Part shown: in pieces, positions 1 to 64,000 of the stretch
Position numbering within the stretch: the first letter of the stretch is position 1
Layout of the letters: every line of letters starts with the position of its first letter
DNA from: Cantharellus purpuraceus
Lineage: Eukaryota > Basidiomycota > Agaricomycetes > Cantharellales > Hydnaceae
DNA length: 64,000 bases
Direction of reading: 5' to 3'
NCBI GenBank assembly: GCA_025174535.1
Contig: JALBUN010000041.1
Span: 1-64,000 of the forward strand
Notes under the pieces: model-generated
Seen by the model: only the letters and a program-made list of their open reading frames with translations
Databases searched by the model: none
What the model was told of the DNA's origin: nothing
Made by a program: the position numbers and the translations under genes

Positions 1-538
1 CTTCTGACCATATTGGGTCATTGGAGTTGTCCATGAGCGCTGGCTCAAAGTAGTCCAGTGCAGTGCCCTTGAGATAGGACATGGCGAAGGTGACCTTTGC
101 CCGATCGGATGTCAATGTGTTGGAGCGGTCATGGAAATTCAACCGGCATTGCACCAAGAACGGCTGGAGCTTTCGCGGATCAGAGCCATCGAAGGGGTTG
201 GGTTCTCAGACCTTGGTCCAGGACTTAGGAGCTTGTGGGTTACAGATGCTGCTGGTGAGCAGGGAGATGGCTTGCACCAGATTTGGAGAGGGCAGGGTGT
301 CGTCTTCTTCATTGATGGCCTCTATGTGGTCTGTTGGTTCTTCGACAACCTCTGGGATGGTGTCGATGCTGGGAGCAGGCACCTCAATGGTTCGTGCGTG
401 TTTGGAATTGGTGGTGGATCGTGGCATTGGTAGGAGTGAGTATGGCAGTTCGAATATACTGTTATGCACTAGGTCCGATTGGGGGTCAGAGATTGGGTTG
501 GAGGTTGGGTTGGAGGTTTTGTCGGAGTCGGAGCACAT
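1..538 (-). pseudogene. Ty3/gypsy (family G1) gag fragment with an internal stop, cut by the window edge
   Basis: Read on the minus strand, an ATG at 538 opens a Ser/Asp/Pro-rich leader. It is followed after one TGA (206-208) by a typical gypsy Gag motif of the form FDGSDPRKLQPFLVQC and then SDRAKVTFAMSYLKGTALDYF, running off the left edge. Gag packages the retroelement RNA into virus-like particles in the cytoplasm. The frame is open on both sides of the TGA, so one nonsense change (probably from an arginine CGA) broke it. The 391-bp LTR lies directly upstream (597-987), in the order expected for a 5' LTR, leader and gag. The family call rests on the Gag motif. Pol for this copy is not in the window. 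Confidence 0.85.
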
Positions 539-596
539 CGTGGGGGTCAGAACGGACCTGGCTTCAGCTTATGTGCTGTGCCCTCACTAATACCGG

Positions 597-987
597 TGTC
601 TGAGATTTCGGAGATGGAGTACGACTTAGAGAGTTAGGATTGGACTTAGGAACTAGGTGTGATTTGATATTCGAACTGGGGAATGAAGTCCCCAGTTGGG
701 CAACTTAAATACATATTTGAAATCTAATAATAATTACTCCGGTGATGGGTCTCTGAGGCCGACAGCCTTACATGAGTATGTCCGAGTCCGATGGGGATGG
801 ATGTCCAGGTTCCTATGGTGATGCTGATGCATCAATCGGAACTGGAGATGGATGGGCAGAATCGGCGGCGGCAATTGGACAGGTAGATGGAGATGTGGTG
901 GTTTCCAAATGGAGTATAGATTTCATACGCGTGGGGATCTGAGTGGATCAGACAGGGATCTGGGCGTTAATGAATATAGTCATAACA
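597..987 (-). repeat. LTR of gypsy family G1 (5' LTR of the gag at the left edge)
   Basis: On the minus strand it starts TGTTATGACTATATTC at 987 and ends TCTCAGACA at 597, so it has TG...CA ends and is 391 bp long. The same sequence, split by insertions, recurs at 33632-33655, 37343-37615 and 42708-42810, which fixes both ends. Just inside it (596 downward) the sequence CCGGTATTAGTGAGG could be a primer binding site, but I cannot name the tRNA. It sits directly upstream of the gag fragment. Confidence 0.8.
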
Positions 988-1063
988 ACATCTCAGGTGA
1001 TGATCTCCATGGAAGATAGTGCCCTGAGAGGCTGTGGTTGTCAAGTTACAGAATATTTATTGA

Positions 1064-1364
1064 TCAGAGACATCTGAGCTTGAATTCAGGCCAAATGCCT
1101 GGTCCAAAGGTGGAGAGCTGACTGTGTGAAGGTTTGTGGGCACCTATGGGTCCACAACTGTAGCGTGGCAGAATAAGAGCATTCTGGGCCAAGTTCTGCA
1201 TGGAATATTCCTGAAAAAAGATGGAAAAATAGAGAATATTTGAATAAGTCCATCCCAGGTACAAGCACCAAATATATGCTGATATTTAGGAATGGAAAGG
1301 CAAAGTATAGCACATTGGTGGTGCATAAATAGGATTTGATAGGGAAAAGGTGGTTCCCATACAC
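1064..1364 (-). repeat. Diverged LTR end related to the G2 LTR
   Basis: This stretch matches, with many changes, the promoter-distal end of the 1.45-kb G2 LTRs (compare 18940-19180). Shared marks are GAAGGTTTGTGGG, AAAATAGAGAATATTTGAATA, TATGCTGATATTT and the terminal TTCCCATACA at 1355-1364. It is an old, truncated solo LTR or LTR piece. No coding capacity is supported. Confidence 0.6.
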
Positions 1365-1374
1365 CATCAGCCTT

Positions 1375-1572
1375 GGGGACCCAAGTAATTATTATTAGAT
1401 TATGTATTTAAGTTGCCTAACTGGGGACCTCATTCCCCAGTTTGAATATCACATCATGCCTAGCTCCTAAGTCTGATCTGAACTGTCTAAATCATACTCC
1501 ATCTCCAAAATCTTGGACAAAGGTATTAGTGAGGGTGCAGCATATAAGCTGAAGCCAAGTCCATTCTGACCC
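1375..1572 (+). repeat. G1 LTR 3' part plus leader, plus orientation, truncated
   Basis: The sequence matches the G1 LTR from the region GTAATTATTATTAGAT through CTGGGGACCTCATTCCCCAG and into the leader (GTATTAGTGAGGGTGCAG, AAGCTGAAGCC). It stops just before where the gag ATG would be. The break coincides with a new TG-starting sequence at 1573, so a later insertion probably cut it. Confidence 0.65.
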
Positions 1573-2880
1573 TGTTGGGGTATATGCAGTTCTAAACTAC
1601 TTCAAATAAGGACTATTATTTAGTAGTTTAAAGGTATTTCAAATGTTCTATTGAATGTACTTATATTTCGCTTTTTTGTGTATTTGAGCCCACAAGTGTA
1701 CACAAGGGGTCAGTTGCTGATATAATCTGTCATTCAACTCCAACAAGCACTCACATGTGAGCGAATGATGCATGTATTACATAATCATCAGAGTTCATGC
1801 ACTTCAGCCAAAAGCGGCCACAGAAGGTTCTGACACCTTCCTGGACCTTCCACAAGGTTCCCTGGCCTTCTTTTTCCTTCCAGGGGCTTCCCTAAGTGCC
1901 AGGAATGTTCTCTGATTAGTTTCATAAGCTAGATAGTCCATGTATATAAAAAGGGCTGCAACAGCAGTGCAAAAATAAGATCTTTTTACCACACACACAC
2001 AGCAGTGTCTACTCAAGCATTGAGTAATCATCACATAAGCATCACGCTTATATCAGCTACTCTTAGTGTATATTAACTTTGATTGACTCTTGGAGAAGCC
2101 AGAAGTTATTATATTACAAGTGCAGCAGGCTCTAATATTAATCAAATTCAGAGAAGAGGTTAATATGGAGTAACTGATTAGTAATTAACACACTACAAGC
2201 CCACTTGGAGCAGTAACTTGAAGTGTATTAATTGTTATTCATTGATCAAGAACCTTACACGTGTAATTGAGACTCTGAGGTTAGTCAAATTATCATGTAT
2301 TGGGCTATTGGTTATAATCAAGAATCTTGCACGTTTAATTGAGACTCTGAGGTTAGTCAGGTAACACGTACTTTGCTATTGATCGGTTGGTTCAATTGTG
2401 GGCATTTAAATAAATCAACAACACAGTCTATTAACTCACCTCTTTGAGATGAGATTAATATCCCTTGACTGTTGATTCTATCATGGATAAACATGTACAG
2501 TGAATACGCTTGTTCAGAAGGAAGTGTTCAAGTATGTATCTATTTTTTTACGTTGAAGGGATTATTGTTGGCTTTAATCCACTCAACCTGCGGTCCTAAG
2601 GCACTAGGTTACTTCCCCCTTTGAAGTATCTGAACCCTTGAACACCTGTCAATCTTGACTTTACATTGCATCAGCAGTAAAGCGTGAACTACACGTAACA
2701 AGCATAAAAATCTCTATTGCTTCACTTCCTGTGGCAACATTGATTGTGTTTGTTCACCGGAGTATAATTTCTTAATTGGGTTCTCCGTTAAAATAGTTTC
2801 AAGCTTATTGCTAGCCTTGAAAGGTCATACATCCTCGGGCTAAACTTAGATTGTGATTAACACCACAGTTTAGGTTGAAG
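1573..2880 (+). repeat. LTR-like and leader region of an unidentified element, with a 73-bp internal duplication
   Basis: The stretch starts TGTTGGGGTATATGC at the break in the G1 LTR copy. It carries a TATA box (GTATATAAAAAGGG, about 1943) and a CA-repeat near 1993. A block of about 43 bp at 2244-2286 is repeated at about 2317-2359 (ATCAAGAAcCTTgCACG... GAGACTCTGAGGTTAGTCA), a period of about 73 bp. I see no supported gene. It has the look of a long LTR or untranslated leader, but a matching partner LTR is not in the window, so the end is not defined. Confidence 0.4.
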
Positions 2881-2881
2881 T

Positions 2882-3523
2882 TCATGGTTCCAAAACACAT
2901 TCTTCGATCTCTTCTGGTTTGCATGTAATCATCCTGATTGTTTGCACAATTGGATGCCAGGATTCTGGTACATTCCTGAGTAAAGTGGCCACATGAGTGG
3001 AGTCGGGTATCATTTCACCCATCCGTTTCAATTGATTCCTGTATTCCTTCATGACAGTGATATATGTGATAACAGACTGGCCTTCAATCATGTGGTAATT
3101 TTTGTATTTCATCCTGATTATACTGATTTTGCTCAGATCAGTAGATTTGAATTTCCTGATGAGTATGTTCCATGCTTCGCTTGCAATGTCATTATCATCA
3201 ATTGCAGTCTGGAGTTCAGGTGAGATACAGAGCAGAATTTGGTTATATGTGACATTGTTACAATCATTCCATTCATTGATGAGATGTGATAGTGGTGTGG
3301 TGCTGATATATGGAATGTTATCAGTCATAGTAACTGCTTGGTCCGTGAGCGAAGGTAGAATATCAGTACCAAGAATGATAGCATATAAGCCATGATCTCT
3401 CACCATGGCTAAAAGTTCCCTTTTCCAGGAAATCCAGTTGTCTTGACCCAATTTGGGTTTGAGACCTCGAAATTTGTGTACATCATGTTTCGGGTGAGAA
3501 GTAGTGAACGCAACTTGAGTCAT
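2882..3523 (-). pseudogene. Ty1/copia-type Gag (UBN2-like), truncated at its C-terminus
   Basis: A 213-residue minus-strand frame begins at an ATG at 3523 with KFRGLKPKLGQDNWISWKRE, the usual start of copia Gag (choose a target, then 'W..W...'). It continues through the helical UBN2-like part (EAWNILIRKFKSTDLSKIS, YITVMKEYRNQLKRMG, VATLLRNVPESW). The C-terminal part and zinc knuckle expected of copia Gag, as well as protease, integrase and RT, are missing. The frame ends where an unrelated repeat begins. Its own 5' LTR is probably the stretch upstream on the minus strand (3540-4060). The role is packaging of retroelement RNA. Confidence 0.75.
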
Positions 3524-3539
3524 GGTAGATCGATGAGAC

Positions 3540-4060
3540 TCTTAATCTGTTGTAAGATTAAGTGGATGGATAGCAGACAGTAGAATAAGAGCATAGAATT
3601 CCAATATATAATTGGAATCTTAGAGATAAAAGGCAGTGAGTCAGAGAGAAAAGTACAACTGTGTTTGACTGGAGAACTGTGTATTAGTAGAACACGTACT
3701 TATACATATGAGAATGACCTTGGTGTCTGGATCATGAACATGATGTCAGAATTACATATACACAAGTAAATGCTTAGCATATTCATTCACTACTCCTGAA
3801 TGTAAACGGTGATTGGATATACAGATGGATGTTCGTGTGGACAACAGTAACATGACTGCATCTTGTGAGATGTTTGGATATGGTCCAGCAATATCAAGTT
3901 TGAGATGTATATTGATATGATCTGGTGGTATGGAGCCTGAGTTGAGTGATCAGCAGGTGAGTACATTTCTCAACAAGTTTGACTTGTCAAGAAAGTGCTT
4001 GTCAAGAAGCTAGCAACCAAGAAGTTAATGGGGCAAATCTTAGTTGATATACGAACTACT
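3540..4060 (-). repeat. Probable 5' LTR/leader of the copia gag fragment
   Basis: The stretch lies just upstream of the minus-strand copia gag. On the minus strand it ends in TTACAACA close to the gag start and carries a TATA-like CATATGTATAAGT near 3700. No second copy is in the window, so the outer boundary is unknown. I see no gene here. Confidence 0.4.
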
Positions 4061-4362
4061 GTAATAGACAGAGAGTAGCCTATATAAGTATGTGGAGAAT
4101 TGAATGATGAAGCTAAAAGCAATAAGACAATAAGATGGATATGGAGTACAACATGGAAAGGAGTTTGGAGTTTGGACCCAAGTCCAAACTATACTAAGCA
4201 ATATAAAAGAAGAAGGTTTGTTGTAACCCATAAGAAGAAACTACTTATAAGGAGAACAATAATGGAGTTTGGGGTTGATGGAGGTGGAGTTGACAGAGAA
4301 TGGAGATGAAGGAGATGTAGATGGAGATGGAGATCCAGAGATTGGACTTGGTGTTACAGGAT

Positions 4363-6056
4363 GTAACAATCCCTTTGCAAGCATAAACTCAAGCAGTTGC
4401 TCCTGGCCTGATGGAAAGAGGAGGAGGGGGAATGGAAGCAGAAGGAGGAAGAGGAGTGGAAATGGAAGGAGGAGGAAGAGGGGCAGAAACAGAAGGAGGA
4501 GGAGGAGGAATGGAGATGGAAGGAGGAAGAGGAAGAGGAATGGAGACAGAAGGAGGAAGGAGGAAGAGGGAGAGGAATGGAGACAGAAGGAGGAAGGAGG
4601 AAGAGGAAGAGGAAGAGGAACAGAGACAGAAGGAGGAAGAAGAGGGATGGAGATGGAAGGAGGAAGAGGCAGAGGTGGAGCAAGCCCACAAGGTCAAGGA
4701 GCTGGAGGCCACAATGGAGGCTGTGAAGTTGAAGGAAGTGGAGGAGCAGGCACACAAACTAGAGACCACCATGGAGGTAGAGGAGGAGGTGACTGGGGTG
4801 GAGGTGACTAGTCACCCAGGGAGTCCAAGTGTGCCAATGCAGACACAGACCCCTGAGGTCACCATTATTTCAATTACATGGACAGAGCCATCCTGTCTGA
4901 CACCTGCTCCACCGGCATGCTCACCAGTGCATTCATGGCCACAGCTGTTGTTCATGGTGGGTGCAGCTGAAGAGGATGACACAGCAGAGGTGGAGAAGGA
5001 AGAGATGGAGGTGGATCTGAATGCAGATCAGGATGTGGATGTGGAGCCAGAGGTGGAGGTGGAGCCTGAAGCAGACACAGAGCCTGACCCACCCTCAAAT
5101 TGCTATCAGGAAATGGCCTGGGTGGAGGTGATTGAAGACTGTGTGGAGCTGTATGCTGCTACAACAAAGAAGAACCTTGAGGTCACAGTCTTCTCATTGG
5201 AGGCATATCTGAGTGAGGCTACAGCAAAGCATGAGGAGGAGTGGAGAGTGATATGGCATAAGGCAGAAGACCAGTTAATAGCAACTTGTAAAAAGGAGTC
5301 ACATGTTGCCAGGTCAGCAATCAAGCTTCATCAGTGTGAGATGGAGAGGGCCATGGTGGAGCAACAGGACAAGGAGGAGGAGAGGGAGGATTTGGAGGCC
5401 ACATTGAAAAGGAGTGGGCCACTCAAGGCTCCAGCTCTGGCAGAGCCATTTGGCAGACCTGGTGTCATATGTGACTTGTGTTGCAATGTGGGTGTTCAGT
5501 GTATATGGCCCACTGGCCTAACCCAGTGACTTCAATCCTGCAACCGGTGTTGGGGTCAGAAGGAGGGTGTAGGATTGATGGAAAATTCAATCCCCAGAGC
5601 TGAAGCATGAAGCCCTGGCCAGTGGCACAAGGAGAGGCAGAGAAGGAGTCAGGGGAATGCCCAAAGAAAAGATGGTGGACAGAGAGGGGTGCCATTGCAG
5701 CTGGGGGAAGTGGTGTCAGATCAGAAGGGGTGATGACCAGTGCAGGTACAGGGTGTGTTACAGTGCCCAACAGCACTGTCGGTCAGCTTATAAAGCTGGT
5801 CAGTCTGCAGTTGGAGTACCTTCAGCAGACTGAGGGGTTGCTGGTAGACTTAGTGAAGTCCATGAAGTGGAGAGAGGTCCTTGAAGGGTGGCAGACTGCA
5901 GAGCTGTGCTGATTGCATAAGCATTTCGCCCCTATGGACATTGATTCAGATATGGGGGATGAGAAGGACTGGGTGTTGGATGTGGAGGATGATAGTGAGT
6001 TGGAGATGGAAGCTGGGGTGGGTAAGGGGAAAGGGAAAAGGAAGCAGAATGTATGA
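4363..6056 (+). pseudogene. Antisense accessory gene of gypsy G1, copy A: coiled-coil protein with paired Cys motifs (broken)
   Basis: The frame has a Glu/Lys/Arg-rich coiled-coil start (long runs of KEEEE and RQKEEE), an acidic middle, and a conserved body with KEEEREDLEA. A Cys motif CDLCCNVGVQC (C-x2-C-x6-C) is followed about 20 residues on by a second one that is damaged here (CNRC). A tail with GQLIKLVSLQLEYLQQTEGLL and a basic GKGKGKRK end complete it. Compared with copy B (31817-33490 minus) this copy has TGA at 5527-5529 and 5910-5912 where copy B has arginine, a 1-nt loss near 5560, and frame slips in the purine-rich start. It lies antisense to the adjoining gypsy pol (6167-7085), tail to tail, exactly as in copy B. 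The paired Cys motifs recall fungal Zn2Cys6-type metal binding, but the spacing is not classical. Function is unknown. Confidence 0.65.
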
Positions 6057-6166
6057 CTTGTAAAAATAAAATGGATTTGAACATAATTTTTGAGCAGCTA
6101 AAGAAGTAATGAGAGTGACTTGTAATTTTGAAGATGAAGTTTGGATTGGGATGGTGTTTTTGGAGC

Positions 6167-7085
6167 TCAGGTTGACTTGTGTTTTGTTCTGTAAATGTAA
6201 TATAATGAATGATGCAAAATAATAGGATTGGAGTTGATTATATCTTCAAGATTCATAAGAGGACCTGGTTTATTTGGATAAACAGAATGGAAATCAGAAA
6301 TGGATTTGGATGTGTGATTGAGTTTGGATGCAGAGATCCATGAAGATTCTTCATCCATGCCTTCATATCCAGTCCACTTGACTAGGTACTGGAGTTTACA
6401 CTTGTATCAATGATTGATCTTTGAGTTGAGAATCTTGGATATCTCATATTCATTGTCTCCTTCAATGATGATTGGAGGAGGTGGAGATTGGGTGCAACCA
6501 GGAATCTCATTCGTGGTAGTAGGTTCAAGCATTGATATGTGGAACACCCAGATGAACTGCTCAGAAGTGGTCAGGAAGCTGGAGGGTGAAGGACCAACAT
6601 GGGCAATGACCTCATAAGGACCTAAAAATTTCTTGGAGAGTTTCTTGGATGGATGGGTGGTTCAGAAATGTTCAGCCTTGACAAATTCTGATCTGCAGGT
6701 CCAGAGCTGGGGTGTGGTGTCAGTCTGCAGGGACTTGGTATCATTTCTGGGCATTGGAGATGGCTTGGAGATGTTGGTGTAGTTGGTCAAGGTTAGTCAA
6801 ATTGGCGGGCTTTGGTAGAGGTGAGTTCCTTCTCAGGGTGAATGGAGATGTTCAGGTGGTAGCCTTTGTTAGCAAAAAAGGGTGAGATGCCAGTAGTCAC
6901 ATTTGGAGCATTGTTGTAGGCAAACTCTGTGATTGGAAGTAGATCAGCCCAGTTGTCTTGTTGATAGTTACAATAGACTTGGAGATATTGTTCCAGGGAC
7001 TGATTCATATGTTCCATTTGCCCATCTCCTTTGGGATGATAACCTGAGGTGAGGTGGCACTCCAAGAACATGATTTTGATCAAAG
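6167..7085 (-). pseudogene. Gypsy G1 pol C-terminus: integrase end plus chromodomain (broken)
   Basis: On the minus strand the frame starts within the integrase core (LTSGYHPKGDGQ, then EQYLQVYCNYQQDNWADLLP and EFAYNNAPN). It continues through the C-terminal integrase domain (KKLSKKFLGPYEVIA, FHISMLEP) to a chromodomain-like end (EYEISKIL, YLVKWTGYEG, SSWISASKL, SDFHSVYPNKPGPL). It is broken by stops, among them a TGA at 407-409 past 6000 (6407-6409) where copy B is open. The integrase inserts the cDNA, and the chromodomain may steer insertion to heterochromatin. The left part of pol is cut off at about 7085 by a copia fragment. Copy B is at 29460-31659. Confidence 0.85.
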
Positions 7086-7092
7086 CCAACCA

Positions 7093-7446
7093 ACATCTAT
7101 TCATTCTGACAATTTAGGAGCTATAACACTATCACATGACTCAACTTACCATGCCTGAACAAAGCATATCAACATTGCATATCATTTCATCCATAAGAAA
7201 GTGACATCTAATGAAGCAACACTTACTTATGTCCAATTAAAGGAGAACCCCACAGATATCATGATGAAAGGGTTGGAATTACACAGGCATGTGTACCTGT
7301 GCGAGAAGTTAGGAATGGAGACTCCACAAATTGAGGAGGCATGTTGGGCAAATAGTATGAGTGGTGATGACATAGAGGCAATGGACAATGGGATAGATGA
7401 AGACTATAATTGTGACGCTCAGGACAATGAAGCACAATTCTCGTAG
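7093..7446 (+). pseudogene. Ty1/copia pol fragment: RNase H C-terminus
   Basis: The plus-strand frame reads YSDNLGAITLSHDSTYHA, one TGA (7156-7158), then TKHINIAYHFIHKKV, LTYVQLKENPTDIMMKGL. This is the classic copia RNase H end (usual family form 'HARTKHIDIHYHFIR..V'), so the TGA replaces an arginine codon. It continues with an acidic tail to a stop at 7444-7446. RNase H removes the RNA strand during cDNA synthesis. The upstream pol is missing at the junction with the gypsy fragment. Confidence 0.85.
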
Positions 7447-7680
7447 TCTCCACAATAGGACAGTCACGCGGGCAGTCACATGATCTGAACAATGTATCAT
7501 GTCGGACAATAGGTAGATTTTTTGAGTACGTCCTTCCTGTATAAAAGGAAACGGTAGTAACTATGAAAATAACAACCTTTTACCTCTACTTCGATCAACA
7601 TTCTGCATGTACATACAATGGTGCCTATAATACTTGTAGACATTACAGGATATGTAGTGGCATTCAACCGCTGACAAGAT
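7447..7680 (+). repeat. Probable 3' LTR of the copia fragment
   Basis: The stretch directly follows the copia RNase H stop and has a TATA box (CTGTATAAAAGG, about 7540), as a U3-R region would. No partner LTR is present, so the ends are uncertain. Confidence 0.45.
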
Positions 7681-8395
7681 CACAGCACTTTTGCTGATGT
7701 GCACTGAGCATTTAAAGAACAAGAAGAACCCGCAACTGTTACCTCAAAAAAGCGCTATAAGCCCAGCAGATGTCAAGTAAAGTGAATTGCATGTATCATA
7801 TTTATCACACACTCCTGTCCACCCACCAGGTCTGTTCTTGCTGCAGTGTTATGTACATGAGAAACTGTGGGGATTGGGAAGGGGGCAGGGATGGGGGCGG
7901 TGGGGTGGCCGGCGCCGGAAGGAGGCAATGGGGTGGTGGCATCGGTTGACTGGCAGTCCGATCTGGTCAGATAGATCACCTGTAATTCGATGCTAGCAGT
8001 ACAATGATATGATGCAATTGGCTCACTACGAAAGAGTCCGATGTACAGTTCTAATCAGATACACACCGAGTCAATCCAAAACCCATATGGCATAGTCCAG
8101 ATTTTGGGACTTGCGCGGATGTCATCGGACGTAGCTTAAGGGTCCGATGGCATCCCGTGGAATCTTGAGTAATCCGAGCGGGTTTTCACTGGGGCGTTCA
8201 GCATCTTAATGGTTTTACGGAATCCATACGTCCCATTCGGTACTTCTCCAGTCAGCATGCTTTCAATCCGGAAGCCTGTCATGTAGCTAGCTTCTAACGG
8301 GATCAATTACATATTGAGTCTGCACCACAGAATTATCGTGGAGATATGCTTGATTAGGATTATGGTAGTTGATCAATGGTGTGATGTGTCAAGCT
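7681..8395. other. Non-coding stretch between transposon debris and the first gene island
   Basis: I find no recognisable gene or repeat. There is a short G-rich stretch at 7868-7930. The TATA box of the next gene lies at its right end. Confidence 0.4.
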
Positions 8396-8396
8396 C

Positions 8397-8408
8397 TAAT
8401 ATATAAGA
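8397..8408 (+). promoter_or_regulatory. TATA box of the small two-exon gene
   Basis: AATATATAAGAG lies about 65-75 bp upstream of the ATG at 8471 and favours that ATG over the in-frame one at 8369, which would lie upstream of the TATA box. Confidence 0.45.
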
Positions 8409-8470
8409 GCAGAATCACTAAAGAAGCCCTCACCTACAGTCATCTCAGTGCCATTCAACATCTCGCTATC

Positions 8471-8806
8471 ATGACGTTCAACGTTTGTCTCTTTCAGTTG
8501 CGCGTTCAACTATTGTTAGCAAGTCTCATTCCCATCAAGGCAGGGGACACCGTCCAAGTGTGGTACAATTCTGAATGGATCTTGGGGACATTCCTCAAAG
8601 TGTCAGTAAAAACTTATACAATAACCAGAGGTCCAAAGAAGGGAAAGGTTTGCGCTTTTCGCATATACATGCTTGAAATACACATGTTTAACATGTCTCC
8701 AATATCGTAGAGAGAGACGCGACCCAATGGCTACACGGTGTTGATAGATATTAATGGCCGGCCAGACACTATAACTGTCGACCTTCGCGACGTTGCAGAA
8801 GCTTGA
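8471..8806 (+). CDS. Small protein of unknown family with an SH3/KOW-like beta pattern (two exons)
   Basis: Exons 8471-8647 and 8711-8806 are joined across a 63-bp intron (GTTTGC...CGTAG), giving a protein of about 90 residues. After a short hydrophobic start the chain alternates like a small beta barrel (IKAGDTVQVWYNSEWILG, then VSVKTYTIT, and in exon 2 NGYTVLIDINGRPDTITVDL). This resembles the KOW/Tudor/SH3-like fold seen in small basidiomycete hypothetical proteins. I do not recognise the family. The ATG at 8471 was chosen because a TATA box precedes it. The frame continues cleanly across the splice to TGA at 8804-8806, which supports a real gene. Confidence 0.5.
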
Positions 8807-8970
8807 TGGGATAGCACCGTATCAGCTGAATAGGGCTCACTATTAATGTGGGAATTCCTCAACATGCTGACTTCCAGAGCATTTGTGATGTGATGTACTA
8901 TAATTCGTGACATTATATTCAAGGCAAGGGGTGTCGATGCACGATTGATGTCTCATATCGGCTTGAGTTT

Positions 8971-10355
8971 TTAAGAGATGGTGTTACCGTCAACACAAGA
9001 AGGCAGATCCGCGATGATTACGATCAAGGATTCCAGAGCTTCAGCAGCTCTTGGACGCATAGAGGGCTCACTCCTAGTCATAATTTGGAGGAGATCCATG
9101 TAGGAAGGCACGAACTTTGGAGTATTGATTGCTGCCAGGCTCCCTTGCTTCAGAATCACCAAGTCAACAGATATCGGGAGAAAGAGATCAAGTGCATACT
9201 TCCTTTGCCTCCTCTAGCTCAGTCTGAAGCACTCTGCCCACATTAAATACGTCCGAAGCAAAAATATCGAACTGCTCGCTTTGGGATTGTTCAGGGGCTG
9301 CAAAATGTGATGGGGGTATATGTTCGGCAGTAACGAGATGATCAGTTGCATCAGGGCTAAACTGGACAGCGCTTCCGAAGTCAATGAATGCAAAGCAACA
9401 CTTGAAAGTGCTGTGGAAGGTGATGGAAGGTTGCCCCGGCGTCACCCTTAAATGTAGCTCACGACCCCCATCATGATTCCATAAAATGTTTTCACGATGG
9501 ATGTCCTATCAATAAATCAACAACAGATGTCGCAAGAAAGGTGTAAAAACGAACTCCATGGCCAACACCATTCTCGTGCATGAAAGCGAGACCCTTCAAA
9601 ATAATATTCACATTAGATGGATCAGAAACCGACTCACTAAAAAAAAACAAGACAAAAAAAAAATTCACCTCAAGCACTTGTCGAGCCATCTCTAATCTCG
9701 TCTGTAGTGTATCGAAGGGGGGGAAATCCCAATATGGGCTCCATGCAGCCTGAACGATAAAAACCCACTCCCCAGCCATAAGGATCCTCACCTGGGGGAT
9801 AGTGTGATTCCGTGGATCAGCTCGAAGTCGATCGGTGGACAAAAATTGGACGATATTCCATTCAGAACTTGAACGCGGCACAGCCTTTATATAAACATTA
9901 CGATATTGGCGATCGAGAGCTAGGTATCCAGTTGATCTCTGATGGAGAGAAAATGGGAGACATGAGCACGTGTTTAGACATTGACCTTAGCATTAACCTG
10001 CTGAAAGAAAGCAACTTGTGGAAGACGTTTCCTCTCATCGGTGAGGAACATTCTGTACAAGAAGTCCTCATCGTCCTTGGGATGAAAAGAATCTTTTGGC
10101 GGCTTTCTTGGCGCCGTTTCAACACGTGGATCCAAATCGTACCCCGGGGTATGGGCGAGGATGTAGCCATGGGCTGCGAGGAAAGGCGCGTAGTGATCCC
10201 ATGGCTTCCGAAACAGCTCTAAAGGGAGGTATTTCCAGTCTTGCAATTCTTCCGGTAGGGGTGGGGGCTTGCAAGTAAATAGACAGAACTTTATAAGCCA
10301 GAATAGAATGAAGAATTAAGAGACATACTAAGATTTCCTGTGACAGCTCAGACAT
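8971..10355 (-). CDS. Protein-kinase-like domain protein (Agaricomycete expanded type)
   Basis: A multi-exon minus-strand gene begins at an ATG at 10355 (MSELSQEIL, then an intron, then PPPLPEELQDWKYLPLELF). It carries DSFHPKDDEDFLYRMF ahead of the kinase core. The second half shows a catalytic loop spliced as GHG-DIHRENILWN (H-x-D-x4-N pattern), an IDFGSA (DFG) magnesium-binding motif and FAAPEQ (APE) in the activation segment, with a C-terminal RPRAAEALESL. An ATP-binding Lys/Gly loop is weak or missing, so activity is uncertain. A similar fragment layout is common in mushroom genomes, where such kinase-like genes are numerous. Introns fall at about 10328-10264, near 10000-9900, and several after 9870, including one with a poly-T tract near 9650. 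Confidence 0.75.
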
Positions 10356-10389
10356 CAGCTGCGCAGACACGGTATATCGCAACAATTGT

Positions 10390-10658
10390 TTAGCTGGACC
10401 CAGCTAGGTGGCCCACTCCTACTCCGACCATACCACTGTCTGGTGATGTAGATCATCCCCCGACGAAAAATCTCTTTGCACATATGTTCCCGTGACCTGG
10501 AATTATGTCTCGATGTTGAGTGTGAGGCCTCCATACCATCCTCACCAGGTCTGGGCGCGAGCGGTCATGTTTTTTCCGATGTTAGGCAGTCCCATCATTG
10601 GAAACTAGACGACCATGATGACGCCAACTTCTAGGTGCTTGAGTGGGTGTGATCCAGA
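10390..10658. other. Intergenic stretch
   Basis: No gene or repeat was recognised. It separates the start of the kinase-like gene from the exon cluster that follows. Confidence 0.35.
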
Positions 10659-10915
10659 ATGGTTCTTCGCTCTCTCCAAGACAACGACTATATAACTGCA
10701 TGGAATGGGAATCTCACGATAACATGCACAGCTAGGCCCCAGAGGGCCCGCGTCTCGCAATCCAATTGGAGGAAGCTCTGTTGCTTATTCAGAATGATGA
10801 TCCGATCAATTTCGGGGAAGCCACGTTTCACGTGGGGTTTCCGTCAACGGTGAGTTTGGTGTAATAGGTATCGCATTGGTGTGTCACAGTTCTCTGTGAG
10901 CGCCACAATCTACTC
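10659..10915 (+). CDS. Possible exons of an unidentified small gene
   Basis: A coding-looking segment follows an acceptor-like CAGCTAG at about 10733: EGPRLAIQLEEALLLIQNDD and then INFGEATFHVGFPST. It is followed by a donor GTGAGT at about 10851. A second short exon after CACAG at 10901 would add FSVSATIYS before another GTGAGT. I could not extend it further with confidence, so it may be a remnant. No family was recognised. Confidence 0.3.
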
Positions 10916-11924
10916 GTGAGTCGTATGCCAGCCATCAATAGACAATGCTTCTGCTGAGATATCACAATATTCAAAGTGTTCATATAACCGCTAAATTTTA
11001 GCCGTGAATGCTGAAGATCGTTCCTAGGAGCCAGGAGACCGCATCTGATCTCGGTGACCCTCGCGCGTGCGCTCATACAGCCACTGTTCTCTGTTCGTAT
11101 AGCCTATGCTAGACTCACAGGATTCCCCGATTTTCCCTACAATTTGCCATATCACTTCAGCCTCTTCACGGGGATAACAGAGTGCCTCCGGCTGTGTCCG
11201 TTATGGGATCCCCGGTTCCTGAGGCTGAAATCATCATTTCCCGATACCTACGCTTCTTTCCGACGCCCTAATGGATCTCTCCGTGATTGCCTTTGTTGAT
11301 TTACTGCAACAGTCATGACGAGTGATCAGAGGTTAGTGGACGAGACATCATCTATATGCACACGTGTATTCTGTTTATACCCCTGAAACTGATGAAAGAT
11401 TGCCTATTGCAAGTTGTATGTAGCAGCTGACATCTCACTTCCGATGTTCCCGCATTGTGCTGTATACTGAATCAGACTTCAAATTCATATGCCTGCTGTT
11501 GTCAACATAGTGCCAAAGAACCTAACTACAGACAATGAATTGTCAACATCAGTCTGTAAGCTGTGCACACGCCTGCTGGTTTACCCTCATTGTTATCGGC
11601 AAGGTCTCGCTTGCGAGTCTTCGCCCTAATAACTGAGATAGATCAGGCGGTGCAGACAGTTCCATTCAATGCGCCATTTACGTAGGATAAAGTGGCTGTG
11701 CCACATGTGCCAAGCCTTCTAACGAAAACATCACTGGCCATCAGGTCGAACTATTTTCAACTTCATGGCGGTACGCCTAGCGGTTCATTGCTGTTGATCG
11801 GGGCATTACATACACAAATAGCATTCCTGTATTTCAGTATATGAACCCCTTGTAGCATTCTACCATCGCATACTGGCATAGTCTAGTGCACTTGGTATAC
11901 CTCTCCCTCCATCTTTCCATAGAC
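10916..11924. other. Intergenic stretch
   Basis: Only short random-looking frames occur. One plus frame at 11054-11299 has no family resemblance. I see no repeat or RNA gene. Confidence 0.35.
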
Positions 11925-13623
11925 ATGGCAGCTCAGACAGAACAGGCGGCAATTCAAGCAGCGTCAGATACGTGCGTCACCGCTCACTATATGCGCAGTG
12001 ATTTTTGAGTCCATTGTGTGGTCTCAGTATGGATGTCTATTACTCTTCAATAGCTGCCCTCGGTGAGCTCACAGCTCGTGCACGCAACCTAACTAACGGC
12101 ATTCCGCTCAAAACAGTTTTCCTTTCCTACGACACCCTTCTGACAATCTCAGATGAGATTCAATATATCTGGAATAAAACATTAAAATTGGGGACAGTAC
12201 TGTATCTTCTGGCGCGATACTGCATGCTATTGTTTTCCTCGCTAGAAATATTTACGAATTTTTTCAATTTTACATCACTTCAGGTCAGTTCTGCTGATGA
12301 CTTGTGTTCATGCACATAGATGACACATGACGCAGTAAGTTCGAGGGCAGCCGTTGTAACGCAGAAATTCACACAAATTAGAACATGTGATGGGGTTCTT
12401 CACTTTGTGGATGCTCTCAACACCCTCCCACTCGTCGGTATTCAAGGTGATATAAGTTTTTCTTTGCAATAGATCATCGACGACACTAATTATGCAGGGC
12501 TTCTACTGGCGCGGGCATATGCGGTTAGCGATCGGAAGAGGGTGGTATTGGGTGTTCTCGGAGTACTCGGAGGTTGCGCCGTCACAACGCAACTGGTATG
12601 TGTACATATCTGCATTTATGTGGAGCTGCGTGACAGAGACCCATCATAGGCAGGAACAATCTTAGATAGGTGTGACATCCCCAGTGCACAAGTCCACATT
12701 ATCCGCATGTAAGTACAGCATAGTCTTAAATGAACTGTGCTCAATAATTCACCAGAGGTAAGACACGTCAAAGTCATATTTATTATGACGGTTGATTCCC
12801 TGCTCTTAGTCGATGACGTCGGTTCGATCGCGGTCATATTGTTTGACACAGTAGTGGTTGCTGTGACACTTGCCGGCACACTCGGAACGTGGAGAGTTTA
12901 CAAACGATCAGCATGGAACAAGCTATCGCTGACACATTTGCTGGCCCAGCAATGTAAGCCATAACCTCTGTTACGGTAGAATTCTCACCGACAGACATGA
13001 ATATCAGGTCTGATGAGATTCAGGTATTTTTCATCCGCTATCACCGCAAACGGATCCAGAATTGATTATTATCAGATTTGTGTTAACGCTCACTCTTGCT
13101 AACACGATCGTGCCATTGGTATGTCAATGCACCAATATCTACGCCATCGTTAACCCCGAGGCACTAGACCTTGAGAGTACGTCACACATTAGTATCCGCT
13201 GCTGTGTGACTCCAACTTGTTCTTTAGCTTATACTTTCATCTACGCTTGGACCTATACAGAAGAGGCAAGTTGGAATACGGGATTCCAGACATCTACTAA
13301 ATATATGCAGCTTGTCAGCCACCATCATCTGCCGGTTCCACCTCGACCTTCAAAGGAGAAACGCGCACCCTAACAGCACCACATCCCGTGGAATCCCTAC
13401 CATCTCCCTTGGTAGTTTCCATGCGGCCACCCAAAGCATTCACGACGCTGTGATGGCAGAGTTTGGGGAATCTCCCGTCGATGAGTGTGTTGGATCTGAA
13501 GCATCGCGGGACGCGGTCGAGTGTACAGAGTCAGATATGCCGGCAGAGACGACAGATAATGATATTGAGCTTGAAAACATCCAGTTCCGGCCACAGGCAG
13601 CTGAAAATACTTTAGAGGCGTAA
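11925..13623 (+). CDS. DUF6533-domain multi-pass membrane protein
   Basis: Exon 1 (11925-11971) gives MAAQTEQAAIQAASDT. It is spliced to 12028-12062 and 12117 onward to give VYYSSIAALVFLSYDTLLTI followed by SDEIQYIW. This is the characteristic DUF6533 N-terminus of Agaricomycete membrane proteins (hydrophobic helix, then TLxDEVxxIW). Later exons encode more hydrophobic helices (LLLARAYAVSDRKRVVLGVL; DDVGSIAVILFDTVVVAVTL; RFVLTLTLANTIVPL) and a polar, acidic C-terminal tail (FGESPVDECVGSEASRD...) ending at TAA 13621-13623. The family has about seven predicted helices and no known function. Its genes are multicopy in mushrooms. At least seven introns are needed, so exact borders are uncertain. 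Confidence 0.75.
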
Positions 13624-14317
13624 CGGCGGACTACTTGCCGTGATGTTCTGTTGGTGTTGGCTGATTAGACCAATTTACAGGGAACAATTGTTCTCATACG
13701 CTCATACAGTTACCCTGTCACTGGGGGGGCCAAGTGTGGGGGTTTGAACATATATGCGGTGTAATCATCTTATTATTGGACAGGCCTGATCGAATTCCAT
13801 AATATTCTCGATATGTTGACAGAATGTACTCGAAGAATGCTGCAATTGCCGTCAGATGGATGAGACGTCCACGAAATATTGCAAGATGCGATCAAATATA
13901 CTAAACTCTACACAAAGTTTGTCTTGGCAACCACACAACTTGGCAGGCAGTGTGACGCTGATGCATTGATAGGTGGTGACTTTGTTAGATGCATTTTCAT
14001 GGCGTCTGGAGCGGATCTCAGGGGGGTTGGATTTTCGAATACTTTTGCGGCGTGACTATTTTCGAAACGTTATTAAACGGGCCTAATCATATTTCATTAT
14101 ATCATTAGGTTCTTCAGTCATTGTCTACAACAATCAAGTCATACTCACTTTAGAAGATTCCTGCAGGTGCAAAATATATATCTAACACTTCCAGGTGATT
14201 ATATATAAATGAGTGCTTCAGGAAAGACCACGGAGCGGTGAAAGTGCAAAAGAAACAATACGACTACATCGACCACATCTACCGCATTACACCTCATTGC
14301 CGTTTACATCACGGAGG
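13624..14317. other. Intergenic stretch between the DUF6533 gene and the P450 gene
   Basis: AT-rich sequence between two convergent genes. No gene, repeat or RNA was recognised. Confidence 0.35.
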
Positions 14318-16803
14318 TCACAGTGAGCGGCAGCTGAATCCGACCAGGTTCTCCTTTAACCCTAAAATAACCAGGAAGTCGTCAGACTTGGATAGAGACA
14401 GGAGATTCGGTAATTCATACATAGGAGTCATCAATACTGTGGCGCATCTGATGATCTCAGGATTTCCTGGAGCAGGAGAGAATTCAAAATGTTCGATAAA
14501 TTCTGTGAGAATAGCTTGCATTTCAAGGACTCTGAAGAGGCTGTCAAGTAGGACAGAGCATAACGTGAGGAACGTACGCGAAGCGCCACCTAGGGAACAG
14601 ATCACAGTTTTAGTCCTTTTCTCCCAACAAGACTAGGGAAATAGATACGCACCCGATGCAGCTGCGTATCCCGCTACCGAATGTTGCTCTACCAAGGAGG
14701 GGTACTTCTTTAGGTCGTTGTGCAAAGGCCTGTCAAACATGGACGCACAGATTGGACAATACCCCCAGACCCGTCTTCTGGTGCGTCTCTATGTCTTCTA
14801 GGAAACGCTCCGGCCGCCAAACGTCTGCATCCTCTCCCCATACCGACTTCAGCCTATCCATGACTGCTCAGAAATGACTCTAAAAAGCGAAATCTTTGTA
14901 CGAACCTATTGTACGCTGCGAGGGATAGAATAACCGACTGTCCTTTGCTGACGGGGATGTTAGTTATGACCTCTCCCGTATTCGTCTTCAGAGGCGTTGA
15001 AAGGGGCAATACAGCTTCGCGAGAAGCCACACGCTGAAGCGTTGTGACAATCGGGTGGTATCGGAGTGTTTCCTAACCCACAAGTTATGAGCCGGGGAAC
15101 CTACTGGGTACAGGCACATGGCAGAGCTCAATCACCTTCATAACGGCAAGAAGCCATTTCATGGAGTCCAGGTCGGCAATCGTGAGCTCACCATTTCCCC
15201 GCTTTGAAGCATGCGCAATGGTTGCTCTTATCTCCTCTCGGACACGGGTCTGGATGTCCGGATGTTTCGATAGTTCGTATAAAGCCCATGCTAAAGTAGA
15301 AGCAGTCGTCTCCTGCCCTGCGAGCATCAATGTTCTATATATCCATGCAAATGTCAAGGTCCCTGTCCACAAATTGCAGACCATGTACACACTGCAATTG
15401 TGCCATCAACTCGGCTTCGCTAAGTCTCATATTTGCATCTTCCGACATGTTGGCCTTGACTGGTGAATGGAGTATCAGGTCCCGTTTGCTCGTGGTCAAG
15501 AATTGCAACTACCACTCACCAAGAATGCTCATTACATCCGCTCCACTTGCATCTCCCTTCTCGACAGGTTGTGAGTGTGCCTGTTGGACAATCTTCTTGG
15601 CAACGCGACCTGCCACAGTCGTGTACCTTCGTAACCTTCTCAGCTGCGGTGTCGGGAGTAGTCGGATGCTTGTCGCCAACCCAAGAGGAAGGTAGCCCCA
15701 AAGATATTCAAAAGCGATCGTAAAGTCGGATCGTTTAAAAAATGAATCGGCACTAGAATCACAGGCGTATTTAGCAACGACGCGGATCAACAGAATGTAG
15801 TAATCACAAGATGTTTCGATACACGGCAGACAGTTCATTGTGTTTCTCGTCTATGGCTCCAAAGTCGTAATTAAAGGCGGCTGTTATACACAATATTCTT
15901 AAATTTCGAGAGGGCGTTCAGCAAGTGGATTTACCGTGGCCCAGGGCATCTAAAGTGGCACGAGTAAGCCACGACTGAATGTCAAGAACAAGGGATGTGG
16001 TGCCATTCTGCGCCATCGCGTCTTCCCATTTAGTTACAATCTGGTAATACACGACAATTAGCAATGAGATGCACGAAGACAAAGTAAATGAACCCTTTGC
16101 GAGGTGTGCTGAAAGACTGGCAAAAATACCCGCAAAGCGCTGAAGGAAAATGCGGGATTCATAATTTTCCGGTGTCTGACGTGATCAGCACCTAATACCT
16201 CATTGTAAGCACTACTGCCGTTAACACAGGTAAGATAGGAAGGGACCTTGGGCGTATGCAACTCCTTCTCCCAGAGTCATCTTCGTTATCGCAATATTCT
16301 GCTTTGAGGTGGGGAAATTGTAGCCTTCCACGTTGAGAACATTATGTATGACCTGCATCGAAGGCCTATGATCGGCTCGGACTAAACGCAGAATCTGTCG
16401 ATGAGCAACGCACTTTCGGGTCGGCGGTAAACAGAACATCTGCCTAGTATTATGAAAGGCAATGAGATAGAAACATGTTGGTGATGAGATTTGAAGAAAG
16501 ACCCACCCCCAATGCACCCTTGATTCTCAGAGCGGTGCCATATTTGTTGGTCCATGCAAATTCTGCTTCTGCGATATTGTCTGGCCGAATGATTTCAGGG
16601 AGATGTCCTGTGGGTAACAGTGAGCACATGTATTGCTCACGTTGTGTTGATAGTTATTGATGCATACCGACCAGCCACGGGCCAGGATGAGGACCGGGGA
16701 GGTGTGAAATTGAGTGAGTACGGGCCCTACGCCCTAGAGTGCGCACCAGAATCAAAAGAATCAAAGATATTCCAACAGGCAGGAGAGAATAAGAGAACGC
16801 CAT
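14318..16803 (-). CDS. Cytochrome P450 monooxygenase (apparently intact, many introns)
   Basis: The start at 16803 gives MAFSYSLLPVGISLILLILV, an ER membrane anchor, then the proline-rich hinge LPGPHPGPW. Further marks in order are GADHVRHRKIMNPAFSFSAL (helix C region), the I-helix AGQETTASTLAW (AG-x-E/D-T-T), the K-helix ETLR after an intron at about 15130-15073, DADVWRPERF (PERF), the heme-binding FGSGIRSCIG (F-x-x-G-x-R-x-C-x-G, about 14660-14690) and WRFALFRVLEMQAILTEFI. All key residues are present. Roughly a dozen short GT-AG introns are needed to join them. It would oxidise a hydrophobic substrate with a reductase partner. The subfamily cannot be set by eye. The last residues after the PAPGNPEI strand are uncertain. 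Confidence 0.85.
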
Positions 16804-17400
16804 GCTGACTCAAAACTCCTCTTCTCTGTGCTTTTATGGATCTCCCCTATGGAGCCGAGTACAGTTCGGAGAAAACAAGCATCCAATTTTGTGAGTCGGA
16901 AATTTTGTGGCACTTGCTCAGTGATAAATAGTGATGGGCATGGCCCGGCCCCAAGCCGTGGGCCGAGCCAAGCCAGGGCGTTAGAGACCGAGCCGAGCCG
17001 AGCCGAGCCAAAGCCATGAGTGGCAGACGGCCTGTGATCTAACGAGCCTTCCTGTCTTAGGATTTAAAATCTGAAACATTAATGAGTCACCCACATCCCT
17101 TCTTCCATATGGGCTGCTTCCCACCTTTAATCCTGACAAAACATTATTTGAGTGCCAAGCGCCAAAGAAAGAACTCGCCATGCATGATTTGCCTGGTCAT
17201 TTGCATGGTGTTGTAATCTGAGCAAGATAATCTCAATCCATATATTGTGAATACAGCTCAGTTGACGAAGATCATACGACTCGCCCTCAACGTGGACTCC
17301 TATGGATCCACGACTCGGCAGGCCATAAACAATTTTCTAGCGCTTACTGGAGTTCACGCTCTTTCTGCTGAACTCCAGCCTCCGCCTGCCTAAGTTGTTA
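16804..17400. other. P450 upstream region with a short GAGCC repeat
   Basis: The stretch contains a small pentamer repeat (GAGCC units at about 16970-17007) and otherwise no recognised gene. It would hold the P450 promoter. The right end borders the copia gag fragment. Confidence 0.4.
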
Positions 17401-17404
17401 GGTT

Positions 17405-17726
17405 ATGGGCCCCACCAGCGAATCAGAATCACATGCCTTCAAATTTCCGAAGCTCAATGGCCAGAACTACTCGCTCTGGGCCGAGCACATGCAAGCTGCA
17501 TTGCAATCTCGCTACCTTTGGCTCATAGTCAATGGTATGGAGACTTGTCCGGAAATGCCATCCGGTGCAAAGGTGGCTACCACAGAATGGAAACTCAAAC
17601 GGAAGGAACACATGGACTGGTTGCTGCGCGATCAGGAGGCTCAGGGTCTTATGAAGGGCGCCACTGAGAGTTCTCAATGGCCGCACGTTTCGAAGGCCCA
17701 AACTTCAAAGCAGATGTGGGACACGT
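17405..17726 (+). pseudogene. Ty1/copia Gag N-terminal fragment (UBN2/DUF4219-like), cut by the G2 LTR
   Basis: The frame reads FKFPKLNGQNYSLWAEHMQA, then LQSRYLWLIVNG and, later, MWDTL. This is the standard copia Gag start (choose the substrate, W..H...L). It ends abruptly at 17726 where the G2 LTR begins. The rest of this copia element is not found on the other side of G2 (29460), so the two flanks of G2 do not belong together. Confidence 0.8.
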
Positions 17727-19180
17727 TGTTTTGGAACCCGCAAAATTATGGTGTTAGGGCAAACTCTAAATCACCACAATTCCGTGAATGAACAGCTGAG
17801 AAGAATATCAAATCCTACTGCAGCACAACTCCAGAAACGATTTAACATTTGTACTTTGGTTACAATCCGTTGTAATGGTCAATGCAGACGATACGCAGGA
17901 AGGTAATACGTTTCTTAGCAGTAGGGAATGAATAAGACTTCCAGAGTCTAGAGTTCACGGATGCTTAGGGGTCCAGATATTCCAAAAAGAGGGGAATGCA
18001 CTTAGAGGCTAGAGGAAGTAGGTGGATGAATCCGACCGTCCAACCAGTGACACTCTGAAGCGGGTAACAGCGATGTGTGAAGTAGTCTAGCAACTGCTTC
18101 ACACGAGTTCAAGATTCTAATGCTCTGCAAAGGCAGTACACACTAGTAACTTAAACAAGAGCACTAATGGCAGGACTATCGACAGACAATCTCACCCTGT
18201 AGATTCGTAGTCACACGAGGTAGATACTACACTCACGCCCAAAGCAGGACAATCACTACTTCGAGTGCAATCAAATACAGTTACACAACTGTAAGCGACC
18301 CTTGAACTGGACAATCAACAGTTACTGAGATATAGAGGATGACACTGTATGTCACTCTAGTCACACTGATGTGCAAATGATGGGGTAGAAAAATGGTTAT
18401 TTATTCAGAGGCAGAATGGGCTCCTTTTATATTGTATTTACAGGAGCTGACTAATACTACTGGAAACTTCTACCTATTAATAGATGGAAACTACTGGAAG
18501 CTAGTGGAATATGTGAGAAAGGGGTGGAAGTTTCCTAGCCAATGAGCTGCTTGGATTTGCTCTGACTCATGGCATGAGTCATGGATGGAGTCATAGTGTG
18601 ACTCAGAGCAGGAGTCATAGTATGAGTAATCACAGGAGTCATGGTATGAGTCATGGAAGGAGTCATAGCATGAGTCATGGCAGGAGTCATTGCATGAGTC
18701 ACCATTACTCAAATAACTCGGTCAATACTTCGTTTCCCAGGCTGATTAGCACAGCTATGGGTAGGCATGGCTTCTATTGAACTCTCCACTGAAAATGGAG
18801 TCAGGAGGTGCAGTGGTTGCGAAGATATTGAGCATTTACTGGCAGTGGTGACCAGATTGAGTCGGAGATTGAAATGAGTCATGTGATCGACAATGAGTCA
18901 GTTGTCCGGGTGACTCCGGCTGACTTTGAGGCTGCTGACATCTGCGAAGGTTTGTGGGTCCATGTGGGTCCCAAAACTTCGCCCAGCAGAACAATAAGTT
19001 TGTAGACTCATTTCTGCATGGAAAATTCCCAAAAAATATGAAAAAATAGAGAATATTTGAATGGCCCTGAATCAAGAGAAAGCAGCAGATATATGCTGAT
19101 ATTTTAAGGCCATGAAGCGAAATTGTACAGTTTTGGGACTTTAAACAAGATCTTTTTAAGGGAAAACCAGTTCCCATACA
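17727..19180 (-). repeat. G2 LTR 1 (3' LTR), 1454 bp
   Basis: Plus-strand ends are TGTTTTGGAACCCGC and CAGTTCCCATACA. Read on the minus strand the TATA box is AATATAAAAGG (18423-18433). Upstream of it lies a 12-bp-period repeat rich in TGASTCA heptamers (18563-18701, with two more at 18875-18900). Compared with LTR 2 it lacks one 24-bp piece of that repeat. At several sites it matches the solo LTR 3 rather than LTR 2. Confidence 0.9.
18563..18701 (-). promoter_or_regulatory. TGASTCA (Gcn4/AP-1-type) array in the G2 LTR 1 promoter
   Basis: Six exact TGAGTCA/TGACTCA heptamers occur in 139 bp, spaced on a 12/24-bp grid with near-miss GGAGTCA units between them. They lie about 130-270 bp upstream of the LTR TATA box. 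Two more exact sites lie at 18875-18900. TGA(C/G)TCA is the known binding site of Gcn4/CPC1- and AP-1-type bZIP factors. Actual binding here is inference. Confidence 0.6.
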
Positions 19181-19184
19181 TTCA

Positions 19185-19194
19185 TCCCCCCTTC
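19185..19194 (-). promoter_or_regulatory. Polypurine tract of G2
   Basis: On the minus strand GAAGGGGGGATGAA lies right before the 3' LTR, the expected place for plus-strand priming. Confidence 0.65.
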
Positions 19195-19211
19195 AAATAT
19201 TCTCCGAGACT

Positions 19212-20228
19212 TTAGTCACTCCTCTCCTCTACTATTCCAGCCTCATCGGCGCCACCTGAGTTACTCGCCGCATATGGGTCTACAACATGCGGGTTGAGGG
19301 GCAGAGGAAGGAAGGAAGGGTAGGCCTTTTTGACACGCGGGTCACAGGTGGAGGAAGAGTTAGATACATGTATGGAAGGAGTAGGCGTGTTAGGAGGAGT
19401 GAAGACATGAACAGTCTCCGGGTGATAGGAATCAACATATCCGCAAGCGAGTGCTCGGTGCATATCAAGAAGCTGTCTCACCGACGGTTTCCACAACACC
19501 AACTGTTTCTTATTGGCTTCCTCGCCGTCTCGGTCTGGTTCAACAGGAGAAGAGCTGCGCGGTCTTTTGGTAGACTCGCAGTCGGAGTGAATTTGAAAAG
19601 AGTGAGCGATGGGGAGGAGAGTGCTGGAAAGCTCGGATGACCTGGAGTCATCCTCTGTATGGAAAGAAGGAGAGCCGGAATCCGAATTGTAGTCGTCACC
19701 TAGAGGTGAAGGAGGCCACCTCCAAGTGCAATCGGGCACCAAAGAGGAATTGTATTTGGCCTTGCTGATCCAAGCGGACAAGCGACGGGACTGGTTCTGC
19801 CAGTCTTCGATCCAGCCGCGGATTATGCCAGTCCTTTCAGGGAGAAGTAGAAGGTTGTAGGAGAGCTGATGCACGGAAGGGAAAGGGGGTGGAATCATGT
19901 TTATCTCGCGCAACTTCTCCGATGGAACGTAGAGGGGAAGGGGTTCGAGAGCCGTTTCGCTGTTCCAGCGATGGGCTGCTGATAGAATGTATCGCCCTTT
20001 CATCCGGAGTGATTCCCAGAAACAACTGGCTAGCTCACTGCGTAGAATGCCATAATCGTCAGCAGGGTCATTGAAATAGATAAAGTCGAACCGGTTTGGT
20101 TTATAATAGTCGAAATCGGACGTGTATTGATACCCGTAGTTGGGGATGGAGACCGGCTCCTGAATGAAAGAATCTCCTTCCTTACGCAAGGAAAACTGGA
20201 GGGAGGAGATTTGTGGATAGACGGCCAT
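19212..20228 (-). CDS. G2 third ORF, unknown protein, 338 residues
   Basis: An intact ORF lies downstream of pol in the same orientation, between pol and the 3' LTR, where retroviruses carry env. It starts MAVYPQISSLQFSLRKEG. The N-terminal half is rich in aromatic residues (YGYQYTSDFDYYKPNRFDF) and looks folded. The middle is Ser/Asp-rich with a basic stretch (STKRPRSSSPVEPDRDGEE) that could be a nuclear signal. After a helix-like KPSVRQLLDMHRALACGY segment comes a Pro/Ser-rich tail. No signal peptide, transmembrane segment or Cys pattern of an envelope is seen, so env is unlikely. I do not recognise the family. Being uninterrupted in an element whose other parts are nearly intact suggests a retained role or young age. 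Confidence 0.6.
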   Translation of the reverse strand: MAVYPQISSLQFSLRKEGDSFIQEPVSIPNYGYQYTSDFDYYKPNRFDFIYFNDPADDYGILRSELASCFWESLRMKGRYILSAAHRWNSETALEPLPLYVPSEKLREINMIPPPFPSVHQLSYNLLLLPERTGIIRGWIEDWQNQSRRLSAWISKAKYNSSLVPDCTWRWPPSPLGDDYNSDSGSPSFHTEDDSRSSELSSTLLPIAHSFQIHSDCESTKRPRSSSPVEPDRDGEEANKKQLVLWKPSVRQLLDMHRALACGYVDSYHPETVHVFTPPNTPTPSIHVSNSSSTCDPRVKKAYPSFLPLPLNPHVVDPYAASNSGGADEAGIVEERSD

Positions 20229-20404
20229 AGCGAAATGATATATAGAACAATCAATAGTTTTCTAAGAGCTCTTTCAAGGTGGGAGTGAGATGTCAAGATA
20301 GAGAGTCGCATTGGTTTTTAAAATAAGGGGGCATACATGCATAGAACAAGCTGGAAAATGGTGGAAGAATGAGCCGATAGAGTAGAGTGAGAGGGGAAGA
20401 CTTC

Positions 20405-23400
20405 TTAGTGAGACTTGCTTCGGTCACGCCGGTCCCAAGTATGCAACAGATCGGGGGCATTGCGAAGGTAGCGACGAGGGAGCCATTCATCATAGCTCGC
20501 ATCGTAGCCAAGGAAACGCGTGAGTAGCTCTTGAACTCGACGTCCGTTCCGGGCCTTGCACCAGCGCTCACCGATGATAGATTCGACCTCAAATTCCGGC
20601 AATTCGCTGAAGCTAGCGCGATCGAGGGACCTAGTGGGCCGCTTTCCGAAACGAGGGTGGGAGGAGGAATAGGGCTCGAGATGGGCAATATTGAGGACTG
20701 GGTGGATGCCATAGGATGCGGGCAGACGCAGCCGGTACGTAGCTGGTCCTAGTTTCTGCAGAATTTCAAAGGGTCCATCATACTTCATGTTTAGTTTCTT
20801 ACCTCGGCCTGGTTCAGAGCGTAGAAGGTCAAGAGAGTGGGGGTTAAGGAGGACGAGGTCGCCAGCTTCGAACTCCATGGCCAGGTGTCCGGCGTTGTAG
20901 CTACGTTGCTGAGCAACCTGCGCAAACTGCAGGGATTGCCTGGCTCGCGATCGGTAAGCCTTAAACTCCTCTAGAAAGTCAGCGGCTTTCGTGCTTTCGA
21001 CCTCAGGAGCAAGTGGGGCCGTTCTAGCGCGATCGGGAAGTTTGGCGGCAAACTCGGCTGGATTTGATGATCGCGGTCGTGCTACACCGTCAGGGGCAGG
21101 GTGTAGGTAAGAAGATGGTGTGCGTGGATGATAACCGTAGAGTAGAAGCGCGGGGGCTAGACCAGTAGCCAGGTGGGGAGTGTTGTTGTAAGAGAACGCG
21201 AAAGGAGTGGTGAGAGCCGCCCAGTCATCACGCGCGGGGCTTACGTAAGAGCGCAGTGCGGTTTCCAGCGTCTGATTCAAAATCTCTGTCTGCCCATCAG
21301 CTTGAGGATGATAAGCAGTAGTTAAGGCTCTTTTCATGTTTAGCTGTTTGCATAACTCTTTCCAAAAAGTGCTAGTCCATCTAGAATCCCTATTGGATAT
21401 GATTTGCTTAGGGATTCCATATTTGGACAGTACATGTTCAAAAAATAACCGAGCTGTACCCTCCTCATTAATGGTACTTTGAGTAGGGATAAAGATTCCA
21501 TATTTTGTGAGTTTATCCACTATTACCAGGATGGAATCATACCCATTGCTCTCGGGCAATTCCGTGATGAAATCCATGGTTACGACTTCAAATGGATTTT
21601 CTGGAATAGGAATGGGCTGTAATAATCCAATGGGTGCGTGTCGCCTAGGTTTGGCTTTCTGGCAAATGTCACAGCTCACGACAAACTTTTTGACATCTCT
21701 ACTCATTCTAGGCCAATAGAAAGTAGAAGCCAGCTTGTTGTACGTCTTGTGATAACCCGCATGAGCTCCTTCAGTGATTTCATCATGAATTTCACTTAGA
21801 AGTTTAGCTTGCTCATCCTTGGGTACACACAGCCGGTAATTTCCATTCCAATCTTCAAAGTAAAGCAATCCGTCCTCATTTTCAAAAAAGAGAGGATGCT
21901 TTGGGCTGATCCAATTAGACTCCTGTCGTAATTCAGATCTGACCCTTTTGAAGTAAGGATCTTTGGCATACGCATCAACTATTTTCTGAATCTCCTCCTG
22001 AGCAAGGCTAGAGACTAGATTATAGCTTTTGGCTGTTACATATGGAATGGTGAAGTCTTCTTCAAGGCTGGTATTAGCTTGGATGGAAGAAGAATACACT
22101 TTCTGCGGAATTCTCTGGTTCTCTTCTTCATACGCAACCATTAACATTAAAGTCCTGGCTTCGAATTGGGGAGAGATATCAGAATAAAAATCCACAAGTG
22201 GATCCTGTTCTGAATCCAGGATAGTAGGAATGGTGTCATCAGAAGAAGGCCCATCTTGGTATGGAACATTTCTCCTGAGTCTAGAGATAGGATCTACATT
22301 GGAGTGAACCCGTCCTGCTCTGTGTACGATCTTTAATTCAGGGTATGCAGCAAATACTGTTCCCCAAGTTAATAACCGCCTATTAACATTTTGGTAGGTC
22401 CGACTCCAGATAAGGGCTGCATGGTCTGTAATTGCTACTACTTTCTCCCCTTCAATGTAGGGTTGAAATTTGATAAGACCATCTCGTAACGCAAGCGCCT
22501 CTCTTTCCGTAGGAGAGTAATTTCTTTCAGCTGGTTTCAAGGTACGAGACCAGTAAGCAATGACTCGTTCTACTGAAACCGTAGTGTTTTCAAAGTCTTT
22601 ATCCCAAGTACCTGGCTTAGGGAGAGTTTCCTCCTTTGACACGGGAATCACCATTTGGGGTACAGGTAATCCTTTGTCATATGCTGATTTGAGTTTCTCA
22701 TACCCTTTGGTACCCTTGAGATCTCTGATTTTGAGAGGTTGGATCTGCTGAAGTATAGTGGCAATTCCAACATCACATGCATCAGAGTAGACTCTGTATC
22801 CAAGACCAGGAATGGCATATGCCCTAACTGGTGCACTGACTAGGGCATTCTTAGCCAAATCAAAGGCTTCCTGTTGAATAATGCCCCATTCCCAAGTTGA
22901 ATTCTTTTTGAGCAATTCAAACAAAGGGGCTACAATCCATGCATAGAATGGTATATATGAAGAAAAGTATACCACCATTCTGAGGAAGATTTGTAGGTCA
23001 TGCACATTCTTTGGCTCTGCCAATTCTAGTATAGCATCTATCTTCTCCTTGTGAGTTGATAGACCCAACCGTGATACCTTCTGTCCCAACAGTAGCAAAG
23101 ACTGGTAGGCCAAATGGCACTTGGCAGGAGATAAGGTGATTCCTGACTTTTCTATAGCTCTGAACACTTTGTCCAGATGTACTAAGTGTTCTTTGAACGT
23201 CTTGGAATATATGACAATATCATCTATATAGACCAGGGCAAATACCCATAGAAAAGGTGCTAGGACACCTTGCATTACTCTTTGAAAGACTGCAGGCCCA
23301 TTCCGATACCCAAAAGGCATCCGTTTGAACTGATACAGTCCTCTATGAGTTCTGAATGCAGTTTTTTCTTTGGCACTGTCCGACATTTGCAGCTGCGTGA

Positions 23401-25258
23401 AACCCGCTAACGCATCCAAAGTGGATAACCAACGAGATCCAGTGAGTGCCTGCAAAATGGAATCTTGTCTTGGCAAGGGAAATTCATCCGGGACAGCAAT
23501 CTCATTGAGTTTCCTATAGTCTATACACATTCTTGGTTTCCCATTACGATAGGCTATAAGTGCTGGAAAACCCCAAGGACTTTTGGATGGTTCAATGACT
23601 CCAAGACTGAGCCAAGCATCCATTTGCTTGTCAATGACTTCCCTTTTGGCAGGTGAGGCATTATAAGGAGGTAGTGAAATTTCTTTGGCCTCAGGCCTGA
23701 GATTGATTTCAACTTTTGCATCATAATTGCCAAGTCTGCCATCAAGACCAAATGCGTCTTTATGTGCCAGAACTGTATCTTGAAGAGCCTTCCTATTGGC
23801 ATCATTGAGCTCTGGTGAGAAGTCAATTTCATCCAACAGTTGGTTTTCAGGAACATCCTCAGGGGGAATTTCCTGAGCCTTAGGTCCTCCTTGTACCACC
23901 TCTCCATCTGATTCAAGAGAGGCAACAGTAGGTACCGCACCAGTCTCAAAGTTCTGTTGAGCAAGAGCTTTTATGAGTCTGGCGTGAGAGAGACAAGTCT
24001 CTAATTGAGTCTGGTTCAAATTAGAAGTCCGATCCAGCCAATTGGAAGGATTTCTAGCATGACCCAGAAGTTGTCCTTGATGTATAGTAACTGGTTGTGA
24101 TGAAAAATTGCTAACATGTAGGCACGGGTTATTCAGAGATACAATTGCATCTGAGATGCCATAGAAATCTTCAGGCCCATGATTGGAGTGAAGCACTTTT
24201 TCCACATAAACTTCATTACTATTCCCAGGGAAATAGATAGAAGCAGGAATTAGAGAAGCAGTTTCAGGAGGAATTGTGACGGGATGTAAGGCCCTAACAC
24301 TTGAATCCGAAATGCGTGCTCTAATCCGTTTCCGAGATTTCTTAATACGTCTATGAGCCTTGAACTTTGCAGTTAGAGATGCAAGGTCAGGAAGGGCTCT
24401 TATTTTAAAGGTGTGACCATTCTCATCCAATAAGGGTGAGCTCACTGAGTTCTCAATCTTGGCTTTCCGTCCAGTATTACCAAACATAAGATAGCTATCT
24501 GAGCCTTCTCTTATAAGTGAGATAGAGTACTGATCAGCAAAATCATTCCCAAGAATGACAGGGGTAGTCATGCCTTTGACCACATAAGCTTCAACTTCAA
24601 TCTGAACTGGTCCAGAGTCAGAGTCAAAGTAAATGGGCACCGTAACGTATCCAGAAATTTTGGATGTGCCAGTAACTTGTATCAAGTTAATTTTCTGACC
24701 TGTTTTGATCTTAGGAGGATTCTCCATAGAGCAAAGAGCTTTCTGAGAGATAAGGGTTATGTCTGAACCAGAATCAGCTACAAGGGTAGTTTGATTCTTT
24801 CCATATTCTCCCAGCCAAACATTAGTAGTGGTTGCAGAAGATCCAAGGAAGGCACAGCCTGCTGGTCTGGACATGAAACGCTTGAGTTTAATCAAGGAGT
24901 TAGGAGCCCAACTAGTAAGCTTAGAATTCCTTAGGAAAGCAGCTACATGTTTGGAATCTTTCATTAACCTTCTCCTCTCTTGACGAGATTTAGGAGTGAA
25001 CGTCTCAGAAAAAGATTTTTCCAGAGACAAAGGCTCAGAAGATTCTTCTCTATTAGGTATGGATCCCCCCAGTCGGGACATACTTTCCAGCAAGCTCATG
25101 GCTGGTTTGGCAAGTTGACAATGTGCTTCTGTATCCTGAGCAGAGTCCTGTTGATCCAAAGAAGGTTCTTCAGGAATATTCTCAGTTGCAACATTATTAA
25201 CATGAGCATTGTCTGAATTTGAATCTACTTCTGATTCATGAAGTGATTCAAGGTACAT
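20405..25258 (-). CDS. G2 Pol polyprotein (protease, RT, RNase H, integrase, chromodomain-like end), 1617+ residues
   Basis: Domains in order: retropepsin-like protease with TTLVADSGSDITLIS (about residue 155; DSG in place of DTG); reverse transcriptase with RMCIDYRKLNEI, the catalytic FALVYIDDIVIYSK; RNase H with YRVYSDACDVG and ALALRDGLIKF; an integrase zinc finger (HAGYHKTY...CDICQKAK); the integrase core with TMDFITELPES, ISNRDSRWTS and DGQTEILNQTLE. A C-terminal chromodomain-like part ends it (EFEVESIIG, FLGYDASYDEWLP). The second integrase catalytic position is Asn where the family has Asp (S-D-R-D); its 35-residue spacing to the Glu is correct. The frame continues upstream of the listed Met through 15 open codons to the gag TAA, so translation may start by readthrough rather than at 25258. 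Confidence 0.92.
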   Translation of the reverse strand: MYLESLHESEVDSNSDNAHVNNVATENIPEEPSLDQQDSAQDTEAHCQLAKPAMSLLESMSRLGGSIPNREESSEPLSLEKSFSETFTPKSRQERRRLMKDSKHVAAFLRNSKLTSWAPNSLIKLKRFMSRPAGCAFLGSSATTTNVWLGEYGKNQTTLVADSGSDITLISQKALCSMENPPKIKTGQKINLIQVTGTSKISGYVTVPIYFDSDSGPVQIEVEAYVVKGMTTPVILGNDFADQYSISLIREGSDSYLMFGNTGRKAKIENSVSSPLLDENGHTFKIRALPDLASLTAKFKAHRRIKKSRKRIRARISDSSVRALHPVTIPPETASLIPASIYFPGNSNEVYVEKVLHSNHGPEDFYGISDAIVSLNNPCLHVSNFSSQPVTIHQGQLLGHARNPSNWLDRTSNLNQTQLETCLSHARLIKALAQQNFETGAVPTVASLESDGEVVQGGPKAQEIPPEDVPENQLLDEIDFSPELNDANRKALQDTVLAHKDAFGLDGRLGNYDAKVEINLRPEAKEISLPPYNASPAKREVIDKQMDAWLSLGVIEPSKSPWGFPALIAYRNGKPRMCIDYRKLNEIAVPDEFPLPRQDSILQALTGSRWLSTLDALAGFTQLQMSDSAKEKTAFRTHRGLYQFKRMPFGYRNGPAVFQRVMQGVLAPFLWVFALVYIDDIVIYSKTFKEHLVHLDKVFRAIEKSGITLSPAKCHLAYQSLLLLGQKVSRLGLSTHKEKIDAILELAEPKNVHDLQIFLRMVVYFSSYIPFYAWIVAPLFELLKKNSTWEWGIIQQEAFDLAKNALVSAPVRAYAIPGLGYRVYSDACDVGIATILQQIQPLKIRDLKGTKGYEKLKSAYDKGLPVPQMVIPVSKEETLPKPGTWDKDFENTTVSVERVIAYWSRTLKPAERNYSPTEREALALRDGLIKFQPYIEGEKVVAITDHAALIWSRTYQNVNRRLLTWGTVFAAYPELKIVHRAGRVHSNVDPISRLRRNVPYQDGPSSDDTIPTILDSEQDPLVDFYSDISPQFEARTLMLMVAYEEENQRIPQKVYSSSIQANTSLEEDFTIPYVTAKSYNLVSSLAQEEIQKIVDAYAKDPYFKRVRSELRQESNWISPKHPLFFENEDGLLYFEDWNGNYRLCVPKDEQAKLLSEIHDEITEGAHAGYHKTYNKLASTFYWPRMSRDVKKFVVSCDICQKAKPRRHAPIGLLQPIPIPENPFEVVTMDFITELPESNGYDSILVIVDKLTKYGIFIPTQSTINEEGTARLFFEHVLSKYGIPKQIISNRDSRWTSTFWKELCKQLNMKRALTTAYHPQADGQTEILNQTLETALRSYVSPARDDWAALTTPFAFSYNNTPHLATGLAPALLLYGYHPRTPSSYLHPAPDGVARPRSSNPAEFAAKLPDRARTAPLAPEVESTKAADFLEEFKAYRSRARQSLQFAQVAQQRSYNAGHLAMEFEAGDLVLLNPHSLDLLRSEPGRGKKLNMKYDGPFEILQKLGPATYRLRLPASYGIHPVLNIAHLEPYSSSHPRFGKRPTRSLDRASFSELPEFEVESIIGERWCKARNGRRVQELLTRFLGYDASYDEWLPRRYLRNAPDLLHTWDRRDRSKSH

Positions 25259-25303
25259 ATCCTCATAGGCAAGGTCTGCATTAGCTTCTTCATTAGAAAC
25301 CGT

Positions 25304-27847
25304 TTAACGTGTATGGGCAGAGCGAGATGCTGAACTGGCATGTTTGCACTCATTATCCCAATGCTTGTTACTGCCACAATGCCTGCAGGGTCTAGCTCCT
25401 TTGGATTCAGGTGTGGAATTTTTAGACACATTAGAATCATCCCGAGGGAATTTTGGAGGATTCAATTTGGATGACCATCCAACCAGATGAGCTCTAGCAT
25501 CTCTAAAAGATCTGTTCGAGTCAAACCTAGGTTTGGGTTGATGCAAAGAATTTTCCAAATTTCTAATACGTCTTTCCAGGTTGTCTCCTGAAGAGAAAGG
25601 AGCATGCGACAATGATTCCTCGTGATACTTGATAGCAGTTTGGAATTCCACTGCAGATGAACACCTGTGAGCATCAATGACTGTATGCCAGTAAGGTGGT
25701 GCACCATTCATGATTTCCAATATAAGCTCTGAGTCTGACAGCTTGCTGACCAGTCTCAATAGCTCTGACTTTCTAACGTAATACTCACTAGGAGTCTCAT
25801 TAGTAAAGCCAGGCTCTCTGAAAGTAGCACGAGTTGCTCTAGCTTTCTGCCTATCCAACCAGGCTCTGTTCATATAGTATGAACCAATGACTTCTCTGAT
25901 GGACTTCCAGTCCTCAGTTGCTTCTTGGCAGTAGGATAATGGTAAAGAGAAAAACCACCGCTCTGCTCCTTTACGCAACCGCAAAGGGATTATTTGTCCC
26001 AATTGCTTGAAGACCGTAGGAGATCGCTGAGCCAAATGATTTACTTTCAATATCCATTGAGCCAGATTGTCAGGGTTTCCATCCCATTCAGGGACTAAGT
26101 CCTGACGCAACTTGTTATCAAAGTAAGCTTCTAGCTTGCTCTGAGTTACTGGAGCGTCTAATCTGAGATTAGGGTTTCTCTGATCAAGATCCCCCCAGTC
26201 TGGACTATGACTGTAACCTCCACCATCACCTCCATCAGGAGGACCTGAGCCTCCATGCCTTCCAGGAGGAGGAGGATTACTCCTCACACTTCTATGTGGC
26301 AATGATGGTCTAGGTAAAAATGGATTAGGTGTATGAGGGGGACCAAGAGATCCGTCATCATCAGGAGGTTCACCTCCTCCAGAAGCTCCATAAGGTCTGT
26401 GAGGAACCGTAATGGATTCTGGAATGCCCAAAGTACCCCTGCTCCGAACTTGAGGAGGAGTATAGAACATTTCTTCCAAACCTGCAGATCCAGTAAGTTT
26501 ACTAGGATCCTGATGGTAAGGAGAATTGAAAAGAGTAGAGGGTCTGGGACCACGATTGTAAACCACAGACTGTCTCTGTCTAATCCGTTCATGATCAACT
26601 GGAAAGTTTTCTCCTTGATCCGTTCTGGAAATCAAAGGAGCTTCCTTAGCAGTATAGGCAACAGTGGACTGCTGAATGTTTCTGACAGGCATAGATGCAT
26701 GAGGAGGAACTTCATGTCCAAGGACAGGGTTCACTGGTGCATTAATGACCTTGGCTTCATAGAAACTAGTATCTGCAGCAACCTTTCTCTGCAAAGCAGC
26801 TTGGGCAGCAGCAAAACGAATTTTGAAGCCGTTAATGTCAGAAGACATTTCCGCAATATCTGGGAGTGCAGGAGACAAAAAGTCATCCTTGACTGGTTTC
26901 CATATACCATTAGACTTGGATACCGCATCCCAATAAAATGCCAAAAAGTTTTCTACATCTTCACGTAGCGTAACACAAAGCACTTCCATGTCCTTAGAAC
27001 TCCAAAGGGAGTCACTAGGCCATTCTGAAGGCAATGAAGGGACAGTAGGAGTAGGAAGTTTCATCTGCTGCAATACGCTTTCTCTTTCACTTGCAAGGTG
27101 ATTGAGTGCATCTAACAGTTGCTTATACTTCCATGGATCAAGATAATACCCCGTACTACCATGTTGACTAACCCGTCCAGGATGTCCGAGTAGTACTACA
27201 TTGAGTAAGGCTAACTCTTTCTTGAAGAGTCCAATAGCAAGGCGATTCAGAGCTCTAGTACCTGGTGCTTCCGCACGATTAAAGCTCATCTCTGCAATGC
27301 TAAGGAGTGCATCTCTTCTGGAAGAGAGTAGGGGATCAAGTCTGACCTCTCTCCGTACTCTTGCTGCACTGAAGCTTTTCAAAGGCTTACCAGGCACTAC
27401 AAAGACATTTTGTAATGGTCCTGTGATAAGGGGTCCATCAAAAGTCCAATTGGTAAGTGCATGGTCAGTCTGATCAACTTCCACAGCAAAAGAGGCATCT
27501 GCAGCACTAATCTCTTCATCCGTAGTAAATGTCTGGTCAAGATCATTCACAGGAGTGAGTGGGGATCTAGTGTGCAAGAAACCAGGAGTAATAGGGGCAA
27601 TTGGTCGCTCTGGTTGAGCAGCCAAAGGAGTAGACGGGTCGTCCTCAAGTTGTTGTTGTTGTCGAATTGTTGAGGTAGACATGTTGCTCAGCTTGAATGA
27701 GGTCAACTTGTCACGAGGTCGATACGATTCGAAACGAGTTTGAATACGAGTTGGTGTTGGATAAGGGTTTAGATAAAGAGGAGAGTTAGGATTAGAGGAG
27801 GAGGGCAGACGAGTGTGACTATAGAACTTGTCCTCTGGAAATTCCAA
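25304..27847 (-). CDS. G2 Gag, 847 residues, ending in one TAA in frame with pol
   Basis: A long Gag has a Pro/Ser/Thr-rich N-terminal part, helical middle and a Gly/Pro-rich linker (PHRSVRSNPPPPGRHGGSG). The retrotransposon Gag core follows (YFDNKLRQDLVPEWDGNPDN, AQWILKVNHLA, RKGAERWFFSL). A single zinc knuckle CRHCGSNKHWDNEC (C-x2-C-x4-H-x4-C) lies near the C-terminus. It assembles particles and binds the RNA. The ATG at 27847 lies about 130 bp inside the LTR. The stop at 25304-25306 is TAA, and the next 15 codons plus pol are in the same frame, so the two are separated only by this stop. Confidence 0.9.
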   Translation of the reverse strand: MEFPEDKFYSHTRLPSSSNPNSPLYLNPYPTPTRIQTRFESYRPRDKLTSFKLSNMSTSTIRQQQQLEDDPSTPLAAQPERPIAPITPGFLHTRSPLTPVNDLDQTFTTDEEISAADASFAVEVDQTDHALTNWTFDGPLITGPLQNVFVVPGKPLKSFSAARVRREVRLDPLLSSRRDALLSIAEMSFNRAEAPGTRALNRLAIGLFKKELALLNVVLLGHPGRVSQHGSTGYYLDPWKYKQLLDALNHLASERESVLQQMKLPTPTVPSLPSEWPSDSLWSSKDMEVLCVTLREDVENFLAFYWDAVSKSNGIWKPVKDDFLSPALPDIAEMSSDINGFKIRFAAAQAALQRKVAADTSFYEAKVINAPVNPVLGHEVPPHASMPVRNIQQSTVAYTAKEAPLISRTDQGENFPVDHERIRQRQSVVYNRGPRPSTLFNSPYHQDPSKLTGSAGLEEMFYTPPQVRSRGTLGIPESITVPHRPYGASGGGEPPDDDGSLGPPHTPNPFLPRPSLPHRSVRSNPPPPGRHGGSGPPDGGDGGGYSHSPDWGDLDQRNPNLRLDAPVTQSKLEAYFDNKLRQDLVPEWDGNPDNLAQWILKVNHLAQRSPTVFKQLGQIIPLRLRKGAERWFFSLPLSYCQEATEDWKSIREVIGSYYMNRAWLDRQKARATRATFREPGFTNETPSEYYVRKSELLRLVSKLSDSELILEIMNGAPPYWHTVIDAHRCSSAVEFQTAIKYHEESLSHAPFSSGDNLERRIRNLENSLHQPKPRFDSNRSFRDARAHLVGWSSKLNPPKFPRDDSNVSKNSTPESKGARPCRHCGSNKHWDNECKHASSASRSAHTR

Positions 27848-27966
27848 ATCGGTTTGTTCCAGATTACGAGAAACTATATTGAGTAAAGACTTATTGATAG
27901 AGGATTGGGTTATATCTGCAATGGTGCTTAGAATCTACACTCTAGACACTGCTTAAGCAATTCCCA

Positions 27967-27979
27967 GAGTGTCCACCAA
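27967..27979 (-). promoter_or_regulatory. Candidate primer binding site of G2
   Basis: Read on the minus strand, TTGGTGGACACTC begins directly after the 5' LTR end. TGG at the start pairs with the CCA end of a tRNA. The tRNA cannot be named from memory. Confidence 0.55.
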
Positions 27980-29459
27980 TGTTTTGGAACCCGCAAAATT
28001 ATGGTGTTAGGGCAAACTCTAAATCACCACAATTCCGTGAATGAACAGCTGAGAAGAATATCAAATCCTACTGCAGCACAACTCCAGAAACAATTTAACG
28101 TTTGTACTTTGGTTACAATCCGTTGTAATGGTCAATGCAGACGATACGCAGGAAGGTAATACGTTTCTTAGCAGTAGGGAATGAATAAGACTTCCAGAGT
28201 CTAGAGTTCACGGATGCTTAGGGGTCCAGATATTCCAAAAAGAGGGGAATGCACTTAGAGGCTAGAGGAAGTAGGTGGATGAATCCGACCATCCAACCAG
28301 TGACACTCTGAAGCGGGTAACAGCGATGTGTGAAGTAGTCTAGCAACTGCTTCACACAAGTTCAAGATCCTAATGCTCTGCAAAGGCAGTACACACTAGT
28401 AACTTAAACAAGAGCACTAATGGCAGGACTATCGACAGACAATCTCACCCTGTAGATTCGTAGTCACACGAGGTAGATACTACACTCACGCCCAAAGCAG
28501 GACAATCACTACTTCGAGTGCAATCAAATACAGTTACACAACTGTAAGCGACCCTTGAACTGGACAATCAACAGTTACTGAGATATAGAGGATGACACTG
28601 TATGTCACTCTAGTCACACTGATGTGCAAATGATGGGGTAGAAAATGGTTATTTATTTCAGAGGCAGAATGGGCTCCTTTTATATTGTATTTACAGGAGC
28701 TGACTAATACTACTGGAAACTTCTACCTATTAATAGATGGAAACTACTGGAAGCTAGTGGAATATGTGAGAAGGGGGTGGAAGTTTCCTAGCCAATGAGC
28801 TGCTTGGATTTGCTCTGACTCATGGCATGAGTCATGGATGGAGTCATAGTGTGACTCAGAGCAGGAGTCATAGTATGAGTAATCACAGGAGTCATGGTAT
28901 GAGTCATGGAAGGAGTCATAGCATGAGTCATGGAAGGAGTCATAGCATGAGTCATGGCAGGAGTCATTGCATGAGTCACCATTACTCAAATAACTCGGTC
29001 AATACTTCGTTTCCCAGGCTGATTAGCACAGCTATGGGTAGGCATGGCTTCTATTGAACTCTCCACTGAAAATGGAGTCAGGAGGTGCAGTGGTTGTGAA
29101 GATATTGAGCATTTACTGGCAGTGGTGACCAGATTGAGTCGGAGATTGAAATGAGTCATGTGATTGAAAATGAGTCAGTTGTCCGGGTGACTCCGGCTGA
29201 CTTTGAGGCTGCTGACACCTGCGAAGGTTTGTGGGTCCATGTGGGTCCCAAAACTTCGCCCAGCAGAACAATAAGTTTGTAGACTCATTTCTGCATGGAA
29301 AATTCCCAAAAAAAATATGAAAAAATAGAGAATATTTGAATGGCCCTGAATCAAGAGAAAGCAGCAGATATATGCTGATATTTTAAGGCCATCAAGCGGA
29401 ATTGTACAGTTTTGGGACTTTAAACAAGATCTTTTTAAGGGAAAACCAGTTCCCATACA
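27980..29459 (-). repeat. G2 LTR 2 (5' LTR), 1480 bp
   Basis: Same ends as LTR 1. It carries the TATA box at about 28676-28686 and the TGASTCA array at 28816-28978, with one more 24-bp unit pair than LTRs 1 and 3. It is followed on the right directly by gypsy G1 pol sequence (29460). Confidence 0.9.
28816..28978 (-). promoter_or_regulatory. TGASTCA array in G2 LTR 2 promoter
   Basis: The same 12-bp-period array as in LTR 1, expanded by 24 bp, with seven exact TGASTCA heptamers upstream of the LTR TATA box. Two further sites lie outside the array at about 29150-29177. Confidence 0.6.
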
Positions 29460-31659
29460 ACTATCAACAAGACAACTGGGCTGATCTACTTCCGATCACA
29501 GAGTTTGCCTACAACAATGCTCTGAACGCAACTACCGGCGTCTCTCCGTTCTTTGCTAATAAAGGCTACCATCTGAACATCTCCATTCACCCCAAGAAAG
29601 AACTTGCCTCCACCAAAGCCCACCAATTCGTAACCGACCTCAATCAACTACACCAACATCTCTGAGAAACCATCTCCAATGCCCAGAAACAATACCAAGT
29701 CTCTGCGGACCAATGCCGCATTCCGGCTCCGGACCTGCAACTCAGAGACAAAGTATTTGTTAAGGCTGAACACTTCCAGACCACCCGTCCATCGAAGAAA
29801 CTCTCCAAGAAATACTTAGGTCCTTATGAGGTCATTGCTTGCACAGGCAGCAGGTCCTTCACCCTCCACCTCCCTGACCACTTCCAAGCAGTTCATCTGG
29901 TCTTCCATATATCAATGCTCAAACCTGCTACTACAAACGAGATCTCCGGTCACACACAACCTGTATGGGAACTGGTTTTCCCTTAAAAAAGATCTTGTTT
30001 AAAGTCCCAAAACTGTACAATTTCGCTTCATGGCCTTAAAATATCAGCATATATCTGCTGCTTTCTCTTGATTCAGGGCCATTCAAATATTCTCTATTTT
30101 TTCATATTTTTTTGGGAATTTTCCATGCAGAAATGAGTCTACAAACTTATTGTTCTGCTGGGCGAAGTTTTGGGACCCACATGGACCCACAAACCTTCGC
30201 AGATGTCAGCAGCCTCAAAGTCAGCCGGAGTCACCCGGACAACTGACTCATTGTCGATCACATGACTCATTTCAATCTCCGACTCAATCTGGTCATCACT
30301 GCCAGTAAATGCTCAATATCTTCGCAACCACTGCTCCTCCTGACTCCATTTTCAGTGGAGAGTTCAATAGAAGCCATTCCTACCCATAGCTGTGCTAATC
30401 AGCCTGGGAAACGAAGTATTGACCGAGTTATTTGAGTAATGGTGACTCATGCAATGACTCCTGCCATGACTCATGCTATGACTCCTTCCATGACTCATAC
30501 CATGACTCCTGTGATTACTCATACTATGACTCCTGCTCTGAGTCACACTATGACTCCATCCATGACTCATGCCATGAGTCAGAGCAAATCCAAGCAGCTC
30601 ATTGGCTAGGAAACTTCCACCCCCTTCTCACATATTCCACTAGCTTCCAGTAGTTTCCATCTATTAATAGGTAGAAGTTTCCAGTAGTATTAGTCAGCTC
30701 CTGTAAATACAATATAAAAGGAGCCCACTCTGCCTCTGAATAAATAACCATTTCTACCCATCATCTGCACATCAGTGTGACTAGAGTGACATACAGTGTC
30801 ATCCTCTATATCTCAGTAACTGTTGATTGTCCAGTTCAAGGGTCGCTTACAGTTGTGTAACTGTATTTGATTGCACTCGAAGTAGTGATTGTCCTGCTTT
30901 GGGCGTGAGTGTAGTATCTACCTCGTGTGACTACGAATCTACAGGGTGAGATTGTCTGTCGATAGTCCTGCCATTAGTGCTCTTTGTTTAAGTTACTAGT
31001 GTGTACTGCCTTTGCAGAGCATTAGGATCTTGAACTTGTGTGAAGCAGTTGCTAGACTACTTCACACATCACTGTTACCCGCTTCAGAGTGCCACTGGTT
31101 GGACGGTCGGATTCATCCACCTACTTCCTCTAGCCTCTAAGTGCATTCCTCTTTTTGGAATATCTGGACCCCTAAGCATCCGTGAACTCTAGACTCTGGA
31201 AGTCTTATTCATTCCCTACTGCTAAGAAACGTATTACCTTCCTGCGTATCGTCTGCATTGACCATTACAACGGATTGTAACCAAAGTACAAACGTTAAAT
31301 TGTTTCTGGAGTTGTGCTGCAGTAGGATTTGATATTCTTCTCAGCTGTTCATTCACGGAATTGTGGTGGTTTAGAGTTTGCCCTAACACCATAATTTTGC
31401 GGGTTCCAAAACACAACCTCCACCTCCCCTGATCATCATTGAAGGAGATAATGAATATGAGATATCTGAGATCCTGGACTCAGGGATCGATCGTTGTTAC
31501 AAGTGCAAGCTCCAGTACCTAGTCAAATGGACTGGATATGAAGGCACTGACAAAGAGTCCTCATGGATCTCTGCGTCCAAACTTGATCACACATCTGAAT
31601 CTGTCTCTGACTTTCACTCCACTTATCCAGACAAACCTGGCCCTCTTATGAATCTTTAA
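29460..31659 (+). pseudogene. Gypsy G1 pol 3' part, copy B: integrase end plus chromodomain, split by a solo LTR
   Basis: The frame 29460-29961 encodes NYQQDNWADLLPITEFAYNN, FFANKGYHLNISIHP, one TGA at 29663-29665, then KLSKKYLGPYEVIA and HLVFHISMLKPAT. It resumes after the LTR at 31414 with a proline run and the chromodomain (YEISEILDSGIDRCYKC, YLVKWTGYEGT, SSWISASKLDH, SDFHSTYPDKPGPL) to TAA 31657-31659. With the LTR and one copy of the 5-bp duplication removed, the frame joins without loss. The 5' part of pol is missing at the G2 junction. It is the paralog of 6167-7085. Confidence 0.85.
29962..31413 (+). mobile_element. Solo G2 LTR (LTR 3) inside gypsy G1 pol
   Basis: A 1452-bp LTR in the orientation opposite to G2, starting TGTATGGGAACTGG and ending TTCCAAAACA. 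A 5-bp target duplication CAACC flanks it (29957-29961 and 31414-31418). It has the TATA box at about 30711 and the TGASTCA array at 30443-30581. It marks a past full insertion that recombined down to one LTR. Confidence 0.92.
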
Positions 31660-31816
31660 GTTCCATTACTAATGCTAATTCTATTATTTTGCATCATCAT
31701 TTTATTACAAGTCACAAAGGAATTACAAGTCTGCCCAAAACTCCAAAGGAATCTCACTCTGCCTCATTTTTCTCTGCTCTGAAATATTAAAATCATTTTC
31801 ATTTTCATTTTTTAAG

Positions 31817-33490
31817 TTATACATTGCGTTTCCTTTTTCCCTTCCCCTTGTCAACCTCAGGCTCTGTCTCCGACACCATCTCCAACTCATCATCACTCTC
31901 TGCATCCGACACCCAATCTTTCTCATCCCCCATATCTGAATCTTCATCCAAGGGGGCCATGAACTTCCGCAGCCGACACAACTCAGCAGTCCGCCGACCC
32001 TCCAGAACCTCCTTCCATTTCATTGTCTTCACCAAGTCCACTAACAACCCCTCTGTCTGCCGGAGGTGCTCCGACTGCAGGTTAACCAGCCGGATAAGCT
32101 GGCCCATGGTACTATTGGGTGCAGAGACGTGCCCTGTACCTGCACCGGTCATTGCCCCTTCTGACCCAACACCGCTACCCCCAGCTGCCACAGCACCTGT
32201 CTCTGTCCACCGCTTTTTGGTCGGATGACCTTCCAATTCTTTCTCCGCCCCTCCTTGTACCACTAGCCAGGGCTGGATGCTCTGACTCTGGGGATCGAAC
32301 TTTCCATCGATCCTACACCCTCCTTTCTGACCCTGACAACGATCGCAGGACCGAAGGCGGTGAGTTGGGCCGGTAGGCCACACACACTCCATGCCCACAT
32401 CCCAACACAAGTCACAAATTACACCAGGCCCACTGAATGGCTCCATTGGAGCCAGAGCCTTGGGTGGTCCACTCCTTCTTGATGCAGCCTCCAAGTGCTC
32501 CCTCTCCTCCTCCTTGTCCTGCTGTTCAGCTGCCACCTTCTCCATCTCGCGCTTGCAAAGCTGGATCGCTGACCTAGCGACACGCAGCTCCTTCTTATGG
32601 GTCACCAACATGCAACTCTCTGCCTTGCACCATATGACCCTCCAGTCCGCCTCCTGCTTCTCTGTATCAGCACTTGGGTGCGCCTTCAATGAAAAACCAT
32701 GACCTCGAGGTTCTTCTTGGTGGTAGTAGCATAAAGCTCTGCTCTTTTGCGAGCCTTGACCACAGCTACCCAAGCCATCTCCTCGTAACCATTCGAGGTT
32801 GGATCCGGCTCCACATCTGTCCCAACATCCACGCCTGCCTCAGGCTCTGCATTTGCGTCAAGCTCCATATTAGCATTGGGATCTGCCTCCACCTCTGCCC
32901 TCTCCACCTCCGCTGTGTCATCTTCCTCGCTGCACCCACTGCAAATAACAGCCATGACCACGGACGTAATGGCAAGTCCACCATAGGGACAGTTGTCAGA
33001 CGGGTCATCTCCATCCACATAATTGAGATGATGGCGACCTCAGGGGTCCCTGCCCATATTGGCACACTCAGACTCCCAGGTGACTGGTCGCCCCTGCCCC
33101 GGTCACCTCCTCCTCTACCTCCATGGTGACTTCTAGCTCATGCACCTGCTCTTCCACTTCCTTCAGTCTCGTGGCCTCCATCACAGCTGCAAGTTCCTTG
33201 ACCCTGCAGGCTCTCTCGGCTTTTGCTTCCTCCTCCTTCCTTCTCCGTTCCATCTCCGCTGCCTCCTTCCATCTCCGCTCCTCCTCCCCCTTCCATCTCC
33301 ACTCCTCCTCCTCCTTCCGTCTTTGCTCCTCCTCCTCCTTCTGTCTCTGTTCCGCCTCCTCCTCCTCCTTCTGTCTCCATTCTGCCTCCTCCTCCTCTTT
33401 CCACCTCCGCTCCTCTTCCTCTTCCTTCCGTTGAGCCAGGAGCAATTGCTCCAGCTCAGCCACGCTCATGTTTTCCAAAGGGTTTGACAT
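31817..33490 (-). pseudogene. Antisense accessory gene of gypsy G1, copy B: coiled-coil protein with two C-x2-C-x6-C motifs (frameshifted)
   Basis: Starts at 33490 with MSNPLENMSVAELEQLLLAQ, then a long Glu/Arg/Lys coiled coil and an acidic middle, broken by frame changes near 33070-32930 and 32690-32720. The last 290 codons are open and hold CDLCWDVGMEC and CDRCQGQKGGC (two C-x2-C-x6-C motifs about 20 residues apart), then GQLIRLVNLQSEHLRQTEGL and the acidic/basic tail ending KGKGKRKRNV. The paired motifs suggest metal binding and perhaps DNA binding. It runs antisense between gypsy pol (ends 31659) and the LTR (starts 33632), so its promoter region adjoins the LTR. Copy A (4363-6056) is intact where this copy is shifted, and the reverse, so an ancestral full-length gene is likely. 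The family was not recognised. Confidence 0.65.
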
Positions 33491-33655
33491 TGTTGAGGAT
33501 AAGACCTCAATCATGCCCCTCCTTTTATATGTCTCCAGACCCCCAGTATAACTCCGACTGCGCCCAACCATCTCACTTATTCAATCCATGGATATGAGGC
33601 CTCAGGGGCTCGGCCTTAAATGGAGAGATACTGTTATGACTATATTCATTAACGC

Positions 33656-33940
33656 TGTCGGTTCGCTTATGGAATAGATCCTATAAGCCTGCACGCAACA
33701 GTCCTAGCAAACAGATGGTGTGTAACGCAGTTGTTCAGCACTTCCAAAGATCAATCAGGTTGAGGGGTAGAGGTAGCACTGAGTAACAGGGAAGTGGAAT
33801 AGTGCTCTGTGGTTGGATGAGGATGGGAGCAAAAGGTCAGTTCCAATGGCTGATCGTGCTCTGTGACTGGATGACAATGGGGAGCCCGGTTGGGAGGTAC
33901 GTGAAAGCTGGTTTCAGGAGAAGTGACCTCTTGGTGGCGG
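33656..33940 (-). repeat. 3' end of a TG...CA element (minus), 285 bp
   Basis: Plus strand starts TGTCGGTTCGCTTATGG, the reverse complement of the element end at 42685-42707. It stops at GGTGGCGG where a plus-oriented copy begins. It is read as the remaining 3' end of the first copy that landed in the LTR. Confidence 0.7.
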
Positions 33941-35087
33941 TGATGAGCCAGGACGCATCAAGGACATATATTGAACCACTCTGACAGTCCAACTCCGCCA
34001 GCATCTTTTCGTATCAACTTTTAAATAGCACCACAACTCCCTCTCCACCTCAGTCTCTAATTCTAGCCATCGATCGTCACTCATGTTTCATCGCCATCGA
34101 TCATTATCAGCCTTCTATTCACACCAATCCTTTCATCATCATTCACATGGCTTCCAATTCTATTCCCCTCTCCAACATCGCTTCTAATAATATGTCACAC
34201 TGGTCTCTGGACACAGAGGACTATCAAAAATACGCCGAGTTCCACAGGCATGTTAAGCCACCTCCACGTGTCAAAATACTTCCCAAACTCTTTCAACGTC
34301 CAAGATCCCCACCATGTCTCTCCTATGCCATTGGTGATCCTATATTCTTTCACAATTCCGTTGAACCATATACATTCCTCAGCATTTCGCCTCTATATTG
34401 TAACACGGATAGAAGAGTCAAACGTGAGGTAGAATTTCAGTCACCATCGCCAACCTATCCTCCCACTTCAATCCAACTCAGGTTATATCGTGTCAGGCAA
34501 AGGGACCGAATACCCTTGGAATGGGATACCATATGGAGACATATCACTAAGACAATAAGGAGTATTTGTTGTGGATGCTGACTGAAGTCCTCATGTGACT
34601 CAGGGTCAATTTACCTTCGGAGCCGTAGGGAAGATGGTATTGGTGGAAATTTCTATTGTTCTTTTATATGACTCACCCCTGTTTCATCTTTTAATTCATT
34701 CATACATGACTTGCTCATCCTTGTTCTATTTTTGGTTCTTTTATTACTCATCACCCCCTATTCTTACAAAGATTACCCCTATCTGTCGCTTCATTTCTCC
34801 ATGATTTCCCCATTAGTAGTTCAACTTCACATGCTTCATCAGCAGGCTTGATCAGCATTTCTTGCATCATATCGCATCATTTGCTCCTCATATTGTGTCG
34901 TTGTGCCCTGGGGATTTGTATATAAAAGGGCGCTAGTTTTTGCCTTTGGAATCAATCAACAAGTTTTCAGCCAATGCTCTAAAGTCAAAGTCCACGCTCT
35001 AAGTCTACGCTCTACACTCTACATCACAATCCATCAGCTCTACACTGAGGTAAAACATCTTGGTTCAACAATCAGATTTCCCTCTGC
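33941..35087 (+). mobile_element. TG...CA element copy P1 (plus), truncated at its 3' end
   Basis: Starts TGATGAGCCAGGACGC. It has a TTTAAATAGC promoter-like box (about 34021), a small ORF from 34147, and a second TATA box GTATATAAAAGGG (about 34917), and it stops at TTTCCCTCTGC where a minus copy begins. The full-length form is 41293-42707. The overall look (TG/CA ends, 4-bp duplication, promoter late in the unit) suggests a long solo LTR of an unidentified retroelement. Confidence 0.65.
34147..34581 (+). CDS. ORF of the TG...CA element, 144 residues, unknown
   Basis: MASNSIPLSNIASNNMSHWS opens the ORF, followed by DTEDYQKYAEFHRHVKPPPR, a proline/basic stretch, and a Cys-ended tail. Copies at 37822-38256 and 41499-41933 are identical to each other and differ from this one at a few residues. 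In the minus copies (36873-37136, 40550-40813) the first 60 residues are the same but the end differs because of an extra 829-bp segment. I do not recognise it. It may be a fusion frame created by a deletion. Confidence 0.35.
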   Translation: MASNSIPLSNIASNNMSHWSLDTEDYQKYAEFHRHVKPPPRVKILPKLFQRPRSPPCLSYAIGDPIFFHNSVEPYTFLSISPLYCNTDRRVKREVEFQSPSPTYPPTSIQLRLYRVRQRDRIPLEWDTIWRHITKTIRSICCGC

Positions 35088-37342
35088 TGTCAGTTCACTT
35101 AGGGAATAGATCCTATAAGCCTGTGCGCAACGGTCCTAGCAAACAGACGGTGTGTAATGCAGTTGTTCAGCACTCCAAAGATCAATCAAGTCGAGGGGTA
35201 GAGGTAGCACTTAGTAACAGGGAAGTGGAATAGTGCTCTGTGGTTGGATGGGGATGGGAGCGAAAGGTCGGTCCCGATGGCTGATCATGCTCTGTGACTG
35301 GATGACAATGGGGAGCCCAGTTAGGAGGTACGTGAAAGCTGGTTTCAGGAGAAGCGACCTCTCGGTGGCAGAGGGAAATCTGATCATTGAACCAAGGTGT
35401 TTTCCCTCAGTGTAGAGATGATGGATTGTGATGTAAAGCATAGAGCATAGACTTAGAGCGTGGACTTTGACTTTAGAGCATTGGCTGAAAACTTGTTGAT
35501 TGATTCCAAAGGCAAAAACTAGCGCCCTTTTATATACAAATCCCCAGGGCACAACGACACAATATGAGGAGCAAATGATGCGATATGATGCAAGAAATGC
35601 TGATCAAGCCTGCTGATGAAGCATGTGAAGTTGAACTACTAATGGGGAAATCATGGAGAAATGAAGCGACAGATAGGGGTAATCTTTGTAAGAATAGGGG
35701 TGATGAGTAATAAAAGAACCAAAAATAGAACAAGGATGAGCAAGTCATGTATGAATGAATTAAAAGATGAAACAGGGGTGAGTCATATAAAAGAACAATA
35801 GAAATTTCCACCAATACCATCTTCCCTACGGCTCCGAAGGTAAATTGACCCTGAGTCACATGAGGACTTCAGTCAGCATCCACAACAAATACTCCTTATT
35901 GTCTTAGTGATATGTCTCCATATGGTATCCCATTCCAAGGGTATTCGGTCCCTTTGCCTGACACGATATAACCTGAGTTGGATTGAAGTGGGAGGATAGG
36001 TTGGCGATGGTGACTGAAATTCTACCTCACGTTTGACTCTTCTATCCATGTTACAATATAGAGGCGAAATGCTGAGGAATGTATATGGTTCAACGGAATT
36101 GTGAAAGAATGTTAAGAAAAGATATGGAGGGGTGTTATGGGTGAGTGTAAAATGATGGTGAGGGATGGTGGCGAAGTAGATTTTGAATAGGGGAGCAATT
36201 ACTGCAAGGATGCAGATATATGCGGGGTCGATGGAAAGATATTGTTTAGTAGAGTAATGTTACCAAATATCAGAATATTTGGTTAAGAACTGGGACTTCT
36301 GCGAAATATTTGAGCAGAAATGGGAATAGCAACACTTCGAAAAAGTGTTTGCTTAATAGAAATGGATGTAATGATCCAAATCGTTCGTAATTTGAGATAG
36401 CTATATAGTTGATGCAATATCCTAATGGGATATGCAAAGGATTTCCAATCGAATAGGTCGTTTAGGAGTTATTCCAGGAACGACAGAAAGTTGACACAAG
36501 CTGTTTGTTTGCAGCTTGGAAGGGATTAAGAGTAATGAATCTCCTTATTGATACTCGTACACAGTTGTAGTTAATATACAATTTGACAATCACATGATAA
36601 AAAAGCCTTTTAGTAAGATTGAAACATATGATAAAAGAAATGATGTGGATACTGATAATATGTGATGTCATGGGGAAAAACTTTTTACAGAGAAAGGAGT
36701 TTTTACCCGTTTGACTTGAGGTTTATGACGAATGAAAATCATCATAATACCTCCCTTTTTGAGTAGTAACCACCCCCGTAGAACGAAAGGATGGCTCACA
36801 AAATAAAATCGAAAAACACCTTCTCCTCATCCCTTAATCAAAAATTCCCAAACTTTTCACAACTTTTTCTTATCATAAAACTCCCCCTTCTTGCTCCAAT
36901 AGATTGTAATATTCCTTGAATAAATTCTTGACAAAGAATATAGGATCACCAATGGCATAGGAGAGACATGGTGGGGATCTTGGACGTTGAAAGAGTTTGG
37001 GAAGTATTTTGACACGTGGAGGTGGCTTAACATGCCTGTGGAACTCGGCGTATTTTTGATAGTCCTCTGTGTCCAGAGACCAGTGTGACATATTATTAGA
37101 AGCGATGTTGGAGAGGGGAATAGAATTGGAAGCCATGTGAATGATGATGAAAGGATTGGTGTGAATAGAAGGCTGATAATGATCGATGGCGATGAAACAT
37201 GAGTGACGATCGATGGCTAGAATTAGAGACTGAGGTGGAGAGGGAGTTGTGGTGCTATTTAAAAGTTGATACGAAAAGATGCTGGCGGAGTTGGACTGTC
37301 AGAGTGGTTCAATATACGTCCTTGATGTGTCCTGGCTCGTCA
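35088..37342 (-). mobile_element. TG...CA element copy M2 (minus), full length with an extra 829-bp segment
   Basis: Minus-strand start TGACGAGCCAGGAC at 37342, end GTGAACTGACA at 35088. Relative to the plus copies it holds 829 bp more between two AAAGAAT repeats (36104-36110 and 36933-36939). The ORF 36873-37136 shares the start of the plus ORF, then ends LFKEYYNLLEQEGGVL. It carries the TATATAAAAGGG box at about 35534. Its right end abuts the LTR at the ACGC duplication. Confidence 0.65.
36873..37136 (-). CDS. ORF of the long form of the TG...CA element, 87 residues, unknown
   Basis: It shares its first 63 or so residues with the 144-residue ORF of the short form and ends with a short acidic helix-like tail (LFKEYYNLLEQEGG). 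The same ORF is repeated exactly at 40550-40813. No family was recognised. Confidence 0.35.
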   Translation of the reverse strand: MASNSIPLSNIASNNMSHWSLDTEDYQKYAEFHRHVKPPPRVKILPKLFQRPRSPPCLSYAIGDPIFFVKNLFKEYYNLLEQEGGVL

Positions 37343-37615
37343 ACGCCCAGATCCCCATCCAATCCACTCAGATCCCCACGCATATGAAATCTATACTCCA
37401 TTTGGGAACCGTCACATCTCCACTTATCTGTCCGATTGTCACTGCTGAATCTCGCCCATCCGTGTCCAGTTCTGATTGATGCATCAGCATCACCATAGGA
37501 ACCTGGACATCCATCCCCGTCGGACTCAGACATACTCATGTAAGGCCGTCAGCCTCGGAGACCCATCACCAGAGTAATTATTATTAGATTTCAAATATGT
37601 ATTTAAGTTGCCCGA

Positions 37616-38762
37616 TGACGAGCCAGGACACAGCGAGGACGCATATCAAACCACTCTGACAGTCCAACTCTGCCAGCATCTTTTCATATCAACTTTTAAA
37701 TAGCACCACAACTCCTTCTCCACCTCAGTCTCTAATTCTAGCCATCGATCGTCACTCATGTTTCATCGCCATCGATCATTATCAGCCTTCTATTCACACC
37801 AATCCTTTCATCATCATTCACATGGCTTCCAATTCTATTCCCCTCTCCAACATCGCTTCTAATAATATGTCACACTGGTCTCTGGACACAGAGGACTATC
37901 AAAAATATGCCGAGCTCCACAGGCATGTTAAGCCACCTCCACGTGTCAAAATACTTCCCAAACTCTTTCAACGTCCAAGATCCCCACCATGTCTCTCCTA
38001 TGCCATTGGCGATCCCATATTCTTTCACAATTCCGTTGAACCATATACATTCCTCGACATTTCGCCTCTATATTGTAACACGGATAGAAGAGTCAAATGT
38101 GAGGTAGAATTTCAGTCGCCATCGCCAACCTATCCTCCCACTTCAATCCAACTCAGGTTATATCGTGTCAGGCAAAGGGACCGAATACTCTTGGAACAGG
38201 ATACCATATGGAGACGGATCACTAAGACAATAAGGAGTATTTGTTGTGGATGCTGACTGAAGTCCTCATGTGACTCAGGGTCAATTTACCTTCGGAGCCG
38301 TAGGGAAGATGGTATTGGTGGAAATTTCTATTGTTCTTTTATATGACTCACCCCTGTTTCATCTTTTAATTCATTCATACATGACTTACTCATCCTTGTT
38401 CTATTTTGGTTCTTTTATTACTCATCACCCCTATTCTTACAAAGATTACCCCTATCTGTCATTTCATTTCTCCATGATTTCCCCATTAGTAGTTCAACTT
38501 CACATGCTTCATCAGCAGGCTTGATCAGCATTTCTTGCATCATATCACATCATTTGCTCCTCATATTGTGTCGTTGTGCCCTGGGGATTTGTATATAAAA
38601 GGGCGCTAGTTTTTTGCCTTTGGGAATCAATCAACAAGTTTTCAGCCAATGCTCTAAAGTCAAAGTCCACGCTCTAAGTCTACGCTCTACACTCTACATC
38701 ACAATCCATCAGCTCTACACTGAGGTAAAACATCTTGGTTCAACAATCAGATTTCCCTCTGC
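37616..38762 (+). mobile_element. TG...CA element copy P2 (plus), truncated
   Basis: Same structure and same 3' break as P1, but its first part matches P3 (41293-42707) rather than P1. The ORF 37822-38256 is identical to that of P3. The switch to P1-like sequence lies between about 38300 and 38650. Confidence 0.7.
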
Positions 38763-41019
38763 TGTCAGTTCACTTAGGGAATAGATCCTATAAGCCTGTG
38801 CGCAACGGTCCTAGCAAACAGGCGGTGTGTAATGCAGTTGTTCAGCACTCCAAAGATCAATCAAGTCGAGGGGTAGAGGTAGCACTTAGTAACAGGGAAG
38901 TGGAATAGTGCTCTGTGGTTGGATGGGGATGGGAGCGAAAGGTCGGTCCCGATGGCTGATCATGCTCTGTGACTGGATGACAATGGGGAGCCCAGTTAGG
39001 AGGTACGTGAAAGCTGGTTTCAGGAGAAGCGACCTCTCGGTGGCAGAGGGAAATCTGATCATTGAACCAAGGTGTTTTCCCTCAGTGTAGAGATGATGGA
39101 TTGTGATGTAAAGCATAGAGCATAGACTTAGAGCGTGGACTTTGACTTTAGAGCATTGGCTGAAAACTTGTTGATTGATTCCAAAGGCAAAAACTAGCGC
39201 CCTTTTATATACAAATCCCCAGGGCACAACGACACAATATGAGGAGCAAATGATGCGATATGATGCAAGAAATGCTGATCAAGCCTGCTGATGAAGCATG
39301 TGAAGTTGAACTACTAATGGGGAAATCATGGAGAAATGAAGCGACAGATAGGGGTAATCTTTGTAAGAATAGGGGGTGATGAGTAATAAAAGAACCAAAA
39401 ATAGAACAAGGATGAGCAAGTCATGTATGAATGAATTAAAAGATGAAACAGGGGTGAGTCATATAAAAGAACAATAGAAATTTCCACCAATACCATCTTC
39501 CCTACGGCTCCGAAGGTAAATTGACCCTGAGTCACATGAGGACTTCAGTCAGCATCCACAACAAATACTCCTTATTGTCTTAGTGATATGTCTCCATATG
39601 GTATCCCATTCCAAGGGTATTCGGTCCCTTTGCCTGACACGATATAACCTGAGTTGGATTGAAGTGGGAGGATAGGTTGGCGATGGTGACTGAAATTCTA
39701 CCTCACGTTTGACTCTTCTATCCATGTTACAATATAGAGGCGAAATGCTGAGGAATGTATATGGTTCAACGGAATTGTGAAAGAATGTTAAGAAAAGATA
39801 TGGAGGGGTGTTATGGGTGAGTGTAAAATGATGGTGAGGGATGGTGGCGAAGTAGATTTTGAATAGGGGAGCAATTACTGCAAGGATGCAGATATATGCG
39901 GGGTCGATGGAAAGATATTGTTTAGTAGAGTAATGTTACCAAATATCAGAATATTTGGTTAAGAACTGGGACTTCTGCGAAATATTTGAGCAGAAATGGG
40001 AATAGCAACACTTCGAAAAAGTGTTTGCTTAATAGAAATGGATGTAATGATCCAAATCGTTCGTAATTTGAGATAGCTATATAGTTGATGCAATATCCTA
40101 ATGGGATATGCAAAGGATTTCCAATCGAATAGGTCGTTTAGGAGTTATTCCAGGAACGACAGAAAGTTGACACAAGCTGTTTGTTTGCAGCTTGGAAGGG
40201 ATTAAGAGTAATGAATCTCCTTATTGATACTCGTACACAGTTGTAGTTAATATACAATTTGACAATCACATGATAAAAAAGCCTTTTAGTAAGATTGAAA
40301 CATATGATAAAAGAAATGATGTGGATACTGATAATATGTGATGTCATGGGGAAAAACTTTTTACAGAGAAAGGAGTTTTTACCCGTTTGACTTGAGGTTT
40401 ATGACGAATGAAAATCATCATAATACCTCCCTTTTTGAGTAGTAACCACCCCCGTAGAACGAAAGGATGGCTCACAAAATAAAATCGAAAAACACCTTCT
40501 CCTCATCCCTTAATCAAAAAATTCCCAAACTTTTCACAACTTTTTCTTATCATAAAACTCCCCCTTCTTGCTCCAATAGATTGTAATATTCCTTGAATAA
40601 ATTCTTGACAAAGAATATAGGATCACCAATGGCATAGGAGAGACATGGTGGGGATCTTGGACGTTGAAAGAGTTTGGGAAGTATTTTGACACGTGGAGGT
40701 GGCTTAACATGCCTGTGGAACTCGGCGTATTTTTGATAGTCCTCTGTGTCCAGAGACCAGTGTGACATATTATTAGAAGCGATGTTGGAGAGGGGAATAG
40801 AATTGGAAGCCATGTGAATGATGATGAAAGGATTGGTGTGAATAGAAGGCTGATAATGATCGATGGCGATGAAACATGAGTGACGATCGATGGCTAGAAT
40901 TAGAGACTGAGGTGGAGAGGGAGTTGTGGTGCTATTTAAAAGTTGATACGAAAAGATGCTGGCGGAGTTGGACTGTCAGAGTGGTTCAATATACGTCCTT
41001 GATGTGTCCTGGCTCGTCA
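38763..41019 (-). mobile_element. TG...CA element copy M3 (minus), near-identical to M2
   Basis: Second tandem copy of M2, with the same 829-bp segment and the same ORFs. It ends at the G1 LTR piece 41020-41292. Confidence 0.75.
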
Positions 41020-41292
41020 ACGCCCAGATCCCCATCCAATCCACTCAGATCCCCACGCATATGAAATCTATACTCCATTTGGGAACCGTCACATCTCCAC
41101 TTATCTGTCCGATTGTCACTGCTGAATCTCGCCCATCCGTGTCCAGTTCTGATTGATGCATCAGCATCACCATAGGAACCTGGACATCCATCCCCGTCGG
41201 ACTCAGACATACTCATGTAAGGCCGTCAGCCTCGGAGACCCATCACCAGAGTAATTATTATTAGATTTCAAATATGTATTTAAGTTGCCCGA

Positions 41293-42707
41293 TGACGAGC
41301 CAGGACACAGCGAGGACGCATATCAAACCACTCTGACAGTCCAACTCTGCCAGCGTCTTTTCATATCAACTTTTAAATAGCGCCGCAACTCCTTCTCCAC
41401 CTCAGTCTCTAATTCTAGCCATCGATCGTCACTCATGTTTCATCGCCATCGATCATTATCAGCCTTCTATTCACACCAATCCTTTCATCATCATTCACAT
41501 GGCTTCCAATTCTATTCCCCTCTCCAACATCGCTTCTAATAATATGTCACACTGGTCTCTGGACACAGAGGACTATCAAAAATATGCCGAGCTCCACAGG
41601 CATGTTAAGCCACCTCCACGTGTCAAAATACTTCCCAAACTCTTTCAACGTCCAAGATCCCCACCATGTCTCTCCTATGCCATTGGCGATCCCATATTCT
41701 TTCACAATTCCGTTGAACCATATACATTCCTCGACATTTCGCCTCTATATTGTAACACGGATAGAAGAGTCAAATGTGAGGTAGAATTTCAGTCGCCATC
41801 GCCAACCTATCCTCCCACTTCAATCCAACTCAGGTTATATCGTGTCAGGCAAAGGGACCGAATACTCTTGGAACAGGATACCATATGGAGACGGATCACT
41901 AAGACAATAAGGAGTATTTGTTGTGGATGCTGACTGAAGTCCTCATGTGACTCAGGGTCAATTTACCTTCGGAGCCGTAGGGAAGATGGTATTGGTGGAC
42001 GTTTCTATTGTTCTTTTATATGACTCACCCCTGTTTCATCTTTTAATTCATTCATACACGACTTACTCATCCTTGTTCTATTTTGGTTCTTTTATTACTC
42101 ATCACCCCCTATTCTTACAAAGATTACCCCTATCTGTCATTTCATTTCTCCATGATTTCCCCATTAGTAGTTCAACTTCACATGCTTCATCAGCTGCTTG
42201 ATCAGCATTTCTTGCATCATATCACATCATTTGCTCTTCATATTGTGTCGTTGTGCCCTGGGGATTTGTATATAAAAGGGCGCTAGTTTTTTGCCTTTGG
42301 GAATCAATCAACAAGTTTTCAGCCAACGCTCTAAAGTCAAAGTCCACGCTCTAAGTCTATGCTCTATGCTTTACATCACAATCCATCATCTCTACACTGA
42401 GGTAAAACTCCTTGGTTCAACGATCAGATTTCCCTCCGCCACCGAGAGGTTGATTCTCCTGAAACCAGCTTTCGCATACCTCCCAACCGGGCTCCACATT
42501 GTCATCCAGTCACAGAGCACGATCAGCCATCGGGACCGACCTTTAGCTCCCATCCTCATCCAACCACAGAGCACTATCCCACTTCCCTGTTACGTACCCC
42601 TCGCCCTGATTGATCTTTGGAGTGCTGAACAACTGCGTTACACACCGTCTGTTTGCTAGGACCGTTGCGCGCAGGCTTATAGGATCTATTCCATAAGCGA
42701 ACCGACA
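41293..42707 (+). mobile_element. TG...CA element copy P3 (plus), complete, 1415 bp
   Basis: Starts TGACGAGCCAGGACACAGCG and ends AAGCGAACCGACA. A 4-bp duplication CCGA flanks it. It is the best reference copy: promoter-like TTTAAATAGC at about 41373, ORF 41499-41933, TATA box at about 42268, and a 3' part after it that would be R-U5 if this is an LTR. No primer site or polypurine tract flanks it, as expected for a solo LTR. Confidence 0.75.
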
Positions 42708-42810
42708 CCGACTGGGGACTTCATTCCCCAGTTTGAATATTGAATCATGCCTAGTTCCTAAGTCCGATCCTAATTCTCTAAGTTGTACTCTGTCTCCAAA
42801 ATCTCAGACA

Positions 42811-42960
42811 CCAGTATTAGTGAGGGCGCAGCACATAAGCTGAAGCCGAGTCCGTTCCAACCCCCACGATGTACCCTGACCCCTCTCCAACTCCAACCCA
42901 ACCTCCAACCTGACTTCCGACCCAATCTCCAACCCCCAATTGGACCTAGTGCATAACAGG
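42811..42960 (+). pseudogene. G1 leader and broken gag start after the split LTR
   Basis: It matches the leader and the first residues of the gag at 206-538 (compare SDPISNPQLDLVHN with SDPQSDLVHN), with an ATG at about 42869 and a frame slip. It is cut at 42960 by a G2-family LTR piece. As pol lies on the other side of the same LTR, the order here is pol, LTR, gag. Confidence 0.6.
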
Positions 42961-43292
42961 TTGCCAAGATATTGAGCATTTACTGGCAGTGGTGACCAGA
43001 TTGAATTGGAGATTGAAATGAGTCATGTGATTGAAAATGAGTCAGCTGATCAGGTGACTCTGCTGACTTTGAAGCTCCTGTGAAGTTTTATGGGTCCATG
43101 TGGGTCCCAACTTTGCCTAGCAGAACAATAAGTTTGTGAACTCATTTCATATGAAAAAATAGAGAATATTTCAATGACCCTAAATCAAGAGAAAGCAGCA
43201 AGTTTATGTTCATATTTTAAGGCCAGGAAGCAAAATTGTACAGTTTTGAGACAGTAAACAAGATCTTTATCAGGGAAAACCAGACCCCATAC
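42961..43292 (-). repeat. Truncated G2-family LTR end
   Basis: It matches 18820-19180 of the G2 LTR (AAGATATTGAGCATTTACTGG, two TGAGTCA sites, AAAATAGAGAATATTT, ending CCCATACA) with moderate divergence. The TATA-side part of the LTR is missing. Confidence 0.75.
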
Positions 43293-43676
43293 AGTACTTC
43301 TAGAGGTGTTCATTAGACATATCACCTCTGGAGAGGCATACAACCAACCCACCATGGTTGGTAAATGAAAACCAGGTCTTCTAGGAGCCCCTCAAGCAGT
43401 ATGAAAGGCTGCTAAATGCTCCCTAGTGGAGCATTTGGGTCACAATAAGCTAGATTGTGACCTTGAGTGAGACATTGCATTAGCACTTGCCTCCTCCTCA
43501 TTCATCCCATTGGATGAGGATGCCATGACAATGTCAGGGATGACTGAGAGTTGCCCCCCTCCAGAGCTATATGATCAGGACAATCATATGGATATGGATC
43601 AATCCAAACAGCTCCATAAGGAGCTGTATGAATGACTAGTGAATGAGGTCATACCTCATTCAAGAAGGGGAGGGTG
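43293..43676 (+). pseudogene. 3' internal remnant of another LTR element, with polypurine tract
   Basis: A decayed reading frame (pieces such as LASSSFIPLDEDAMTMSGM and PPELYDQDNHMDMDQ) runs up to a purine tract AAGAAGGGGAGGG (about 43663-43675) that directly precedes TGTAAGTACC, the start of an LTR. The protein family was not recognised. The segment contains many short perfect inverted repeats, described in the findings. Confidence 0.5.
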
Positions 43677-43832
43677 TAAGTACCCTAGGTACTTATGTAG
43701 TATAGACATTATCTGTATATATCTACAGCATTCCACTAGGGAATGCTCTCATCTTGGTAGATGTATGCACCCATAAGGTGCATATATAGTTATTACATAA
43801 TCTGTGGACCCAAGTATACATGTGGGTCCACA
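43325..43832. repeat. Series of about eleven short perfect inverted repeats
   Basis: Perfect stems of 5-9 bp with loops of 2-12 nt follow one another. Examples are 43414-43436 (9-bp stem, 5-nt loop), 43438-43462 (9 bp), 43609-43626 (7 bp), 43641-43661 (9 bp, 3-nt loop), 43678-43694 (7 bp), 43728-43746 (7 bp), 43764-43784 (8 bp) and 43803-43832 (9 bp). They span both the coding remnant and the LTR. Confidence 0.75.
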
Positions 43833-43938
43833 TGTAGAAAGAAGAACTTAGAAATTACCACACTGTACAGCACATAGCACAACCAATAAACTTAGGTTGA
43901 GTTCTGTGTCAGTGTGAACCAAGTCAACCAATTTACAT
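43677..43938 (+). repeat. Short LTR after the hairpin-rich remnant
   Basis: Starts TGTAAGTACC right after a purine tract and probably ends at CCAATTTACA, about 262 bp. It contains GTGCATATATAGT as a TATA-like box (about 43778-43790). No second copy is in the window. Confidence 0.5.
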
Positions 43939-43949
43939 CTCAAATATGC

Positions 43950-44290
43950 TCTTTTGTGGCTGGTCCATCATTTATTGTTCTTGTTTCTGAATCAGCCATT
44001 TCACCTAGTAGCTTGGTTATGGCTACTAGTTGCTGAGTGCAATCCTTGCCAATATTGTATGCAGTTTGTGTGATTGTCTTCTTATAGTTGCTGTATGAAC
44101 ATAGAACTGCAACAATGGTAGCTAGGTCAGTTTTGTTATCTTCTGTAATACCTTTGCCAGCTAATATAGAGACAGGATCTCCAGGGTCTGTGCTAGTGGG
44201 AGATGCTGATCATCTAGGCCATGGTTGTGGAGGAATATTTAGGCCTAGGTTATGTGGATTTAGTGTATTTTGTGGCATTTGTATAAGGAG
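43950..44290 (-). pseudogene. Remnant ORF of an unclassified transposon, minus strand
   Basis: The minus strand gives a coherent frame with DPGDPVSILAGKGITEDKTD, LATIVAVLCSYSNYKKTITQ and DCTQQLVAMTKLLGEMADSE, interrupted by TGA. It has a Gag/ORF1-like helical look, but I cannot assign the family. Confidence 0.35.
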
Positions 44291-44565
44291 TAGCGTTAAG
44301 GGAACAAGGGTTTGATTAGAAGGAGGTTTTCTGAGACACTTTTCACGGTGAGGAGTTTAGTTCACTATTGCTATCGTGGGAAAGTTTGAGATGATCGTGG
44401 TATGGGTCCAAGAGTCCTCGAGACATAACGGTCTCGTGCGGTCACCGTTACATAAACCCCATTCCCGAGTGTGTATATGTGTAGCTGTACCTGACATAAT
44501 GGTCGGAGCAAAGGGTTCACTCTAGAGTCCCCCTAGGTTACAGACCCTGGCCGAGAAAGAAGACA

Positions 44566-44577
44566 GGCTATATAAAC
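44566..44577 (+). promoter_or_regulatory. TATA box of the GMC oxidoreductase gene
   Basis: GGCTATATAAAC lies about 40-50 bp upstream of the ATG at 44617, the usual fungal distance. Confidence 0.5.
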
Positions 44578-44616
44578 TATAACCAGTGAGTTGAAACTTC
44601 TTGTCTTTCTTCCACA

Positions 44617-47167
44617 ATGTCTGACGCCAAAGTGACAGACGTTACAAATAAGCCATTTGATTATGTTATTGCAGGTGGAGGAGTAAGCTGTGACATCTCC
44701 TGCTCCTACCTCCATGATGCCGAGATACACTAGACTGCAGGCTTGACGCTCGCGGCCAGATTGAGTGAGGATCCCTCAGTTTCCGTGCTTGTCCTGGAAG
44801 CTGGTCGCCCTAATCTGGATGATCCAACGATTCTCGTTCCTGGATACGGGGCTCAATATGGAGATCCGAATTATGACTGGGCATTCTCAACTGTCAAGCA
44901 GCCACATTCTAATGATAGGGTATTTTTTTGGTCCCGGGGGAAGAGTCTTGGTGGCACTTCTGCTATGAATTTGCACGAATGGATGTGAGTATAAAGCTAG
45001 AGCGAATATGCTGGTTGCTAATGCACGAGAAGTAAACCGCCTGCCGCCGACGTTAACGCTATAGAGCGCCTAGGAAATCCTGGGTGGGGATGGGAGAGCT
45101 TTTTGAAATATAGCAAAAAGAGTGAAACGTCAGATACTTATGACTCATGTCGCTGATGATGAGCTGATGTTCTACAATGTATAGTTTCCAGGCACCGGCA
45201 GATGACCAGAACGCGTCCCTTCCTCTTGCTTTCAGCAAAAAAAACCGAGGCACCACGGGCCCGATACAAACGTCACTCCCCTTCTTGGCTCAATCCCCTG
45301 AAAGTCCATTCCTGACATGCTTGCGCAAGATGGGAGTCAAATCGAACGAGGACCCGTATGGTGGAGACGTGAGTACTCGACCTTTTGGAGCTATTATTTA
45401 TACATACGATACCGTTCCTAGAACACTGGTGCCTGGATTGGCAGTACCGCCATCGATTCCAAGACACTTGATCGTTCCTACGCTGCGACTGGGTATTACC
45501 AGCCAAACAAAGATCGTCCCAATCTTACCGTGCGTCCGAAAATGAATACGAATATACGCCCCGGCTGATACACATGCGCATCAGGTCCTTACTGAAGCCA
45601 CTGTCCTAAAAGCGTTGTTTGCTGACCGTCGCTCTCCCCACGAAAATCTGACAGCCACAGGTGTCGAATTCCGATTGGGATCCGAGGACTCCCATGCGTA
45701 CGTCGCGCGTGCGCGAAAGGAAGTCGTTTTGTCTGCCGTGACCATCAAAAGTCCGCAGATTCTTGAGCTTTCGGGTATTGGGCGTAAGGATGTATTGGAT
45801 CGCCTTGGCATTAATGTCAATATCAATCTCCCTGGTGTTGGCGAAAATATGCAAGAACACTATTCTTTTCGTACTGCTGTCTTTTGTTCCTCAGAGTTAT
45901 TCTATTAACCCACTAATACCAGATATAAATTTCGAGCTCAAGGACGATGTCACACTTCAAGCAGTTGATATAAAACATGCTCCAGAATCAGCTGCTGATC
46001 AGTCGAAACAACGGTAAGCTCTACTCGAACTCCTGCTTTATGCATGTTGCTTATCTTCGGAGCGTAAGGGCGCACTTTTCTCATATATCCCACTTTCTGT
46101 GGCAAATCCAAAGGGTGCCGTTGCCCTCGTTGCCAAAGCGGAACAGGCCATAGAGGAGCAGAAGGCTTCAGGACACCTACCAGCTGGTCTCGCCGAGCAG
46201 TATGATCTCCAACTCGAGGCGCTCAAGAATGGCACTCTCCCTGACCTCGAAGTCATCTCAATATTAGAGAGATACCCAATCACACGTGTGTGGTCAGCTT
46301 CATGACTGGGGATGGGAACTGACGCAGTTGAAGGTCAGCCCCCCCTCACCCTGAGAAGCAGCACGTAGGCATGGTTACGGTACTAAGCCACCCCCTGTCT
46401 CGTGGAACAATCGTGATTTGTTCCATCAGGTCTTTCGTGTGTTTATGCTGACATGATTAATACAGCATTCCGTGAGCCAGGATCCTATGCAACAGCCTGA
46501 GATTGATCCACACTACCTCGAGAATGACTTTGGTGAGTTTTACTACCTTGAATTACAACAGTTACCAGCAACTCGCGCAGATTTGGAGATGTTAGTTCAA
46601 CACTTCAAGTTCAGCATGGCTGTAGCCCAGCTTGAACCCTTGAAGTCTATGATTGATTGTGAAGAGGATCCCAAAGCAAAGTGTACTACAGACGATGAGA
46701 TCAGAGGTTCGTTTATCTGTGTTAATTGTTCTTTATAGTGAGCGCCATTCTCTTGTACCTGGCATCGCAGAATATATCAAGAACACAGGGGGCACACTCT
46801 GGTAGGAAACTCATTATCAACTCCTTTTTTTTTACCGAAATCCCACACTTTACTGTAGGCACACCATCGGTTCCTGCTCCATGATGCCCCGCGACAAACA
46901 AGGGGTTGTTGACCCTGAACTCAAGGTGACGATGATTCAAATTATGAGCTATGTATGAGTCGTCTCACATGTTTCATGATCAGGTATATGGCACCCAGAA
47001 CCTGCGCGTCGTTGACATCTCAATCATACCCCTTCATATGGCGTCTCACACACAAGGTATGTATAGTCCGTCTGTCCCCATTGCCATTTCCACTAACCTT
47101 GCCATTCCAAGCCGTGGCGTATGCTATTGGAGAGAAGGCAGCCGATATCATTCGTGGAACACACTGA
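44617..47167 (+). CDS. GMC-family FAD oxidoreductase (aryl-alcohol oxidase/glucose dehydrogenase type)
   Basis: Exon 1 (44617-44682) ends in DYVIAGGG and is joined over a 51-bp intron to TAGLTLAARLSEDP, rebuilding the FAD-binding GxGxxG motif; VLVLEAG follows. Further marks are WSRGKSLGGTSAMN (GMC signature 1), NTGAWIGSTAIDSKTLDRSY after an intron, LSAVTIKSPQILELSGIG (signature 2), LPGVGENMQEH, SRGTI-HSVSQDP, and HTIGSCSMMPRDKQGVVDPE near the end. VYGTQNLRVVDISIIPLHMA and SHTQ follow, with the two His residues used in catalysis. It oxidises an alcohol or sugar with FAD and passes electrons to O2 or quinone. An apparent frame break at 46286-46338 is resolved by a 53-bp GTGTGT...GTCAG intron. 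About ten introns are needed. No clear secretion signal is seen, so an intracellular form is possible. Confidence 0.85.
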
Positions 47168-47753
47168 ATAGTGAGAAATCGAAACAGGCTCGTTTCCGGT
47201 CCTTTATCTTGAATAGAATGCCCACACGATTGGTGACTTGTGACAGTTGACGATCGTCTGACAAGACTATTCACCAGGGAAACTACGCTATGGGGCCACT
47301 GGATATCAAGTAAAGCAACGGTGTGACTTTAGGGTAAAGGGCAGCACGCAAGGATTCATCTTTCAACAGGGATGCGCTGTTCAAGACCAACATTGCAGAG
47401 AAAGCATAAGGTTGTAACACTTTGGAACACTAGCAGCATCGACAATCAATCCGTTATATTTGATGACACACTACAGGTATCTATGAGATGAATGAGGCCA
47501 TGACCTCCTGATTCACCACCACTTGCGACGCTGACGGGAGTGTGAAAGCCCTCCAAGCTCGCAAGATATTTCGTGTAACTGAGAAGTTTGAAGAATCAAG
47601 CAGTATAGGAATTCCTCGTTCGAATTCTGATGTAGGCCATGGCATTCGCAGCACGCGTGTTGAGGCTTCTAATTCGGTATGATGTTACAATTGCATCTTT
47701 GAGCCAATGGCAAAGCTGCCACTGAAAAAACTATGTTGTAGTCATGCTCACAA
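47168..47753. other. Intergenic stretch between convergent genes
   Basis: No gene or repeat was recognised. It holds the 3' ends of the GMC gene and the DUF218 gene. Confidence 0.35.
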
Positions 47754-48993
47754 TTAGAAGTGATCCCAGGGTAGTTCTCCAGGGTAAATAGCCGTTCTGC
47801 CACCATTGCGTTCGTCAGGACACCAATCTAGTAACCCGGTAAGCTCTGACGCTGAGGTATAATAGGGATGGAAACGAAAGAAGGAATTCCGGCGTCGGCG
47901 CTTCTCTAATAACTCGCCATGACAACCATACAGGTCCTGCGAGAAGGGTGAATAGCCATTTTCGGCCTGGAAAACAGATAGTGGTTAGCAGAAACGACCG
48001 CCTCCATTGTCTATTGTATGATACCTCTCCCTGGTACTGAAGTGTAGTATCCCCTTCTTCGTCAATCCCGATGTATGTGAATCGGGTTGCGGGCCACCGC
48101 AAGGCACGGATGTGCAGTTGCTCAAAGCGCCTTCTCTTCATTTCAAAGCCAATAACAGTGATGTGCTCCGGGTAGCTTCCTGTGACTTCATGAAATCGCG
48201 CGATGGAAAATAGAAGATTTTGGTAGGAATCCAGGGAGTGCTCTTCGCTGGTCGCACGTTCGAATGGCATGAATCCATTGTGAAAGACGTTGGACTCGAT
48301 GGCGAGACGCGAGTATGATTCTCCCTCCGAAGTAGTCCATGTTCCGCGAGTTTGACCGCTGCCAGGGACTAATTTTAGCGAGAACTAAGAATATCTAAAA
48401 TCCACCCACCCACTGAAAACTAGTAAGCTCTGTTTATCTGCTAGTGCAACTTCAGCCCTTATTCAATCATACTGAATTACGTTTCCAAGAAATGGATATT
48501 GCGAGATTTACCCTTTTACTATGTGGCTGAAAAATGCCGTGATGCTCCGGCTGCCTTTTTGATACTCTGCAAGGATCCAGTCGCTGTCATCAAGCCGTCG
48601 TTCTGGAAGGCACCCTTTCCAGATGGCGTGTCCAGCCACCACTATCAGATTCTTGGCATAAACGCGACCAGATATTGTTGATAATATGGAATCTGGGTGT
48701 CGCTGGTAGCCAGCTTCATGGGCCACGGAAGTGATTGGTGTGGATGCGACACCTATGCCAAACCACAGTCGAAGGTTCAGAAGAAGAGAAATGGCGAGGG
48801 ACGCGAGAAGGATGAGGACCGCGAGGTTTGTGACTCTCGACCTTTGCCGCAAAGTCACCAGCCGTAATGAAATCGACCCATGAGCTGTCTTGCTGAAAAC
48901 TGGGGCTGGGAGCATGTTGCTGCAGTCAGCGAGCGGCTCTTGCCGAAGGCTGCAACCGAGCTTCAACTTTACCCCTTTCCTGCGATCTAACAT
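47754..48993 (-). CDS. DUF218 (YdcF/ElyC-like) membrane-anchored protein
   Basis: Starts MLDRRKGVKLKLGC (48993; a second Met lies at 48915). It has one membrane segment, VTNLAVLILLASLAISLLL, then the DUF218 core: NLIVVAGHAIWKG, DWILAEYQKGSRSITAFFSH, after an intron SGQTRGTWTTSEGESYSR, EEHSLDSYQNLLFSIARFHE, and HITVIGFEMKRRRFEQLH. A last exon, AENGYSPFSQDLYGCHGELL, runs to DWCPDERNGGRTAIYPGELP and TAA at 47754. The order (VVxxG, SGG-like, SE, DSY-N, IG-xxMKR) fits the family, whose bacterial members act in envelope carbohydrate metabolism. The fungal role is unknown. Introns lie near 48400-48500 and 48025-47970. Confidence 0.75.
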
Positions 48994-48999
48994 CCTATT

Positions 49000-50440
49000 C
49001 TAGCAGGTGCTTGCAGCTTTTATGGCAATAAATTTTTACAATTTGCGCTTGCCTCTGACTACGTAACGTTCTACCGTCTACAGAGGGCAAATGGTATCGC
49101 CACTCACCGTTGTAGATGCTCCAATGTTGACAGGATTCTCTTTCCTGCTTGAAACACATATTCTACCAATGTATTTTTGGTTCTCTCAACGACTTGGATG
49201 ACTTTCCCAAAACGCACCTTTACTGTGCAGGCAAAGCTCAAGCATCACACACTCGTCATTCAAGAAACACTTTACGGCGGCCTTCTCACGATTTCTCGAT
49301 GGGTCCCAGCTTATCTTGCATTCCTTCGCCGTTTTGTATGATTTCCTTAAGTTCATTTGGGCGCTAGGAAACTCGGTACCTGGATGGTTTCCAATTCTCC
49401 ACGGCCGGTAGCATGACTTTCTGAAGCAAGGTACAAGGTGACAGATGGGATGTTTCCATGCGTAACCCATCAGAGCATCACCAACGATTTGTGAATATCT
49501 CTACAGCGCCTAGTATGGGCTCATATAACCCATATCCAGTCGTTGCGCTTCAAATTTTGTGCGGGACAAACATGGATGAAAGTACTCATGGTACGCCTCT
49601 AGTGTACTTGACTACTAAAATAACGTCACTTCCACCCCTTTCCTCGTACAATCACCCACCAAGCCCCCGCATCATTGACACATACTATTTTGCATTCATC
49701 CTTTTTCTTCGGACCATCGATCTAGCGCAACACCACCCCTCAAACCATCATCCTCATTTCCAAGGTTCATCTAAATGGCTCATGACATGTAGCTTGGTCA
49801 ACTGTTATGGGGGAGTCACTCAGTGCACGCGGTCGGTGTTAGTTTCAAGCACTCTCCCACCATTGACATTTGTTTTCGCGTCCACATTGTCCTCTGTTCT
49901 TCTGGCTATAGGCATGCTTGACGATACACGATGAGTATCCATGCCTTTTTATCTCCATCAGCAGCTAGGATGCCAGCCTGTTAGGCTTTACATTCAATCT
50001 GAGGTTCTCACAACCCTGAGTTCCCCAGATTCGCTACACCCGAGATGGGGGGAGTTATCATATTTATCGATTGCCAATAAGCAACCCGAAAACCTCTCGA
50101 TCAAGGAGAAGCTCCATGACAACCTCTCGAGATTCATTCGCATAATCCGCAATGCACGTCTCACACGTCAAATTAGCCCTTTGGACAAGGGAAATTCAAA
50201 TAAACATTGTTATTAACTTACAAACCCATATCCGTTAGACAACAAACACGAATACAATGTTAGAATAGATACCAAAACAGGCTGCACAACAACAAAAAAT
50301 GCATAAAGAAATCCAAGGGTGCTCAAGAGCTAACGGAAGCGGAAACTGCGGTTACAGCATTTCATAACGGAAAAGCGCACGACCAGGAGATAACAAGAAA
50401 AAAAGGATGACATAGAACTGCGCACCATCAGCATATATTA
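49000..50440. other. Intergenic stretch without a recognised gene
   Basis: Open frames at 49186-49470 (minus) and 49458-49934 (plus) show no family features or splice support. No repeat is seen. Confidence 0.35.
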
Positions 50441-50450
50441 ATGGCGACGC

Positions 50451-53400
50451 TCACTTGTTCTTCCCAAACAGCGAGCGAATGCCGCCCCCAATACGCTGTT
50501 TCAAAGGCCGTCCAGACGTCCCAAACTCATCGACCGTCGTAGTCGACGCCATGAATGGCGAGCTAGTCGCCGGCATCGACGGCGAGTGGCTCGATTGTCC
50601 GAACGGGGACCGATTTGGAGACCGATTCAACGTCGTGTGTATCGTATGCGGAACCGCAACGTCTTCCGCATGCTCAAAATCGGGGCTAGACACCATTCGC
50701 ATTCCATAATCTAGCGATTCTGAGCGAGGCGGGAGGTGCACCGAGGTAGACTGCGACGCTTGATGGTGCCCGCGTCGTCCTTGCTCGCTGGGAGATCTTA
50801 ACAAGGTCCCTGAAGACTGTGTCGAACTATGCCCGAAACGCGGGGCCGTAGAGCCGGATGCTGTGAAACACCGTGGGTTGGCACACGCTAATACTTGTGA
50901 TCACATTGCCAACTGTTTTACTTACCTGCCGATCCTACACTATCGCTGGTATGAGGGCGGCGCAGCTTTGGCGACCGAGGTTTTTTCGGTTTCTTCGCCT
51001 CCACCACCCCGGCCTCCTTCTCCAAGCTCGTCGTCCTCTCCAACCCACATTCCACGTTCTCCCTCTCCTTTGCAACTTCAGCACTCCGCCGCTCCTTGGA
51101 AACCCCCCGTCCATATCGCTCCATCGACTTCTGGCTCATCATCATCCGCTCCTGCCCTCTTTTCCTCCTCTCCTCGTCCCTCCGGCGTTCTAGCTCTACA
51201 CCTTCCTCTTCCTCCTCCCCTACAACAGGATCAGCCTCAAACCTTGACCGCGTCGGACTCTTGAATCGCTGCGCCTCGCCCCGCGCAAACCGCCGCTCCA
51301 GCTGCACCTTCTCCCCATACGCGGCAAGCTGAGCCGACAAATTCGATCCCTCGGTAAGCGCGTTCAGTTCCAATATCTCCTTGGCCGCTTTTTGGACCAA
51401 TGCCTCCGCTTGCGCATGGTTGGACACTGTACGTATATTGAGCCCCAGCTCCGGCACCTCCATCTCGTCGGCCTCGTCTTCCTGGTCTTCTTCGTCGTCA
51501 GACGAGAACGTGCCACGCGTAGTGTCAGGATCCAAAGACGGCATCGAAACTGCTGTGCTCGTACTCGCCATCGTCCCCGTACTCGTATCATACGACGCGT
51601 AACTCATCGCAGACGACAACGAGTCCCCGCGCAGTCGATTATCAGCGCCAAGGTGTGCCCCCACATTCAAGCCAAGTGAACTCCCGCTGCTCTTCTCCTT
51701 TAGCGACGGCCCACCCACCTCCCTTCGCGAGGGACTGGTCTTCTCCCGCAGCAACGGACTCACCCGCTCCCGCTTATCCACCAAACTCCCCCGACTCCCA
51801 CTCTCCCTTAATGTGCCCTCAAACCTGAGCGCCCCACGTGATCCCGAGCGCCGCACCGAAAAGTCGCCACGTAGGATCCCAGGGCGTGTACGTGGTGACA
51901 AGCGCACGGCTGGCGGAAGCGGAGGCGGGGGAGGTGCTGGCGGAGGCGGAGGCATGTTGTTTCCAGCAGGTGTCACACCCAGCCTCAGCCCCAGACTGGT
52001 CCCCTCAGCGTGCCTCGACGGAATAGGAATCGGGTCCGCCCGCTTCGTATCTGTGCTCGTGCGCTCCTCCACGGTGTCCTCCCCGTCATCGTCACTACTA
52101 TACTCGCCGCCATCGTCCTCTCCGTCTACCATGTTCTCGAGAGAATGCCGTGGCATAGGGGTAAGCTCGGAGTCCATCCCCCTCAAAGGAACTCCATAAT
52201 CTTCAAAAACATCATCGTCACAGAACACCTCTTCGGGAACCCGAGGACGATCGTGCGAACTCGACGTGAATGTCGTCTGTTCAGCAGGAGCAGTGTGGAT
52301 CTCTTCTCTGTGCGTCTGGCGTGACGGCGAGAGCGAGCTAATACCCGCGGAAAACGACGGCCTGCCTCGCGTCGACTCCCGCTCTACATCCTTCTCCCTT
52401 TCTCGCGCATCGCTCGGCATGTCGAATTTCTTGAACAAGCTTAACAAGCTTCGCTTCGTACGGGGGCGTATGCTAGCCAGCGTCGATGATGTGAAAAAGG
52501 TAGCATTGGCAGAAAGATTAGGCAACGCCCCGCCATTGCCAAAGGGAGGAGCATCCGTGCCATCTGCACTACGCGGACGGCTACACGACGACGACGTCGA
52601 TGCAGGCGGTTGATTAGCGCGCGAAGACGACATGGGAGAGTCAAATATATGGGGGAGACTGGGGCGTCGTTGCTCTGGTGGTAAAAAGGGCACTGGCGGC
52701 GACACCCAGCCGTCAGAAGAAGTAGTAGTAGTAGGAGCAGCGCTCGCGCTGCCGAATGTATAGGGTAAAGGGGGAGAGGGAATCGTGCGTTCACGGTCTG
52801 ATGAGTTTGTCGGGAGACGGCGGGGAGAGGGCGGTGGACTCCCGACATTAGATATACCACGTCGTGCAGGTGACGAAGTAGGGATGGGAACGGGAATATG
52901 CTTGGGACTTGTGAGTTGGGCAGGCGCTTGTTTCGGGCTCCGAGAGAGATGCTCGACGCTGTGCCTGCTACCTACGCGTTTGTTGTCGTCCTCGTTTCGT
53001 GGAAAGCCGAGGACAGCGGCGGCCTTGCCGTAGAATCTGACCTGGCTCTTCTGAAACTCCTTCTCCTTTGCTTTTTCGTTCTCGTAGTATTCTCGGATGA
53101 CCGCGCGGAGCAAGTCGGATGGGGGTGGTGTGGTAGACGAGGATGTGGGAGTCGGGCTGGAAGCGGGTGGGAGAAGATCGAGGGGAGTTACGCCGCGTTT
53201 ATCGGGGATATGAGGGGCAGCGCCATGTGCGAGCAAGAGTCGGGCGACTGCTGCATTGTTGTGGGCACATGCGAAATGAAGTGGAGTGGAGCCAGGATTA
53301 AGTAGGGATTCTGCCGCGTGCGGCATCCCTAACGTGTCCGATGACTTGTCGAGAGCTGCTTGACATGATGTGAGGAGACCGCCGGGAGAAAATGCATGAT

Positions 53401-53950
53401 ATTCAGGACTCACGAGGCGACGTTGAGGAGCAGGAGGCGGTACGCGTCTTGGCCTCGCGCTCGTTCTTGGGCTGTCTAATGGACGGTGTGAAATACGAAC
53501 TAGTGACCAGGCGATGATGGCTCACCTGCCAAAGTTGACGTCGGCACCACTATCGATGAGGAACCTTGCAACATGCTCAGAGCCACCTGCAGCTGCGGCA
53601 TGAAGGGCTGAGATGCCATCCCAGATAGCATCGACGGGCTGCCCTTCGAAAAGAGCATACTGAACGAGGCCTACATTGCCGGAAAGAGCAGCCTGGTGGA
53701 GGCCAAGATATGCGTCTGGGAGGACGTTTGGCAGCGTCAGTGGAGTGCTCGACGCCGTCGCCTACGACGGGGAGACGTACATTGCGGGTCTACTATAGTG
53801 TTATTGCGCACGTCCCGCTTGGACGGCATGCGCGATGGGAGCTGGCAACAACGGACTCTGCAAAGATCAATATGCAGGCGCGCAATGACTAAGCTGCCTC
53901 CAAGTCGTGGCAGTCCCACACCCGCACCCGGCAATAACTTGTTGCTTCCT
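50451..53950 (-). CDS. Large ankyrin-repeat protein with a disordered tail
   Basis: On the minus strand the first exons carry ankyrin repeats: AYLGLHQAALSGNVGLVQYA, LFEGQPVDAIWDGISALHAA, AGGSEHVARFLIDSGADVNF. After an intron near 53420-53530 come NPGSTPLHFACAHNNAAVA and LLLAHGAAPHIPDKRGVTPL. A helix with LRAVIREYYENEKAKEKEF follows. The remaining 650 residues are Ser/Pro-rich and disordered, with a proline run (MPPPPPAPPPPPLPPAV) and a charged coiled coil. A short intron near 50870-50933 joins the last exon, ending IRSLFGKNK at 50451. Such repeats bind other proteins; a scaffold or signalling role is inferred. The exact start is uncertain and lies about 53.9-54.0 kb. Confidence 0.8.
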
Positions 53951-54093
53951 TCTTAATAATACCTAAGCACATATCCTGATCTCAGACGCAATAATAGTGC
54001 GAATGATTGCTAATGATAGCTCCAACTTTATAAATGTAGATGTCCATGTCCGAGAAAGAATATGCACGATGCATCCCATCATCGTCCAGCACC

Positions 54094-56456
54094 CTACACA
54101 ACATACCCAGCAACGGCGGCCAATCCCAGAGCCACGCCGACTGCGAGCATGTTCACACTTGCACTCACTGCCCCGCTTTTGCTGGACGATCCTTCGCCAA
54201 AGGGAGAAGCCGTGCTGTTTCCCCCCAAAGAGGCTCCCTGTCCATTCCAGCAATACTGGTTGAAACACGTCGCGCAGACACCCTCCCGCTGCACGCCTGC
54301 TCGCGCACGCGCCCGATCGACCACCGCACATGCAAGACATGTGCCCCATTGCGTACCATTGATGCCTTGCGTGGCAATCACGAACGCCTGGTCAATGAAT
54401 GCTTGGACCTTGGCAGCGCGGTAATTAAAAAGCGTCAACAGAAATCGTGTATCCCGTCACATGGCACATACCTCTGCCTGCGGGTACGCATTCTGCGAGG
54501 TACTCGTGTTCGTCACGGGTGCTGCGCCGTCAGCAGGAGGTCCGCCATTTGCGATGTAAATAATCATCGGTGTCGACGTGTCGTTACAACCAAAGAAAGT
54601 TGGTCGTCTGTTGAGACCTTCTTGTACAATGGTGTCGGCGGTGGCAGGAATCGATGGGAACGGATACTGTGACCCGAACAATGAAGCCCGTTCTGCCGCA
54701 GTCTAAATACAGAAAATGGTAGACGAGTGCAGCACACAGTTGCTCGACTTACGATCAAGTCTGTACCATTGGTAAAGTTGTCAGTCAAGTCAGCAGCCTA
54801 GTATTACGGATTCATCAGCAGGCCATCGACTTTCGCAAAGTATACAGTATACCGCATCAATGGCCAAGATAGTGTCGACTCCTCTAGCACGAACAAGCAA
54901 TGGCTGCAAAGGAAGAACCTCCCCATCTTCGCCCCCATCAACAAAGGCCAGGAAATCCTCATTGGAAGCACTGTATGTCGACTAATCAAAAGTCAATAGG
55001 TGTTCGCAGAATATTCGAGCGTGACTTCGCACAGGATTCACTCCCTTGAACGGGTTAGGGACGGCCGCTGAATCAAGCCGAACGCCCTCCGATGGAAACG
55101 CGGATTGCAGAAGTTGGATCAACGGGCCAACGGGAGATGATTGAAGTATAGTAGCGGAAACTAATCCACAGCAACAACATCAGAAGATATCTCTGGAAAC
55201 CAACTGAATAAGAGAAGAGAAACAAGACCCACGATTGAATTGATTGAACAAATTGCTGGACATGCCCGCGATGAAGGAGACCTGGTCGAGACCCGCCATA
55301 CAGTGACTTGAATTTGTCGACCCGAGGAGTGAGGTGGGGATGAAACTCGCAAGGGAGGGATCCCAGGAGCCAGACTCAACTGTTCACGGAGAACCAAAAG
55401 AAAGTTGGTGACTGCATTTTCAAGTTTACACATACAATAGTGACTCACAGACATTGAATTCCCATATCTCACTCGTCAGCGGTACCGTATCCTGCGGAAG
55501 TATAGCAGAAGTGTTAGGGTGGGACGGAAGCGAATCGACTATGACAATGGGGAAAGGTTGCTCGTGAGCTTGAAAAGAGGGTCTAAAGATCTCAATATGA
55601 GACATTGATTCCAGTCCACCAATTATGTCTCTCACAGGTTCGCAAGGCCCGAAAGTAAAATTCCTGCACCGTGGGTTCCATTACTCAGTATATTCTGCGC
55701 AGTCGTCCCATTGGCAAAATGTCTGGCCAAAGTCCTGCTCCATGGATCGGTAATGGTAATGGGCAATCCCGAAGAAACTTGTTTCGCCTTGGATTCGGCG
55801 ATCAGTAACTCGAGATACGCCAATGTGTCATTAACACTGGACCCTGGAGCAATCATATCAAACTGTGCGAGGAATCCACCGAAAGCGGCATTTGAATTGC
55901 TGGACGATGTTGATGTCGCAGGGGGGAGGGCAAGCTCGGAAAGGCTAGGGAAATTGGCCTGTGACAAGGCTGTGACGAGCCAAGAACCTCCCGAGAGGCC
56001 GGCAAGATAGGTTGCCGCCTGGAGTAAACCCCCAGTACCCGTCTGGTTGACCGCGGTCGTATTCCTCCCGTCCAGAGAGCTCAAGACCCCTGTTCCAAAC
56101 AGTGCTGCACGGTATCCACCTCCTGAGACGGCGATGCCGAGTTTCGGAAGCGACCCGGTGGACGAGTTCGTCAGGAGGTTAGATACGTAACTCGGTAATG
56201 GCGAAGAAGACGTGGCGTTGACGTTCTTCAGATAGGTCTTCCATGCAGCAGGTAGAACGTCGGTGGTGCGAGAGGAGACATAGGAGCTCTCTCCTGACGA
56301 TAGGGTTTGGTTAGCAGCCGCACCCGCAGAACGTACTAGAGCCACATTAGATGGACACGCAACTGCTGTGGGATTTGGCAGTGGTGCAGTTGACGAGGAC
56401 TGTGCCACGACAAAAGGAAGCAATGCGAGGACGAAGCTGGAAGTGAATGAACGCAT
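54094..56456 (-). CDS. Secreted GPI-anchored lysophospholipase (phospholipase B)
   Basis: ATG at 56456; signal peptide MRSFTSSFVLALLPFVVA. The family marks appear in order: KLGIAVSGGGYRAAL (oxyanion region), LAGLSGGSW (G-x-S-G-G with the catalytic Ser), DPWSRTLARHF, EQPFPIVIVDSLP, SGSWDPSLASFIPTSLLG, FVDGGEDGEVLPLQPLL (catalytic Asp), VDTILAID, and a Cys-rich end with QWGTCLACAVVDRA and CATCFNQYCWNG. A Ser-rich spacer and a hydrophobic tail, MLAVGVALGLAAVAGYVV, suggest a GPI-anchor signal. It removes acyl chains from phospholipids at the cell surface. Many N-glycosylation sites (N-x-S/T) are visible. About seven introns split it; all catalytic residues are present. Confidence 0.88.
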
Positions 56457-56467
56457 TGCGACAATGA

Positions 56468-58823
56468 TTTCTATAAAGCACGTCGGGACCCGTTCAGTTT
56501 GGAAGTGGAACAGGCTCTACAGAGTTAGTGTCTCAGAATGGTGTGAGACAACGTTGAGACAAACGTCAAAACCCTGATTTGGGAGTTTGATACATTTGGA
56601 ATCGAAGGCGCATGCGTACGGATAGATAATAATACACATGAACTTAGGCGTAAGTGTGAGCTTCTTCCGGTCACTCTCTGTCACCCTGCTGATGGTAACT
56701 TCTGTATCAGTCACGTGACGCTTTCAGCTCCGAAATTCCCATAGCCGCGAGGTTCGTTTGGGCATACCGTATGATTTTCATATTGAAATCTTCACAGGTA
56801 AAATTAAACATACTATAAATACCTTCACAGGTAAACTAGAATGATTGATAGTTGGGAATAATGTACCTTAAGCACGACTGAGGAAGTCAGCTGCCTTATA
56901 TACCATCGCAGCTGTGGAACAATTACTGATGGAATAAATAGATCAAAGTATGATGGGTCGTTGTCATGTGGATCGTATGAACAATAGGGCGTATATGGAA
57001 CCAGCTTAGGCTGAGTTTCGCTAGCTATGATAGCGGTAGGAAAAGCTACAGTTGAGTGTTCACACCACACATGCCGCTTTGAAGCACCATTCAAAAAGAG
57101 TGTCAAACCTCACTACCATAAACTATGAGGGTGCTCAGGCACAGGGCAGAAACTTATGACAACCAGGGAGGTGGTTTTGGGAGACACAGCAGTAGTGGCT
57201 AGGAGCACGAGGAGAGTTTCATGAACACTGGCCATGGTTGTCCATTGCAAGTCGCACTTACAAAGGGATGCCATGCCGTCCGGCTTTCATTCGGCGATCT
57301 GACAAGCTGCCGGTCCAGGCCTGAACCGTTGCACCACATTGGACAAACGTCGGGTTAAGTTGAGACTATGGTGGAGCATCAAAAAATGGGGGTTTCAGCT
57401 TAAGTTGGTCCATATACGCCCTAAAGCCCTACATTAGGACGACCCATGTTAACGCGTTGTTATGTGGGGCAGATGAGTTTGGTATTCCAACAGAATAAAA
57501 ATCAAGGATCGAACTCCAGCGAGTCGTCGCATTTACAAATGCTATCCATCAAACCCCCATTATTGCCCACATCATAGCACACTCGTTATTTACAAGTTCT
57601 TCAGTAAGAAATCGACTTCCTGAAGAATATATCTGAACTAATAACAAAAATGCTCATTTTAATCCTGCTTACTATCTTAGGATATACCCTGGCATATAAC
57701 GAGCCAGGAGCAGTTTGGAAGAAAAGCTGCCAAAGCAGAACATGATAATAGGTGAAAAAGTTACTCAAACAGCTAAACCTCTACTCAATAATGAATATTC
57801 ATATGAAGCTATAGTTCAACCAGGTAGCTGTACGGTTGAAACATTCACCTTGCTCCAAACTTTTTTACCGTAAGTTGGTCTAACCTGCGATAGAAACATT
57901 GGATGTAGGCATCGTTTCCTCCCTGTCCATACTCTTCGTGCAACTTTTCGTTTCAGCGATATAAGGCGGATCGCTGCCTGCAAGGAGCCGATCCCCCTCC
58001 TTTCCCCCTCTTTGGCTACGCGCAACCCTGCAAACCCTCATAAGCGCCGCAGCCTTTCTTCCTATATGGTTAGGTTTTGATGATCACAAACGTGTAACTA
58101 AGGAAATCGACAAAATCATCAAACGTGGGACGGCACAGCAAATGCTGAACTAACTCTTGCTATGCACAATAGCTTTACGGCACCTTGAACTACTGGCGCT
58201 GGAGCTCTACATACTATTCACATTCGGGGCTGCATTCTCCCAGTTGTGACAACTGTGCTCGTGTGATCGCGAGTTTATGCTTGGCAGGAACTTTCCCAAA
58301 CTCCCACATGCCTTCTATACCCTCGCCCAGGTTTGATCTACTGTTGACACTCGGCATCACTCCGAAGACAAGCCCTGCGTGGCGCACTATGGAGCAGTAC
58401 TGTCAGCTAATCTAATATGTACTCACAAGTGAGACATACCAAAAACTGGTTAGTCTAAATGGACGGTCTCTAACACTCTTAAGATCCTAAGCAATACAAC
58501 CTTGAACAAGGATGTGCTGTGGTCATGCAAGATGCATTCCAATGTATGACGCTGTATTTTTGTAGAACACCAACGTTTACTGTTTTCTGCGCTGTTGACA
58601 AATCTACTGGAAGAAATCTTTGATGGCAGTACTGTGGGCCCGGAAGGGCATGTATCACTTCTTGGAATATGTTCATGACATGCAGCCCGCTCCACACGTA
58701 TTGAATGCTGCCAACGCATTTCCAATGCTCCCTCTCAAACGAGGGCGGCAAATGGACTTCGCTCAGTGCATAAATTCGGACGACCCAACTCCATTCTGAG
58801 TTCCCTGCCTCTGGCTCTCACTG
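56468..58823. other. Gene-poor stretch of 2.3 kb
   Basis: Short frames such as 57816-58025 and 58450-58751 (minus) lack family features. A sequence around 57500 looked briefly like a tRNA T-arm but did not fold. The left part would contain the phospholipase promoter and the right part the chitinase promoter. Confidence 0.35.
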
Positions 58824-60431
58824 ATGTTTCGCTCTGCTGCTCGTCTTTTTGCCGCATTGACGGTAGGCTCCAACCTTGTAGCTGTATGCTCTTATCATTT
58901 GCGTGGTGTGCTAGCCCCTCGGATGATTTCGGATGATACTCAGTTTGTCATCTACCGGGATCAATGGGCTTTGGATACAAAGACCACAACCTCTCCTGCT
59001 GCTCCTCACTTTGTTGTCTACTCGGACCAGTGGGTTTCTGGTGAAAATGGACCGCCCCCTCCCTCTGTGATCACGGTGCGTTTACCTATCATCAAAAATT
59101 ATATCCGACAATTTATACACCATATGCTCAGGGTTTCAATGTCTTGTAAGCCAGTGCGATTAGTAACTTTGCACCTATCATTCAAGACATTGTAAGTATT
59201 CTTGCATTCCTCCTCGCCTCGGGCCCTGCGGATCAAGCAGAAGAATGGGTGCAAATAGGCGACTCGGCGCGCTCGTCTATCAAGACACAATACAACAATG
59301 CTGGTGTCAAGGTCGGTGAAGTCACTGGGATGCCATGCCTATTCATAATATGGACCCAAAAATATACATTAATATCATCAGCTTGTGGTATCGGCATTTG
59401 GCTCGACGGAGAGTCCGACAACTTCAGGCGAGGACCCTATTAAGCTAGCAGAGACCATGGCGGCCTGGGTAAAGCGGTATAATTTGGACGGTATCGACGT
59501 AGATTACGAGGCTGGTTCTTTGTGATTATCTACGGGAGATAACGCTGACGTTGATGCTGTGTGGCAGGACTTTAATGTGGTCTCCTCAGGCAAGGCTGTC
59601 GACTGGCTTGTGACATTCACAACAGTGTTGCGTCAGAACCTCCCACAAGCACAATACATCATAACCCATGCTCGTGAGTCACGTTGTCTCTCTTTACTAC
59701 CTGACCTCTTAGTGACTTGTCATTAGCTATTGCTCCATGGTAGGTACACGAATACTTGACCATGAAAGGTGTCAACACAAACTCAGGTTTCCCTCGGCCA
59801 CTGGCAGTCCATACTTGAGTGTAGACAGCAAAGTGGGAAGTATAATTGACTGGGTAAGTAACCGCATGAAAACATCGTTACGTCAACCGCTAAGTGATCT
59901 CGCCCAAAGTACAACGTGCAGGTAATATCCTACACACTCATTACGTTCCAGTCTGTGTTTTACAACTGCTCTCCATCGTGCACACACAGTTCTACAGCCG
60001 TACGTCGATCATTCCCACTACTCCACTATCTCATATCTCTCGGCTTCTCAGAAGGTAGCGAATATACCACATGCACTGGCCTCGTCGCAAATTCCGGCAC
60101 GCCGTTCGCCAATTCATCCATCTTTGAGGTCAACGCAGCGGGCGTGGGTCTCGACAAGATCGTCACGGGAAAACCCGCTACGGCAAGTGATGCAAGTGGA
60201 TTCATTGACCCCTCTACCTTAGCCACTTGCGTGCAACAAGCGAAGAATAAGGGGTGGAGCGCGGGTGTTATGGTGTGGCAGGTGAGCGGGACGTTTTGCC
60301 ATTGAAAAATTTATGCAGTCTTAACGAACGATCTTGTCCTTGTGCGCGTGCACCTTCCCCCTGTATAACAGTATCCGAATGCTGCAGCGAGTTGGATCAA
60401 GACCGTGCGATCTTTGTCGTGGCCCATATGA
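58824..60431 (+). CDS. GH18 chitinase-like secreted enzyme
   Basis: Starts MFRSAARLFAALTVGSNLVA (signal peptide). Exons join to give PHFVVYSDQWVSGENGPPPP, LVVSAFGSTESPTTSGEDPI, then the catalytic YNLDGIDVDYE (D-x-x-D-x-D-x-E with the acid Glu). After an intron come DFNVVSSGKAVDWLVTFTTV, QAQYIITHAPIAPW, VGSIIDW, YNVQFYSQGSEYTTCTGL and KPATASDASGFIDPSTLATC, QQAKNKGWSAGVMVWQ, and a last exon YPNAAASWIKTVRSLSWPI to TGA 60429-60431. All joins use GT-AG introns, so the gene seems intact. It would cut chitin or a related glycan at the cell wall. The gene lies tail to tail with the cerato-platanin gene 360 bp away. The pair has a decayed duplicate at 62.25-62.86 kb. Confidence 0.87.
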
Positions 60432-60788
60432 GAGGGCTAGTGCCGTATATATTACAGATGGTGACTCGCATGTAATTCTACCGCCTCATAAGGGATCTTA
60501 ACCTGGCAGAATTAAAAATCACCTCGTCTCACACGTATTAGGTATGTTGTAGTGGTGAGTTCCGGATTCGATGAAGTATCGTTGGATACTCAACAAGCTA
60601 TGTTAATAAAACTTATATCGATCCCCCATCGCTACTGGATAACCCACTAAAGAAAAATCGGGTTATAATTTAGGAGCATACAGGTATGAGTAATGTCCTT
60701 TTCTGCAGGAATAAATATCGGCCCAAAATGCATCATCCTCTCAACAAGTGATAGCCCCTCTCGATCGTATATGGTCCATAAAATGTAT

Positions 60789-61277
60789 TCACAGTCCACA
60801 TTTAGAAGCAGCGACCTCTGTCGCGGTGACATCGACTCTGCCCAGTTGGACAGCCTGACCGTTGGTGAGGACGTCCAAAGCCCTCTGGGCTATATTGAAG
60901 CCTTTGGGTCCCGCATCGATCGCCAGAACTGTTTCAAGCACCAGCATCGGCATCACTTCTAGGAATTAAATGAAACGGGAAGACTCACCGTTGATCGTCT
61001 TCCCCTTGTACGTAAGAGCCCAACAGCTTCCACACTTGGGACTGTTCCATCCTGCCACGGCAGGTGCGCCGCCGATGAAAGGGAAGGTAGGTAGTGAGTT
61101 AAAGGTGGTGAATCCTTTGGTACGCAGCCCGTTCGCTCCATTGCTGCAAGCGACAATATCCAGACTGTTGCTCCCTTTGTCGTAGGTATTGTCGTAGGAA
61201 GCAGTGGAGGCAAAGCCGTTGACTAAACTAAGAGCAGAGACAATTACGAGAATGGAGAGGAGGCTGTAAATATTCAT
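60789..61277 (-). CDS. Cerato-platanin family secreted protein
   Basis: ATG at 61277 (MNIYSLLSILVIVSALSLVN, a signal peptide). The mature start ASYDNTYDKGSNSLDIVACS is followed by NGLRTKGFTTFNSLPTFPFI, GWNSPKCGSCWALTY and, after one intron (about 60990-60925), PKGFNIAQRALDVLTNGQAV and a final Cys. The four conserved cysteines of the family are present (VACS, PKCGSC, KCGL). Family length (about 120 mature residues) fits. Cerato-platanins are small double-psi beta-barrel proteins at the fungal surface that bind chitin oligomers and can act as elicitors in plants. A chitin link fits the adjacent chitinase gene. A TATA-like box is not obvious. Confidence 0.88.
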
Positions 61278-62250
61278 GATAAAGAACTGTAGAAACGGTG
61301 GGTGCTTTCGACTGTCGTTGGATGCTACGAAACCTGACAAGCAAGGATCACCGAACGTTGAACTAGACGCTTTTATAGCAGTCGGAATGTATTTCGAGGG
61401 GAGAAGGCGCAAAATTGAAAGGCCAAGGACTTCGGAAAAAGCTGGCCATAGATAAACAGGGGAAGAGAAATCATCGATCAGCGAGGACAATTCCTTTAGG
61501 GTCCGGCTTGTCCTTCGAAATAATAAAAGTCTCCTCGTATCGTATTAAAACGTCGATTTGACCAAGGCAAATTCCCCGCGTCCGGAGGGCCGTTTCGGAT
61601 CCTACAACATCTCGACGGCCGCTCGGTCCTCTCCTCGCACTCAGACTTATATGCCCTCAACTCGGGCTGCGCTTTCGCGATCTGCAATATTCCGAGTTTG
61701 CGCGATCAGCGGCTTTGCGGATGGCGCTACACTAGCGGGAATTTCGGAAGTTTAGCAGTGAGCCGTCGCTGCTGATGGTCAGGCGTCCTAGGGGCTCACT
61801 CCCCACTGTTTGGCGGATACTAGCTCCGGCTGGTATTTGGCTTGGACCCCCTTCTGCGCCCAGACATAAGTTGGCTTACTATCATATTATTGCTTTTGTC
61901 CCCTAGGTTAGTCATCATGCTGACCTTTCCACACTGGGGATTTTTAATGCCCTTCTTCGCTTGCTTTGTATTTTTTGATCTCCATTTTCATGTACATACA
62001 TACAAGCATGTACGGATTTCGCTCCTCTCATCAAGAGGGGAAATTTTTAGGGCTTGACGCAGAGCGGTTGGGGGCATCCCGGTCAAGCTGGCATGGATCA
62101 TGGTATCACATGGGTAATCCATCTAGCATGAACTCGCATCAAGTTGTAAGCCGAACGTTCCGGAATTACAATTCTTGCTTGCCGATTGTCGCTGTTATTG
62201 AGGAATGGGGATCTACTCTGATCAAATTTCTTGTCCCGCGTGCCGTGCGC
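61278..62250. other. Intergenic stretch between the two chitinase/cerato-platanin units
   Basis: It holds the cerato-platanin upstream region (with GATGCTACGAAACCTGACAA at about 61320, repeated near 62890) and a GC-rich stretch at 61560-61740. No gene was recognised. Confidence 0.4.
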
Positions 62251-62254
62251 CCTG

Positions 62255-62328
62255 CAGATAGTTTTCCGAATGCTGCAGTCAGTTGGATCGCACCCCGCAA
62301 TCCCTATAAGAGAGAGCCGGAATCGTAG
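62255..62328 (+). pseudogene. Chitinase last-exon remnant
   Basis: FPNAAVSWIAPRNPYKREPE matches the start of the intact chitinase last exon (YPNAAASWIKTVR at 60371-60431). The DNA match CCGAATGCTGCAG...AGTTGGATC supports common origin. The remaining exons are not recognisable upstream, so only the tail of a duplicate persists. Confidence 0.6.
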
Positions 62329-62554
62329 ATATTGAATATGCCGGTCACCCTGCAGGTAACTTCATCGCCTCTACAACAGTTCCGAGCCTGCCAATAGACT
62401 AAAAAATACGAACGTCTCACTCATCATCCCTGATATCAAAAATGAAACGGAACTGGAATAACTGTCAGTCCAAAGTGCATTATCCCAGTAGAAGAAGCAC
62501 AACCGCCCAAACCTCCAGTTATGTTGATGGAACCGCGAAACCGGGCGACAAGAA

Positions 62555-62858
62555 TGAGATTACAATCCGCATGTAGAGGCAGCGACCTCTGTCGCGGTAA
62601 TATTTGACCAAGTTGGACGGCCTGATCGTCGGTGAGGACGTCCAATGCCTCTTGGGCCATCTTGAAACCTTTAGACTCGACATTGATCGTCATGGCTTTT
62701 TTCATGGACCCTAACAACTCCCACATTTGGGACTACTATTCAGACTGTTGCCCTCGTCATCATAGATACTACCATAAGAAGCAGAAGGAGACAAAGCCGT
62801 TGACTGCGCTGAATGCAGAGATCGTTGCGAGGGTGTAGAGGAGACTAGGGAAACGCAT
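62555..62858 (-). pseudogene. Cerato-platanin duplicate, broken
   Basis: An ATG at 62858 gives MRFPSLLYTLATISAFSAVN, a signal peptide like that of the intact gene, then frame changes, then SPKCGSC followed by a stop. KGFKMAQEALDVLTDDQAVQ comes from the second exon. The central third of the mature protein (between the first and second Cys regions) is missing. The sequence upstream (about 62890-62920) still matches the promoter region of the intact gene. Confidence 0.75.
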
Positions 62859-64000
62859 TATGGAGGATTGTGTGCTCCTGGGCTGTTTGTTGGATGCCAC
62901 GAAGCCTGACAAGCAAGGAACGCAACGCCCAACACGGAGATACTCTTACCGTCGTCGCCTCTCAAGACAACCGACCAGCAGGGCTTAGGGGAACTGGAGG
63001 GCAGCCAAAATCCGCCAAGCTCAAGCGTTCCTCTCCTGGCCCGTTAAAAACATACAGAAGTCACAAAGTCACGCCAGGAAGGAAAGGATAAAGCTGCACG
63101 GTCATGGACACAGAGCTGGGGAAAAGGTTAGGTATAGACAGGGGGGAGATGCATCAGCACCAGACGACTCTTTCTTCCGTGAAAAGATTCGAGCCTCTCC
63201 ATAGAGCGGTCAGACCCCGATCTGATGAAATTTGAAAGGTTGAACCATTGGAGAATGCGGCTGCTTGTCTGTACAAAAAGGACACCAGCGCCTTCAGTCT
63301 CGTTTGCAAGTGCCAGCGCGGGTCATGTGGACAAGAGCTAGAGCAATCCATGTACCCTCCGTGATGTTACACGCCGGATGTTCCGGAATTACAAATTCCT
63401 TTAACCGATCGGATTCAACGACGAGGCGGACCGGTCTGCTGCCTGCTTTCCTCCGATAGAAGTTCATTCGTCGACGTACCCTTTCTCTTTACATATGTAT
63501 ACGAGGGCCAGATCCACGTTGCTCATATGCACTTGATCCCGGTGAATAACGATCACTTTCAAGGCCGGCTTACTGTTTTCTCCCTTCTTCAAGAAGTAGG
63601 GAGGATACCCGCCATTCCCTGAGTAATACACGTGCTATGCGGACGTGTGCAGGTGCCTCGTCACAGCCTGAGGTTCCGCGCTCATAATGGGACGACAGAG
63701 TGGGGACCAACACGACAAGGGTTTCCACGGCACAACCCATTACTGAAGCTGGTGGGCATCTCGTCTTGTACAGCACTGCGCCACAGAGGGAGTGGTGCGT
63801 TATCGTGGAGCGTCGCGCAACACGAAAAACTATACCCTGCCTGGATTGAGGCTGGTTTTACAGTCATGTCAGTGTGCAGTGCGCGTCGAGCACCCCAGTT
63901 CAAGCAAGCAAGTCAACTGCAGAAGGGAACGGAAAGCATGCAAAGTTTAGTCCTACCACCTGATACTCACTATAAATTTGGATGATGCAAAGCCTGTGGA
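62859..64000. other. Right-hand end of the window, no gene recognised
   Basis: The first 60 bp resemble the upstream region of the intact cerato-platanin gene. A 15-bp GTTCCGGAATTACAA occurs here (about 63379) and also near 62156. No other feature is supported. Confidence 0.35.

What the first reader, a model, noticed from the sequence alone, without database searches (positions are those of the whole stretch)
4363..33490. A gypsy family carries an antisense gene for a coiled-coil, paired-Cys-motif protein between pol and the LTR
In two separate copies (pol 6167-7085 with gene 4363-6056; pol 29460-31659 with gene 31817-33490) the same gene sits right after the chromodomain end of pol, on the opposite strand, tail to tail. 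In copy B it ends before an LTR, so the gene lies inside the element and starts 140 bp from the LTR. It encodes a long Glu/Lys/Arg coiled coil followed by two C-x2-C-x6-C motifs and a basic tail. Antisense accessory genes inside gypsy elements are rare, and a metal- or DNA-binding product could regulate the element or its host. The two copies are broken at different points, which suggests one intact ancestor.
Basis: partly seen in the sequence, partly recalled or inferred. Interest (0 to 1): 0.75.

Follow-up and report, generated by a model that had tools for sequence, protein, structure and literature searches.

The report
Antisense accessory gene in fungal retrotransposon
A high-copy mobile element in a fungal genome carries an extra gene, written backwards between its replication genes and its end repeat, and natural selection has kept that gene's protein (somewhat less tightly than the replication enzymes), which suggests the element uses it.

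Summary
Both window copies are broken members of a family with about 400 gene tags in this 40-Mb fungal genome. The element is a chromodomain Ty3/gypsy retrotransposon of about 7.9 kb, with TGTTATGAC...GTAACA LTRs and 5-bp target duplications. Between pol and the 3' LTR it carries a gene of about 560 codons on the opposite strand, tail to tail with pol, usually with a TATAAAA box between LTR and start codon. Six of 30 sampled (best-scoring) loci keep the frame open. Outside CpG-prone sites, where copies decay fastest, substitutions shared between copies give dN/dS about 0.10-0.26 in the gene against 0.04-0.06 in pol. The other five frames are worse. Changes unique to one copy are less constrained, except in the cysteine module. 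Six cysteines have the spacing of a fungal Zn(2)-Cys(6) cluster (recalled), but Pfam does not recognise it and no homologue was found. [quoted passage not shown] This is a new variant of a known kind; a regulatory DNA-binding role is likely but unproven.

The parts
31817..33490 (-). Copy B antisense accessory gene (broken; frame pieces 33068-33580, 32686-33039, 31817-32839)
   Evidence: relatives open over the whole length in 6 of 30 loci
32315..32416 (-). Six-cysteine module C-x2-C-x6-C-x12-C-x2-C-x6-C of copy B
   Evidence: read from the translation; kept in nearly all copies (exceptions: L021 has a stop at the fourth cysteine, L039 lacks the first; three A1 rows are cut before the second half)
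33523..33529 (-). TATAAAA box of the antisense gene, 102 bp from the LTR edge and 32 bp before the start codon
   Evidence: present at the same place in 21 of the 23 loci among L001-L030 that show the LTR edge motif
33632..33652 (+). Start of copy B 3' LTR (TGTTATGAC...), interrupted by later insertions
29460..29961 (+). Copy B pol remnant, integrase part
31414..31659 (+). Copy B pol remnant, chromodomain end (PF00385 2.8e-07)
29962..31413 (+). Solo LTR of a second gypsy family inserted in copy B pol (TSD CAACC)
4361..6056 (+). Copy A antisense accessory gene remnant
   Evidence: two other places 98% identical over the 146-aa query
6167..7085 (-). Copy A pol remnant (integrase to chromodomain)
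3..994 (-). Third partial copy: LTR and first internal stretch of the same element family

Best explanation
A chromodomain Ty3/gypsy retrotransposon of a fungus (probably an agaricomycete, judging by named integrase relatives) carries a third gene. The gene lies antisense between pol and the 3' LTR and is probably read from its own TATA promoter beside the LTR (box seen, transcription inferred). It encodes a protein of about 560 residues: a charged helical repeat, an acidic middle part, a Zn(2)-Cys(6)-like six-cysteine module, and a basic C-terminus. Shown: location, orientation, copy number, and purifying selection on the reading frame while the element was active. Inferred: the protein acts in the nucleus as a nucleic-acid-binding factor that helps the element's own cycle, most likely by setting LTR transcription or chromatin context.
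For: Complete elements: L032 has LTRs 2009-2537/9373-9901 with TSD GGTGA, L033 has LTRs 1966-2511/9253-9792 with TSD AACTA; the gene is internal in both. Pol end tail to tail, 123-168 bp between last residues, in 29 of 30 loci, and 193-198 bp in 5 of 6 copy-A-type loci. Of 72 exact gene tags typed from the capped listing, 51 have a pol tag 0.5-5 kb away on the expected side and strand, against 2 on the other side. Genome counts: 399 gene tags, 429 pol tags, reversed controls 0. Selection outside CpG-prone columns, alleles in at least 2 copies: C-terminal half N 13 against 126 expected (omega 0.10, p 3.9e-24), residues 1-150 and 100-250 0.26 each, cysteine module 0.13, pol 0.06 and 0.04; singletons in the gene 0.17 (cysteine module, few changes) to 1.22, in pol 0.58-0.78. 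Transversions alone, which deamination cannot make: 0.05 for the C-terminal half, p 1.3e-5. The gene frame has the lowest omega of six frames in all three parts tested. Between subfamilies, four loci, omega is 0.24-0.30. TATAAAA at the same place in 21 of 23 loci with an LTR edge.
Against: No expression data. PF00172 is hit by only 1 of 13 members, E 2.1, and two unrelated families (Cas_Cas1 0.0058, Nrap_D5 0.0064, 2 members each) score better, presumably by chance. The single-sequence fold has mean pLDDT 46 and says nothing. CGG/CCG half-sites are not clearly enriched in the LTR (0.75 per CpG against 0.66-0.71 in pol and gene). The omega counts treat alleles as independent and are simple counts, not a codon model. 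Transversion tests for the repeat parts are borderline (p 0.014, 0.048). The loci examined were the best-scoring ones. Two of 23 loci with an LTR edge (L009, L010) lack the TATAAAA box.
Confidence: 0.6

Rival explanations
1. The antisense protein is a structural or particle helper (for example an RNA chaperone or a nuclear-import tether for the integration complex) rather than a transcription regulator.
For: Charged helical repeat and basic tail fit several roles; Grande GENE23 is nuclear with unknown role, and the review also raises import of the pre-integration complex (PMC7264820 section 7).
Against: The element already has a gag with a CCHC knuckle and PF03732; the cysteine spacing is that of DNA-binding zinc clusters (recalled), not of Gag knuckles.
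Confidence: 0.22
2. The functional product is antisense RNA (dampening of gag-pol), and the reading frame is incidental.
For: Micropia, TART and IAP give non-coding antisense transcripts (PMC7264820, passages).
Against: Codon-level selection, omega 0.10-0.26, best in this frame; in the layout seen the gene does not overlap gag-pol.
Confidence: 0.05
3. A host gene captured once, now decaying, whose open frames persist only because CpG deamination rarely makes stops.
For: Copies differ mainly at CpG-prone sites (203 of 212 such columns variable against 127 of 667 others in 26 copies); stops are mostly TGA (17 of 21 in the gene). So open frames alone prove little.
Against: Shared changes outside CpG, and transversions in the C-terminal half, are strongly constrained; the between-subfamily comparison also gives omega 0.24-0.30. 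No homologue was found in the protein database, and none of the 19 places with ordinary PF00172 matches in this genome (sequences not compared) lies at a gene match listed.
Confidence: 0.08
4. The coding strand is the opposite one (sense ORF of about 250-277 aa across the repeat).
For: An open mirror frame exists in several copies.
Against: Mirror-frame omega is higher than the gene frame in all three parts: 0.21 against 0.09, 0.41 against 0.27, 0.56 against 0.22.
Confidence: 0.03

Closest known systems
Boty (BcGypsy1) with antisense gene brtn, Botrytis cinerea and Sclerotinia (Zhao et al. 2011; paper not held, known here through PMC7264820, PMC8365987 and PMC4227169)
   Same: Fungal chromodomain gypsy element with an additional antisense gene, which PMC7264820 lists among the pol-to-3'LTR antisense ORFs.
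Maize Grande gene23 and rice RIRE2 antisense ORFs
   Same: [quoted passage not shown] Grande's has its own upstream promoter and a nuclear product (PMC7264820).
   Different: Plant elements; proteins not compared directly.
Retand elements with TRP28 antisense ORFs (PMC11963269: abstract, background, discussion)
   Same: [quoted passage not shown] about half carry tandem repeats there.
   Different: Non-chromovirus plant lineage; no transposase-28-type Pfam hit in this protein.
Fungal Zn(2)-Cys(6) transcription factors (PF00172)
   Same: Cysteine spacing with a proline in the linker (rule recalled); charged helical region and basic stretches.
   Different: Pfam model not met; the cluster lies in the C-terminal half; carried by a retrotransposon.
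HTLV-1 HBZ and relatives (as described in PMC11963269 and PMC7264820)
   Same: Antisense regulator gene at the 3' end of a retroelement.
   Different: bZIP protein of a retrovirus (recalled); no sequence relation tested.

Membership tests
Chromodomain Ty3/gypsy element | gag, protease, RT, RNase H, integrase and chromodomain, two LTRs, target duplication | tested here: met
   Pfam gag, RVP_2, RNase H, rve, Chromo over cut-off, and RVT_1 below cut-off on a partial frame, on pieces from L007, L032, L033 and window copy B; LTR pairs and TSDs in L032, L033. Domains were found in pieces of different copies, not all in one.
Antisense accessory ORF between pol and 3' LTR (aORF-3R) | lies between pol and 3' LTR on the opposite strand, in most copies | tested here: met
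   29 of 30 loci, 51 of 72 tags, complete elements
Antisense accessory ORF between pol and 3' LTR (aORF-3R) | protein conserved about as well as other element proteins | tested here: met
   omega 0.10-0.26 against pol 0.04-0.06: constrained, but less than pol
Antisense accessory ORF between pol and 3' LTR (aORF-3R) | own promoter and transcript | tested here: inconclusive
   TATAAAA at a fixed place in 21 of 23 loci with an LTR edge; no RNA data
Zn(2)-Cys(6) binuclear cluster | C-x2-C-x6-C-x5-12-C-x2-C-x6-8-C spacing (recalled) | tested here: met
Zn(2)-Cys(6) binuclear cluster | match to PF00172 above cut-off | tested here: not met
   1 of 13 members, E 2.1; 10 of the 13 rows span the whole module
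Zn(2)-Cys(6) binuclear cluster | zinc-cluster fold | tested here: inconclusive
   pLDDT 46 without alignment
Retand TRP28 protein | TRP28 / transposase-28 domain | tested here: not met
   no such Pfam hit
Boty BRTN | sequence homology to BRTN | not testable with these tools
   BRTN sequence not held

The most novel reading that the evidence does not exclude
A fungal retrotransposon family encodes its own zinc-cluster-type transcription factor, expressed antisense from a dedicated promoter beside the 3' LTR, which controls the element's LTRs (and perhaps nearby host genes): a non-viral counterpart of HBZ and Tax style self-regulation.
Probability: 0.3. Interest if true: 0.75.

Novelty: new variant of a known kind. 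Interest (0 to 1): 0.52.

Why it matters
Antisense accessory genes of LTR retrotransposons have been noted for years with unknown role. Here is a family in one fungus with hundreds of copies, some open frames, a promoter-like box and a measured selection signal beside a pol yardstick, so the question of what such genes do becomes testable in one organism. If the cysteine module binds DNA, it would be a self-encoded regulator in a retrotransposon and a possible source of new host transcription factors.

Tried and rejected
Host-gene neighbour: rejected, because two complete elements with target duplications enclose the gene. Non-coding antisense RNA: disfavoured by codon-level selection. Sense-strand mirror ORF: disfavoured by the frame test. 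Open frames as proof of selection: rejected, since CpG decay makes stops only rarely. CGG half-site enrichment in the LTR: not found. Zn_clus membership: not filed. Homologues elsewhere: 0 hits at E <= 0.001 among 7,992 and 7,996 scored candidates. A control search with the family's integrase found 4,481 proteins, two of the 120 listed named Trametes cinnabarina and Cyclocybe aegerita. The absence is only moderately informative: candidates were capped and the query is rich in charged low-complexity words. Viral contigs: 38 pattern matches, 0 relatives. Solved structures: 0 matches at E <= 1 for the 340-aa piece, two chance-level matches for the cysteine part (E 0.86 and 1.9). Gene-less sister families were not examined. 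The alignment was made from loci chosen for having both the LTR motif and the TATAAAA box, so it is not an independent test of the box; the 21-of-23 count rests.
Full report
What is there. The window is contig C41 of a 40.15-Mb genome in 50 contigs. Among the 120 listed relatives of the family's integrase, the two with organism names are Trametes cinnabarina and Cyclocybe aegerita, so the host is a fungus, probably an agaricomycete (inference). Copy B, 31817-33490 on the minus strand, is split into three frames; copy A, 4361-6056 on the plus strand, is more decayed. Each faces the chromodomain end of pol tail to tail. Copy B's pol is itself cut by a solo LTR (29962-31413, target duplication CAACC) and by a second gypsy element that ends at 29459. 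Its own 3' LTR starts at 33632 and is interrupted after about 20 bp.

The family. A search of the own genome with the 340-residue open part of copy B gave 120 matches (119 of 1,162 candidates scored, so a lower bound), most at 80-87% identity. A 22-base gene tag occurs 399 times and a pol tag 429 times with up to 2 mismatches; the reversed controls occur 0 times. The listings show only the first 100 places each. In 29 of the 30 loci returned (one is copy B itself, and L013 and L014 are identical in the part compared) the pol end lies 123-168 bp from the gene's end on the opposite strand. In the 30th, L016, pol keeps about its last 29 bp before an insertion. Of six loci found with copy A as query (one is copy A itself), five show the same layout at 193-198 bp; in L039 neither end was found.

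The complete element. Two of the three 10-kb stretches fetched contain a full LTR pair: L032 (23 of 529 sites different, 6 of 451 outside CpG-prone sites, target duplication GGTGA) and L033 (36 of 533, 13 of 464, AACTA). In L031 no LTR pair was found. The element is about 7.9 kb: LTR, gag, protease, RT, RNase H, integrase, chromodomain, antisense gene, LTR (Pfam matches on pieces of several copies). The gene is entirely internal.

The gene. In 6 of 30 loci the frame is open from the start region to the C-terminus (L006, L007, L008, L011, L017, L026); these loci are the best-scoring ones, so the fraction is probably biased upward. The protein begins MSNPLASMSVAELEQLLLA in many copies (MSNPLENMS in copy B), continues with a variable number of 10-residue K/E/R repeats, an acidic middle part, the six-cysteine module and a basic C-terminal end (KGKGKRKR). 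A TATAAAA box lies 102 bp from the LTR edge and 32 bp before the MSNP start codon in copy B. Of the 30 loci, 23 show the LTR edge motif, and 21 of these have TATAAAA at the same place; L009 and L010 do not. TATAAAA occurs 52 times on the gene strand of the 36 loci and 6 times on the other.

Selection. The copies decay mainly by loss of CpG: 203 of 212 CpG-prone columns vary, against 127 of 667 others, in 26 copies (L010, L014, L025 and L027 left out, L014 as a duplicate and the other three for frame differences). Open frames are therefore weak evidence, and all CpG-prone columns were excluded before counting. For alleles present in at least two copies, which mostly arose before insertion (inference), the C-terminal half shows 13 nonsynonymous against 126 expected (omega 0.10, p 3.9e-24), residues 1-150 and 100-250 give 0.26 each, and the cysteine module 0.13. 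The pol pieces of the same loci give 0.06 and 0.04 (29 loci for the gene, 24 and 27 for the pol pieces). For changes seen in one copy only, omega is 0.62-1.22 in the gene except in the cysteine module (0.17, few changes), and 0.58-0.78 in pol. Transversions alone give 0.05 for the C-terminal half (p 1.3e-5) and 0.28 and 0.38 for the other parts (p 0.014 and 0.048). Every other frame has a higher omega. Comparison with four copy-A-type loci gives 0.24-0.30; the pol comparisons there give 0 to 0.27, and 0.75 in one case, where a frame break probably misaligns L038 (inference). The gene was thus kept by selection while the element was moving, less tightly than pol.

What it may do. The cysteine pattern C-x2-C-x6-C-x12-C-x2-C-x6-C is that of Zn(2)-Cys(6) regulators (recalled), and the protein is rich in charged helix and basic stretches. 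A nuclear nucleic-acid-binding role is the most economical reading. But Pfam's Zn_clus model scores only one of 13 members and weakly (E 2.1; two unrelated families score better, Cas_Cas1 0.0058 and Nrap_D5 0.0064, presumably by chance), the single-sequence fold is uninformative, and CGG half-sites are not clearly enriched in the LTR. I therefore say it works like a regulator with moderate confidence and do not file it as a Zn(2)-Cys(6) member.

What is known. Antisense ORFs between pol and the 3' LTR are reviewed for plants in PMC7264820 (seen: abstract, introduction, the sections on sense and antisense ORFs, origin and function, and passages of the rest); Grande's gene23 is read from its own promoter and its product is nuclear. 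Retand elements carry TRP28 antisense ORFs (PMC11963269: abstract, background, discussion). The review also names a fungal case, Boty with brtn, in Botrytis and Sclerotinia; the original paper was not held, only mentions (PMC8365987 and PMC4227169, passages). [quoted passage not shown] without the figure I cannot tell which element or strand (PMC2864245, passages). A survey of fungal LTR elements and one of Laccaria have no occurrence of 'antisense' in the main text (PMC3248453 abstract and term search; PMC3411680 term search). Nine literature searches (listed of found: 20 of 107, 4 of 4, 3 of 3, 1 of 1, 20 of 141, 11 of 11, 12 of 12, 9 of 9, 10 of 81) showed, in the titles and abstract openings listed, no basidiomycete case and no cysteine-cluster antisense protein; most subscription papers are missing from that library.

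Noticed in passing
window 17727-29459 (-): A nearly intact second gypsy element nested in copy B: gag frame 876 aa and pol frame 1632 aa in the same frame separated by a single stop codon (possible readthrough), and a sense extra ORF of 349 aa (19212-20261) between pol and 3' LTR with no Pfam match at E <= 0.01.
   Followed up: partly
window 29962-31413: Solo LTR of that second family in copy B pol with TSD CAACC; gene-to-pol tag distances elsewhere cluster near 1,735 and 2,575-2,618 bp, hinting at recurrent insert classes in this region.
   Followed up: partly
window 33652-42960: A 3.67-kb tandem and inverted repeat array inserted in copy B's 3' LTR and carrying copies of LTR pieces.
   Followed up: no
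L001-L030: Very strong CpG-specific decay of repeated DNA, with TGA as the main new stop, as cytosine methylation and deamination would give.
   Followed up: partly
G000:C16:352192 and G000:C22:28140: Two places 98% identical to copy A over the 146-aa query; their listed frames look identical to each other, suggesting duplication of a larger segment.
   Followed up: no
G000 C1:3121613 and C1:3138238 (L013, L014): Gene copies identical over the 293 codons shown, in opposite orientation about 17 kb apart.
   Followed up: no
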